Shown here piece by piece: positions 1 through 64,000 of a stretch of 64,000 nt of DNA (position 1 is its first letter; each line of letters starts with the position of its first letter). A program made the translations under genes and the position numbers. The notes beneath the pieces were generated by a model. That model saw only the letters and a list, made by a program, of their open reading frames with translations, was not told the DNA's origin and did not search any database. Where the stretch lies: the NCBI RefSeq assembly GCF_037975245.1, contig NC_092576.1:8883501-8947500 (forward strand), written 5' to 3'. This DNA is from Apostichopus japonicus. Its lineage: Eukaryota > Echinodermata > Holothuroidea > Aspidochirotida > Stichopodidae.

Positions 1-756
1 CTCATACTAAATTATGTTGAGTTATACTCAGTATTGATTTTCAATATCTTGTTTGTCTACGTAGGTTGTGTATACTTAAAAAAAAACAGAAGGCGTTTTG
101 TAAAGTTTATCTCTATTTCAGTAGGCCTACAAATACATACAAGTAATGGATATTGCAAGAAAATAATGCTTATAGTGGGTAATTTTACTTGTCATAAAAA
201 AAAAATCAAATTTCCATTAACATTACGTATTCGTTGCTTTAAAAGATGTTAAATCACATAAAAATTGCGCTCGCTTTCTAATATCTGGTGTCATGATATT
301 TCGTGACCCTTTAGAGCGAAGGTACTTATTTTATTCCACCCAAATTGCAGCCGTATCGTATCACAAATTACAACATACAAAACGATTGTGGAGCCAATCG
401 TTCCGTGTTGGATAAAAGGTTATTACCACCATAGGTTAATTAGGTTGAAAGGTTAATTACCATAACAGGTTAATTACTATAATGAAGAAACATGAACATT
501 GTTTGAAACCACATATCAAATGAACTGAAAGGTGTAAGAAATAAAATGACTTGAATATATGTCTGCAATAAATTACATATTAGTAAACTGAAATCACAAT
601 AATAGACTAGGCATCCAATGTCTCCTCTCAGTTCTCATTCGAAAAAAATACGACAATAAATTTAAGAAAAAATAAAAATTATCTAGGAATATAATTTATA
701 AGTTACAACAAAGATATTTCTTCTATGTGTTTCTCCTGGAACAAACTGTAGCCTAC
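1..756. other. Region downstream of gene A
   Basis: AT-rich sequence 3' of the last recognised gene A exon on the minus strand. It should contain gene A's terminal exon and 3' UTR. Two splice acceptors are visible on the minus strand near 570-590, giving tails of about 4 or 31 residues, but neither resembles the gene B or gene C tails. Nothing else is recognisable. Confidence 0.3.
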
Positions 757-3700
757 CTGTTTCATTGAATGGTATATCGCCGTTAAATGCTTCTGTAGCT
801 GCTCAAACGTTGGTCGAGCTCCGGGTTTCACGTCCCACGACGACAACATCATGCCATAGCTATAGTAAGCACGTGGAGAAATGTTTTAATCACCAATAGT
901 CACGAAAAATTTAAAACAAAACATATGCCTACGTGAGTCAGTTTGTTTTATGCATATCAGACATGGGGAAACTACCGTAAAGTATATCGTAAATATTATA
1001 GGAGAGATTGGGGCTAGTTGAAACAATTTTATAATTTTGTCCACTATGAAAAATATCAGCACAACAGTAATACAATTTTCTCATGGTAATAGACCATGAC
1101 ACTGACTATCATCAATAGAGAGAAAAGTAACAGAATATCATGTATTGAGAAATATTAAGCATGAAAGTGTAATTTGTGGTTGTAACAATCTGTCCGTCTA
1201 TAAACAACCAAAAGAAATTACGACTTTCTCATAACCAAAGTTATTTATTTGATGAACAATGGCCAGGACACAATGAAGCTGTAGTAATGTTCCATTATTG
1301 ATGTGCAATAATCATTACTATCATTGTTTAACGCATTAAGCATGTCATTATAATAATAACGTGGTAGGGATATATAACTAACTTCTGATAGGAATTGAGG
1401 ATCCGTGTGACAGGTATGTGTTATCGGGATTAACCGATTTCACTCAATATGATCAGTTTATAACGTTGTAGGTCTGTGATACATCTTAATGTTAATGAAT
1501 TACAGTGTTACTGGATTGAACACTATATCAGCGTAAATTAGCGATAGACTATATGTTTATCTAGCCTGTTGTAATGCTTGTACTGAACATTTAATTACAT
1601 TGCTTGGCGTAGACCTCAGATGAACTACGTGTATCGTATCGTTGTGACTAATATCGCTCCAGTTTAACTGACGAAAATACCAATCCACCCACTCCGGATG
1701 TGTTGTAATGCACTTTGCTGATAAAGGGTGGTCTTGACCGTTGCAAATTGCACAATGGCGCTTGTTGTGATATACGAAAAGAATAGGTCTATCGTTATGA
1801 TTTACGTTGTTCAAAGACAACACATTGAATATCACAGATATCACCGGTAGCCTGTTTTCGTATATATAACTCACACTGTACCCGGGCAGGCAAGAGACTA
1901 TCACAAAATTGTTAATAGCCATAGAAGCTCTCACACACTACTGCTTGACTGTCTTTATTACTTACATTGCTCCGGGACAACACATTGGCTGACTCAAGTA
2001 ACATTCATTTCTTATTTCCATTTCGACTTCCTCTTTCGACATGCCACTGTATGGAGTTTCTCCTGTAATTCAGAAACAGACAAAGAAACATTCTCAGAGA
2101 AGACATTTTGAAAACCTCCTCAATGTTAATCTAGATCTGATGATAAGCTATTCATCTCTTTTACATTAATGGTTACGATTTTAGTCAACGATTTAAGCCA
2201 GCTTTTAACTGCTTATATAACACATGGAAACGTTTTGGCCGTTCATGTTATCATTAAGTATTGTGCAATACGTTCATCAGGATTACACGATACAAAGTCA
2301 TTTATATAAAGACATTCCGTTCGCGTGAAGATAGGTCAGCGTCATGTCTCTACAGTCACTATGTTTAATGCACATATCCATTGCTCATCTGAGCATGATC
2401 TCCACTAAGATAAGCACTCGTGGCTATTCCTAACTATTTACATGTCCTTTTCAACTTAATTTTACAACAAGCTACCCATTAAGTGATTTTATCGCACCAA
2501 TGTGTTAACCACCATCCGGGTAATACTCTGCTACTAAGCCTAACGTTAGGTCCAAAGCAAACGCAATCATTTTGACCAAGAGCCCTGGAGTAAAAGAACA
2601 ACATGGAATTTCGTGGGTTTGAGGATGTTCTCCATTGATAAACAATGCCAATTTTTAAACCTGCAGCCCGACAACATAAAAAACTTCAAGAATTGTGATG
2701 TATAGCGTTACTGGATTGATAACTGTTTCAATTAACAGAAACTGGGCGCCCCAAGTTAAACATCGCTATAATTACAGGAGAGAGTGAATTACCACAGAAA
2801 TGACACATTAAACTACGTACGTGAGAGCCTGCCAAAAAATTCGACAACATTTCCACATGGGGAAATCTGTCGATAGTATGGATTATTTTGTTTCCAAAAG
2901 GAAAACAATATTACGAGGTGAAGCTATAAGGCAAGTCAGTCATCAGCTAGATCGATAATAAAGATACCTTTATAACATAACAAATGAATACTTTATGGAT
3001 AGAACTAACATAACAAAGGAATCAAGAACGTATGTATGTAAACAGCTGAACCTACCGAGGGAGAATATCTCCCATATAGCAACAGCTAGTGACCAAACGT
3101 CAGCTTTCTCACAATATTGTCGAAGGAAGATCATTTCAGGAGAAAGCCAAGCCAGTGGAGGATTTTTCTAGATGTCAAAGAAAGAAGTATGAAATGGAAA
3201 AACTTCACGTTTTTTTTCAACTCTTTTGACCTTTAAATGTTTTTTCACATTGTATACCTTGTAAAATCATTGCATTAAATAAAATTGTCTTATGCATGCA
3301 TCTCCTTCTAAAGTCGTGTTTCAAAAATTGTAAGTACTTTTTAAGTTACCAAGTTTAACAAAAATGACGTTAAAAAGAGCAAATTTCGTATTTTGGTGAC
3401 AGTTAATAGGGTACACCGATGAAAAATCTACACAATAAGGAGATAATAATGTGAGATACCTCAATGCAAAGTCTAGAATAATTGGAACGCGTAACGTCAA
3501 ATAAACTACATAAAATATCATATGTGATAAGGTTTCTTGATTCACTCGGACATATCACGTTTTTACATATTACCTTTTTAAAACTTTAAGATCTCTCAAA
3601 AATTTTTTGAAAAATTACTTCCCTATCGTTATTTCGTAGCAAACAACACAAGATCGGCTTTAATCTTTTACCATTCCCTGCTTATGAGCAATCACGTTAA

Positions 3701-6700
3701 CCCCTTTAAAGCATCCATCATGAATTACTCCAAGCGGACTACCTCTGTAACTTGTAGGTTAGGGCCGGGGAAGTGAAATGTGGTAAATATGGAAAGATGT
3801 GGAAAATGTATCAGGCGTCTCTTTATTCAAGTAGAATCAGCATATCATTTCTCTCTCAAATATGTTTTAATAAATTTTGGAAATTTCAAAACATCAGATC
3901 AAAGACTATTGAGTTTCATGCAAAAAAATGAAACCTGTCAGAACGCAAAGGTTTTTGAAAGATCGGAGACTTCAATACGTTATGTTACAAAATTTGATTA
4001 TTGTAAAAATGGTTCTGTAGAGTTTACCTTTTCGATGATCTGAAGGAGCTTGCTCTTAGCATGTTCTTCAGGCACAAAGTCATACAGTTTGCATTTTCTG
4101 GAGCTGGTAATAAGAACCTTAGAAGTCGTTAGAGCAGGATGCCGGAACTGTTTTTGTATAGAGAATACAATAATTTGTATCACTGTACAAATGCATTGTG
4201 ATAGGACGATACAAAATGGAAACTCCAGTAATTATACATGACAAAGAAGCAATATTATCAAAACCTCAATTTGTTTAGGTTTTATGAGGTTTATTGTACG
4301 CAAAAATGATCGGTATGGGTTTTACTAAACACAAGCTAACAATTCTAGCAAAGATAGCAAGGTATTCATATATACCAGTCGTTTATGGGCGCTATGGTGT
4401 CAGCAGAAACTTGTTAGAGAGTCTGAAATATCACCCTATGCTCATGGCTTTATTAGTTACAACTGGTTAAGGCGAGTATCTGTTAATCAGTTAAAACTGA
4501 TATGTGTAATAATCATCTCTTACCATGTGTTACATATTTGACCAATTGCTATTTAGAAGGGCTTCGAACAGAAAATACTAAAGTCACAATCCTATGCATA
4601 GTGATTGACTGGCTAACCAGACTACTCTGTAAAAGTTTCGCCAATAATTTCGTCAACACTTCAACAGAAAGTGGATGAAACCTTCCTGCAAAACTCTTAA
4701 AATCTGCAATTTGAACCATCTTGACAAGGTAAACTTACTAGTCAAACATAGGGAAAATTGTTTACACGACTAACAAGTCATTTGTTAAAACAGCCTTTGA
4801 GTAATGAATTCGTCTGTTAGTATTTTTCCATAGTTATGTATAGCATCTGCTGACATGTCTAACATGCGTTACGGTTTGATAACATACTTAAGTTTATACT
4901 GATCGAAGGTCCTATCTTATTCACAGTGCAAAGTTGGAAAGTAAAAGGAATTAGACGATTATCATAATTTCCAGCATGTGATTGAAAGACGTGAAACTAT
5001 TTTAATGGGTTTTTGTAACTGTGTGAAAATATTCGTGTTTGATATTAACACATCATTAAATTTGGAAAGATAAGTATTTGCTTCAGTTTGCTTCATATGA
5101 TCACATTTAAACCATTAAAACTCTAAATTGCAAATTTATTCTTTTGTTGCTAGGTCTACAGACCTTAAACAATGTTTTTTCCGAGGCACTGAAGCAGAAG
5201 GCTTATACATTGACTGAGCCTCTTCAGTGTTTTGTTTTAAAATGAAACAGACAGTTTCTTTCGTGCAAGATTGATTAGTTATTTTGTAAGAGACTTCCGC
5301 GGAAAGCAAAAGTAACGCTGCATCTGAAGTGAAAACATTTAACAAATTTAACAAACATTTAAGCTTCTGGGGGATATTAATCAAGGGTGCTAACTATTAC
5401 GCATAAGAGAACTAATATAAAGTCAAATATTGTCGAACTTTGACTTTCATGAGCTCATGGGAATAATTATTGTAACATGCAATGAGGCATAAAAACTTAA
5501 CACATCGCTTATTTCTTTTACTTAGGTATAGTCAAGAGATATGTTACATTTACCAAAGCTGTTCCCATAAATAAAAAAAAAATAAAAAAAATAACAAAAA
5601 TGCCACATTCTATTATATATGGATAACCAACTTCTTGTTTTTTCTAAGTCTAAGTCTAAGTTAGAAGCAACTCTGGTCATAAAAAATTCCTCTAACGTGT
5701 TTAATGTCCATAGCATTCGGGGGGGGGGGGGGGATTTAAGTGACGTTTGTTATGATCAATGGAGAAGGATATAAGTTCTGTTATCTACCTATAAAATAAC
5801 TTTTCAAAATATAACTGCTGATCCAACAACATGCTGATCTGTCATATCACCGTCTGTATTTATATTCAGTGATTGGATTAGCAAGTGTTAAAAAAAACAA
5901 ATCTAAGTTCTGTTCTAACGAAAAACTTGAGCCCATACTCACAAACATGACATTATTTCCATTCCCATAGAATGCATTGATCTTTATATTAGTATTTTGT
6001 TAAATCACGGGAATTTCCTTCATGTTTATTGTATTACATCAAACCAGGGTGATTTGCAAAGTACTTTTATTTGTAAGAAGTTTTTATATTAATTTTGGAA
6101 AGTTGTTGCAAATCCGGAATGTTATAATCCTTCAGCTGTTTCTTTTCATAACAATACTTACATTATTTTCAAAGAGGTAAGCCATTCCTATCACAACGTC
6201 AACTGAAAATGCAGTAAGGTGCAGTTTTTGGTCCTCTAACGATACTGTTTGTTGAGCAATTGACAAACTTTGTTGAGAGTCCCTTTTATTCTGATAGTTT
6301 CTTAGCATATAGTTCCGCAAAGTCCCACACTCCACGTACTCATGGTAAATATAATATGGTGCTGTGTAATCATGGAGAAACACAAACGTCAATATTCAAG
6401 AATTTTCCACGTTTAGTAGAAATGTCGTGTTGATACAAGAGTCAATGCGAGTTGAAACATTGTCAGAAGAATGAAACATTCTTGTAGCTCTCAAATTAGT
6501 TTCATAACAACCTTTGAAACATTGTGGTATACAGTGTATTCCCTATTTTTTTTTACTACTAACGCTTATGGTACCTTAAGCACCACATTATACGACAGTA
6601 CATTGTTAACAAAGTCGGAAACTGTTGTTAATAACATACTCGACTAAATGTTCCCAAAGTCAAAATGTGGTGCAACATATATATTGCATTGCGTGTTACA

Positions 6701-8648
6701 TCTACTCGTGAATTTACCATTTATGTGCATCGACAGGTTTACCCAAATGAATCACCCGATACATATACAGAACACAGACACTATCGTAAATCTTACAGTT
6801 TGGTACGTGCACAGCAAAAACTGGATCGTGTGATAATTCGGCAGCATGTGCTATTAGGATTACAGTAAGAACTGAGGATATGTGAAATTCCAACAAATCC
6901 AGTTGTTGGATATTTGTTGGAATTACAAATATCCACAGTTCTTACTGTAAACTTAATACCACATGCTAACGATTTATCAGATTTGTCAGCACAATCCGAT
7001 ATTTACTGTGGTACAAAACTTTAAGATTTACAGTGTAATCTCTGTTTGAATCGGCTGAATGAGTGGACTATCGGCAAAGGTTTCAAAGCCTCAACAATTT
7101 AATGTTCTAAGTGATTGTATTTGCTTCCCATGTCCATCTCACATGTCACACCTAGTATTCATCACTTACGGTTATCCGCTGCTACTCCAAGGACATGGAC
7201 AATATTATCATGCTTTTTTAGGGTAAGCAGTTGTTGAGCTAATGTCCGGAACTGAAGCAGGTTAACCACCTGAGCTGTTTCTACCATTCAAGAAAAGATA
7301 AATATGAGTTTCAATAGTTATGCAGTTCCAAATGATTCTGTTTCAAACGGTGACATAAATGTCAGCATAAAACAGTAGCTTTGAATATTTCTCAGTCAAA
7401 ACATTACAATGAAGAACATTGTTATCAAGATTGATGAGAGTGACTAGGTTACACCATCTGTTTTATTGTAATTTCACTTTCAAACCTCCTTATGCTATGT
7501 TAATATTTATGATATTCAAATGTAATTAGTATAATGTATTTATCAACTGTTAGTATAATGGACCGTTACCTACATAATAATTACTTTCTTGTTTCATTTT
7601 ACCGACAAATACACTTATCTTTCTGCTGAGACAAGCCAATTATAAAACGCGGTTAAAGGCATTGAAGACTCGCCTGAAATCGCGTACCGCCCTCTGAAAA
7701 AAGTTAACTTTCCGTTGCCTGTTAGTGATTTTTTTCTCGCTATAAAATGCAGACAGTAATGAATCGTGGTACCTTGTTATCTTTTATCTAGACCTGAGAT
7801 GTCCATCGCTGCTTTGTACATTGTGTTGAGGGTATTGACCGTAGCTGCATGTATTGACTGTACACTAGTGTCTAATTACCAACGGTAGCAAGCTGTGTGT
7901 GTATTTTCTGGGATCGATGGTGGTATCTAACAATTCGTTACACCTCATTCGAAACTATGTCAGATTACCGGCATCAGACGTTTCAGTTTGTGCGCGAGTC
8001 TTCACACCCTTTAAGGAGATATTTCATGTTTCTGTTGTATTCTTAAAACTAGATTCCATATAGTTGAGGACATGAAAATTCACTAATGCAAAATAAGTAA
8101 CGTAAGTTGCAGTAGTAACCATTATGATCTTTTTTTGTAGAATTTTTAAACTGTTCTAATGTATGAATCATTGTTGGTGGAAATTGCATTAACGAAAGTA
8201 TTGAACATAATCAGTGTTCATACATATCTGAAGTGTATTATAATTCTATTAGATTCTACACTAATTAAAGGTATCATTTAATGAAATTTAGTTTAGATAG
8301 ATATGCAAATTTAAAAACATTTTGATAATGAGGATGAAAATGATGATGATGGTGATAATGATGTGATGGTGGTGTGATGGTGGTGATAATAATGATGATG
8401 ATGATAATAATAATAATGATACAGAATCTTAAAATCTCTACATATGAATACATCATTATCCTTACCCGAAACGCACTTGGCAATAAATTCAATATTACCA
8501 GTTGCTGTTGAGGATGGACAAGTAGCAAACCAGTACTGCATTGGCCCGTCACCGGGAAGCTTTGACGTCATTATTACGTCATCACGTCGTATATACTTCG
8601 CATCCTGAGCTACGTCTTCTATTGTATTTTCGTCTGCATTCGAACTCA
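757..8648 (-). CDS. Gene A pseudokinase-domain exons
   Basis: Seven exons. 8466-8648 encodes the N-lobe with a degenerate glycine loop (GDGPMQYW) and the beta-3 Lys (FIAKCV). 7170-7280 encodes helix C, where FRTLAQQLL has Leu at the usual Glu position, then HDNIVHVLG. 6162-6361 encodes the hinge ([14 protein letters not shown]) and helix E. 4028-4147 encodes the catalytic loop [10 protein letters not shown] and KLYDFV. 3056-3167 encodes WLSPEM and [12 protein letters not shown]. 1966-2062 encodes ETPYSG and the helix G region. 757-859 encodes YGMMLSSW and GARPTFEQL. The C-lobe scaffold is well kept while the catalytic Asp and Asn are replaced. Confidence 0.87.
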
Positions 8649-11600
8649 CTATAAAATAAATAAGGTTAATACACACTAGAATATTTTACCATAAAAAGCA
8701 GCCTTTTAAACCAAGTTGAGATAATAAATGCTTTGCTATCCGTGTGGAGTGCCTTTATTTCTTCCAGAAATGAGAAGAGACATCCAAATAAGACCAATGA
8801 AATCACATCACTACGTCTCACGTTTCATTTTTCTAAATCATATATCGGTAACTACATATTTAAAAATTTAACAAGGCCCTTTTTTAATAATAATATTATG
8901 TTACAATTGGGTTTAGCGTAATGTTTTTCAATACCAACAATACAATAAAGAATAATAATATATTTAATCGCACATGAATATCATTTGTGAACTTCAGCAA
9001 AATAATATATAATTACTTTGTAGGATATTTAAAAATGTGATCTACGAATGTCACTAGCTGAACGTGCAAAAACGTAAAAACGTTTAAATAATTCATTCAG
9101 AAACTAAATATATGTTAGGGAATATGATATGTTAAATTCTGGCTCTTCAAAGTGGCTACTGAATCTAACATACATGTTTTAATAATATCGTAAACAAACC
9201 AGTCAACATTCAATTGTATGTTCACGTATTGGCCACAAGTACACAAATAATGAAAAAGAAGTATATTGTTCTTCAAAATAGCTATCAATGTTAAATTCTC
9301 TTACATATTTAAACATATTTATATCGTAAACAAACCAATCAACATTCAATTGTATGTTCACGTATTGGCCACAAGTGCACAAATAATGAAAAGAAGTATA
9401 TTGTTCTTAAAAATAGCTATCAATGTTAAATTCTCTTACATATTTAAACATTTATATCGTAAACAAACCAATCAACATTCAATTGTATGTTCACGTATTG
9501 GCCACAAGTACACAAATAATGAAAAAGAAGTATATTGTTCTTCAAAATAGCTATCAATGTTAAATTCTCTTACATATTTAAACATATTTATATCGTAAAC
9601 AAACCGATCAACATTCAATTGTATGTTCACGTATTGGCCACAAGTACACAAATAATGAAAAAGAAGTATATTGTTCTTCAAAATAGCTATAAGTGTTAAA
9701 TTCTCTTACATATTTTTTTTTACGTACCGCTGTATTGGCAAGATACACCTTAGTTATAAGTAAAACATGATTTTGTTTTCTTCAAAATGAGCAACAAATG
9801 TTAACTTCTCCTACATTTTCCTATATAATCGTGTGTTTATGTACTATTGTTCTCCAACAATTTAAAAATGAATACATTATATGTTTCTCAAATTGAGTTA
9901 AAAACTAAACACCAGTTACATATTCGGGTTAGTAATAGTCGTCAATAGTGAATGATTCTTTCCTTCTTATACGTTAAATAATGTAATTGTTCAGATATGA
10001 TGAGTAGAACGGTAAAGGGTGGGATGGGGGGGGGGGGGAGTGGAACTGTACTAGTGGTTACACACTATTAACGATAAATTCAAATGGCAATATAGTAACT
10101 TACTTTGAAAGTCCGAATCATTGCCAACCTCTGAAGAAATGACGGCTAAGTCTGACGGTCTACATGGTGAAGGAAGCGTATTATAATTTACACTTACAAA
10201 TATAAACTAAAATTACAAGAATATAGATAATATCGTTCATTGTTATCTCTCAATTTATAACTTGTGCGTCGATTTAGGAGTACCGTAGTCTGTCCCAACT
10301 TTGTCTTCATCAGCGCATGAATGTGTACATAATTGTTCTCTTTACCATATTTCGCTATTATACGTTAAACTTATTCTTCGTTACAAATCAAGATGTTATC
10401 AATGTTACATACTAGTCGAGAGTAACGATTTGCATGGCAAAGAATCGATGTAAATTTACACTCACAAGATAATTATAAATTATAACTAAAAGTATCATTG
10501 GGTAAGATCGTTGATATCCATCTGTCGATTAAACACTCAGGAAAGAATGCTTTTATTGGGAAGTTAATTAAAAGAAAGCATTTTACTAGGTATCGTTCCT
10601 CGGATTCCTTTTCATGATGATTTAATTGCCGTTAAACTGTTTCTGGTAGATTTTATTGGCTAGTGTACGTTAAAGTTTGCTCTCAGAAGAAAACAAGAAG
10701 TTTTCAGTTTTTAATTATCAGTCAAGTATGACGACATACAGTTCGAAAGTTTTCTTTTTTTAAGTAACATCGACAAGAAATAATGATTACTTACAATTAT
10801 TAGATGACATCTTGAATATTCTCATCTCGATTCAGAAGAATAAATTGTTGACAGGGTAGTATTATGCAACGTATTTCCTTTGAAATTATGCATGATTGAC
10901 TATTCGCTAGGGTAATTAAAGATCAATTTCTTTAGAAGAAGATGAGCGCAAATCATAGTAAATGTTAAAATAAATACTTCTAGAAGAAAATAAAAGACAT
11001 ATGACAACTTACTTTCTATGAAATGACGTTGTTAATCCTGTAAAGAAGGAAAAATGATTATTATTGTTTACTTACGGCTCGAAATGGCAACTCATTGCAC
11101 ATATATGTTGCTCCCCCCCCCCCCTCCCCCTCTCTTGTTCAACGCGTTTGAAATTAGCTATAAACGATATCACGGAAGTGTTAACACAGTACGTGAAAAT
11201 ATAAAACGTTTCTATCAGCATTATCACTTAACAAAATAAACTTAGCTGATGGGTTTTTATAACAACAAACGTAGAAATGTAAACGAAATGCTACTGGATA
11301 AAATATTGCGTGCGTCTGTCGCCTAAGAATTGTGGCTTATTACTAGTTTTAACTTTCAAGGTAGCCAAGTAAAGCTTTACCATAATGTGTTTAAACGTTG
11401 TTACCTTTAATGCAAGCCAGGCATACCAACGTCGTAATTACAAAGAAACCGAATAATGACGTTCCGACTTTTGTCACCGTGTACGTCCAAATCGATCCAT
11501 TTGGCTCTACAATTGAGAGGTGAATCGTTTCTGAAATACAAACAAAATATTGTAATTGTCTGGCCGTAATACTTAAAGATACTTCATAAATAGGAATACA

Positions 11601-12970
11601 AACAGTTTATTGTGAAATGTAGACTTCATACAACGACCTACTTCCTAGACCAAAAAGTGAACGAAAATGTAATTTATATGTGATAATTGTACATAAAGAG
11701 TTGAATTTGACAATTATATCACAACCGTGTCCTTTAAAGCTTTGGTAAAGCTTCCTTTAATAAGCTACGATCTTTAATAAGCTCGCGCGTGGCTCGGCAA
11801 TCGGATACATCTAATTATTTTACAATCGATGAAACAACTTCCTATATTCCAGCTAATATGAAGCGCAAACGTTGTCAGTTTTCTATGGAAAATCCCAGCA
11901 CCCCACTCCTGTATGCATTAACCACACACAAAAGTACAGTAAGTTGTTCAGGTTTCTTATCTAAGTTTATCTTTCATGATGATACTAGTGACAAGTATAT
12001 AATGTAAATGTAAACCATTTGAGCAGGAAACATCCCTTACTTGTGGCCAGCATCATGCATTTGTTGAAATCAAAAGATGAGTAACGTGTTATTGAAATAT
12101 TTGCTGCTTCAGCAAAGATCAGATACTTACTTAATAAAAATATGTTACGAATCTATTCAAGTCAACGTTTACTTCCACTACCGTTAAAGATTTTAGTGCC
12201 TGATCTCGAGGTATAGGACACATAATGCACCGTGGAACAATATGTGTTCCAAAAACTATGCAGTGGTAAGGAAACGGATGGGTTATTGATTAAAGAAACT
12301 TTGTCTTTGTTTCCTGAAAGGATAACAAACATATCTATTTTGCAGTTTTGTAAACCTTTAGAATCTGCTTGTTCTCTATTACTTATGTATAAGTTACGAT
12401 ATAATTACATAATTAAAGAAATATATTCAATCTTTGACATAAATATGTGCATTCTAAGTTACTTACAAAAGATTTACCACATGAACTCACCATTGGTACT
12501 GAACTGGACTGTAGTATTCTGTTCAGTTGTGCTATCTGAAGAAAGTAGAAGACAGGCGATGGTTCCATTCGATGTTTTGGGCTGAAAATAAATCCTCGAG
12601 ACAATATCGAATGTTTCATTATTATACGTTAGAAAAGAATAGTGAAAAGGGATAACTGTTTCATCATTCACTTGCCAAGTAAGGTTGTTTGCTTGTCTTG
12701 CTCCCACGACGTGACATGATGCAGTGATATTCTCATCACCGAGGAGAACAACGTGATCCCCATCAGAAAAATTCCTGTTGTTTACTTCCAAGTAAAATGC
12801 ATTTGGTGAAACTGTGTAATGATAAAAAAAGTTATCCGCATAGGTTAATAAGTATAGACCGATGGGTGGATGTAAAGTGGGTAGATTCATGGGTAGAGAG
12901 ATAGGTTGAAAGATGAATTGATGGATAAATGTATGGATGGCTAGATAACTAGAGAGAAGAACGCAGACAA

Positions 12971-13007
<37 letters not shown>

Positions 13008-13450
13008 GTATCAAGAATATATATAAATGTATATACATAGATGTGAGTCTATGTAGATAGACTTACTAACAAGCTGTCGAGCTGCATACATACAAACAGA
13101 TACTGTGTTTAATCCTCACCTTTTATTTCAACGTTGTATTCTTCAAGTACAGAGCCACGTTGCATACAGATGTATGTACCATTATCCGACAAGGCTGGAT
13201 GAAGTAACACTAGCGAGTAATTAGACGTTAAATTCATCTTTCCGTCGTCTACAAGATAAGTATTCTCTGTATACAGACGTTTCGTATTATACCACCAGCT
13301 TTTGGAGTTGAATGTTTCATTCACTGGACAATCAAGTACCAATATTTCCGAAACCCTTCCAGTGATCCGTTTTCCGCTAGTAATGACAAATTCCTTGAAG
13401 CCAAAGAGGGCAAAAACGACCATCCACTTTAAACAGAAATATTTGACCAT
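757..13450 (-). CDS. Gene A: Ig-domain receptor pseudokinase (spliced, last exon unresolved)
   Basis: The span includes introns. Twelve exons chain in frame for 595 codons: 13120-13450, 12491-12811, 11405-11530, 11013-11037, 10104-10159, 8466-8648, 7170-7280, 6162-6361, 4028-4147, 3056-3167, 1966-2062 and 757-859. The protein is a predicted single-pass surface receptor with a signal peptide, two Ig-like domains, one membrane helix (about residues 240-259) and a tyrosine-kinase-like domain (about 295-595). The beta-3 Lys is kept (FIAKCV, about K344). HRD is HPA (454-456), the catalytic Asn is Lys (461) and DFG is DFV (474-476), so phosphotransfer is very unlikely. Exon order, phases and most exon lengths match gene B. 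The final coding exon, beyond 757, could not be identified; splice acceptors near 570-590 give only short, unconvincing tails. Start: Met at 13450 directly precedes the hydrophobic signal segment; an in-frame Met at 13468 is also possible. Confidence 0.85.
5719..5733. repeat. Poly-G tract
   Basis: Run of 15 G in a gene A intron. Similar runs of 12-14 G or C lie at 10026-10038, 28583-28596, 29664-29675 and 45309-45321. Confidence 0.9.
6843..6967. repeat. Long palindrome (foldback element core)
   Basis: Two arms of about 60 nt, from AGCATGTG at 6843 to CACATGCT ending at 6967, are nearly reverse-complementary around a centre near 6905. Weaker inverted similarity continues outward to about 6760 and 7060. 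It lies in the gene A intron between exons 7170-7280 and 6162-6361. It is probably a MITE or foldback element. No coding sequence is seen. Confidence 0.7.
8325..8426. repeat. GAT-rich microsatellite
   Basis: Interrupted GAT/GGT/AAT trinucleotide run in the gene A intron, starting about 40 nt beyond the donor of exon 8466-8648. Apparent His/Tyr-rich reading frames on the minus strand come from this repeat and are not coding. Confidence 0.85.
9186..9715. repeat. Tandem repeat, four copies of about 135 bp
   Basis: Units start near 9186, 9322, 9455 and 9591 with TATCGTAAACAAACC and are almost identical. Differences are a few substitutions and 2-3 nt indels. The array lies in the gene A intron between exons 10104-10159 and 8466-8648. 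Overlapping open frames on both strands are by-products of the repeat. Confidence 0.9.
10104..11530 (-). CDS. Gene A membrane helix and linker micro-exons
   Basis: Exon 11405-11530 encodes the stalk and a membrane helix reading [16 protein letters not shown]. It is followed by a 25-nt exon (11013-11037, phase 1 to 2, coding GLTTSFHR) and a 56-nt exon (10104-10159, phase 2 to 1, containing [16 protein letters not shown]). Gene B has exons of exactly the same lengths and phases. The pair totals 81 nt, so skipping both would preserve frame. A possible extra 16-nt exon near 10803 was left out because the frame closes without it. Confidence 0.78.
12491..13450 (-). CDS. Gene A ectodomain exons: signal peptide and two Ig-like domains
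   Basis: Exon 1 (13120-13450) encodes a signal peptide beginning [16 protein letters not shown] and a V-like Ig domain with LVLDC, a KSWWYN tryptophan and the end motif NGTYICMQ. It has several N-glycosylation sequons ([16 protein letters not shown]). Exon 2 (12491-12811) encodes a second Ig-like domain with [16 protein letters not shown] and GTIACLL. Both exons end in phase 1, the usual arrangement for Ig-domain exons. The intron between them contains a (TA)n run at 12967-13040. Similarity to gene B exon 2 (shared V..AR....TW.(V/I)N(D/N)ETV pattern) supports recent common ancestry. Confidence 0.88.
12967..13040. repeat. (TA)n microsatellite
   Basis: TA dinucleotide run with a few interruptions in gene A intron 1. 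Confidence 0.9.
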
Positions 13451-13468
13451 TTTGATTTGTGTGTACAA

Positions 13469-16011
13469 TTAACTGAAGAATGAGCCTATAAAAACCTTCG
13501 TCAGGCAGCTTGGATTTAATCTGACAGGAAATAATATCTTTTCGCTTTCAAATAACTTAGGCTGCACTAAATGATGAAAGTGAAACTATATGTCCCAATA
13601 CTTACATTTAATGGGAAAACAACATGTGGGTTCATTCGGTTTGACTTCGAACATGGATTTCATAAACAAAATAGGCTACACTAGGTAGGGACATTCCATA
13701 TAATTCCCTTCCCTTTGATTTACACCAGGAATCGTCACAGTGATGTGGTCTCTATCTCTTTTGTTTTTACAAAACGTAGGTGTTACCCTCACCGAATAAC
13801 TGAAACAAATGTCATTCACTCCGAATCTCGACTATGTAGACGCTTTTCTTTGAGAGTGACAGAGAAGCTGTCTCCAATAGTCCGTAGCGTAGCCATTTTT
13901 ACGTTGGTTATTAACGGGGTCTATCATCAATATTCATAACTAAGTTTAGTGGACATAAAAGACAGAATGTTAAAACACCTATTTTAAGTGAACTGGTTTG
14001 CTTCACGTCGTTTCAAGCACACAATGGACCACTTGGTATACTTTCCCAAAAGTACTACAGTGTAACAGGTTAAAAGACTTGCACATTATGAACAAAATAT
14101 GTCTTATATTAACATAGGACTGAAATAAATATATGTCGTATAGCTTTTTAAATTAATCAAAATATAAGTGAAGAAATGTATTTTACAAAACATCTGCTCC
14201 TCAAAATGGTCTTCGAAATGCGATGACATACCTCATATTATGTCCACTACGTAATCTTTTAAAGCGGTGACGCTATATAATGAGGCGTTCAACTCAATAT
14301 GGTTTTCTACATCTTCATTGTTGTTTCATTACTATTAGTTTTATTTGTTTCTTGTTGTAAGACCAGGTTGAAATCTACTCACAGTTTGGATCCAAATTGG
14401 CATCGGTTTGGGACCTCACCCCATCTCATCTCTATCCTCGGAATATATCGTACGTGCACGTGTGTAGGAAGTGACGTGGCCTTCAATTGAATGTCAAAGC
14501 ACTTTAACTTGGTTCTTCGTTGTCTTTACAGAGGCTTGATTTTAAGGATCGAAAAAGACTAGATGCCGCCAGCTTGCGTAGTAACTCCCAATGTTTTTGA
14601 GGTGCGGTGTGACCGCGGAACACATATGCATAGAAACCATTGGTATTCCACAATAACTATGCGTGGGGAGGGGAGTTGGGGGGGTGTTACTATAAGCTCA
14701 ATCGTTTTCAAATATGTTTTTATAACTATCGTTTCGTCAATGATCTTAAAGTTGTTAAAGTAACAAAATCCTACATAGAGACCTGGATTATTTTATAAGG
14801 CAGGTTTAAGTTGCTGTACAAAAACAATAGCAAAACAACAAGAAAAGGCTGCAGGTTTGAACAGCTCGTGTTTAGACAAATGAACCATAACGAACAAAGT
14901 ACATACACATATGTACAATGGTGAAAAGCTATTCAATCGTAACCTTGATTTACATTCACCACTCCGCTATTTTGGACCATGCAAACCAGTTTCTGTCAAT
15001 ATGTATAAGACACCCCAGGAACCAATAACATACAGGGTAATATCAGGGTGCGTGACTACCCAGCTGTATACGTGCAGCGAGCGCGCGCATACGTACTCGG
15101 TAAACGGCACTAGTTGAAAACAGACACTTTGTTAATAAAACTGGAATTAAAATGTTAAGATTTGATTGTAAAATTGTTTTTATTAATTAATAAGTCTTTC
15201 GTAGAGCAATTATCCAGAATGACTTAAACATCTTAAATAGGGTGTATTTAGACTAATATTTCTTACCAGTCTAAGCATAATGCAAATAACATTTTGAAGA
15301 AAACTTGTAATGTGAATTACATGTTTGTACAATCAATGAACAAGTGGGCCGTATGAGCGCGAGAGTTGCACGTAAAGATGTATGCATTGCGCGATGAATG
15401 GGTATATGACATGTACAAAAGGCTTAGCCACTTCCACGCGCCCAAATGGGGTTCACGAGAGTCGGTTATACGTAACCTAGCGTAAGCGAGAAGATACTGA
15501 TAGCTCAGATGCATGACGATAGAGAAAATGCGACTCTCATTGAACACATTGATATTACAATTTGCCACGCATTCTTGGAAGGGGAAGGGGGGTGGGGGTC
15601 GTGATCGTACTATTAATGACATACATTTCCTCCACCTCGGAATGTAAAAACCAGAGCACCCGATTTGCTTACCTCACAGGCACCACTATATGTAATATGG
15701 GTTAACATATAATTACATATATGTTCAAGATTTCATATGATATCACAAGATAAGCAGAAAAATGTAACTTTCTATGATATTTTCCCCAAAGGGCTGAAAG
15801 AATGTCAAACCAAGCGACAAGTGAGGTATTGAAACGAAGTAAACGAGGCAAAAGGGTGTTTGTTGACGTCAAAGTTGTATAGGGCATGCAGTTTTATTGG
15901 ATTCTGCAATAAATGGATCGTTGGCTACCTGTGGTACTACAGACTGCTCTTACTGGAAATCCCAGCAACTATAGGCATACGAAACCGAACTGAAATCATT
16001 AGGTGCTCAGT
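13469..16011. other. Intergenic region between genes B and A
   Basis: About 2.5 kb upstream of gene A and downstream of gene B, both on the minus strand. It should contain the gene A promoter. Only short open frames occur, without recognisable domains or splice-site support. No gene was identified. Confidence 0.5.
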
Positions 16012-16222
16012 GGTTAACGCTGGTGCCTTTCATTCATAAGGTCACGAGTTCGAGTCACTCCAAGATTAATGTATGTCGTCCAGTTACAGAGTTGTTGACA
16101 ATTGACAATTCATAATCATGGACGTTAAAATATGAATCTAAGAGACTGACTTCGGTCAGCATGCGGCTTTGACAAGCCAATGATTGCTTCTTCCCGAGTT
16201 TCTACTTGCAGGAGGATCTAAA
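16012..16222 (+). mobile_element. tRNA-derived SINE
   Basis: A pol III A-box-like stretch (GCTCAGTGGTTAACGC) is followed about 30 nt later by a B box (GAGTTCGAGTCAC). An unrelated body containing GACTGACTTCGGTCAGC follows. The head resembles a tRNA, but no complete cloverleaf with acceptor stem was found, so a SINE is preferred over a tRNA gene. It lies just downstream of gene B's presumed polyadenylation signal. Confidence 0.65.
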
Positions 16223-16286
16223 ATACATACTATACTTACATACATTATTACATGTTACTTATTTAAAACGCAGACAACTTTATCTA

Positions 16287-16296
16287 TTTATTTATT
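16287..16296 (-). terminator. Candidate polyadenylation signals of gene B
   Basis: Two overlapping AATAAA hexamers on the minus strand (TTTATT at 16287 and 16291), about 235 nt beyond gene B's stop codon. The position suits a 3' UTR end, but cleavage was not demonstrated. Confidence 0.4.
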
Positions 16297-16529
16297 CATG
16301 TAGGCTACTTGATTCGATAAACTATTAAAATATATACGTGCCTTGATAATAAAAACAGTTGTTGGGTTAATATTTTGCCGTTTAAAGAAACATCTGTGAG
16401 ACATTTTTGATAATAACATCTCTTTGTAACTTTTGCGTCGATCAAAATATTATTAAATGTTTCCTTTACAGCCTCAGCGAAGTCGTTAAATAATTCGACG
16501 AATGAACAGACTGTTATTGCAGGTCTTGG

Positions 16530-19500
16530 CTATATGTAACTGTTAAAGTTGCAACTGGGTTCTTCCAAATTGAAGTATGAGTTATCGCCATTGTCGTCCA
16601 TACGATTGTTGACCGTATCCTAAAGAAGAAAAAAGTAATTAAGAAATGTAAATTTATATCTTCTATGACCCTATGTATAATTAGTGTCCATATAAAGCGG
16701 GAGGCCTGGTTTTGAACCCTCGTTACACGGTATTATTACATTTAGGACGTTTTTTCACTTATTTTTACGTGTGGTTTTCTTCGTAATATGCCATCTTTTG
16801 TTAGAGTTAGCTTAGAACTTTGTATTCACACCATTTTATAAATAATAAATAATATATATATATATATGTATAAAATATATAAATAAATTTTATCGACTAA
16901 AAATGCCAAATCTACCTCTTCCATTGAAGCTAACACAAGCCTCATCCGCTGTTGTAGCTGTTCAAATGATGGTCTGGAGGAAGTTGTTATATCCCACGAA
17001 GATAACATAACTCCAAAGCTAAATAAAAACATGAAGCGTATTGCACATGGATGTTATGAATAGGACAAATATTTACATGTTAGTTTAGAGCAACAGTCAA
17101 GTTGGATTCTGATGTAAGAACGGTCAACAATATGGAGTAAAGTGGCATATATGAAACTTTTCTTAAATAGATGTAATCAATATTATTTTAAAAACTGGGA
17201 TTGGAGGTCAAGAGGTCTATTGAATTTTGTGTTTGAGGACTACCGGAAGGGATTACAACAAATTACAAGTTGCTGGGCAAAATACTACCGTAATCATCAC
17301 TAAAACGTATACCCAGTCCGACTGAGTAATGCCCGAAATCGTTCTCGGTTTCGACGACTTTAAGACGGATATTTTAATAGCATTTGCAAGAAGTAAGTAA
17401 CCGACACAACTTTAATTGACTTGTTTAGATATTATTGATATCGTTCATACATTGATCTGGGACAAGAAATTGGTTAGTGAAACGGGTAATTAAAGCCCAT
17501 CAGATGTAAACTTTGCTACTAAACCTTACATTGTCCCAGGACAAGACATTGGTTGAGACAAATAACTTCCATCCCGTATGTGACTCTCGATTTCGTCTCC
17601 TGACAGACCACTGTATGGAGTTTCTCCTAAAGAAGCAGATTAAAAAAAAACTAGAAAAAATCTAAGCAGAATAGCCTATAGTTCTTAATGAAAAACCGAA
17701 AGAGTCATGAACACTATTATTAACATCTATACACAGGTAGCGTGTAACGATGTGTTATTGCTTCTACTTTCTTTTTAATAATCTGCGTCACTTCTGATTG
17801 GTTAAAAGACATAATTGTGGTAGCTACGCACAGAACTATTTTTTGATATGCGACTAAGATCATGGAACATTTTTGTTAAATGGCGTTTGCAGAATGTCGA
17901 TCGATTTACATAATTTTAGTTGATTTCATGATTTATATCATATAACGATTACTAAATTTACATTCGGACAAGAGTAAAAAAGAAAATAATATTAATTTGC
18001 TGATACAAAAGCTTACCGAGTGAAAATATTTCCCAAAGAGCAACAGATAACACTATTATTAGCATCTATACACAGGTAGCGTATAACGGTGTGTTATTCC
18101 TTCTACTTTCTTTTTAATAATCTGCGTCACTTCTGATTGGTTAAAAGACATAAATGTGGTAGCTACGCACAGAACTATTATTTGATATGCGACTAAGATC
18201 ATGGAACATTTCTGTTAAATGGCGTTTGCAGAATGTCGATACATTTATATAATTTCAGTTGATTTCATGATTTATATCATATAACAAATACTTAATTTAC
18301 ATTCGCACAAGAGTAAAACAGAAAATAATATTAATTTGCTGATAAAAAGCTTACCGAGTGAAAATATTTCCCAAAGAGCAACAGATAGCGACCAGACATC
18401 AGACTTTTCACAGTATTGCCGAAAGAAGATACTTTCAGGAGGAAGCCAAGCTAATGGTGCATTTTTCTAAATGGTTTAAGGTAAAAAGGATAAAAAAGAA
18501 ACAATATTTACATCAAGTACATAGCTCTTTGCATAAACTGATTTTTGTCTTCGGATGACCTGTTTATTCTTCTTCAAATCTAAATCATATGTACAAAAAG
18601 ACCACATATCACAAATGGATGAGGAAGTATTTTCGCAAGCTTATTGTGAAACGTACGATTAGTCAGAGGCAATAATGTTGTTAGTTTTAACTAATAAAGT
18701 ACGAAAAGTGTACTTTAAGCTGTAAGATATCAGTCACATCAATTTCATATCAGTCATGTATTTAAGCCAATGACGTTTTCAGTTTTATCCCGTAACGGCA
18801 CCGAGTTTCATCAACACAAAGTACAATGCAGAAAAAAAGTTCCGAAAGGGATGTACTCAACTGAAAAGTATGAAGAAATAAACGCACGGAGAAAAGACAA
18901 ACGGTAACGTATATAGCCCCATTGCATGTTTTAGACAATTTAAATAGTCTTAAAGCAGCAGTCGATACTCATAGCCGGTACAGCAAATACTGTTCATGTC
19001 CCACAACTGTGCATCAATAATAACTACTTTGTGTTCGTAACACGGTAACCTGTGTTACACATGACAATGTAATAACTGTAAAGCTGTTAACTTGTTCCCA
19101 TGTAAGACAAAGAACTGCACGACAGGACAATGAGTCTATGAAGATGAGAATGTCTACGAGATGAAGTAAAGAAGGTACGGTACCACTTGATTCCAGTTTA
19201 CAACTCTCTTTCAATTACGCCTATTCGTCATGCCGAGAACGAAGAAATGCCATCTTCGGGTATATCCATCGGCCTACGTATAGCATAAAACGATTAGATA
19301 CGACTTCATTTTACAATCGCGTATTAATAAACTCGAACTAAATGGTTAGTACAGTAACTACTATTCATGGCACACAACCGTGCATCAGTAATTACTACTT
19401 TGTGTTCGTAACACGACAACATGCGTTACAGAACATGAGCAGTGGTGGCTGTATCAACTGAGTGCCGTGTGACTCCTTCAAGCAAAATACACGACGAAGA

Positions 19501-22500
19501 ATATGGAACAAATTTTACCTTCAAAGTGCATAAAGAAAAGAATTACTTCCTCACCTTAGCGATTATTCGAAGTAGTCTGTCCTTGGCATGGTCTTCAGGC
19601 ACAAAATCATACAACTTGCACTTACCGGTGCTGACGCTAATAAGAACCTTGGAAGTTGTAAGAGCCGGATGGCGAAACTGATGGTAGCATATAAAACACA
19701 TTCAAACATATAGCATTGTTAGATTACGGTTTTGTGAAATATTTCGAAGGAATAAAGCTAGCATAAGGTATAGCTATATTACAACGCTATTGTTAGCACG
19801 AATTTATAGTATGTTTGTTTCTTTTTATCCTGCTGTATGGTGTGACTATAATAACACAGTGATGTTTAAGATGGTTGCTAAAATTGTAAGGGGTGTGGGG
19901 CAAAGATCTTTTTCCACCTCATATATACATATTTATGCATATGCTATCAATCTAAGACGAGGTTAGGGTCAGAAATCAATGTCTTTAAAATTGTCAAATG
20001 CTAATTAAGATTTGTATGGCTTGAAAAGGAAGCTCATTTTCACAAATCTAGTTCTGATGGTGTCTAAAAAGTACTTAAAACGTTTGACAATGTTAATATA
20101 ACATTTTATTTCCCTTTACTGTCAAAGAAATTGAAAGTACTTTCAATATGTTAAGTGTATATATAATCATAATCATATATCTCTTAATGGCGTATATTCA
20201 TTATATTTAGTTGTCCTGTACTTTCTCTAGTCTTTCGTTTTCATTGTGAACAATTGTTTTTAAATAAATCTAATGACATCATTAGGTCATATTATATTAT
20301 CTTTATTGTTTATCATAATAAGAGCTAATGAGTAAGCATTCATATTATAAATCTTGTATCGTTCTTGGTCAGTTTTAATTATACTAGGATGATTGTTTGC
20401 ATTGAGTAATGCTTCTTTCATTTATTACAAGGAAACGATTCCAGTACGCAACAGTAGTATATACAGTCGGTCAGCTTAGATTATCATAACGCTCACTAAT
20501 TAGTGATATCACACATAAAAGAGACATTTAGGTCTCGTTATTTTCATTGTTATATACTGATAGATGCATTAATGAGCAACCATAATAGAAATCGCTCTCT
20601 TTGTTTGAGGCAGTCTTTATAAGTCATGTATCGTCCCAACATAAACAACATTCAGTCTCGGAGTATTATTATGGTTTGGTATTTCATATATGAAGGTTAT
20701 CGTGCAAGGGTGGCAATATATTCAATGAGATCTGGCATTTGTGAATTACTGAGTTCGACCGTTGGCCGAAAAAATTCAGTTGGTTTATTTTAATCAATCC
20801 AAGGATTCCCATCTTCCACGTTTTAAAATTTAAACATAGCTTAAATTACAGATTTGATAGCCACCAAATGTAAAGTTTAAGTAATCAATCACTCGGCAAG
20901 TTCATCGTGCATATGTGATTGATAAGCTTCTTAAAATAGCTGCCTTATGGGCTGAAATAATACTGATTTGCAGTTTTTACTTCTACTTTATATTTCCTCA
21001 AAGGACAACTTCATATCATTATTTTAAGTCTCAGACTTCTCACAGTGATATTATTAATAACAATTTAGAATCAGCAAACCTTCTCTCCATTATTTTGTGA
21101 TAAAGTAAGTTTAATTTTGTGTCTTCAAAGGTTACTTAAGTATAATGTGGAAACAATTAAGCACCACTTCACTAATTTGACATTACTTTCAATAATGACA
21201 AACTAGTGACCCTTTGCATAGTATATATATATTAGATCAATATAACTGTCCAACAACGTTTCAAAAACTTCCATCCATCAAGTAACTTTAATTGTTAAAA
21301 TATGCATGATTGTCACCCTTCAAACCGATCCATTCAAGTGATGGCTTAATAAAATCAAGGTTATGAAACCAAAATAGCTGCTCAAAGAGGTAATTTAATG
21401 GAATTCCTTCCGGAGTGTATTTGCCAGTTGTATCTTGTTAAAAAATATTGAAGAGTTCTTTCATTTTAAATCTATTAATAAACAACATGACACTTTCATT
21501 TCCGTGAGAGTTGTGACAGTAAATTTGCGTAACACGTACATTGTAGATACTAAGCTACTAGGTGTATACTACCATAGTATACGTTCACAAGATCAAATAC
21601 ATTTAAGGAACATGTTACGTCATGTGTACCAAAACTTGCAAGATTTTCAATTTCCTCTAGACACTTTTTTTGTGTTAAGTTTAGGCCAACTGAAAGGATT
21701 GATGCCTTTGTCCTAGTTTCACGAAACACGAGCAATAAAAGTAAAACTGCAAATTTTTAACACTACGTCAGTTTATTTGAACTAGTTGCTTACCTTATTT
21801 CTAAAGAGGTAAGACATTCCTTCCACAACGTCCACTGAAAATCGAACAAGGTTTAGCTTCTGTTCTTCTGAGGAAACTCTTTGTTGACTGTCGGAAATGC
21901 TTTCAGAATCCCGTTTTTGCCGATAGTTTCGTAGCATGAAATTCCTTAATGTCCCGTTTTCCATGTACTCAAGGTACACATAAAATGGGACTGCAGTTAA
22001 AGAAAAAATCTAATTAATTCATGACTTAATGATATCAGAAAATATAACAAATTTGGTGTTACTTCAAGTCAAACTTTAGAAATGGGTTGACCATAGGTCA
22101 CAAACTTCAGTGAGGAAAATAAGGCACGGCTAGTATGATATAATTGCTTGTCTCATGCATGTTTAACTCAGAGAAAACCTATGTTTAAGTGAAACTTTAT
22201 GAAACGCTTTGAAAATGTAGGCCAAATTACAAAACACTCTAATTATATTCAATTATGCGAGAAAAGCCATAAACAGTTTGCATGTTAAAAATAACATCAG
22301 AATCAAAGGCGTAACAAAGTACAGTTTATTGAATTCTGGACCTCTATATTAGGAACTCAAAAAAAAGTGAGTTCCGAGATTTGTAAAACATCCGTTTGAA
22401 ACAGCTAGTCAAATGCAATGAAGCCAAAAAGAATTTTGTAGCTTTTTCATGAGTATTGTTTGTTGGCAAGTTCGGTTTAGATGAATATAAGAACAAAGGG

Positions 22501-24044
22501 CCAGAAGTCTCGTTCTTGACCAGGAGCTCTGCAAGGCTAGTTATGCCAGTGATGAGAATATGTTTTCTTTTAATGGTGAAAATCTGCGACGTCTGATTAG
22601 TAAAAAGCTGAAATGTTCAATTAAATAATTCAAACAAATGCCCTTTATTCTCCATTCTTTAACATCTTATATATCCCTTAACTTCAAACCAGATAGTTTA
22701 CACCGAAACAAAACATCTGAAAAGCATAGTGCTCCTAATGAGTTGAGCTCGATTATTTTACCTTATTGTCTCTCATGATTTAATTATCTACTATCTATTT
22801 ATTTTCCACTATCGCCTGACCTAAGGATTACGTGACACTCACATTTGCTTCTTTGATTGACGTAAGCAACTTTCATCTCTCTACTTATACGGCTATAACT
22901 GTATCTATTGTTCTCCATCGCATCTCTTGTTCTTCATTGTAGTATTACAATAGCTGAATGTAACATTGTATTCTATGGTAACCTTTGTTGCATTTTATTT
23001 ATTATATGAAACATTTATGACGATGTTTTCAAAGTCAGCCGAGATTAACTCTTAAGTCTATCCGTCACAGCCGAGGCTTTCCATCCACCCCCACTTACAC
23101 AAACATCAGTCAAAGAGCAAGACGAGTGATGCATAACATGTACACAAAAGCACATACTTTGTAGACACTATTGACACATACTAGAATTCAAATAAACTTC
23201 AAAGCTAGAAGGTCGTTCTGCATGAATATATTTCTTTAATGTTTAGAAAAAATACGTTTATCTGACATTAAATTCCTGGTTGCAAAGTTCCTGTGTGCAT
23301 TTGTGGAATGTGCATTTCCAACTTACTATCATCAACTGCTATCCCGATTATACTGACGATATTATCATGTTTTCTCAGGACCAACAGCTGGTTGGCCGCT
23401 TTGCGAAAATTCAACAAGTCTTTCACCTCTGCCGTATCTGATGTGATAGAAAAAATGATATGAGGATTGAGGAGGAACCAAAATGCAGGCATATCATCAT
23501 TAGCATCGCAGTTATAAACTGACATCATTTGCATCACAATTTTTATATTTCAGAATCGGTACATCGATGTTATTGTAGGTATGTGGAACAGTAAATTATA
23601 ATATGTTCACTAAATATGAATCCTTTAATTGTGTGCATACGTCATCATGCAACACATTACTCATTCAATTCTGAAACAAACAAGTAAAGGTCTATAAATC
23701 AGAGAAGAAACTGTTCTCGGAAGCATAATGTTACTGTTGCGTTTTCTTTAAATTGATAGAACCCATATTATCCCTGAGATACTAATGGTAAAATTATTAT
23801 TCAGTGGGTAGTCTGTGATGATGCAACAATTACATTACAATTAAAGGCATCTGCCCCTTACCGGAGACACATTTGGCGATGATTGTTGTACTGCCAACTA
23901 CTCCAGGTGACGGACAGGTAGCGAGCCAATACTCCATTAACCCATTGCCAGCAAGCTTCGTTTGCAAACTAACGTCATCACGACGAATGTTTGTTAAATC
24001 ATCCGGAATAACTTCCGTCGTAGTTTCGTCTAACATCGAACTCA
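16530..24044 (-). CDS. Gene B pseudokinase-domain exons and tail
   Basis: N-lobe exon 23862-24044 ([18 protein letters not shown]). Helix C exon 23327-23437 ([21 protein letters not shown]). Hinge exon 21794-21990 ([16 protein letters not shown]). Catalytic-loop exon 19555-19677 ([16 protein letters not shown]). 18355-18466 ([17 protein letters not shown]). 17530-17626 (ETPYSG). 16916-17018 ([10 protein letters not shown]). Tail exon 16530-16619 encodes 29 residues ending in FNSYI and includes SYFNLEE, whose YxN pattern fits the GRB2 SH2 consensus. Tyrosine phosphorylation would have to come from another kinase. Confidence 0.88.
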
Positions 24045-25367
24045 CTATAGATTATGGTAATAAATAAAACGCATAGTATTTTTATTATGCAAATCTGGAA
24101 ACGTTCAAGGACAAAGACAACTTAACTTAGCTGAGTATCCGCTAACAACTCCATTTATGGGAAATATACCAGGTTTTAACAACAAAATGTGGTTTGCTTT
24201 GCCAGTCTAACCAAATTTTTAGACCCATTGCTATTCTATAACACCGTAAATAGTGAAAATAGTGAAAATAGTGAAATAGTGAAGCTATGCCGCCTCTTGA
24301 AGAATATCAAATATTCCATCCAGCTCACACACAAGGCTCCTGGTCATAAATATCTGTACGAATAACATAATGGGCCAGCCCTTAGTGTGTTGTTTGTATG
24401 ATTGAGTACGTTGAAAACGTTGTATAGAGGATACCAACGGTAGAACGAACAGGTATATCTGCCAGTTATAAGTTTCCTTAATAGTTTGGGGCTAATTAGG
24501 CCTTATGATTCTTTGTGCATACTAATTGCAGTTTTTAAAGATTAAAATATTTTATTGATTTATGCTGATTTCAACAAACCGGAAGAAAACTATAAACAGT
24601 ATTTGATGTAAGAAAGTTTCAAAGATTTACTTGTGTTTTTGAAATGACGCCATTTTGCTTAAAATGACGCCGCCTTGCATAAATTAGAATATGTCAATTG
24701 TGACCAACAGAAAATGAGAGTAAGAAAATATCCTCTGGTACTTACTTTGAATATCAGAGCCGATACCGACGTCAGAAACAATATCAGCCGAATCTGAAGA
24801 TCTGAATTTTCAAAAATTAATATACTATTACTGCATACGAAATTTTCAAAAGTTAATATACTTTTCATGCTTACGCTGAATAAAATATAAAATGAAGATT
24901 GAACTGTAGGGTTATTAATAATCGAATAAATTAAAGTGATTATAATTGATAAAACAGGCTGGATAATTTAGTTTACATTGTACGTAGCAGATGGCTATAA
25001 TTTGATGAAAGACTTATTTACAGTCTATAATTACTCATTTATATACATCACAGTATGTTAATCTATACATATATATTATACACCCACACATATTTATATA
25101 TATATTTATATATATATAAATATATATATATGTATATGTATATATATATATACACACATACATATACATATATATATATAAACTTATATCAAATATATAT
25201 GTAATTATATGTATTATAATTTTATATGTTATTGATATATTGATATACTGATGCTAATCAACTCGAAGTCATATGTGATTCCTAAACCCGGATCTCGAAA
25301 GAGATACTTTGAACAGACTTTATGTTAATGAAATGACAGTAAACGACAAAAGCAAATGAATATATAC

Positions 25368-25424
<57 letters not shown>

Positions 25425-26913
25425 CATACATATATGTATATATATATATATACATACATATATATATATATATATTATATATATATATACATATATGTAA
25501 ATATATATATATATTTGAGTGTTTTAACGTATTCTAAAGAAACATCAAAACCTCACAACTAGCAAGAAATGTAACTTTTCTGATATTGCAGAGAAATTCC
25601 ATTAACACCATAAGTGTAGAATACCCATTACATGTAAAGAAGATTAGTATCGGGAGTACCATTAGTAACATTATACTCGTGAGTTAAGCTTTGCTTACTT
25701 TATAGTAAGTATCGTTGGTAATCCTGAAAAAAAAAATGAATTAATTTGTTAATATGTAGTAACCGTATTAATTTATAAGGGTTTTTTTCATTACATATAG
25801 ATGCCTACATTTTGTTATTTTACAATGTCAATCACACATTGATGGAATACCTTAGACGCTCTCCCAGACCTTCATCTTCTCCCGAGGTCAGATAAACACG
25901 TCACGATTGGTTGATATTCACATAAACATCGACCCAATTAAAATTCAATAAGTTTTCTGATACGCACTATGGAGTTTAAGTTTTTTTTCACCTCAAAGTT
26001 GTGGAAGAGTGGAAGATATCGAAATATATAGCTGTACCACATAGAAGCGTAAACATGTGATATCTATCTTGTCATTGTTCATATTTTTTAAATCATACCA
26101 AATTTAAGATTTTATACTATTATGAGTAAATAAGTAAACAGACTTTTAAGCTCCACATTTTGGCCATTCCTGTCGCTCTTTCATATTGTGAAATTCAAGT
26201 AAACACCAATAAGAACATCAATGCGTGACAATATATCTTATTTAAACTTTCGTAAATTTTAGATTAAGCAATCAAGGGTAGAGGTAATGTAATTCAACTT
26301 ACTTTTATTGAACTCACAAAAAAAACCTTTGGGATAATAATTTGTTTTGGTAACAGACTGTTTTGAGGTATCCAAACAAATAAACGGACACGAAAATGTT
26401 GACCAAAGTTAACAAATTATCTGCTTAGTTTTAGATCTACCTGAGTTTGGTACAACTTATCATTAAACTCTAGTAGATTCAAAATCAACGAATATATCAA
26501 AGTTATAGTGTGCTGGCTATTTTCGTCGAAGCTAGTGAATAATTAATTATGTATCGACTTTCAGGAGAGTAGTAAAACTGGTGTTGATCAAATATTAAAT
26601 CATCATCATAATGATAACAAATATATCAATGAAGGAATGGTATCACATCATATTTAATACAAAAACACATCTTAAGACTGATGGATCAATTACCTCTTAC
26701 ACAAATCACTGTGCATGATAAAGTGATAGCCAACAAGAAACACGCCGACGAAATTGCTATGACTAGGGAACTCCAAATGGATAGTTGCCTGGTGGTTGGT
26801 TGCTCGTCGGAAGGTTGTTCGATGTTTTCTGAAATTATAATATGTTTGAAAAGAAACACAAAGGAAATGAAGTATATTAGAAAACATGAATATTTAAGGG
26901 CACATACTTTTGC

Positions 26914-26957
<44 letters not shown>

Positions 26958-28189
26958 TTGTAAATACTGGATAATAAACTTATGTGGTATCAGTAGTTAG
27001 AAACGGTGTTTAAGTAAGTTATCGAGCGAAGAAAAGTAAAAAATATCCTTAACGGTTTCAATGTCTTGGACAATATGGTATAAACGTATGCATCATTCTT
27101 CAATAATATTTCTCGTCACATTCTTAAAGTTTGCCCCAAATTAAACACAACGTCAAGAATAATCACTGTGGTCTAACCTAGGAGCTGTTCATTTATGATA
27201 CCTTAATAATTCTGTAATTTATGAAGACAATCAGAATATGTCAATCTAGTATTTTGCCTGTGACACATAAATAGTGAGCCTTTGTTTGTCTACTCTACAC
27301 ATACTTACCTACTGTTATAAAATTCAACGTTATTTCGTGTCCAAATTGTGTAAGAGATGAACGTCGACAGGTTATGGTTCCATTCAAAGTATTAGGCTTA
27401 TATAAAATTGATGAAACCGAATCAAAGGTTTCGTTATTAGATGTGAGGGAAGAGTAGTTAAAAGGCTTGACTGTTTCATTGTTAATTGTCCAGGTAATTG
27501 TGTTTAGCGGTCTCGCTCCAATGACGCTACAAGAGACAGCAATCGTATCTTCGTAATCCAAAACGACATAATTCCCATCAGAAACATTGTCGTTGTTTAC
27601 TTCCATGTAAAACGAACTTGGTGGAACTAGTAAGAGAGAACTTTATTTTAAAAGGTGAGCTAAATAACATGATACTTTCTTAAAGGTTTCCTAAACACTG
27701 CATTTTTACTTAAATTTATCATTATAATTAACGATCAGAGAAATTGGAGAGGGCAAAATTGAGATGATGTTTATACATATATGGTACTAACTAACGGTTT
27801 CATTAAATATAATGAATGGATTTAAACATTCAAGTTTAAATTTAAGTTTTACCTTTCACCTCAATACAGTACGAGGCAACAACCTCGTCGTTTTCCTTGC
27901 ACTCGTATCTACCTTCATTCGAAATGGAAACCTCCTTGATCACCAGAGAGTAACTATCTTCTATTAAATCCATTTCTCCGTCGTTTAGTAGATCATTCCT
28001 TCCCGTAAATAGACCTTTTGAATTGTGCTGCCAGCGTGTTCCATTCTGCGAACAATTGAGAACCAACTTTTCAGAAACATTTGTTATGATAGTCCTATTT
28101 GAGGATCCTTCGCAACTGGTTATGTCATATTTATTGAGAAATAAACATAAAATGACGCTCCATCTAACGATGTGAAAAATGTTGCCCAT
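16530..28189 (-). CDS. Gene B: Ig-domain receptor pseudokinase (complete, spliced)
   Basis: The span includes introns. Thirteen exons join to 628 codons plus stop: 27853-28189, 27309-27626, 26694-26828, 25699-25723, 24746-24801, 23862-24044, 23327-23437, 21794-21990, 19555-19677, 18355-18466, 17530-17626, 16916-17018 and 16530-16619. The protein is a predicted single-pass receptor with a signal peptide, two Ig-like domains, a membrane helix at about 240-262 and a kinase-like domain at about 305-600. The beta-3 Lys is present (IIAKCV, K348). Helix-C Glu is Ala, HRD is HPA (457-459), the loop Asn is Lys (464) and DFG is DFV (478-480). It is therefore predicted to be catalytically dead and to act by ligand binding, partner allostery or scaffolding. 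Exon lengths and phases nearly all match gene A, indicating tandem duplication. Ig-domain RTKs and the pseudokinase PTK7 share the general plan; I cannot assign orthology. Confidence 0.9.
16850..16890. repeat. AT-rich microsatellite
   Basis: Short TA-rich run in the last intron of gene B. Confidence 0.7.
17710..18386. repeat. Tandem duplication of about 339 bp including part of a kinase exon
   Basis: Bases 17710-18048 and 18049-18386 are two adjacent, nearly identical copies. The right copy ends inside gene B exon 18355-18466, so the left copy carries a 32-nt exon fragment (18017-18048) with its splice donor but no acceptor. On the minus strand this decoy donor lies in the intron after the real exon. 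Confidence 0.92.
18017..18048 (-). pseudogene. Duplicated fragment of gene B kinase exon 10
   Basis: A copy of the last 32 nt of exon 18355-18466 (encoding the end of the WEIF segment) followed by the same GTAAGC donor. It lacks the upstream part of the exon and any acceptor, so it should not be spliced in unless the donor is used cryptically. Confidence 0.85.
24746..26828 (-). CDS. Gene B membrane helix and linker micro-exons
   Basis: Exon 26694-26828 encodes the stalk and a membrane helix reading [19 protein letters not shown], then ICVR. Exon 25699-25723 is 25 nt (GLPTILTI) and exon 24746-24801 is 56 nt ([17 protein letters not shown]). Lengths and phases equal those in gene A. The acidic Ser-rich linker is conserved in pattern (SD..... 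.SDVG..SD) but not closely in sequence. Confidence 0.82.
25035..25515. repeat. Long TA-rich microsatellite region
   Basis: Extended (TA)n with TATG/TACA interruptions in two blocks, about 25035-25200 and 25355-25515, in a gene B intron between the 56-nt and 25-nt linker exons. Ile/Tyr-repeat frames here are not coding. Confidence 0.92.
26917..26957. repeat. (AT)n microsatellite
   Basis: Uninterrupted AT dinucleotide run in the gene B intron between exon 2 and the membrane-helix exon. Confidence 0.92.
27309..28189 (-). CDS. Gene B ectodomain exons: signal peptide and two Ig-like domains
   Basis: Exon 1 (27853-28189) starts [17 protein letters not shown], a good signal peptide, then a V-like Ig domain with [15 protein letters not shown] and NEGRYECKE. 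Exon 2 (27309-27626) carries a second Ig-like domain with [19 protein letters not shown] and GTITCRR. Both end in phase 1. Several NxS/T sequons are present. Confidence 0.88.
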
Positions 28190-30242
28190 TTTTCAGTATA
28201 ATTTCTATTTTGCGTAACGATAAACCTATGCGACGTTGTGATGTCGAAGTTGCAGATCTATACATGTGTATCGTGTTCTAAGTTGTAGTGTTGCAGAAGT
28301 GGAAATAGCTCTGTAAGTCTGTTAGCATTTGCTGTCTAGAAGAGAAAGTGGCAGCTGACTTTGCAGAAACACTTGAAATCTGGTTTCTACCTTGAGAGGC
28401 GTCTACCACCCGGGACGTGAAGAGATGGGGGCATGTGAACAATCCAGTTCTGTAAACAAATCTCTAAAATAATCATAATCATTGATAAGAAGTGGTTTTG
28501 GTGGGTAAATGTCCATGTTATAAATTAGAAAAACAGTATCGTTTTGTTGACGAAATTTGAGGTATAGAATCATATGGTCCTGCCCCCCCCCCCCCCATAT
28601 CTAACCCTCTTTCACTGGCTCTGTATGCACCGCCCTGTTATATTGACTGAAGCGATCACTTTGTAACCATACTGTATTTTACTGTTATTGGCCACCATAG
28701 TTAAATGAACACGTTCAGGCAATAACTAATTTTATTGCTCCATGAGGCGCGCACTGAAAACTTAACTGTGGCCCACTTCATATCACAAACCATGAAAATA
28801 CTGTAGGATGTGTTGTAATGAGATCTATCACAAGCAAAATCAATGGCGCAAAGAACATTGTTGACAAATAAATAAAAAATATTAATGATGTTTGCGTGAC
28901 TGTTGTCATTTTAATACGTATATTTGTATATGGAGAACACAGAAATAATCTATAATCAATCAAATTAGAATATTAATAGTAATATTTTTTTTTCAGCAGT
29001 CATTATATTACAAACTTCTGGAAAAGCACTATAGTTGGAATATGTTTCAGAAAGAATATAAGAGCTTTAATTATGACAGTCAGAGATCCTCTCGTGTGCA
29101 TTCTTTCACAGCAAGGTATTAAACAAAACAGACGGGAGTGATTTTCCCCTATACGATGAAACTGAAAGACGTTTCTTTGATATAAGCATCACTGACAATT
29201 GTTTGGATTCTGGAAATATTAAGCGCAACATAAATTCCACGAAGGTAACAAGAAGTTAAACTTCAAATATGAGAAATGCTCGATTGGCTTAATATAATAG
29301 GTCCAACACACTTTCACTTCTATGGTTTTTTATATATTCATGGAAAGTAGTAATTGCCTAGATATCAAGAACGAATCACTAAAATGTACACATAAAGCAC
29401 TTTTCACGACAAGCTTATCAATATTTCGCTTTCATATATTAGACACGCTTCAAAATGACCTGATAGATGGAGCAGTAATACAAATTGTTAATACAGTACT
29501 TATGCAACAGCCGCTTGCAAACTCCATTTCATAAATTGCAGGTGCAGAGTTAAATGCAGCGACAATTTAATCACTGCCAAGAAAATTCCAATTACTTTTT
29601 ATCCAAGGGAATATTTTGCTCATACAATGTGTAATGTCAGTGTCATAGGCGTAGGAGGAAAAAGGGGGGGGGGGGCTGCAGCTCCCTCCCAACCCATTAT
29701 TTTTGTGAAAATTCTGGCAATATGCCGAGAATTTTTCGGGCACCTACTGAAAGAAACATAATTTGCAACGTTTATTCAATGCTCAAACTTATATCATTAT
29801 AATCATTATTATTGTAACGGCTTCCCTTATAATTATAACCAATATGGAAGTTTAATAAAACGGAAGATGATTGTATGTTATTGGCATGCGATGTAATAAC
29901 CGACGCGTGCCTATATGATATGCACACTAAAATGTTGAACGCGCGTGTGAAAACATTTTGGTTATATTGTTCGGGCAAGTCGTTACAGCCCCCAACCTCC
30001 CCCCAATCAAATTGGTCAGGGTACACAACAAACGATCAAAAAGTAAAATATAAATTAAAACATATGATACAACATCATATGAATCCGAATGAATTTTCAA
30101 AAGTGCCTTCCCATAAACACTCGAGTTCAAACAAATCCCAACATTACTGAAGACGACGAATCAATGTTGTGCAAATACCTGTCAAGAACTCTTGATTCAC
30201 ACAGTTGTTCATCACATATCAACTGAGATTCTCATTACATAT
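28190..30242. promoter_or_regulatory. Divergent intergenic region between genes B and C
   Basis: Genes B (minus) and C (plus) start about 2.4 kb apart, head-to-head, so both promoters must lie here or in 5' non-coding exons. No TATA box or binding site was assigned with confidence. Open frames here are short and unsupported. Poly-C (28583-28596) and poly-G (29664-29675) tracts are present. Confidence 0.35.
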
Positions 30243-30363
30243 AGGCCTATATGCATGTTTACGTATGAAGCTTGCTGCGACTCATGAAGGAAGGCCGTCC
30301 TTTGACCAGCTCTTAAAAGGTATGAAAAGCATCCACTGTGGCGAATCGGCACACAACTTGTAA
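30243..30363 (+). pseudogene. Orphan kinase C-lobe exon fragment
   Basis: The plus-strand frame reads LYACLRMKLAATHEGRPSF then DQLLKGMKSIH, with a stop at 30361-30363. It aligns without gaps to the last kinase exon of genes A and B (IYGMMLSSW..., RP[ST]FEQL). The upstream acceptor-like TATAG at 30239-30243 parallels those genes. No other kinase exons were found beside it and the expected donor position has no GT. It looks like a relic of another plus-strand family member lost between genes B and C. Confidence 0.6.
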
Positions 30364-30618
30364 ATAACAACAACATCAGACTTAATGAAATAAGTTTAGT
30401 GTGTTTACCTTTGGACTGCTTTATCTTGTGATCAGTTAAACGAAACTTTAAACTATGCGACTTGCTACATAGATTTCACTTCCTTACCTTGCATGTGGCG
30501 TATTCTAAATCATAGGTCGTTCCTGTTTGACTCGGATGTTGCAGAACCGATATCAACACACTGTTGCGTACAACTTACCGCCGTTCATACATTGCGTCTG
30601 TACGTATCTTGTTGGAGA

Positions 30619-33423
30619 ATGGATGTTGTTTTACGTTTTCACTTAGTTCTCTTTGTGTGTAGTGGTTTTCATGGTCATGGGTTTTCTGATATCAACATCA
30701 GTGCCAATAAACACGACAACGTGACTTTAAACTGTTCCTTAGGAATTGATGTTACGCCTTCTGAACAGAAATGGAATTATAATGGACAAACGATTTACAG
30801 TGGATATCAAGTGCTGTGGTCAAGAAAGTCTGCTGTCATACAACCTCCGCATTACGCTTTAGTAATGAATAACGTTTCCATATCGGAGGAAGGGACCTAC
30901 CAGTGTTGTATTGGTACAACCCGTTGTGTTCAATACCAATTATCAGTAAACGGTAAGGTTTGCATATGTGTCTTTCACATGGCTCGAAGTGGTATCTTCA
31001 TAAATCATCGGGTTGTATCATTAATACCGTGTTTAGAGGCATATACGGTCCACTCTGCTTATTGACACTTCATAGCAAATGCTGCAAGTTACGTTACTAA
31101 TCTCACATCATGAAGATAGCGCAATTTATTGATAACTGGCAAAATTAATAATGCTTTCTTAAACCTACCGTTGACAACTGTATAGGTTATAAACTTGATA
31201 GAAGCTAGAAAAATAGATACAATCAATGACATTCTTGCCAGGAAAGTTTAAGTCAAAACAACTGCGTAACATTTGGTGTACCAAACAGTCTATACTCCCT
31301 CATCCACGTTGGTTTCTATAACTTTAATAGCTTATGTGATTGTTAATTTGAACTCAACGTTATTATTTTAGCAGACAATCCCTGTTTATTATTACAATAT
31401 AGACATGTCCGTTTCTGTTTATAACTTTGAGCTGATGTTAGTGTTGAAATACGTTTAAAGCATCTACAACAAGCTGAAAATTCTACACTTTGAAAATTTA
31501 TCAGGTACAGGTGGAATATATATTTGCACTGGTGTAATATCTGGGATAGTCTCTGAATCCATGTTAATAACCCACATTCATGTTTTGATGTAAATGACTG
31601 TAAATGATAAGTAATGCATACTGTATTTTTCATTGCTGGAAACAAATGAATGAATGAGAATAAAATATATTCATTTACAGACTTAGCAAAGTGTTATTTA
31701 ATATTCAAATACCTAAAATTACCTTTCAAAGATAAATTTTGCTTTCCCTGTGCATTGAAAGTAACGAGGTAAGGAGAGTGAGTGCTCATTTTGCGTCAAA
31801 GGAGACATTGCTTCTTCATATTGTGCTTTCTAAATTTCACCCATTATAACATATCGTATTTCTCCATTTTTCAGTTCCTCCGAGGTCGTTTTACATTCTC
31901 TCCGGCGAATTCGATCTCACCGATGGAGATTATCTCCCCATCAAGATGAACCAGACAGCCAATGTTTCGTGTTATGTTATTGGTGTACGCCCAAAGAACA
32001 AACTAAAATGGAACGTCAACAACATTGGAAATATCACTGATATAAACTACAGTGTGGAAGATTCAGTCGACCAGGGAACTTTTAATATTCATTCATCTTT
32101 TCAATTTCAACCACCAACCGTTAGCGGAACATTAACATGTGCACGAACAACAACTGATTCCGCCCTTCAAGAGAGCATTAAAGTTCGTTTTTCTGCTTAT
32201 GGTATGTTTCTTCTGTTTCATTCGAGACATTTTTTTTCGTTTTATTTTTCTTTCTTTAAAGAATCGTTAGCTTTAATTTATTACATTCTGTGCTTTGGGC
32301 AAATCAGAAAATGTTGTTCAGTCAAGTTGCAATGTTAAGAGGGGGCCCTTATGAAGTGAAACCTGTCAAACGATAAAGTTTTAAATATTGATCTGGTATT
32401 TTGGTTATCACTTTTCTCTACCAGTGGCACCGAAATTGTTTTATATGATGGTTGATGGAATAAACGTTACCAATGGTGAACAACAACTTCTGGAGGCAGA
32501 TCAGCCGATCAAGGTTTTCTGCCAAGTTCTGGAAACGCACCCAGAAAATAGCATTAGCTGGTGGGTCGATGGGATACTACAGGAATCATCAGTGACCCCA
32601 TATTACAGTGGTTATAATTTGGAGGGACAGAGGCTTCATAGTACCAATTCGACTCTTAATGTTTACCCCCGTGCTGTCAACGGAAGTGTAGAATGCCTTC
32701 GAAGTACGTTGGGCGGAGCTATCCGAGACCGAATTGTATTGTACTATTCTACTTTCGGTAAGAAATGTGTGTGTGTGCGCAATGTGACTACTGTATAATT
32801 ATAATATCACAAATGATTCCTACCATCTTGTGAGATTCAAACCACCTATATAGCCTATATACATTGCTGTCTTTGACTGGTGTTTTCTTTCGTTGGGCTA
32901 TGGGTAAAATATTGAGGGAAAGGTTATTTGCATTTCTCTCCTAAATTCAAAAATAAAACCAATTCATGTTCCCGAGCTCCCGTCATAAAAAATAAGTAAT
33001 TTGAGTACAATGTTAATGAAATTCGCAGTTGTTCCCATTTTGCACTATTTGCAATTTTCAAATTTCTGAACATGTTAAGCTATACAACGTTTTTTTTCCT
33101 GGTGGCAGTTCTGGTCAAGCTTAGCCTACTGGTTGATGGAATAGGAGGTCTCAAAGACAGCTACATTGAAGGAGACGTAATAAGGATCATTTGCAAAGCT
33201 TTTGGTTCGAGAACAAAAATTGAATTGGCAATAACAGTGAATAATGCAACGCTATCGCCAGCTTGGAAGAAGATGACATCATTTGATGAAGAAAAACAGA
33301 CGTATAATGTTACTATGGAAGTTCGCTTTTATACAATTGAAATGTTTGGTACCATTGGTTGCAGTTGTAAGGCAAATGGTTGCCATGGGAATCCACGACT
33401 TGAACGAACTTTTTACATGTTAG
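30619..33423 (+). CDS. Gene C ectodomain exons: signal peptide and four Ig-like domains
   Basis: Exon 1 (30619-30952): MDVVLRFHLVLFVCSG signal, then a V-like Ig domain with VTLNCSLG, KWNYNG and EEGTYQCC. Exon 2 (31875-32201): Ig-like, VSCYVIGVRP, LKWNVNN, GTLTCART. Exon 3 (32425-32757): Ig-like, VFCQVLETHP, SWWVDG, GSVECLRS. Exon 4 (33109-33423): diverged Ig-like, IICKAFGS, GTIGCSCKANGC, without the usual Trp. All end in phase 1. The first two match the two Ig domains of genes A and B; exons 3 and 4 look like added copies of the second type. Confidence 0.87.
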
Positions 33424-36400
33424 GTCAGTTTGTCTTGAATATCATTTGATGAAAATTATTCTGGGAATTTTGCAATGAAATAAAGGTTAAGCTCAGATTG
33501 TGTTTTATAAGTGATGGTGTAAACGACACTGACATCAATTATATTTTGATAATCTCCCTGAAAAGTTGTGAAGTAACACTAGAGTCATAAACTTCTAGAC
33601 AACTGAAATTAGTATGCATTCAATGTTTGGAAGCAGATACGCGCTGTCCATTTTTTTTAAACTCTGGATCAAGCACGTTTCCTGGAGGTAGGTTTGGTGC
33701 TACATAGGTTGCTTGTAATCTCAATACACTTGAATGTGAATTAGTATACTTGAGGTGTATTTTTCGCAATAAAACATTTATAGCTTTAGTTAACAACGAG
33801 CTTTATATTATTGGAATTTAGAACACGGTAGAGGTACTTCACTTGTGCAATGCCTAAGATATAATCAACTTGTTAGACCAAATAATATTCAACCAACTTA
33901 GGCTTTCAATATTAATAATGATTATGTTGTTTAACCAATTGAGACTTTTGATTAATATCTTGTACACATAGTGAAAACAATATTTAACATAATGCATCAA
34001 ACATTTATCAAGTAAAGATTATAATTGTTAAAAACAATTAAAAAATTACAATATCACTGTATCTATGACGCAACCACAATTGCGTTGCAATATTACTTTG
34101 TTGGAGTGTCGATATTAATGAGTAATATACAATTTAAAATTCAATATTAAAGTTAAATTTGTTGAATAGTTGTTCAACCGCTTGAGCAATATGATCTTTT
34201 ATTGATGCAACTTCACACGTCTTTCTCTTTCAGACAAAGATCAAACATCCAAAATTGATTCATCCAATGATCTGTTATTAATTCTTGGTTGCTTTCTGGG
34301 CTCTTTCTCTGTTGCTATATGTATCATATTCGCATGCTTTAAAGGTAAGGTTACTATGGGACAGGTGACTTACAGATGTGAACAAACGACATCCTCTAAG
34401 TGTACTATACTTTCTTTGTAACAATGTTATTATCTACACAAATCTGCAAGGTATGTATTTTACAACACAAGCAAAGTGAAGTGCTGAAACTATATTAGCA
34501 AATCTTCTTGTAATAACACGTAATGAACGTTCGTGTATTACTTATTATGCAACAAAATGAATTCAAGCGTGCAACTGTTACAATGTTTTTTTTTTTTTTT
34601 TTTTTGGCCACAGCGATTATGAAACGACAAACGTACCTTTTATCGTAAGTTTCGCTAACATTATGTTTTCGCTATCTTCATGAATGAAACTTATAGTCAT
34701 TATTATGTTTCTAATATTTTTAAAGAACTTTAAATTACTGCAATTTATCCAAAATATTAATGTAGGTTACATTTGCCCTAATTCTTTCTGTATTATAGTT
34801 CATACGGTAAAGAAAGAGAGAGAGAGAAATGCGCAAATAACATATATTGCATAATGTTATAAACGGCTTACCACAGTGTTCTGCACACTCAACAACCATG
34901 AAAATAATTAATGTTTCATTTCTCAACTTATATGGTGTTGTGTGTTACAAGTTTCATGAAGAACAACATGAAAAAAATCAACATACATAAGTACTGAATA
35001 CACAACACTAACCTTTCAAAGTTGTTGGAAATGATTGTTTGCTTATATTTTTATTATCACGTTTCTCTTTCTATTTACGTAGGTTATTGCGTGAGCATGA
35101 CGTTCCCGGAGAAACGGACGTCCAAATACATACTCTATGTAAATAACGTTAATGTTGAAAAAAATGTTTTTTAACCAATCCTTTGAAAATATTGAGTTTG
35201 AATACTATTTCATTTGATATTATGTACCAACCCACTTATTTCACTGCAATCCATATGATTTATTATTTACTAGGTCCCACTGTATACAACAGTAGGCTGT
35301 AAGTAGGAAACATTCATTTTTCCATTTGCTTTGTTATCTGTTTAAATTTAATTGAATTTAAATTATTTCCTAACAGCACGTAGCATGCCTCATGAAAATC
35401 GTGCCAGGTAGGCAACATTTCTATTCCAAGATGCATGTTAAAATATGTTTAATCTCTTTTTCTTTCTCCCATAATTTTGTTGATATTAACAGTATTCTTT
35501 TTTGTAGCCATTTGCGTGACTAACTTGAAAGATTTCCGTTGTAGTCTAACTGACGGTCAGGTTATACATCTATTAAATTAGAGGGTTTCACACTAACCCT
35601 TTGGGTTATAAGCTAAATATCACGATAAAAGAATTTTTACTTGATCAATTCATTCAATCAACATATGTGCATATAATCGATTCTGTAATTTAAATTGAAT
35701 TGAACAAAATCCTCTGTAGACAGTCTGGAGTATTTCGTTTAAAATTGTTTTCTTGTTCACAGCGTCAAAAGCAACATTGGTTGTTATACCACACGCATAA
35801 TCTCCGATGAAGATGAAGGTGAAGGTGAGTGAGCAATCCGTAATAATTATTTTACAGATTCGACAAAATTTAATGGCCAACTGGAATACTTCAAAACTAA
35901 ATCATACATGCAAACGTTACGATTATTTATGATATTTTTAATGTTTAGAACAATGTTTCATTAACATTGAATACCTTTTCAGTGTTGGCATATGGTGACT
36001 AATGATACGGGGAAAAATTGAAGGCATATGCGATTGAAGTACATACAGATAAAGTTACAGAGCAGTGATATAACGAAACGATAAATAAAACGATTACTCT
36101 TTGAAAGTATGCAGACTGGCTTAAATGTTTAGAGTATTAGAAGAATGAACAAGAGGTTAATGAATTCAGGTTAATTTATCGAAAGAAGTTTTGTATTAAC
36201 AGCTGATATAGCTCGCTCGATGTCACAAATGCGCCAGCAATGGACATGTGATAACTCAGTTAGGGAAATCACCTAAGACATTTTTTTCTTGACGCAGTTG
36301 TTATTCCTCATAGGAATGAGCCTTTTGCATTCAACGTTACTAAATTACTTAATGTGTCGACCTGTAACATGTACAAAGTAGTTTTTAAGCAAGCTTGATT

Positions 36401-39400
36401 TAGATTAGTCAGGTAACATTAAGTGACCACTCTAAATGTATTCACTGAGTTTATCAAGGTTTACAAAGAGAGATCCCGGATTATCGTCTTGTTACGCATT
36501 GACTCGCCACGGTTACCTCAATCAATAAACTGACTTACATTTACTATTTCATTTTACAGAGATAAGCAGCCAGGATAGAACTTCTCGATGGTACGGATAT
36601 TTATTTATGAAATGTAGTGTTCATTCCTAAATTAATGATAACAAATGAAGATGGTGTCTGGAATTCTAAAAGGCATGTGGAAGCAAAGAGGAAATGGATC
36701 TTAATGTAGTACTAACGTTTTAGATAATATGTCCTGCATCAGTAAGTAAAAGATCAAATGCAAAACTAAACTTGTTTTAAGAATAGGGTTGAGTTTATCT
36801 TTTTGTCATTTAATTGATACAGTCGCAGACTTCCAGAAATACCAAACGATGAAGAAGAGAGCGGTGAATATGGTACATAATTATTAACATATAGGTTATT
36901 TTATGTTCAGACATTTTGAAATTTTCCTTTCCGTCGCAAATACAAGTTAATTTGTGTAGTAAATATATGATTCAGTGCAATGTATTTGTGCATGTGATTC
37001 TAATTACCTTCAATAGAGAGTTTATCAGGAACTAGATCTGAGAGTATGATTTCATCATTTTACCATGATGATAACATAATAAAACAAATCATAACACTTT
37101 CTAGATTCCTTTACATCCATGCAGTTATTTATCAGGATTCCTTTACACCACACCAAGGTATTAACTATTATGGTTTATCAAAGCATCTAAATATATAACC
37201 TAAAGTTAAAATCAAGATAGTTATTTCCCTTTCGTAGAAGGCAAGCGATTGAATTACCTTGTACTAGTGTGGTTTTAGCCTCTATACACGTAGTTGTTAA
37301 TCTCGCATGAGATACGCAAACTTACGCTTTACTATGATTCTGTTCTTGTCCACAAAGCTGAGATATGTGTTTGGGGAAATAACAAAATAAATTCGACGTT
37401 CAAAGTACTTGTTGTAAGAATTGAGATAAGCATGTATCAATTTTTGTTATTTATTTTATATTTGAATGTTAATTATATGTGTAAAGCTTAATCAACTTTC
37501 ATCATTGTTGTAGAAGTTAAGACTTACGTTATATATTTATCAAGCAGTCAGTCACTATGCATGTAATATGTTGGAATTATTAATCGTGATGATACACTAA
37601 CGCTTGTAATATTGTCCTTTTTTTTAATAGCATATTATTCGGATTCAAAAGAAATAGATTCCAAAACGCAGATGTTTAAGCTACAGGATGTGTGTGTTCT
37701 TGCGAAACTTAACTTTGGAACCTTATACAAACGCTGGACAGGAACAATTACTCACAAAGACAATCTCAACAAATGTGTAGTTATCACCACGGAATCAGGT
37801 AATGCCACGTTACTAACAGTTTGTTTTGGTGACGGATAACTGCATCAATTGTCTATTGGTCACCGAAAATAACTTGTTGGTAGTGACACGACACGCTGAG
37901 AAACGTAACATGTGTTTGTAACACTGGAATGTTCCATGTCATGGACAATATGAATTTGATCGTAGTATTGTTGTGTCACTTTGATACAGGTATTTGCAGA
38001 AGGAGTGCATTAATGTCGAAATATACAACATATGCCTACCTCTTAAATTGCAAGGGATATACACCTACCGACTTAAACCACCATAAGTGCATGTTATAAG
38101 CAATTACAGTAGATAGTATGAACAGTTGAAATATTTGTCGTCTACCTGATAGCACTTCCTAGCAACACTTTTGGACTTTGGTATTTCGCCAACATTTATT
38201 TTATTTTGTTAAAGATACCCGTATGAAGTATTGCATGTTGTAGGAAATAAGACCATTTATAAAATGTCCTTCATAATACAATCTTGTCTGAATCATTACT
38301 AAATATGTTGTCTTATTTGGCATTGCTACAAGTTACATGATTATGATAATGAAACTTTTATTTAAAAAAGGAAAGATATTCTACGTTATACTTTTATCAT
38401 ACTAAGAAAGGTAAAGACAATTTTTGTCGTGAATACAAAAGGCATTACATTTTAATTTCTATAAGCTGTTCTAACGTAACAATTTCTAACCGGATCACAT
38501 CTTTAGTAACGATATCTCATAATGATTCGTTTTTGTTATTTATTCACCTATAACAGGTAAAAATGAAACGAACAAACGTTTACATTGGAATGCTTTTGTG
38601 CGACGTCTTCTGGAACTACCCGCGAATTCCAAAAATCTTGTAGGAACAGAGGGGATATATATAGATGGAGGTATGGTAATTTAAGCTTGATTGTATTTAG
38701 AAAGAATTTAAAAAGACAAATTTACATTACTCTTAAAGTCAGTGTAGGATACCGTAGAATGTAGTCCATAATGACCTCCACTTCCGCTGCCCCTGTCGGT
38801 AGTAACAAACTTGGCAGACCCGAAGTGTTTGGGTGGAGGATGCAACTGAAGGCGAGGAGCTATGTGGAGATTCCCACCAATACAAAATAAAAGAATTTCA
38901 GGTCACTAAAACTTGAATAATCAAAAGGTCGATAATTAGCAATATGGAGAGAGATACAATCACCTTCAAGTATCTCTAATGGATTTGACGGTGTAACTGT
39001 CAAATATATGGCAAACCGCATTTCTAAAATCGATGGACACTTTGCCATGTGTATCAGTGAACATGATTTAATCAGCCTAGTTTATCTACAATGTGATTTA
39101 GAATATGTGGTATTAATAATCATGGACATAAGAATATGCCACTTGACAGAAGTCTTGGGCATGAAGACATCATTCGCTGTGGTACATCACTCTCTTTGAA
39201 TAATGTTCAATATTTAAAAACAGCCTCATATTATAGCTTCACCTCTCCCGTGAAACATGCGCAGGAGCGATGGTTTGCTGTTAAGTTACTAGAAATTAAT
39301 TCCACTTAAAATATTTCCGTTTAAATTAAAAAGTGTTTTTTGTGTCATTGTTAGATCAGATTTATCTTCTACAAGAACACTTGGTCTCTCAAACCCTACA

Positions 39401-42400
39401 AACGTTGATGGCTGATGGTTGTTTTGAAACGAATTGGTCCTCATCGATGGCAAGGAATTTTATATTGGATGTCCTAGGAGGAATCACTTTACTGCAATCA
39501 TATGGGGTAACGTATTGGTCTCGTTTATCGGTAGCATAAGAGTTTGCCCTACAATATTGTCATGCAAATGGCTGCTTTGAAAACATATCAATCACTCTAA
39601 AGTGACTGCATTCGCCTTTGTTTCGTGCTTCATGTACATTCTTCGATTCTATTCTGTTCATAAACTGATCAAGTAGGAACGCTTTGTAATAGTTTCGAAG
39701 TCAATGAAAGTCAAAATCAGAAAGCGATTAACCCTTTTCCAAACGGGGGGTGGAGAACAGCCCAACAACTCAACTCATTGTAAGCTTACAATTCCGTTTC
39801 AATTACAACCATTTCACAAATGATTGTTCATCGCGTTAGATAGTGACAAGCGGATTTCTAGCTCTCTTTCAACTTAAAAATCAAAGCTTACGGGCACCAT
39901 TGAAGTAATTACGCTAATGAGTTTACTGATAGTTCCCTTTCCATGCATACAGATAAAACAGCACGATAGGAAGAGCAACGTAACATTTACGAAACGGACA
40001 AGTAAAGAAAAGTGAAAGTGTGGGAACTTTTAAGTAAAGTAACGAATAAAATATTTACTCAAAGTTTTAACTAAATAGTCAGTCTGTATGGATGAGTTTG
40101 TCCTGGGTTGATGATTCAAGATAAACAGTTTTAAATGTATCCCGCTGTTGTAATTTGCTTTTTTATGTATTCGCAAGTATATTTGGAATATTTTCAGTAT
40201 CATTAATCTTCACTGTTATTTTTGTATATGCCTTTGAGCTGCTAAACTGTAATGATACTACTATCACATTTTTTGCAGCTGTTGCATCCAGGATTATCAA
40301 GGAGTAAAATTCTTGTGACGAGTTCACGAAATTGTAAATTATATGACTTTTGTCTTCCTGACGACGCTTCATTAATTGTACGCTCGATCAAGTCAAAGGT
40401 AATATCACCACATATCAACACAGAACGACTATCATATGAGTGAATGAATCTATAGTAACACCTAAGTTAACCTGCCAGTAGATACGAACCTACTGAAGAC
40501 TTCGAAATCTGCTATGAAATAATTGGTATTTGTAATTTCGAGTCGATTTATTTTAACCTTGCAATCGTCGCTAACAGTAACTAAATAATATTATTTTTGT
40601 TCCATTGCAATAGTTCATTGGGCTTTGTTAAGTAATAATAATTTACTCTAATTTGACAGACATTTGCTGCAGCAGATCATTGTTAATGATCACTGAGATA
40701 TTCATAGGTTATTCACATAAGGCACACAAGCCTGTAGTGAAGATGAATTATTACCTGTCAGAAATATCTGACAACACATTATTCGAAAGTAATTATGTAT
40801 GCCTATTCTCATGTTTAAATCAAAAGTGAAAATCGTACGCGGGCAAACAAGCTATCGCGTCAGTAATGAATAAAATAGAGCCGAAACGAAAACCACGGAA
40901 GGCATAAGTAGGGGGAAAAAAGAATTTGAACATTTGTGTTGCTTTCTTTTATTACCTATTGAGTTGTTGTTTTTTTTCAATTGAGGTGTATCCCTATTTG
41001 ACAGCTATATTTATGTTTTAAAGTCGATTGTTCATCATACATGTGTATTGACAGCATAGAAGGATTGTAAAGTAAAAAAATGTCATATTTTCCCCACAAA
41101 TCACTTGAGCAAGGATTATGAAGGTACGTTGCACATCTAACTTATTAAACCTCCATTTTTACCACAGTTAGTATACATCTTTGGATCACTTTAATGGTTG
41201 TATTAAAAAATATAATTGAGTTATTTGTTTACTATTTATAGGTCAAGTGCACACAAAACCAGCTTCCTTTGGAATCATGGCAAAGAAATGAATATACCAA
41301 AGAGAGTGATATATGGTCTGCTGCAGTCGTTATCTGGGAAATAATGTCAAATGGTACTGTTTTGGAATCTTTTTGTTATGAATACAGTAAAACATTACGA
41401 AATTACCAATTAGAATAACACTCAGTTCAGTAATAGAGATTTGAAACAGGAAGAAGAGAGTTAATTCAAAAAGTATTATCCTAGTGCATGCTTACCACAT
41501 AGTTACGTCTTTTAATCGCAATAAATACATTAATAAGTCTGACGAGTACGTATTTTATACTGTAGCAACAGTATTCAATCAGTATGTTATGTGTAGGGGT
41601 AGCCGGACGTCTTCATTAAGCGATAGGGATTAAACAAGGATCGATATGAGTCGTTTAGCAGACCTGTAACTCAGGCAAAAGTGTTAATAATGTGTTGAAA
41701 TATTCACAATATTTATTATAATTAAACGTTATACCTTACAGGCACGTCATTTCCAGGTCGTGACGAGGCAATCAGTGACTGGAGTTACAGAGCAAACCTC
41801 TCTGATTGCTCGACAACTAATTGCGAATTGAGGTATCGTTCTCTGTATAGTACCAGGTGTAATCGATATATATGTAAACGCGATATCTTAAAGTATAAGG
41901 TGTTTGAAGTGTCGTATTTTTTTAGTCCAATGTACTCTCTCTATTAGCCTATACGTCCTATTGGTAATGATCTGGTATGTTTTACATCAAGCTACAGTGT
42001 TTTACTACTTTCTGCAGGATGATTAGAAAGTATTTAATTTTTCACAATGCGAGGTTATACAGTGGTATGATTTTCGCATAAGCTTAAATGTAGTGGTATG
42101 TCATGTCTGCCTTGGAAACGTTCAATCAATCCGTTCGCATATGCTTTAGTACTTTTTTCTGCTCAGTGACAATCGAACATGTGATAGTAATCGCTGTAAG
42201 TATTTTGTTATTATGCAATATGATATTGTAACCGTCGCCGAAGTTCAACAAAGCTGCAACTCTGCAGTGTGAGTTAACAGTAGATGAATGCAGATCGAAC
42301 TCTTGTACATAACCTGAGAGGAATGTGCTACAGGCAGCTATAACTTACCTTAATCTTAATGTCCTTTAAACCTGGTGACCATGGCAACTAAATCAACTTG

Positions 42401-44661
42401 GCAATACGCGAGAGTGAGAAGCCTTACTAATAGACTACACTACCTTGAGCACATGAGCAATTCATTTTCTTACCAGTGAGTTATATTTCTCCAACAGTCA
42501 ACAATACAAAATATAATTACTACGAAAATTCTTGTTTAAGTAACTTAACAAAAAAAAACATATCCACCTGCAACTAAAACAATTGCATGCATCACAGTTT
42601 ACCTGTTTAGACGCTATTTCAGGCAAATACGCAGAGGTAATAATAACAGAAAGTCACTAGCTCCCGACGACGTAACATATTCGCATACAGGCAGCTGTGG
42701 AGCTGCTCGGCTGACGCTAAATAAATCAGTTATTCAGACCTATAGAAAATTAATATATGAAAAACTAACTCACCTGGTTAAAATGGGGCTTGGTGAGCTA
42801 TTTCAGACTGGTAAGGCCACAGAATGCTCGCATAATATTTAAGTGTGCACTAGCGGTGAGGCGTATACAACAGCCATACGTGCTGTTCGGTAGTTTAGTA
42901 TAAAATACTACAGGTACCACGCGTTGTCGCTCACTATAGCCTAACGCTGTACATGTACAAAGCTCGGCTGTGTAGGTTTGACGTAAATAATAGGTACAAG
43001 CGATGTAGAATTTCATTACGATCCGTTTCTGGATTTTCGAAGCATAGAATCTAGCGTATTGCCTTTATGAAAAATAAATGTCACCTAAGATGACGAGCGA
43101 CCAATCGATATATACGGATGGATAGAAAAAGGTAGTGATTTTACTGAGTAGAAAGTATTATCGCATAACCATTCATAACTGTGTAAGTCGCAAGAGGTGA
43201 ACGAGGTGAGATTGAGAACGTGGCGCTATTCCCGTATACAAAATATAGGTTCTCCACACAGCAAAAGCGGCAATACATGGCAATAGTGGTGACATCCGGT
43301 ATTCTCTGCGTTATTAAGGGATCTAAAAGAAAACGTATAAATAAGAAAGAATCTAACAAAGAAGCACTATTTTCCCTATAATATGCATGTGACTGTACTC
43401 TACAACTTAAGGTTTCAGTATGATATCCGCATCCATGTTTTCTGCTTCAGGGATGAACTTTTACTTCGATGCTGGCAAACAGACGTATCTAAACGGCCTT
43501 CAATCTTGGAACTGAGGAAGTCTTATGAACAGGTTTGATCTAGATTGTTAACTTGGTTAACGGATTTCCTCTTCATAAGTGTCACATGCTTCAATCACAT
43601 ACAAAGTTCACAACCTCCGCAACGATTCGGAGAAAACATGAATTGGTTCTAATCTAACTGTTACCCCCGGGTAAGGGGAATTCCGGGGTGGTTCGCTTTA
43701 GGGCTGCAGAAAGGAGACAGAGAACATATGATGCAGACAGCTCAATTGGCAGAATAGCAAGCAATTTTTATTATTAGATCAACTTGCAGTAATTTGACTT
43801 TATTCCGGTGTAATACACAATTAATACGACAACATTGACAATATTGATCCAGGGAAATCCCCTAATTATGAAACAAAATAGGTGGCGCCCTTCTAGTACG
43901 TTCAAGAACAATACCACGCTGTGACTTAATACACGATAGGTCTGTATCTACGTTAGACAGTAAACAAACGGCGAGCCTAGCTTAATAGTAATACATTTAC
44001 TAACGACCTCTATGTGATTAACATTTTATGAAATACACTAATTACCCTACTTGAATTACATAGCCTAATTGATAGTTTATATTACCACAGATCACAAGTC
44101 ATGCAACGTACGAACCTTAAATGACGGATTTGACGACAAATAAGTGCTACTCGCTGACCTAACATACAATATTATACGTAATATTCTGTGACATCGTTGC
44201 ACGAGTGGTAACATATTTTAATCTTTTATAACCCCATTGTTTCCCTTAACATCATCAACCAAGACTTAATCAAATCAAAACTAGAGGTGTTTTTATACAA
44301 CTGTTTAAAGTTTGGTATAATTTATGTAAAATTACCTGCAGAAAGGAGACACAGAACATATGATGCAGACAGCTCAATTGGCAGAATAGCAAGCGCCAGT
44401 GAACGTACGTTCCTACATAGGCATGCATGTACACATTTAGTGTGCGTTTAAGTGCTTGTAAATTATATGGAACGCCCATTTGATGATTTTGTAGCGGTAC
44501 CTATTTTTCCGCGCAACATAGCTAACAAGCTACAATGAATAAATCAACAACGCTTCAACGAAATTTGATAACACATTTAATCGTTATTTTCTTTCTACTT
44601 CGTTCCTTTCCAGATTTCATCGCAGAGCGACCTGCAGTCATCATACATGACGATGTCATGA
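30619..44661 (+). CDS. Gene C: four-Ig receptor pseudokinase (complete, spliced)
   Basis: The span includes introns. Twenty-one exons join to 872 codons plus stop with every junction in phase. The protein has a signal peptide, four Ig-like domains, a membrane helix (about 450-472), a linker from eight micro-exons (about 474-577) and a kinase-like domain (about 578-857). The kinase-like domain is more degraded than in genes A and B. The glycine loop is absent (LNFGTLYKRW), the beta-3 Lys is Thr (VVIT, T630), HRD is HPG (725-727), the loop Asn is Lys (732) and DFG is DFC (745-747). SDIWSAAVVIWE and KRPSILEL remain. Catalysis is excluded as far as sequence can show. The most likely roles are a decoy or co-receptor, or a docking scaffold. 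An upstream in-frame Met at 30493 exists, but the signal peptide fits Met 30619. Confidence 0.88.
34234..37157 (+). CDS. Gene C membrane helix and eight linker micro-exons
   Basis: Exon 34234-34344 encodes DLLLILGCFLGSFSVAICI, the membrane helix. Micro-exons follow: 34614-34644 (31 nt), 35083-35138 (56), 35274-35298 (25), 35384-35407 (24), 35763-35824 (62), 36560-36590 (31), 36823-36872 (50) and 37125-37157 (33). The phases run 1-2, 2-1, 1-2, 2-2, 2-1, 1-2, 2-1, 1-1, so groups (31+56, 25+24+62, 31+50, 33) are each multiples of three. The acceptor of the 24-nt exon was chosen at GTAG; the upstream AACAG would put a stop in frame. Tyrosines occur in TVYNSRL, GCYTTRI and GEYVIYQDSF. A run of about 20 T precedes the 34614 acceptor. 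Confidence 0.72.
37631..44661 (+). CDS. Gene C pseudokinase-domain exons and YMTM tail
   Basis: Exons: 37631-37798 (N-lobe, KCVVITTES), 38557-38670 (helix C region, SKNLVGTEG), 39355-39506 (hinge and helix E), 40279-40398 (LLHPGLSRSKILV, KLYDFC), 41242-41353 (SDIWSAAVVIWE), 41742-41832, 43451-43532 (LLRCWQTDVSKRPS) and 44614-44661 (ISSQSDLQSSYMTMS, stop). The last residues contain YMTM, matching the YxxM consensus for PI3K p85 SH2 domains. The region between helix C and the hinge is shorter than in A and B, and an APE equivalent (LPLESW) is only weakly kept. Confidence 0.86.
43704..44394. repeat. 59-bp direct repeats flanking about 570 bp
   Basis: Bases 43704-43762 and 44336-44394 are direct repeats with one mismatch, both starting CTGCAGAAAGGAGACA and ending AGAATAGCAAGC. 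They bracket non-coding sequence in the last intron of gene C. They could be remnants of a small retroelement or a local insertion duplication. No terminal LTR motifs were recognised. Confidence 0.8.
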
Positions 44662-45644
44662 GATAATAATTATTTATAATCAATTAACAATTAATTGTTA
44701 TACTAACATTTTAACTACCATCGGCTCTCAGTCAGAAAAGGGAAAGCTGTGACGTCATGCAAAGTCCGGTAGTCAATATTGTTGGATTAATCTGAGACGA
44801 CGGACATGGTATCTTTAAGTAGTCACTTCGTTTGAATTTTTTTAACAGTAATTCAATAGACATCGTGTGTTTAATTCATTCTGTCTTTCATGCAATCTAG
44901 CTCATGGCTAGAAGCGATTTTAAAGCAAAAAAACATACATGAGAGGGTTTCAATTTACGTGGAATTATTTCAAAACCATGGTCGCGTTGTGGGGAACGGG
45001 GTCCATGGGGAGAAGCCCTCAAAAGTAGTTGGTCTGAAATATTTCTTGCTTGCTCGTTGCGACTGAAGCCCATGCCAAAGTGGAGTTTATTTTATTAGGT
45101 AGGAATCCCAGGACCGGAAGCTGCAAGTGCTTTCATGCAATTCCCTTCTAGCTATTTAAACTTAACCACAGAAATACATAGAATTCAGTTTCTTTGGGAA
45201 TTATTTCAATTTAAACTCATGTGTGGGTTCAAAGAGTGACCGGAAGTATTTTAACGTTATCAAACCGTTTTGGACGTGAGTCATTTTTATTTCATCACAG
45301 TCAACTGTGGGGGGGGGGGGGTGTGGATGAAGTCACACATTTATAGTCGGTACTGTTTAATCAAGAGCTAGATAACGTATGTATGAGCTGATAAGTTCTA
45401 CTTGCACTCATTCAACAAGTCACTGGGCTTAAATATGATCTTTACGTTGTGTACAGGCCGATTGGACCATGTATATTTCCTTCTGTATTTGATATGTATA
45501 TAGTTCCTTTTGTATTTAATCCAGCCAAGCATTCGGCTATATGAAGTCACTCAATTAGGGTTATATCTAATGCTTAACCAAAAGCTATAATGTATAGGCC
45601 TACAGTTCTGTAGGCAACTGTATTATAGAATGTGAAAGTGAAGA

Positions 45645-45650
45645 AATAAA
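45645..45650 (+). terminator. Candidate polyadenylation signal of gene C
   Basis: AATAAA about 1 kb beyond gene C's stop codon. It is a plausible 3' UTR end but unsupported by transcript evidence. Confidence 0.3.
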
Positions 45651-46618
45651 GACTTCCCTTGTCAAGTTCTTGTCCAAAACGTGTCATTATTGTGTATGAT
45701 AGTTGAAAACTGAGAAAACGTAACTGGATACGTTATTGCTTCTCTTACGTGGTTATAACCCTACGTCACAAAGTGTGTGCATCATTAGAGTGGACATCTA
45801 CCTAAGTAGTATTTGTTCAGCATCTTTTTATTTTGGCCATTTATTCCCTATCCTACAACCCACAGAGAAGAAAAGAAAACTCTATCCCCATGTTTCCTGT
45901 GAGATGAACCTGTGGCGTGAGTAAGGTTTCAAAGGTGAGGACAAGTTCAAATTTCAAAAGAAGGGGCGTTGCGCTGGGATTATTGAATCCGTGGAGGAGG
46001 ATCTGGGCTTCCTTTCTCATTAAAAATGGATTTGAAATGATGCATTTTGTGGCATATTTTGAAGATATAATTTAGGTCTGTTTTGAATATATAATTAGGT
46101 CTGTATCAAAAGCTCTTAGCGCTACATTGTAGAGACATACCGTCATAGATTCCCCAACAGGGCAGAATGGGAACCTTTTTCCAAAGTAATTAATGATCCC
46201 ATGCGAACAGTAGATGATTCGTCACTTGTCATCAGACCCATAGTAAACCGCTGCCTTGGAAGAATGAATCGAAATAAGAATTGGTAGAGGAAGAACATGA
46301 TCTAAGCAAAAGTCAAGACAAGTCTTTCAACCATTTCAAAGGGTTGAAAGGAAGTCCAAAATAGCTCTCCAACTGTTAGAGTAGCACAACTACTGGAAAC
46401 CCATCTAATTTGAGCAACCCATCACATTAGGAGGAATATAAAACAACATCTCGTCTTATGCAGGGGGCCATGACAATATAAGCTGGATATAGAAAGCCAA
46501 GAACAAAGCTTATGACCAACAAATTTATTTGTTTTTACAAAACAAAACAAAAATAATCATAGAGTAACTACACATTATTTAGAGAGAAATTTCTCTTAGA
46601 AAAATATGTACATATGAG

Positions 46619-47515
46619 TGGATTTTAATATATAATTTCAGTTTTGCATCTTGTCATTAAATATTTATGTCATATTTATATCAGGACCGCAACGACAAAC
46701 ATATCTGCTTCCTTATGATAAAGGATTACCTTAAAACAGAAATCTGATTATAAAATGTGTGCCAAAAAAAAATGCATAAAAAATTAACCAAAAAACTTTA
46801 CCAAAAGGTTGTGGATAATTATAAAATCACATAATTGAGTACTACAGATATTTTGCAAGGAGTTAATTTGAGTACAGACGATGTAGAATTCTACTGATAC
46901 ACACATGCTTTTGTCCATTCGAAATTTGATCAAAATTATATACAAATACACAGCTGTCAGCTGGCAAATTTTCATCAAACCAACTTGAAAATCTTGGTAG
47001 TTCTAAAAATTACTTTCACACTTCATTTGAAAATAATACCATCTACTGATGAGACATGATTATCTTCTGAGGCCTAAAGGCATCAAAAGTAGCAACAGCA
47101 TATCTAGCTGTAGCGATAGCAAGATCATCATTGGCACTTCATCAGATCTTCTCTGGTTCCTCATGTTTTTCAAATAAATATACAGAATTTCACACTGCCA
47201 TATCGGTTTTTGATAACTATAACCTAAACTATGTGAAGACAACATCTTTTATACAGTTTTTTAAAATATATATATACAAAAGTACTTCAACTGCAATGTT
47301 AAGGCTAAGGCTAAAGCATCTTAACAAACCAAATCATTACTAACAGTCCAAACCAATTAAGATTACAGTTTATATACAAAAATATATACAAATGGTTGGA
47401 TTCATTTCTTAAAACATGATTTCAGTTTTGCATCTACGGTATTTAAATGATTATGTCCATTATATTTATTTCAGAACAGGAACTAAAGACATATCTGCTT
47501 CCTTATCATAAAGTT
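46619..47515. repeat. Duplicated segment, two diverged copies about 780 bp apart
   Basis: Copies at about 46619-46725 and 47400-47515 share TTTCAGTTTTGCATCT, a TATATTTAT stretch and ACATATCTGCTTCCTTAT in the same order. Similarity outside these is weak. Confidence 0.6.
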
Positions 47516-48230
47516 TGTAGACAAAAATACTGCAACTTTGCAATGAGTCAATTGGCTATAGCAATGCCATATCTATAACCTTAAAACTTACAAAATCAAT
47601 ATTAACACTCCAAACACAAAAATACTTCCACTGTGTGTAGCCAGTCATAATAGACCATCTCTATTGCTCACCTAGCGATCACGGTTAGGTTTGCTTATTC
47701 TATCAAGTACAAATTTGCGAGCTTTAAAAAAATCAATACAACACAAGCCACAATTGGGTAATAGTTCCATAATTTCACAACACATCCTCTTTTCCTGAAA
47801 GGACTTAATTGCATACATGACTTGAATTAGAGCAGGGTCTATTTTAAATATGAATCCCCAAAAAAATCCTTAAATAACTTATTTGTATTTTTTGAAATAT
47901 ATTGTAAAATGAATTAGAATGCTTAGCAGATGCTTGCTCTATAAACATGTACTATAGTTATTAATATGTTATCTACTTTGAAATACCAAAAACGTACTGG
48001 AATGTAGTGTTAAATTATAGAAACACTTTATGAAGTTGGCTGGAAACCCCTTTTCTGTAAACATTACCAACAGAGCCTGGCTGAGTTGACATCTATGTGG
48101 AGTTCCATGTATTAGACCATAGTGTGGATACATCTCAGCACAACCACCAATCACATCATCTTTTAGTTGCTATCGGTTGGATAACTTGCAGTTGACTAAC
48201 CTCTTGCACTGTGTGTATAATTTATTTCAC

Positions 48231-51200
48231 TCCTGCCACTGTGATAAATATTCAGTTTGCTTCAACCAATATTGTGAGTGTAGCACCTCCTTTTCCTTTT
48301 CCTTTCATTCTTTTTTTTTGACAAGCAATGTTATCTCTGGCATGAGACTTTGTCTTTAAGGTAACTATGGAAGTTCTTGTTAAAATGAACATGGAAGTAT
48401 TTCAGTAACCATGAAGGAATGTACAAAACGATGCCAATCATTCAACATCAAACTTTGGTATTTAACCAATGCACAAAGCTGATTTATCAGCATACAACAG
48501 CTTCAATGTCTTGCGCATTTCTCACTTCTGGTTCCCTGCGGTCTCTGGATACCGTGCTGCTACTGCAACTGTGATGAATATTCAGTTTGCTTCAACCAAT
48601 ATTGTGAGTGTAGCACCTCCTTTTCCTTTCCTTTCATTCTTTTTTTTTTGACAAGCAATGTTATCTCTGGCATGAGACTTTGTCTATAAGGTAACTATGG
48701 AAGTTCTTGTTAAAATGAACATGGAAGTATTTCAGTAACCATGAAGGAATGTACAAAACGATGCCAATCATTCAACATCAAACTTTGGTATTTAACCAAT
48801 GCACAAAGCTGATTTATCAGCATACAACAGCTTCAATGTCTTGCGCATTTCTCACTTCTGGTTCCCTGCGGTCTCTGGATACCGTGCTGCTACTGCAACT
48901 GTGATGAATATTCAGTTTGCTTCAACCAATATTGTGAGTGTAGCACCTCCTTTTCCTTTTCCTTTCATTCTTTTTTTTTGACAAGCAATGTTATCTCTGG
49001 CATGAGACTTTGTCTTTAAGGTAACTATGGAAGTTCTTGTTAAAATGAACATGGAAGTATTTCAGTAACCATGAAGGAATGTACAAAACGATGCCAATCA
49101 TTCAACATCAAACTTTGGTATTTAACCAATGCACAAAGCTGATTTATCAGCATACAACAGCTTCAATGTCTTGCGCATTTCTCACTTCTGGTTCCCTGCT
49201 GTCTCTGGATACCGTGCTGCTACTGCAACTGTGATGAATATTCAGTTTGCTTCAACCAATATTGTGAGTGTAGCACCTCCTTTTCCTTTTCCTTTCATTC
49301 TTTTTTTTTGACAAGCAATGTTATCTCTGGCATGAGACTTTGTCTTTAAGGTAACTATGGAAGTTCTTGTTAAAATGAACATGGAAGTATTTCAGTAACC
49401 ATGAAGGAATGTACAAAACGATGCCAATCATTCAACATCAAACTTTGGTATTTAACCAATGCACAAAGCTGATTTATCAGCATACAACAGCTTCAATGTC
49501 TTGTGCATTTCTCACTTCTGGTTCCCTGCGGTCTCTGGATACCGTGCTGCTACTGCAACTGTGATGAATATTCAGTTTGCTTCAACCAATATTGTGAGTG
49601 TAGCACCTCCTTTTCCTTTTCCTTTCATTCTTTTTTTTTTGACAAGCAATGTTATCTCTGGCATGAGACTTTGTCTTTAAGGTAACTATGGAAGTTCTTG
49701 TTAAACTGAACATGGAAGTATTTCAGTAACCATGAAGGAATGTACAAAACGATGCCAATCATTCAACATCAAACTTTGGTATTTAACCAATGCACAAAGC
49801 TGATTTATCAGCATACAACAGCTTCAATGTCTTGCGCATTTCTCACTTCTGGTTCCCTGCGGTCTCTGGATACCGTGCTGCTACTGCAACTGTGATGAAT
49901 ATTCAGTTTGCTTCAACCAATATTGTGAGTGTAGCACCTCCTTTTCCTTTTCCTTTCATTCTTTTTTTTTGACAAGCAATGTTATCTCTGGCATGAGACT
50001 TTGTCTTTAAGGTAACTATGGAAGTTCTTGTTAAAATGAACATGGAAGTATTTCAGTAACCATGAAGGAATGTACAAAACGATGCCAATCATTCAACATC
50101 AAACTTTGGTATTTAACCAATGCACAAAGCTGATTTATCAGCATACAACAGCTTCAATGTCTTGCGCATTTCTCACTTCTGGTTCCCTGCGGTCTCTGGA
50201 TACCGTGCTGCTACTGCAACTGTGATGAATATTCAGTTTGCTTCAACCAATATTGTGAGTGTAGCACCTCCTTTTCCTTTTCCTTTCATTCTTTTTTTTT
50301 GACAAGCAATGTTATCTCTGGCATGAGACTTTGTCTTTAAGGTAACTATGGAAGTTCTTGTTAAAATGAACATGGAAGTATTTCAGTAACCATGAAGGAA
50401 TGTACAAAACGATGCCAATCATTCAACATCAAACTTTGGTATTTAACCAATGCACAAAGCTGATTTATCAGCATACAACAGCTTCAATGTCTTGCGCATT
50501 TCTCACTTCTGGTTCCCTGCGGTCTCTGGATACCGTGCTGCTACTGCAACTGTGATGAATATTCAGTTTGCTTCAACCAATATTGTGAGTGTAGTACCTC
50601 CTTTTCCTTTTTCCTTTCATGCTTTCATTTTTGACAAGCAATGTTACCTCTGGCACAACAACTATTGTATGTTCCACTTTCTCTTTAAGGTAACTATGGA
50701 AGTCCTTCTAAATATCAGTATGGAAGTATTTGTATGGTACCATGAAGGAATGTACAAAACGATGCCAATCATTCAACATCAAACTTTGGTATTTAACCAA
50801 TGCACAAAGCTGAATTATCAGCATACAACAGCTTCATTGTCTTGCGCATTTCTCACTTCTGGTTCCCTGCGGTCTCTGGATACCGTGCTGCTACTGCAAC
50901 TGTGATGAATATTCAGTTTGCTTCAACCAATATTGTGAGTGTAGTACCTCGTTTTCCTTTTTCCTTTCATGCTTTCATTTTTGACAAGCAATGTTACCTC
51001 TGGCACAACAACTATTGTATGTTCCACTTTCTCTTTAAGGTAACTATGGAAGTCCTTGTAAATATCAGTATGGAAGTATTTGTATGTACCATGAAGGAAT
51101 GTACAAAATGATGCCAATCATTCAACATCATACTTTGGTATTTAACCAAGTTTCATAGCTGATTTATCAGCATTCAATGTGTTGTGAATTTCTCCTTTCT

Positions 51201-51252
51201 TGTTCCCTCGAGTCTCCGGATGCTGTGCTGCTGCTGGGACTAGATGACACTC
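48231..51252. repeat. Tandem array of 330-350 bp units
   Basis: A recurring anchor, AGCTGATTTATCAGCATAC, lies near 48478, 48808, 49138, 49468, 49799, 50129 and 50459 (330-bp spacing, almost identical units). Diverged units follow at about 50809 and 51157 (348-350 bp spacing). The left end is a partial unit. On the minus strand each unit holds a copy of gene D's terminal exon region. Divergence is greatest next to gene D and least at the far end, suggesting successive amplification outward. Plus-strand frames of 60 residues repeated in every unit are by-products of the array. Confidence 0.95.
51167..51252 (-). CDS. Gene D terminal exon
   Basis: Acceptor with a long T tract then TAG at 51253-51254. 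The exon continues phase 1 from the 19-nt exon and encodes 27 Ser/Arg-rich residues plus TGA at 51167-51169. It is homologous to the repeated unit of the adjacent array. In the array copies the homologous frame is still open (SSSTVSRDRREPEVRNAQ to VVC, stop) with a 9-nt in-frame insertion. A 1-nt insertion and a changed acceptor mean gene D would instead read a shorter 15-residue tail there. Confidence 0.68.
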
Positions 51253-54200
51253 CTAAAAAAAAAACACACAGAAAAATACACAAAATGTTATTTGAGGAAG
51301 GCAATTTATTATGCACTATGTATTCCAAATAGGGATCAAGGCTAGCATGTTGAGAAGTACTGATGGAAGATTGCTTGAAATGTACCTATATCTTGGTGTT
51401 CCATTTTACAGCATACAAATGGTTCGAGGAGGTGGGAGAAGGGAGTTACAGAAAGACAGGCATTTTACCTTTGTAATGCCATAATCCTTCCAGTTCTTCT
51501 ATTCAACCTATATACTTTCGTTTTTTTTGTAATCTTTAAGAAATATGTCTCTCTTTAGACAGTCTAGGCTAAATATTTGTCAGAAATGAACTAAAACGTT
51601 TACTGATAATTAGCTTAATCAATGCCAAGCAATACTGGAATGAATATTCTGTCCTTCGAAAAATTGCTGAAAACAGGGAACTACAAGCAGGGCTTGACAG
51701 TTAATGAGAACAAACTTTTTCAAAAGTCTTTAATTTTTGTACTGTATATATATTGCAAATTTATTCTAAAATTCTTAAATTTAAATCTGTGTCTAGCAGA
51801 ATATACTGGTACTGACCTGAATCTGAAAATGAATCACGAACCTTCTGTAAAACAAAATGTTCAGACAACATTACATATAATGATCAGCCAATGTGTCTTT
51901 CGGAACCGAATACCAAAAGTTTGTAATTCATCCTATAAATTTAACACTGATCACAAAACTAAACCAAGCAAACATAGATTAGTGATTCCTTGTCACATTT
52001 TGCATTAGAATATTTCATGGAAAAAAGACAAAATTACTAGTTTAGACCATTGCTGGATTCAATGATCAACAAGGCTTTCATGTGTATGTGGACCCTGCTT
52101 ATAATGCATATAAGGTCTTAAACAAATTCAAAGAAAATAGAAGAGAATGCCCCTGTCTGGCTACGAATGTAGCTAGGCTTCTGTAAGATTATGGATCCTG
52201 AAGTACTAGACCTTTACTAGCTAGGTGTTTGAGAGTAAGCCTATGCAGTAATGCAATGTAACTTTGAACTGCCACTCAATAGCAAATTTGCATTTTTTTT
52301 TCCAATTTGCAATTCTTGTCATTTTTAACTGGAATATGGTATACGAAAATGTCAATGATATTCCACTACACTGTCAAAATCAAGCCATCATTTACAGAAA
52401 GCATCAGGTTGATAAAGCATCTATTGTCCATTCACAACCCGTATCAAGTGGAAATTATGTTGCATAGTGCATTTTCTATTCAACTAAGTTACAATTCTTA
52501 GTACTCGACAATGGCGAGTTGCCCAGTGTATTTGTCGAGGCCTGGTAGTTATGTCCTTCAGTATGATGCCTTTGATATCCTAAGTCTATGTTATAAACTG
52601 CCCACCATTCAACACTATTGTTGAAGCCTTCATTACCATTTCAAAAGCTTTTGTTAAGGCGACCCATCATTGACTATTAAAAGTTTAGTGGTGTGTATCT
52701 GACAAAATGTTCAATTGAATAGGAATTTAAGCACCAAACTAAATAAGGTTCACTTCTGAGCACACTATATTTTATCCTAGATGTATATTGTTTTGTGAGT
52801 AAAGCCACAAAGGTTCCGAGATGAGATTTATTGCAAGACAGAATTTTCAGTCACCAAACTATCTTACCAGAAGGTTCAAGAGTTTGGTTCGCATTTCCCA
52901 GAAATGACTGCAATGTGCACACCCAGCTTCGATGTTATCTTTCATGATAGAATAAAAGATGATATGAAACACGTAAGCAATTGTTTTTGAAGAAATTCAA
53001 CAACTTAATGTTTTTGCTGTATTCTTATTGAATAACAGAAAGAGTTTAAGTATTTCCGGATAGTAAATGAACGGCAAAGGCTAGTGAAACGTAGTTAACA
53101 CAAATCTTTAACTGCACCTACAAATCCAATCAATAAATTGCAGATAAAAAAAACTATTTCTGCTACTTACCTTTGTTGTTTACTGGTTGCTGCAATAGAA
53201 ATGTCAGAAAGATTTGTGGTCAGATATTCCAAAAGCGTTGTAAACAAGGTGAGAAGATACATGTAAATTTATCAATATGGTTTCAATTCTTTTGCTCGTT
53301 TATTAACTTAACACACAACTGACCAGTTAATATCTCATGGGAGGCTTGTATGTTCCCCTTTTAGTTTAACATCAATGACCAGTACTAAGTTTGATTCATT
53401 CAAGTCAAATCAAATTTACCACAAGCACACAGAGAGAAATTGTCAACATTAGAGATCACATCATGAACTGAAGGATGTATATCAGTAGGGATATTCGTTG
53501 TGTCAGACAATGTTACATTTAATGGAAGTGAAAAATAAACTACACTGTTATTTGAAAACTTCTCCCCAACAACCACTGATTAATTCAACTCAAATGTGTC
53601 TGAATGTAACTTAGTTAACGGTATAAGCCTCCTTTCTTTACTCTGTGAGGTCAAGACGGTTATAGCAAATGTTATTTAAAATCACTACTTTCCTGTTATA
53701 ATATTCTATTGGTTGAAAGAAAATCATTCCATGTTGTCTAAATTTTACAGATAACCATAATGACATACTGATTTTTGTCATAACACTGGTCTTCAAATGG
53801 TATGACCCTAGTTTCAATTCCCACATTCAAAAACGTAAATAACATGCACTGACCTGACCAAAATTGTCTAATATGCAGCACGGAAAGAATAAATTTCAAT
53901 TGTTGTGATTGACAGAATACATACCACTGCAGTGGAATCCTAATTTGGATCGTAGATCAATATAAAATTGACTTACATACACATCCAACAAACTCTTCAC
54001 AGCGTACCAATGCCAATTTTTCAGAAACGTTTTGTCACTTAATATTCTTCAGACATAAATTTCCATTTTTAAATTGATGTAAAAATTCCCCCAGTTTTGA
54101 CACATGGACAATGACACCATTAATCATCTGTACATAATACCAAAAACCTGGACACCAAAGATGGGAAAAGGTCTTCAACATGTCTTACAATTTACCACAA

Positions 54201-57200
54201 AAGTCTCATCTGAGTAAAAAATATCATCTTGACCATAGCAGTATCTGCGAGGAAGTGACCCAACCCTATTTGCTCACAGGCCTTCTCACTGGCATAAATA
54301 TAGCCTCCTTCCCTCACAATAACAGTGTGGTTTTCAGGGAAGGGTAAACAGAAACTATACCAGAGGTGGTTTTTATAAACTTAGTTCAGAATAAATGGAC
54401 AATACTAGTTAATGTTCTCAAATAAAACAGAAGGAACCTGCACTTAACTCAGACTGTCTCCAGAACACTGGACCTAAGCCCATTTTTCAGCAAAAGGGTT
54501 GGCAATAAATATCCTTTAGGCATAAATTTCCACATTTAAATTGACATAAAGATTTCCCACAGTTTGACCCACGGATTTAACATGGCCAATGCTACTGGTG
54601 CACTGTGATAAAACTCCTGTTTTACTTCAACCTAACAAGCAAAGATAAGTAGGATGGTCTTTAAAGAGAGGCATACAAAGACTGCTGGGAGAAGTTACCA
54701 TGTACTGCGACCAATGTCATGTTTTCCCTTAAAATATGCACAAAATGACATCTGAACTATTCTGTTGTACTGCATAATGTGCAACTTCATAGAAATAATT
54801 GCTTTGAATTATAATTGTTGTAAATCTGAACAAGCGTCTCAGTGAGGCAGTTTGGAAGCATCCTTTCATTAGGCTGCCAGTAGCTTCACGTAACCTTTGA
54901 CATTATATTACAGTGCCCTCCATTTAAGCCACTATCAGCTGATTATTGTAACCAGCTTTATACAAACTTAGATTCATAGCCAAATAATGAACCTTAGGAC
55001 ATCCATGTGTTTGTATGCTCTATTTTCTGGTAAAATGCATAGCAGAAATGTGAAAACGAAAAAGTAACAAAGAGAATGATCTACAAGTAAACTAAACTTT
55101 TGTTTACACAAACAGATAACTGCATCAACGGTAGGTACATCCACCAAAGCAAAATATTTGATCATTACCAGAATATACATAAACATTCTCTGATTATTTC
55201 TCAAAGCGACTGAAAGTCAGAAAAATATCTCACCAGAGGGAGCATTTCTTGAATACTTTGGTGATCAGCTGCACCAGCCTCCTCAGGATCTGTGAACAAG
55301 ATGAAAAGCTTTGATATCCAGTGTGGGCAATGACTTTTTACCTCTACAAAACATTAGGATTATTGTTCTTAAGAAGAGGACCCCAACAAAGTTCATCCAA
55401 GCTTTATTTACAGGAATAATTGTTAACAATTTTCTCTGGCTTTGATCTATCTGGTGACCTCAAATTGCCTTTGAACTCTCCAGCAATGGATAAGTGTCTT
55501 GTCCTCACTAGAGTGGATCCACGTACAATGTGTGAAGTATACTCAAGTTAATTTGGGAGTTACCATGTGTAATATGTTTTCAGACTTTCAACTTCCAAAA
55601 AAGGGAGCAAGATCTAAAAGAATGTTGACAGAATGTTGACAGAATGCAAATTCTTGCAGAAATTTTTCTCACTACAAGAACTCCTCCTTGATGAACATTG
55701 GGATCATATAAATGTAATAAATGAATTAATGACCTCAGCAAAGTTTAACAAGTTCTGGAACAATTCTTGGAGATACAGTACTGATTTCGCTTAACTCCCG
55801 TTGAAAAAAAATCAACGATCGATAACAAACGTTGAAAATCGATAAAAAACGTTGAAAATCGGTTAAAAACGAATAATTTCGTTGACAAGATTTAGACTAC
55901 TGCGGGCACGGTTGTCAACGAAGTTTCAACGAAATTTCCACGAAAGTTATCGCGATCAAAAACCGCAAAGGCAATTCTAGACATATCAAGGTTGTGACTT
56001 GCGTTGAATCCTTAGTTTAACTACAGCCGTTTTCAGACTCTACCAGAAGTTGTAGAGGAATATTACAAATGTTACAAAAGTTTGATTGTAGATAGAGTAA
56101 GTTCTGTACTAGGTGTTTGAAAAATGATTTGGCTAGGATAATAAAAACTAGTCTTGATCGATCGTAATAAGCACATTCTACGACTCTTAAGTTATAGGCT
56201 AGTATTAAACTAAGATAAGTTTAGGTTAGCTCACCAAGGAACGCAGCGTCAGAAAAACAAGAAATAAAAAAAAATATCCACAATGAAACAGTCGTAGCTG
56301 GATATCAAAGAGATCTTTATTTCCAATAAATTCCTGTGTTACTTGACGTACTACAGTACCGTTTACTACAGAACCGCACTCACTTTCAAACTTTTCTGAG
56401 AGCGCATTCCGTCCCAAAAGTCTCCCCCCAGCTTCAATGCACGCAAAATAAAAAAAACATCCTGTTATTTTCCCCCTAACCCGTTACTGTAAGTTGCCCG
56501 CGTATGCAGATGGACTGCCCTGGTATTTAGGTCGCAGCCTGGGTCTGGGCCACCTGCAGTTTGCTGCTAACATGTGTATTCCCTACCCTGGATATCCCCA
56601 CCACCAAACTTTTTTTGAGAGGCTTAGTCCAATCATAAACCTGGATTTGTCAAATTCACGCCTACCATCTGTTAATTAGCATAGTATTTATCTGAACCTT
56701 TGGCTGGCTGCCTCTAGAAGCAAACATTATTTTACCCCTACTGTTCGTAATGGAATGGATGTTACCTGAAAACCAAATATTCATTCATATTATAAGTAGA
56801 ACAATCCAGCAGGGATAGAAAGTTTATCTTGAATGAACCAATCAGAAGTCGTGCTATTAATAAAACTTGAAAACACCTGGCCAGCAAGAGAGTTGCAAAC
56901 AATTGTTTCCATGACTACTAAGAAAATAAAGCTGTGACTTGGGGCACACGTTGGGTAGAAATCTGTGTAAAATGAATATATTTTCATTGCTTATTTGAGT
57001 ATTGTATATTGGGAAGAGCTGATCAAACATTAGTAGGGAGGGCTTTCAACTAGCCTTACGGCTTTCAACTGGCCTGACGGCATGTACATTTCATTTAATG
57101 AGAAGGGGGAGTTTTTATGAGTCTCCCGGTATGCGTCACATGAGAAGTAAATGTTTTGTTTTTCGGTTTTATCATCGTTTTTCAAGTGGAACAGCTCATA

Positions 57201-60200
57201 AAATCATATCAAATGAAAATAATACATATTTGAATATCCTTCCTTAGTTTTACTAATCAGGAATGTTTAATAAAGCATGCAATGCATCGTTCGAAAAAGG
57301 TAATTTTAAAGTAGAATTGAAAATGAACGACATAAAACAATATCTGTGAAGCGTGTGGAGCACAACTTTGAATATTCGTTGTGAAAGAAAACATAACGAA
57401 CGATGCTTATTGCGTACAGTAAATAAATTTCGCGGAACTGGTATAGAGAAATTACGTACTGCAGCTTACGTCAGAGAAGCTTATAAATGACACAGGTGGA
57501 TAGAGCGCATCAAAATTCGGCTTAGGAAATCCCTATGCAGCCGACAAAAGTCGATATCTCCTTCCGTTTTCGAGTTATAAGCGATTTTGTGTTTTTGCGA
57601 TATGGTTTTTAGTATATTTTCATTCAATAAGAATTTTTATAAGATCGTTTTTGTGTGTGTTTAAGTAAGGGTGTGACCTAACAGATATTTCGCTAACCGT
57701 TTCACCGTATCGCCTGCCGGTCGGTTAAACGTTTAAACGCCGTTTCCCGATCGGGGTTTTTTCGAAGCACGGTCACTCGACTTCTAATGAAAATAGGACA
57801 TTATGAGTACAATAATTAAGGTTTTTTTTCAGCAGGTAGCAATTCAGGCAATAAGACAACGATCAATGTATGTTAATTACTAATTAGGCCCAATAATATT
57901 GCGAACCTTTCGTGTAATAATTGCTGAAAAGAATAACACACATGATCAGTATTCGTGGTCTTCAGAAGTTCAGATCACTGAATTTATATCACTCGGCCTT
58001 CGGCAACATCGTAACTTTTGAAGAAAAAAAAACAATATATTTGTCTATCTATCACAAGATTTTAAACAAAAACTCGCCTAAATTAGTAAACTTACCCACC
58101 TTTCCTGCCTACTTATTAAAAGTCATGTTAAGAAAACAAATTACGCAGGTTAAGTTTTGATCGCGCTGCGCAGTACCATTCATAATTTGCATATAACATC
58201 AAAATTTACACTCGGCGTCCAGATGGCGGGAGATGTAACATCATGTTCAATGTGTTGTGTCGTTCCCATGGTGCGATGAACTTGGGCAAAGTTCAATGAC
58301 CTACTTATGTTCTGTGACCAATGTCAGTGGGAATTATGTGTGTAAAATCTCGGGTTTTTCCATGTGTTATATATATAGAAGTTTTACGTAAGCGGAGCGA
58401 ATTTTAGGGCGGCTCGTTGATTGTGAGGAAGCACTTATCTAAGCATCAATATTTGTGAAAAATATCGTAAGTTTTTCATTTTCATTCATTTTCTTTTATG
58501 TTTGCCGCAATCCCGCCCGCAATGCATGCACAGCATAATACCATGTGTGAAAAAATGGCTGTACACGTGCAGACCTGAGAGAGCAAACTGGCCTTGTGTT
58601 GTTAATGTTATGACGGTACTTTCTAGAACGGACCATTTGCGTCTTTTGGGGTCAACATATTTTCACACGGGATTTCAACATGCCATTGATCGATGTACAC
58701 GGGTGATATATGTCGCAAATATAAACTGAGAAAACAAGAAGTGACGACACTATCATGAGCTTATGACTATTGGCCTACTACTTTAGTTATATTGAACACA
58801 TTATTCATGCCTAAAACCTCGTTTTTCTGATTTATATAGATAGTTTGCAGTACATTACTCAGTTCTTCACATATTTTAAAATAATTTTCATGTTTAAAAT
58901 GTTAACAAAATAGAAAAAATAAAAAGAGAAAACGCCTTTTTGAAAAATGGAAGCGTCCTCGCAGAATGGGCGGGGCATCTTTATTTTGCTTCAAGTAATA
59001 TGTTTTCGATCGGAAACAAAGTTTCATACTTCAACTCTCATAAAAAACCAAATTTACATCTCTTAAAAATAACTATTTTTCGTAATCTGCAAGTAAACCA
59101 TGTTTATATGTCCATTCATTGTTATTTAAATGGTTAACAGAACTTCAACTTATTTGGAAGGGTGCCTCGTGGTACATAGCTTGTACTGCTGCTTCAAGTT
59201 GAGCCTGGCCAAGTTAAGACTTATGTCACTGTGTTTGGGGTTCACAGTCAGAAAACGTCCCCCGTCAGGTTAACTACACGTTTCTTTGAGTGTTGCTACT
59301 CATTTAAGCATGAGAATGCTTTTGTAAATATTCCCTCTTTCAAACGACTGAACCAAAGTCTAACTGATATTAATAAACGAAGTTACGCGTTTTCCGACGT
59401 TTCGCGTAACCACATATTGACCTTCTATTTCGTTTAAAAAAGAATTTCAACGCATCGTTGAAAATTCCGCGAAGGAAATGACTGATATAACCAATCGATA
59501 AAAATCGATAAAAATCGATAAAAATCGGGGAATTTCGATGAAAAACGAAGAATTTCGGTTATTTTTCTTTCAACGAATTTTAACGGGAGTTAAGCGAAAT
59601 CAGTACTGTAATGGAACCACCAAGAAATGCCAGTCAGTTTCACTATATGATCTGTCTGTCACATATTAATACATCAAAGCATGTATTGGAAGAACAGCAA
59701 TTCCAAGTCAAATCTATGACTCAGAGGCAAAATAATGTTATCATGAAGTATGAATCTGACAGACTTAATAATTGACCAACTGAAATCCTATGAAGAATAT
59801 AAAAAATTATTTACATGCATGAATACAGTGTGACCTTACCTGTTTGTTGTCCTGGGTTCTGAAATGAAAAGAATTATTAAGTGAAAGTTACTTGAAATAC
59901 TACCACAATTGACCATACTAACAAATACATTAACTCACTGTGTATTGAGATATTGGAACATCACATTTGTACCATCATTAACTACAATGTACGGACTGTG
60001 TTCTGGAAAGTTGAAACAATACATATGGACATAGAGTACCTTGAACTCATACAAGTTCAATTTTAGTGTAAATGAAAATCACAACATTATACTATGCTCC
60101 AATCCACTGGATACACTGTGATTAATTCTATTGTATCATTGAATAACAATGTTGCAACAACTTAATGACTAATAGAAACATAAGCTCAAAGAGAGACTTC

Positions 60201-63200
60201 CATTTAAGTAGCTGCAGTACTGAAGACAATGACTAATGACATCTTATAAGGTCACCAATCTGAAACAGATGGTCATAATCAACTGTACCAGTTGACTACA
60301 TGACCTAAAATATAACTTTGTCCAAGATACAGTCAAGTTGTTACTTAGATCTGAATATATGACAAATTTCAATTGGCTAAATGACCTAACATCAATATGA
60401 AATAAGGTACTTCTTCAATTTTACTGAAACTTGACAATGAAAAGATAAAATAATTGCAGTAAAGGAACAGTTTAACTGGTGTAGCATTGCAAACCAGTCA
60501 AACTCTACACAAAACCAAAGATTATGTATACAATTAGTTTATTGTTTATACATTTCTTTAGGAAGTAACATGACAAAACTAAGTTTGCATACACCGAGAA
60601 CTCGATGACTTGTTGTTTTGCACTGCAACCTGCCAACTTATCATTTAAAATACAGTAGAAAACCGAAAGGACCTAGTGATACATTGTTCATTTCATTTGA
60701 ATTTCAAAGGTCTTGCATATCAAGATGGATCCACATACCAAATTAATTGAATCCATACATTTGGAGTAATTGTGACAGGAAACTTTTCTGACTTTATTGT
60801 TGATACAATTACATTTAATATATGTAAACACATAACAAGAACCATGAAATTACTATACAAATGCAACAACAGTTTATCAATAGGCAAACTTTGCACAAAT
60901 TAAAGATCCATGTTGACAATTATTTATTTTTATACACAATTAACTTTAATGGTATTTTTAGTACTTTATGTGCAAAAAAGCATAAACCTCAAACTTACTG
61001 TACAAAATGTAAACTATAAACAGACTTTGATGTCTAGATGTTTAGAGGAGCACAAATTGACGCATCTTTTTACAGTAAGGATCAAGTCAACAATTGTAAT
61101 ATAAATAATTGTCGCCAACTGGATAGTATACTTAGCTAACAATGCATTGTTATATGTTATATGTTTTATAGGATGGTCTAAACTTCCACATATACACAAC
61201 CATCAGATACAGGTGAACATAGTAACTTACCGTAACAATCCCCTGACACTTCCTAGGTAAATCCTTACAACATTTCATCGGAAGGACAATGAGCCAGAAT
61301 ATTATAACTGCAAAAATGTGAAAGATATGAAAGACAATATGAAGATCAACATTGAACTGCAAACCAGCCAACTTATCTATTAAAATAAACTAGAAAACCA
61401 ATACATTGCCTCCTTTCATTTTAAGTTCAAAGGTTTTTCATATCATCAGGTGAATCCACATTCCAAATTCATTCAATCATTTCCTGTGACAGCAAAATTT
61501 TCTTACAATAGTGGTTTTTCAGGTGGACTGACAATTTCAATATGGCTTTTTCCCCAATCTTTATGGTTAGAGTTCTCTTTTAAAGATGACTTTGTTGACC
61601 TTTGACCTCCACATGAGGAACCAGGATTCTTGTACTTGATAAAGTCCATACACTTACTAATTATGAAGCACATCCTAGCTTTAGAACCACAGTGAACTTG
61701 TGTACTATGTTTCAGATATATGAACTATATTTGACCTGGAACAGTACTCATGACTGACCTTGCAAAACTCAATAGGGTTCTTGCACTGAAGTAGGTCCAC
61801 ATACCACATATGAACAAGAAAGCCATAATTGTAGATTCCTTGCCAGTGTTCAACAGTTACCTTTTGTGTCTTTGAATGACCTTTGACCTACAGTACATCA
61901 TGAGTAGTAGAACTTTTTGACGTGGATTGACATACTAAATTTATAGTTGTATAAATTAACAAGGTTTTGGTTATTGCAAAAATACTGTTTTTGACCCCTA
62001 AATGACTTTTGTTGACCTTGGCTCACGTAACCGTTATGTTTGGAAACGGTTCCCTTACCCCATTCACAACTACTCCCAACATGTCAGACTTTTGCACTGG
62101 GAGTTGTTGCATTTTTAATATTTTGCATTTGTTGACCCTAACTTACCTTTGGAGACCTTTGCGTGCACCAAAAACAACAGGGATCTTCCTCTTACTATGG
62201 GCTATCCACCCACCAAGTTTTTCCTTATTGAGATATCGTGTACACGAGCCAAGCGTCACATACACACATACACACACAATCGCGACGAGTTGAATGCATG
62301 GGTTCCTTGCTTTGCAAAAAGCAAGGAACCAAAAACTGAAAATACTATCAGCAAGCAAGTCTGATTCCTGCTGATGGAGAAATTGACTCTTATTCCTAAC
62401 AATCTTATAGTTACACAACTTGGGGCGCATACATGTTAAACAAAGGTCTCGCACATTTCGAATATGAAAGATATTAGTTGGACAAGTAGTATGACAGAAC
62501 CAACGCCAAGCAGATTAATACAAGTGATAATTGACACATTGACAGTAATATAAACTGCAACCTACTACAAATTACTACAAGGAACACTAGCAGCACTATT
62601 GCCCAAGTTGATTGCCAGCTCATCAAGCTCTCACATTCTTGATCTGTAGCTGAAAAGAAATGTAACAATATTGAATATCAACGATATCCACTGCCCTTTA
62701 ATTATAATAACTTCATCAGAGTTAAAAGTATACAATATGGGGTGATCATCCAAATTCTAAGAACAGAGTTGTGTCCAGTTGCCATCAGTATTTGCGACTG
62801 GTAAAGTATTATTTGGGGGAATTCTTGACGATTAAGCAAATGTTTGTCCTGTGTTTGTAACAGTACACAATCCACTGCCCTTTTATAATAATAATTTGAT
62901 AACAGTTACACAAATGGTATAGTACCGCTGTCTGAAGAAACATGTGTAATGTGACATTGTGTTTATTCTCCACTCATGACCAGATGGAGTTTTCAGAATA
63001 GTAAGTTTGTCATTTAGAAATTTTAAATGAAAGACTAGTTCATACCAGAGAACATTTGTATACTTCCTTCAAAATCAGTCCTACAATGTGAAACCAAAAT
63101 ACAAAAGCAAGAGATCCATGAGCCTTACTTTTATCAAAGAGAAGCACTACTGTAGTGACATCATGTTGTGAACCATCATTCTCATCTACCACCCTACATT

Positions 63201-63461
63201 CCAGAGTGACATAGTGTATTGACTGACTCAGTACACGGAAGCTTGAGCTGAGTGTAATGTTAGAAGTTCCATCATCCCTGTTATCTGTCTTAGACAGTTC
63301 ATTCTCTATTGATATCTCATCGGGTGAAACAGGTGGAGTGAAGACCCATTCTAAAACCATAGTTTGTGAGACTCTATTCTTGGTGCAAGTCAGTTTGTCT
63401 TCTCTATTCACATTCAGGACCACATGTTGCTGATGGACCAATCCATTTACCACAGGAAAGT
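51167..63461 (-). CDS. Gene D: Ig-domain membrane receptor, 3' part (5' end outside window)
   Basis: The span includes introns. Seven exons chain in frame to a stop: 63129-63461 (Ig-like domain: DKLTCTKN, LEWVFTPP, YVTLECRVV), 62569-62649 and 61231-61307 (joint membrane helix WAIVLLVFLVVIF then IIFWLIVLP, followed by MKCCKDLPRK), 59840-59858 (19 nt, NPGQQT), 55234-55289 (56 nt, EEAGAADHQSIQEM), 53171-53189 (19 nt, QPVNNK) and 51167-51252 (VSSSPSSSTASGDSR through HIEC, stop). The protein is predicted to be a single-pass surface protein with a cytoplasmic tail of about 75 residues and no kinase domain. The micro-exon linker resembles that of genes A-C in style (another 56-nt exon). Reading on past the 62569 donor would give a longer hydrophobic alternative end. 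Upstream exons lie beyond 64000, past a LINE. Confidence 0.72.
53990..54590. repeat. Diverged repeated segment in gene D intron
   Basis: Segments at about 54012-54115 and 54483-54580 share ATTTTTCAG, CATAAATTTCCA, TTTAAATTGA and CAGTTTTGAC-like blocks in order. They look like old copies of a dispersed element. Confidence 0.5.
55776..59608. mobile_element. 3.8-kb inverted-repeat DNA transposon, TA target duplication
   Basis: The left end, CAGTACTGATTTCGC..., is matched by its exact reverse complement at the right end over 27 bp. Both ends are flanked by TA (55774-55775 and 59609-59610). Inside each end are iterated subterminal motifs (GAAAATCGATAAAAA-type, and ...AACGAATAATTTCG). The element sits in the gene D intron between exons 59840-59858 and 55234-55289. 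No transposase-length frame was seen, so it is probably non-autonomous. TA duplication is shared by Tc1/mariner and several other superfamilies; which one cannot be decided here. Confidence 0.85.
60590..61510. repeat. Old duplicated segment spanning a gene D exon
   Basis: Segments at about 60620-60790 and 61355-61505 share CTGCAA, GCCAACTTAT, AAAACTAGAAAACC-like and TTCAAAGG(T/TC) blocks in the same order, with many differences. The exon 61231-61307 lies between them and is not itself duplicated. Confidence 0.5.
61550..62335. repeat. Dispersed repeat with TTTGACCT motifs
   Basis: Recurrent TTTGACCT or TTGACC motifs and long stretches resembling the middle-repetitive DNA common in marine invertebrate introns. 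Open frames on both strands across 62009-62454 belong to it. A hairpin with a 13-nt perfect stem, GGTTCCTTGCTTT, occurs at 62301-62330. Confidence 0.45.
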
Positions 63462-63617
63462 CTAAACAGGGGATCAAAACAAAACGGTTAAAACTTTTGA
63501 TTTTCAAACTACTATGTGATAATGCCTTTACACTATACTTGTTTTTCAACTAAATCATGAATTTAATTAGTTTAGGACAGCATATTACCATCAGAGCAGC
63601 TCAGGAAGCTGATCAGA

Positions 63618-64000
63618 ATCATAATAAAAAATAATAATAAATTACATTTTTATAGCGCTTAATACAGCGTTTCAAAGCACTTTACAAAGTAGGAAAGAGA
63701 CCAAGGAAACCAAGGAAAAAGGAAACTAGGAATCAAACAGAAATGTTTAAGTGGCTCTTGAAAATACAAAGGGAGGCAGAGTCATGAACGAGAAATGGGA
63801 GTTTGTTCCAAAGAGAAGGCGCAGCAACAGAAAAAGCACGATCCCCATAAAGAGTGCTGGTATGTGGACCAGGAGTTACTTTTAAATGCGCATGATAGGA
63901 AGAGGGAAGCGTAACTGTATTTGACCAACTCAAAGGAGTAAGAATGTCAGTGATATATTGAGGGGCATGCCTGTTGAACCCTTTGTTGGTGTGAAGTAGG
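63618..64000 (-). mobile_element. 3' end of a non-LTR retrotransposon (LINE), truncated by window edge
   Basis: The minus-strand frame 63733-63933 reads ...YGDRAFSVAAPSLWNKLPF...FKSHLNIS. This is the characteristic end of reverse-transcriptase ORF2 in CR1/L2/Jockey-like LINEs (GDRAFS.AAP.LWN.LP). About 115 nt of 3' UTR follows, containing AAAGTGCTTTGAAACGC and GCGCTATAAAAATG, then an (ATT)n tail at about 63618-63645. It lies in a gene D intron or upstream region. The rest of ORF2 is outside the window. Confidence 0.82.

What the first reader, a model, noticed from the sequence alone, without database searches (positions are those of the whole stretch)
757..44661. Tandem cluster of Ig-domain receptor pseudokinases
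Three paralogous spliced genes encode Ig ectodomains, a membrane helix and a tyrosine-kinase fold. In all of them the HRD Asp is lost (HPA, HPA, HPG), the catalytic-loop Asn is Lys and the DFG Gly is lost. Helix-C Glu is also missing in A and B. The fold motifs and open frames are maintained over 595-872 codons and exon phases are conserved, so these look like functioning genes selected for a non-catalytic role. Known Ig-type pseudokinase receptors such as PTK7 are generally single genes; a tandem, diverging family suggests an expanded recognition system, possibly immune or allorecognition-like (inference).
Basis: partly seen in the sequence, partly recalled or inferred. Interest (0 to 1): 0.87.

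Follow-up and report, generated by a model that had tools for sequence, protein, structure and literature searches.

The report
Giant family of dead-kinase Ig receptors
Three neighbouring genes make cell-surface receptors whose internal kinase looks unable to work as an enzyme, and they belong to a family spread over much of this echinoderm's genome, so a whole set of receptors seems to have been kept for signalling without catalysis.

Summary
Genes A and B (minus strand) and C (plus strand) encode signal peptide, Ig exons, a membrane helix and a tyrosine-kinase fold, all joined by GT/AG introns with conserved phases. They read HPA/HPA/HPG for HRD, Lys for the catalytic Asn, and lack the DFG Gly. 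They belong to a far larger family: at least 221 sites with the same altered catalytic-loop exon, about three quarters on C12 and C16. In a random 60, 1 of 59 readable sites has Asp at the HRD-Asp position and 0 of 60 the DFG Gly. The replacement Pro is present in 79 of 79 readable sites of 80 and uses all four codons. A-B dN/dS is 0.19 in the kinase, 0.48 in the Ig exons. A C-terminal exon carries Tyr-Phe-x-Leu in 9 of 11 tails read; the other two have YMTM (C) and YHVM. I read them as non-catalytic receptors phosphorylated by other kinases, HER3-like in mechanism. Ligand, partner and immune role are unproven. The host is an echinoderm, probably a sea cucumber. Two sea cucumber papers on Fgfr/tyrosine-kinase-receptor expansions never use 'pseudokinase'.

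The parts
13120..13450 (-). Gene A exon 1: signal peptide + Ig1
12491..12811 (-). Gene A Ig2 exon (phase 1-1)
11405..11530 (-). Gene A transmembrane exon
   Evidence: hydropathy 2.12 and splice sites
8466..8648 (-). Gene A juxtamembrane + beta1-3 exon
7170..7280 (-). Gene A helix-C exon
6162..6361 (-). Gene A hinge/insert exon
4028..4147 (-). Gene A catalytic-loop exon: HPA..K..KLYDFV
3056..3167 (-). Gene A APE/DVW exon
1966..2062 (-). Gene A C-lobe exon
757..859 (-). Gene A last kinase exon (GT follows; tail exon not found)
27853..28189 (-). Gene B exon 1: signal peptide + Ig1
27309..27626 (-). Gene B Ig2 exon
26694..26828 (-). Gene B transmembrane exon
23862..24044 (-). Gene B juxtamembrane + beta1-3 exon
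23327..23437 (-). Gene B helix-C exon
21794..21990 (-). Gene B hinge/insert exon
19555..19677 (-). Gene B catalytic-loop exon: HPA..K..KLYDFV
18355..18466 (-). Gene B APE/DVW exon
17530..17626 (-). Gene B C-lobe exon
16916..17018 (-). Gene B last kinase exon
16530..16619 (-). Gene B tail exon, ...[18 protein letters not shown]
   Evidence: kept in copy B'
30619..30952 (+). Gene C exon 1: signal peptide + Ig1
31875..32201 (+). Gene C Ig2 exon
32425..32757 (+). Gene C Ig3 exon
33109..33423 (+). Gene C fourth Ig-type exon (no Pfam match)
34234..34344 (+). Gene C transmembrane exon
   Evidence: hydropathy 2.69
37631..37798 (+). Gene C juxtamembrane + beta1-3 exon
38557..38670 (+). Gene C helix-C exon (weak, by phase and position)
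39355..39506 (+). Gene C hinge exon (weak, by phase and position; 99% identical in copy C')
40279..40398 (+). Gene C catalytic-loop exon: HPG..K..KLYDFC
41242..41353 (+). Gene C DIW exon
41742..41832 (+). Gene C C-lobe exon (weak, by phase and position; 100% identical in copy C')
43451..43532 (+). Gene C last kinase exon
44614..44661 (+). Gene C tail exon ISSQSDLQSSYMTMS* (YxxM)
   Evidence: not found in copy C' by a literal match

Best explanation
A, B and C are members of a very large, lineage-expanded family of single-pass Ig-type receptor pseudokinases. Shown by sequence: the kinase fold is kept, the catalytic base Asp, the catalytic-loop Asn and the DFG Gly are replaced, the replacement motif is itself conserved, and in the members where it was found a tail exon with conserved tyrosines follows the kinase domain. 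Inferred: the Ig part binds a ligand or another cell, the receptor pairs with an active tyrosine kinase, that kinase phosphorylates the tail, and SH2 proteins dock there. The mechanism would be like that of HER3, with the dead kinase domain acting as a dimerisation or scaffold piece.
For: Open frames over 10 (A), 11 (B) and 13 (C) exons with AG/GT borders. At least 221 catalytic-loop sites. Random 60: Asp at the HRD-Asp position in 1 of 59 readable, DFG Gly in 0 of 60; 20 weaker sites: 0 of 20 and 0 of 20. Replacement Pro in 79 of 79 readable of 80, codons CCT 44, CCA 20, CCG 9, CCC 6. A-B dN/dS: catalytic-loop exon 0.10, APE exon 0.09, kinase overall 0.19. In the same genome, 17 of the 18 other kinase exons read show the catalytic loop and 17 of 17 keep Asp and Asn (picked by a kinase profile, so biased to active ones). 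Tail exon: YF[NSTI]L in 9 of 11 tails read, with synonymous change at Y, F and L among those 9. Genome searches with two tails gave 7 places, the 2 queries and 5 others; 7 of 7 lie 2.0-2.6 kb downstream of a family site on the same strand, chance 0.003 each. C has YMTM. A single YXXM was necessary and sufficient for HER3-p85 association (PMC4279368, passage).
Against: No transcript or protein evidence. Tail of A not found; C's tail not found in copy C' by a literal match. The first five tails (B, C, L049, L058, L059) were picked from lists of open frames; one search scanned 17 loci (two genes twice; 7 loci with 900 or more bases beyond the last kinase exon) and 3 gave a candidate under its filter. 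Five of the 9 YFxL tails were found by searching with two others, and B' is a copy of B. L058 and C have no supporting relatives. Copies B' (no match to two N-lobe exons) and C' (frameshifts and a stop) are decaying, so sites are not working genes. One sampled site has HPD (L154), with Lys and DFC; 2 of 60 keep Asn. A-B kinase dS is 1.3, so its ratio is rough. C-C' kinase dN/dS is 0.56 on few changes, with one copy decayed.
Confidence: 0.6

Rival explanations
1. Decoy or dominant-negative receptors: they bind the ligands of active RTKs, or dimerise with them, and damp signalling without signalling themselves.
For: Dead catalytic residues; repeated active RTK-like exons with HGD in the same genome.
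Against: A pure decoy needs neither a conserved kinase C-lobe (A-B dN/dS 0.09-0.10 in the central exons) nor a conserved tyrosine tail.
Confidence: 0.15
2. A repertoire of immune or allorecognition receptors, diversified in the Ig part. This is a statement about purpose and can be true together with the best explanation.
For: Ig exons change faster than kinase exons (A-B 0.48 against 0.19); clusters with decaying copies.
Against: No dN/dS convincingly above 1; the two highest Ig values (C-C' Ig2 0.99, Ig4 1.42) rest on 27 and 12 changes. No expression, polymorphism or ligand data.
Confidence: 0.35
3. Unorthodox but active kinases that use another residue as catalytic base, since the beta3 Lys (A, B) and the DFG Asp are kept.
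For: DFG Asp in 54 of 60 and 19 of 20 sampled sites; beta3 Lys in A, B and L169 (by eye).
Against: The base, the Asn and the DFG Gly are replaced together in A, B and C, and C appears to lack the beta3 Lys.
Confidence: 0.08
4. A, B and C are decaying genes.
For: Copies of B and C elsewhere are decaying.
Against: A, B and C keep open frames over all modelled exons, and A-B kinase dN/dS is 0.19.
Confidence: 0.05

Closest known systems
Human receptor tyrosine pseudokinases (HER3, PTK7, ROR1/2, RYK, EphA10, EphB6, STYK1)
   Same: Single-pass receptors with an RTK-type fold and altered kinase motifs.
   Different: Eight genes in human (PMC13259870, abstract in listing). Their catalytic loops are HRG, HRS, HRN or HKD (table passage); none has HP[G/A]xxxxK. 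Here at least 221 sites share it.
HER3 (ErbB3)
   Same: Works-like: impaired kinase with tail tyrosines that dock SH2 proteins (PMC4279368, passages).
   Different: HRNxxxxN and DFG in HER3; ectodomain is not Ig (recalled); the tail is short here, with YFxL more often than YxxM.
PTK7/CCK4
   Same: Ig receptor pseudokinase.
   Different: HKDxxxxN and ALG. The PTK7-like gene of this genome (L005, by recall; HADLAARN) falls outside the family.
FGFR/KIT-type RTKs
   Same: Best matches over most of the kinase domain among solved structures: KIT 1e-32, FGFR2 7.5e-32; one EGFR chain scores higher (7.7e-37) by two copies of a C-lobe match. Ig ectodomain (recalled).
   Different: Catalytic residues intact there, replaced here.
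Sea cucumber 'Fgfr' expansion (38 genes, PMC6018497) and 'tyrosine-protein kinase receptor' expansion (PMC5638244)
   Same: Possibly the same family; the added Fgfr genes mostly form a separate clade (figure legend).
   Different: Presented there as Fgfr linked to regeneration. 'pseudokinase' occurs 0 times in either main text; supplements not seen. Identity of the genes untested.

Membership tests
Receptor tyrosine pseudokinase | Tyrosine-kinase fold by profile | tested here: met
   PF07714 1.1e-46, 7.8e-48, 6.5e-24
Receptor tyrosine pseudokinase | Loss of essential catalytic residues | tested here: met
   HPA/HPA/HPG, Lys for Asn, DFV/DFV/DFC
Receptor tyrosine pseudokinase | Signal peptide, ectodomain and one membrane helix | tested here: met
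   N-terminal hydrophobic stretch by eye; helix exon by hydropathy and splice phase
Receptor tyrosine pseudokinase | No phosphotransfer | not testable with these tools
   needs an assay
PTK7/CCK4 | Groups with PTK7 rather than apart from it | tested here: not met
   22 family rows split from 7 other TK rows incl. the PTK7-like one, support 100/100; PTK7 label by recall; 4 of the 7 rows under half filled, several long branches
PTK7/CCK4 | HKDxxxxN / ALG motif set | tested here: not met
FGFR/KIT-type RTK | Sequence similarity of the kinase domain | tested here: met
   best full-domain matches of A are KIT and FGFR2
FGFR/KIT-type RTK | Catalytic HRD, Asn and DFG | tested here: not met
HER3-like mechanism | Tail tyrosines in SH2-docking context | tested here: inconclusive
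   YFxL in 9 of 11 tails read, YMTM in C, YHVM in L058; A's tail not found; docking not tested
HER3-like mechanism | Trans-phosphorylation by an active partner | not testable with these tools
   needs phosphoproteomics
hemITAM/ITAM receptor | Acidic residues then YxxL; for ITAM a second YxxL/I about 10-12 residues on (consensus recalled) | tested here: inconclusive
   First half fits in the 9 YFxL tails; a further Tyr lies 12-13 on in 9 of 9, but followed by [IT]E or the C-terminus, not xxL/I

The most novel reading that the evidence does not exclude
This echinoderm carries a recognition repertoire of hundreds of Ig receptors in which one ancestral kinase died once and was then kept as a scaffold carrying a tyrosine tail, and part of the sea cucumber 'Fgfr expansion' credited with regeneration is this dead-kinase family.
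Probability: 0.3. Interest if true: 0.9.

Novelty: new variant of a known kind. Interest (0 to 1): 0.78.

Why it matters
Human receptor pseudokinases are a handful of genes (eight, PMC13259870 abstract). A family of at least 221 sites with one shared dead motif would give a great many natural variants of a pseudokinase scaffold to compare, would be a candidate new recognition system in a deuterostome, and would change how the reported sea cucumber FGFR/tyrosine-kinase-receptor expansions are read.

Tried and rejected
PTK7 as the parent family: rejected by motifs and tree. Decay of A, B and C: rejected by open frames and dN/dS. PSP94-like genes as a sea cucumber marker: no match here and none in the 14 controls, so uninformative. 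Degenerate DNA pattern for KLYDFxP: 50 matches against 26 for the reversed control, too noisy to count with. First tree held a wrongly cut row (TK_L008) and three rows of sites already present; removed. First dN/dS for C's helix-C exon was in the wrong frame; one search replaces it. C-C' Ig3 was left out of the Ig total because the copy is frameshifted. Two Ig fragments of the 92 were left out of the co-location count (90 used).
Full report
Setting. The window is C16:8883501-8947500 of an unnamed 671.6 Mb genome in 35 contigs. Its mitochondrial contig C35 (16,099 bp) has a COX1 that reads best with the echinoderm code, judged by recalled conserved residues; the tRNA order matches, from recall, the order shared by sea urchins and sea cucumbers. 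From recalled COX1 sequences I lean to a sea cucumber. No tool named the species.

Observation. Paralogous exon blocks were found by comparing the window with itself and extended to splice sites. Genes A and B on the minus strand have ten matching exons with identical phases. Gene C on the plus strand has the same chain with two extra Ig exons. All internal exon borders are AG/GT and the frames are open: A at least 568 aa, B 601, C 768. Pfam gives the kinase fold for all three. Ig domains are clear in C and just over the cut-off in A and B; C's fourth Ig-type exon has no Pfam match. The Ig2 exons of A, B and C and C's Ig3 align with shared Cys, Trp and Cys. C's helix-C, hinge and C-lobe exons rest on frame, phase and position, and on conservation in copy C'.

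Family. The catalytic-loop exon was searched in the whole genome with two queries, each capped at 150 listed matches (weakest E 0.12 and 0.008); their union is 214 sites, 102 on C12 and 57 on C16. A third query added 7, all on C12, for 221. This is a lower bound on exon sites, not a count of working genes. I read 80 sites for a motif count: 20 weaker ones and a random 60 of 167 unread. Random 60: HPG 36, HPA 9, HPV 3, HPC 3, HPE 2, SPG 2, HPS, NPG, HPD and -PW one each, one unreadable; at the Asn position Lys 55, Asn 2, Arg 2, unreadable 1; DFG Gly in none, DFG Asp in 54. Weaker 20: HPG 15, HPA 3, HPV 1, HPI 1; Lys 19, Arg 1; DFG Gly none, Asp 19. One of the 80 (L104) has a stop in the exon. 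Pro is present in the 79 readable sites with all four codons used, so it is held by selection and not by recent copying alone.

Relation to other kinases. In a C-lobe tree, 22 family rows form one side of a branch against 7 other tyrosine kinases of the same genome, support 100/100, also without the long row C; 4 of those 7 rows are under half filled and several branches are long. Solved structures closest over most of A's domain are KIT and FGFR2.

Selection. A-B: Ig 0.475, kinase 0.193, catalytic-loop exon 0.102, APE exon 0.093 (NG86; dS is 1.3 for the kinase total and could not be computed for the TM and JM exons alone). B-B': Ig 0.39, kinase 0.32 on few changes, hinge exon 1.3 on six changes. 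C-C': Ig1, Ig2 and Ig4 together 0.75, kinase 0.56, helix-C exon 1.8 on eight changes. In B' no match to exons 4 and 5 was found; C' has frameshifts in Ig3 and helix-C and a stop in the APE exon. The family thus seems to turn over by birth and death.

Ectodomains elsewhere. Of 90 Ig2-like matches (E up to 10), 43 have a family site within 25 kb downstream on the same strand, against a mean of 1.7 and a maximum of 8 in 2000 random placements. One C12 gene read upstream shows an Ig exon (C2-set_2 23.8 bits against 21), a hydrophobic exon and a juxtamembrane exon with the beta3 Lys. Most family members have not been read upstream.

Tail. All three genes have a GT at the same place, where the last kinase exon would otherwise read into a stop. 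B's next phase-0 exon gives ...[18 protein letters not shown], kept in B'. One search scanned 17 loci for tails, most with little sequence downstream, and 3 gave a candidate: L049 and L059 (YFTL, YFSL) and L058 (YHVM). Searches with the L049 and L059 tails gave 7 places, 2 of them the queries; all 7 lie 2.0-2.6 kb downstream of a family site on the same strand. The 5 new ones were read. A's tail was not found in the window or 1.2 kb beyond.

Literature. Passages of PMC13228809, PMC5638244, PMC6018497, PMC10855541, PMC11310086, PMC8662651, PMC11196218, PMC4279368 and PMC13259870 were seen; no whole paper was read. Sea cucumber papers report expanded tyrosine-protein kinase receptors and 38 Fgfr genes; 'pseudokinase' is in neither main text. 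Ten library searches, of open-licence papers only, were seen as the top rows listed (two of them had over 3000 matches); none of those rows reports an echinoderm receptor-pseudokinase family. PMC11507063 (listing) treats RIPK/MLKL and PMC10322840 (listing) a KSR-type gene.

Judgement. The altered catalytic residues, the shared motif and the size of the family are shown by sequence. That the proteins signal through tail tyrosines phosphorylated by other kinases is the best-supported mechanism but inferred. An immune or allorecognition role is open.

Noticed in passing
48233-51177: 330-bp tandem satellite, 8.8 copies, 97% matches.
   Followed up: no
9185-9715: 136-bp tandem repeat, 3.9 copies, inside an intron of gene A.
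   Followed up: no
17710-18387: 339-bp tandem duplication beside B's APE exon that also repeats part of that exon.
   Followed up: no
63040-63549 (-): Open exon with Cys/Trp/Cys spacing like an Ig domain, no Pfam match; perhaps part of a fourth gene.
   Followed up: partly
L081-L084 (C21, C18, C17, C19): Another repeated set of kinase exons with HGDLAARN and intact DFG in the four read, apparently active RTKs; possible partners.
   Followed up: partly
L085, L086 (C4, C20): Kinase exons reading DRDLAARN...DFGMSREEEE; similar profile matches recur on C4, C14, C19 and C20, two of them read.
   Followed up: no
C16:7429000-7445211 and C16:9022300-9036600: Segmental copies of B and C, both decaying; a further Ig2-type exon lies at C16:7444900.
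   Followed up: partly
G000:C29: COX1 fragments on contig C29 besides the mitochondrial contig C35.
   Followed up: no
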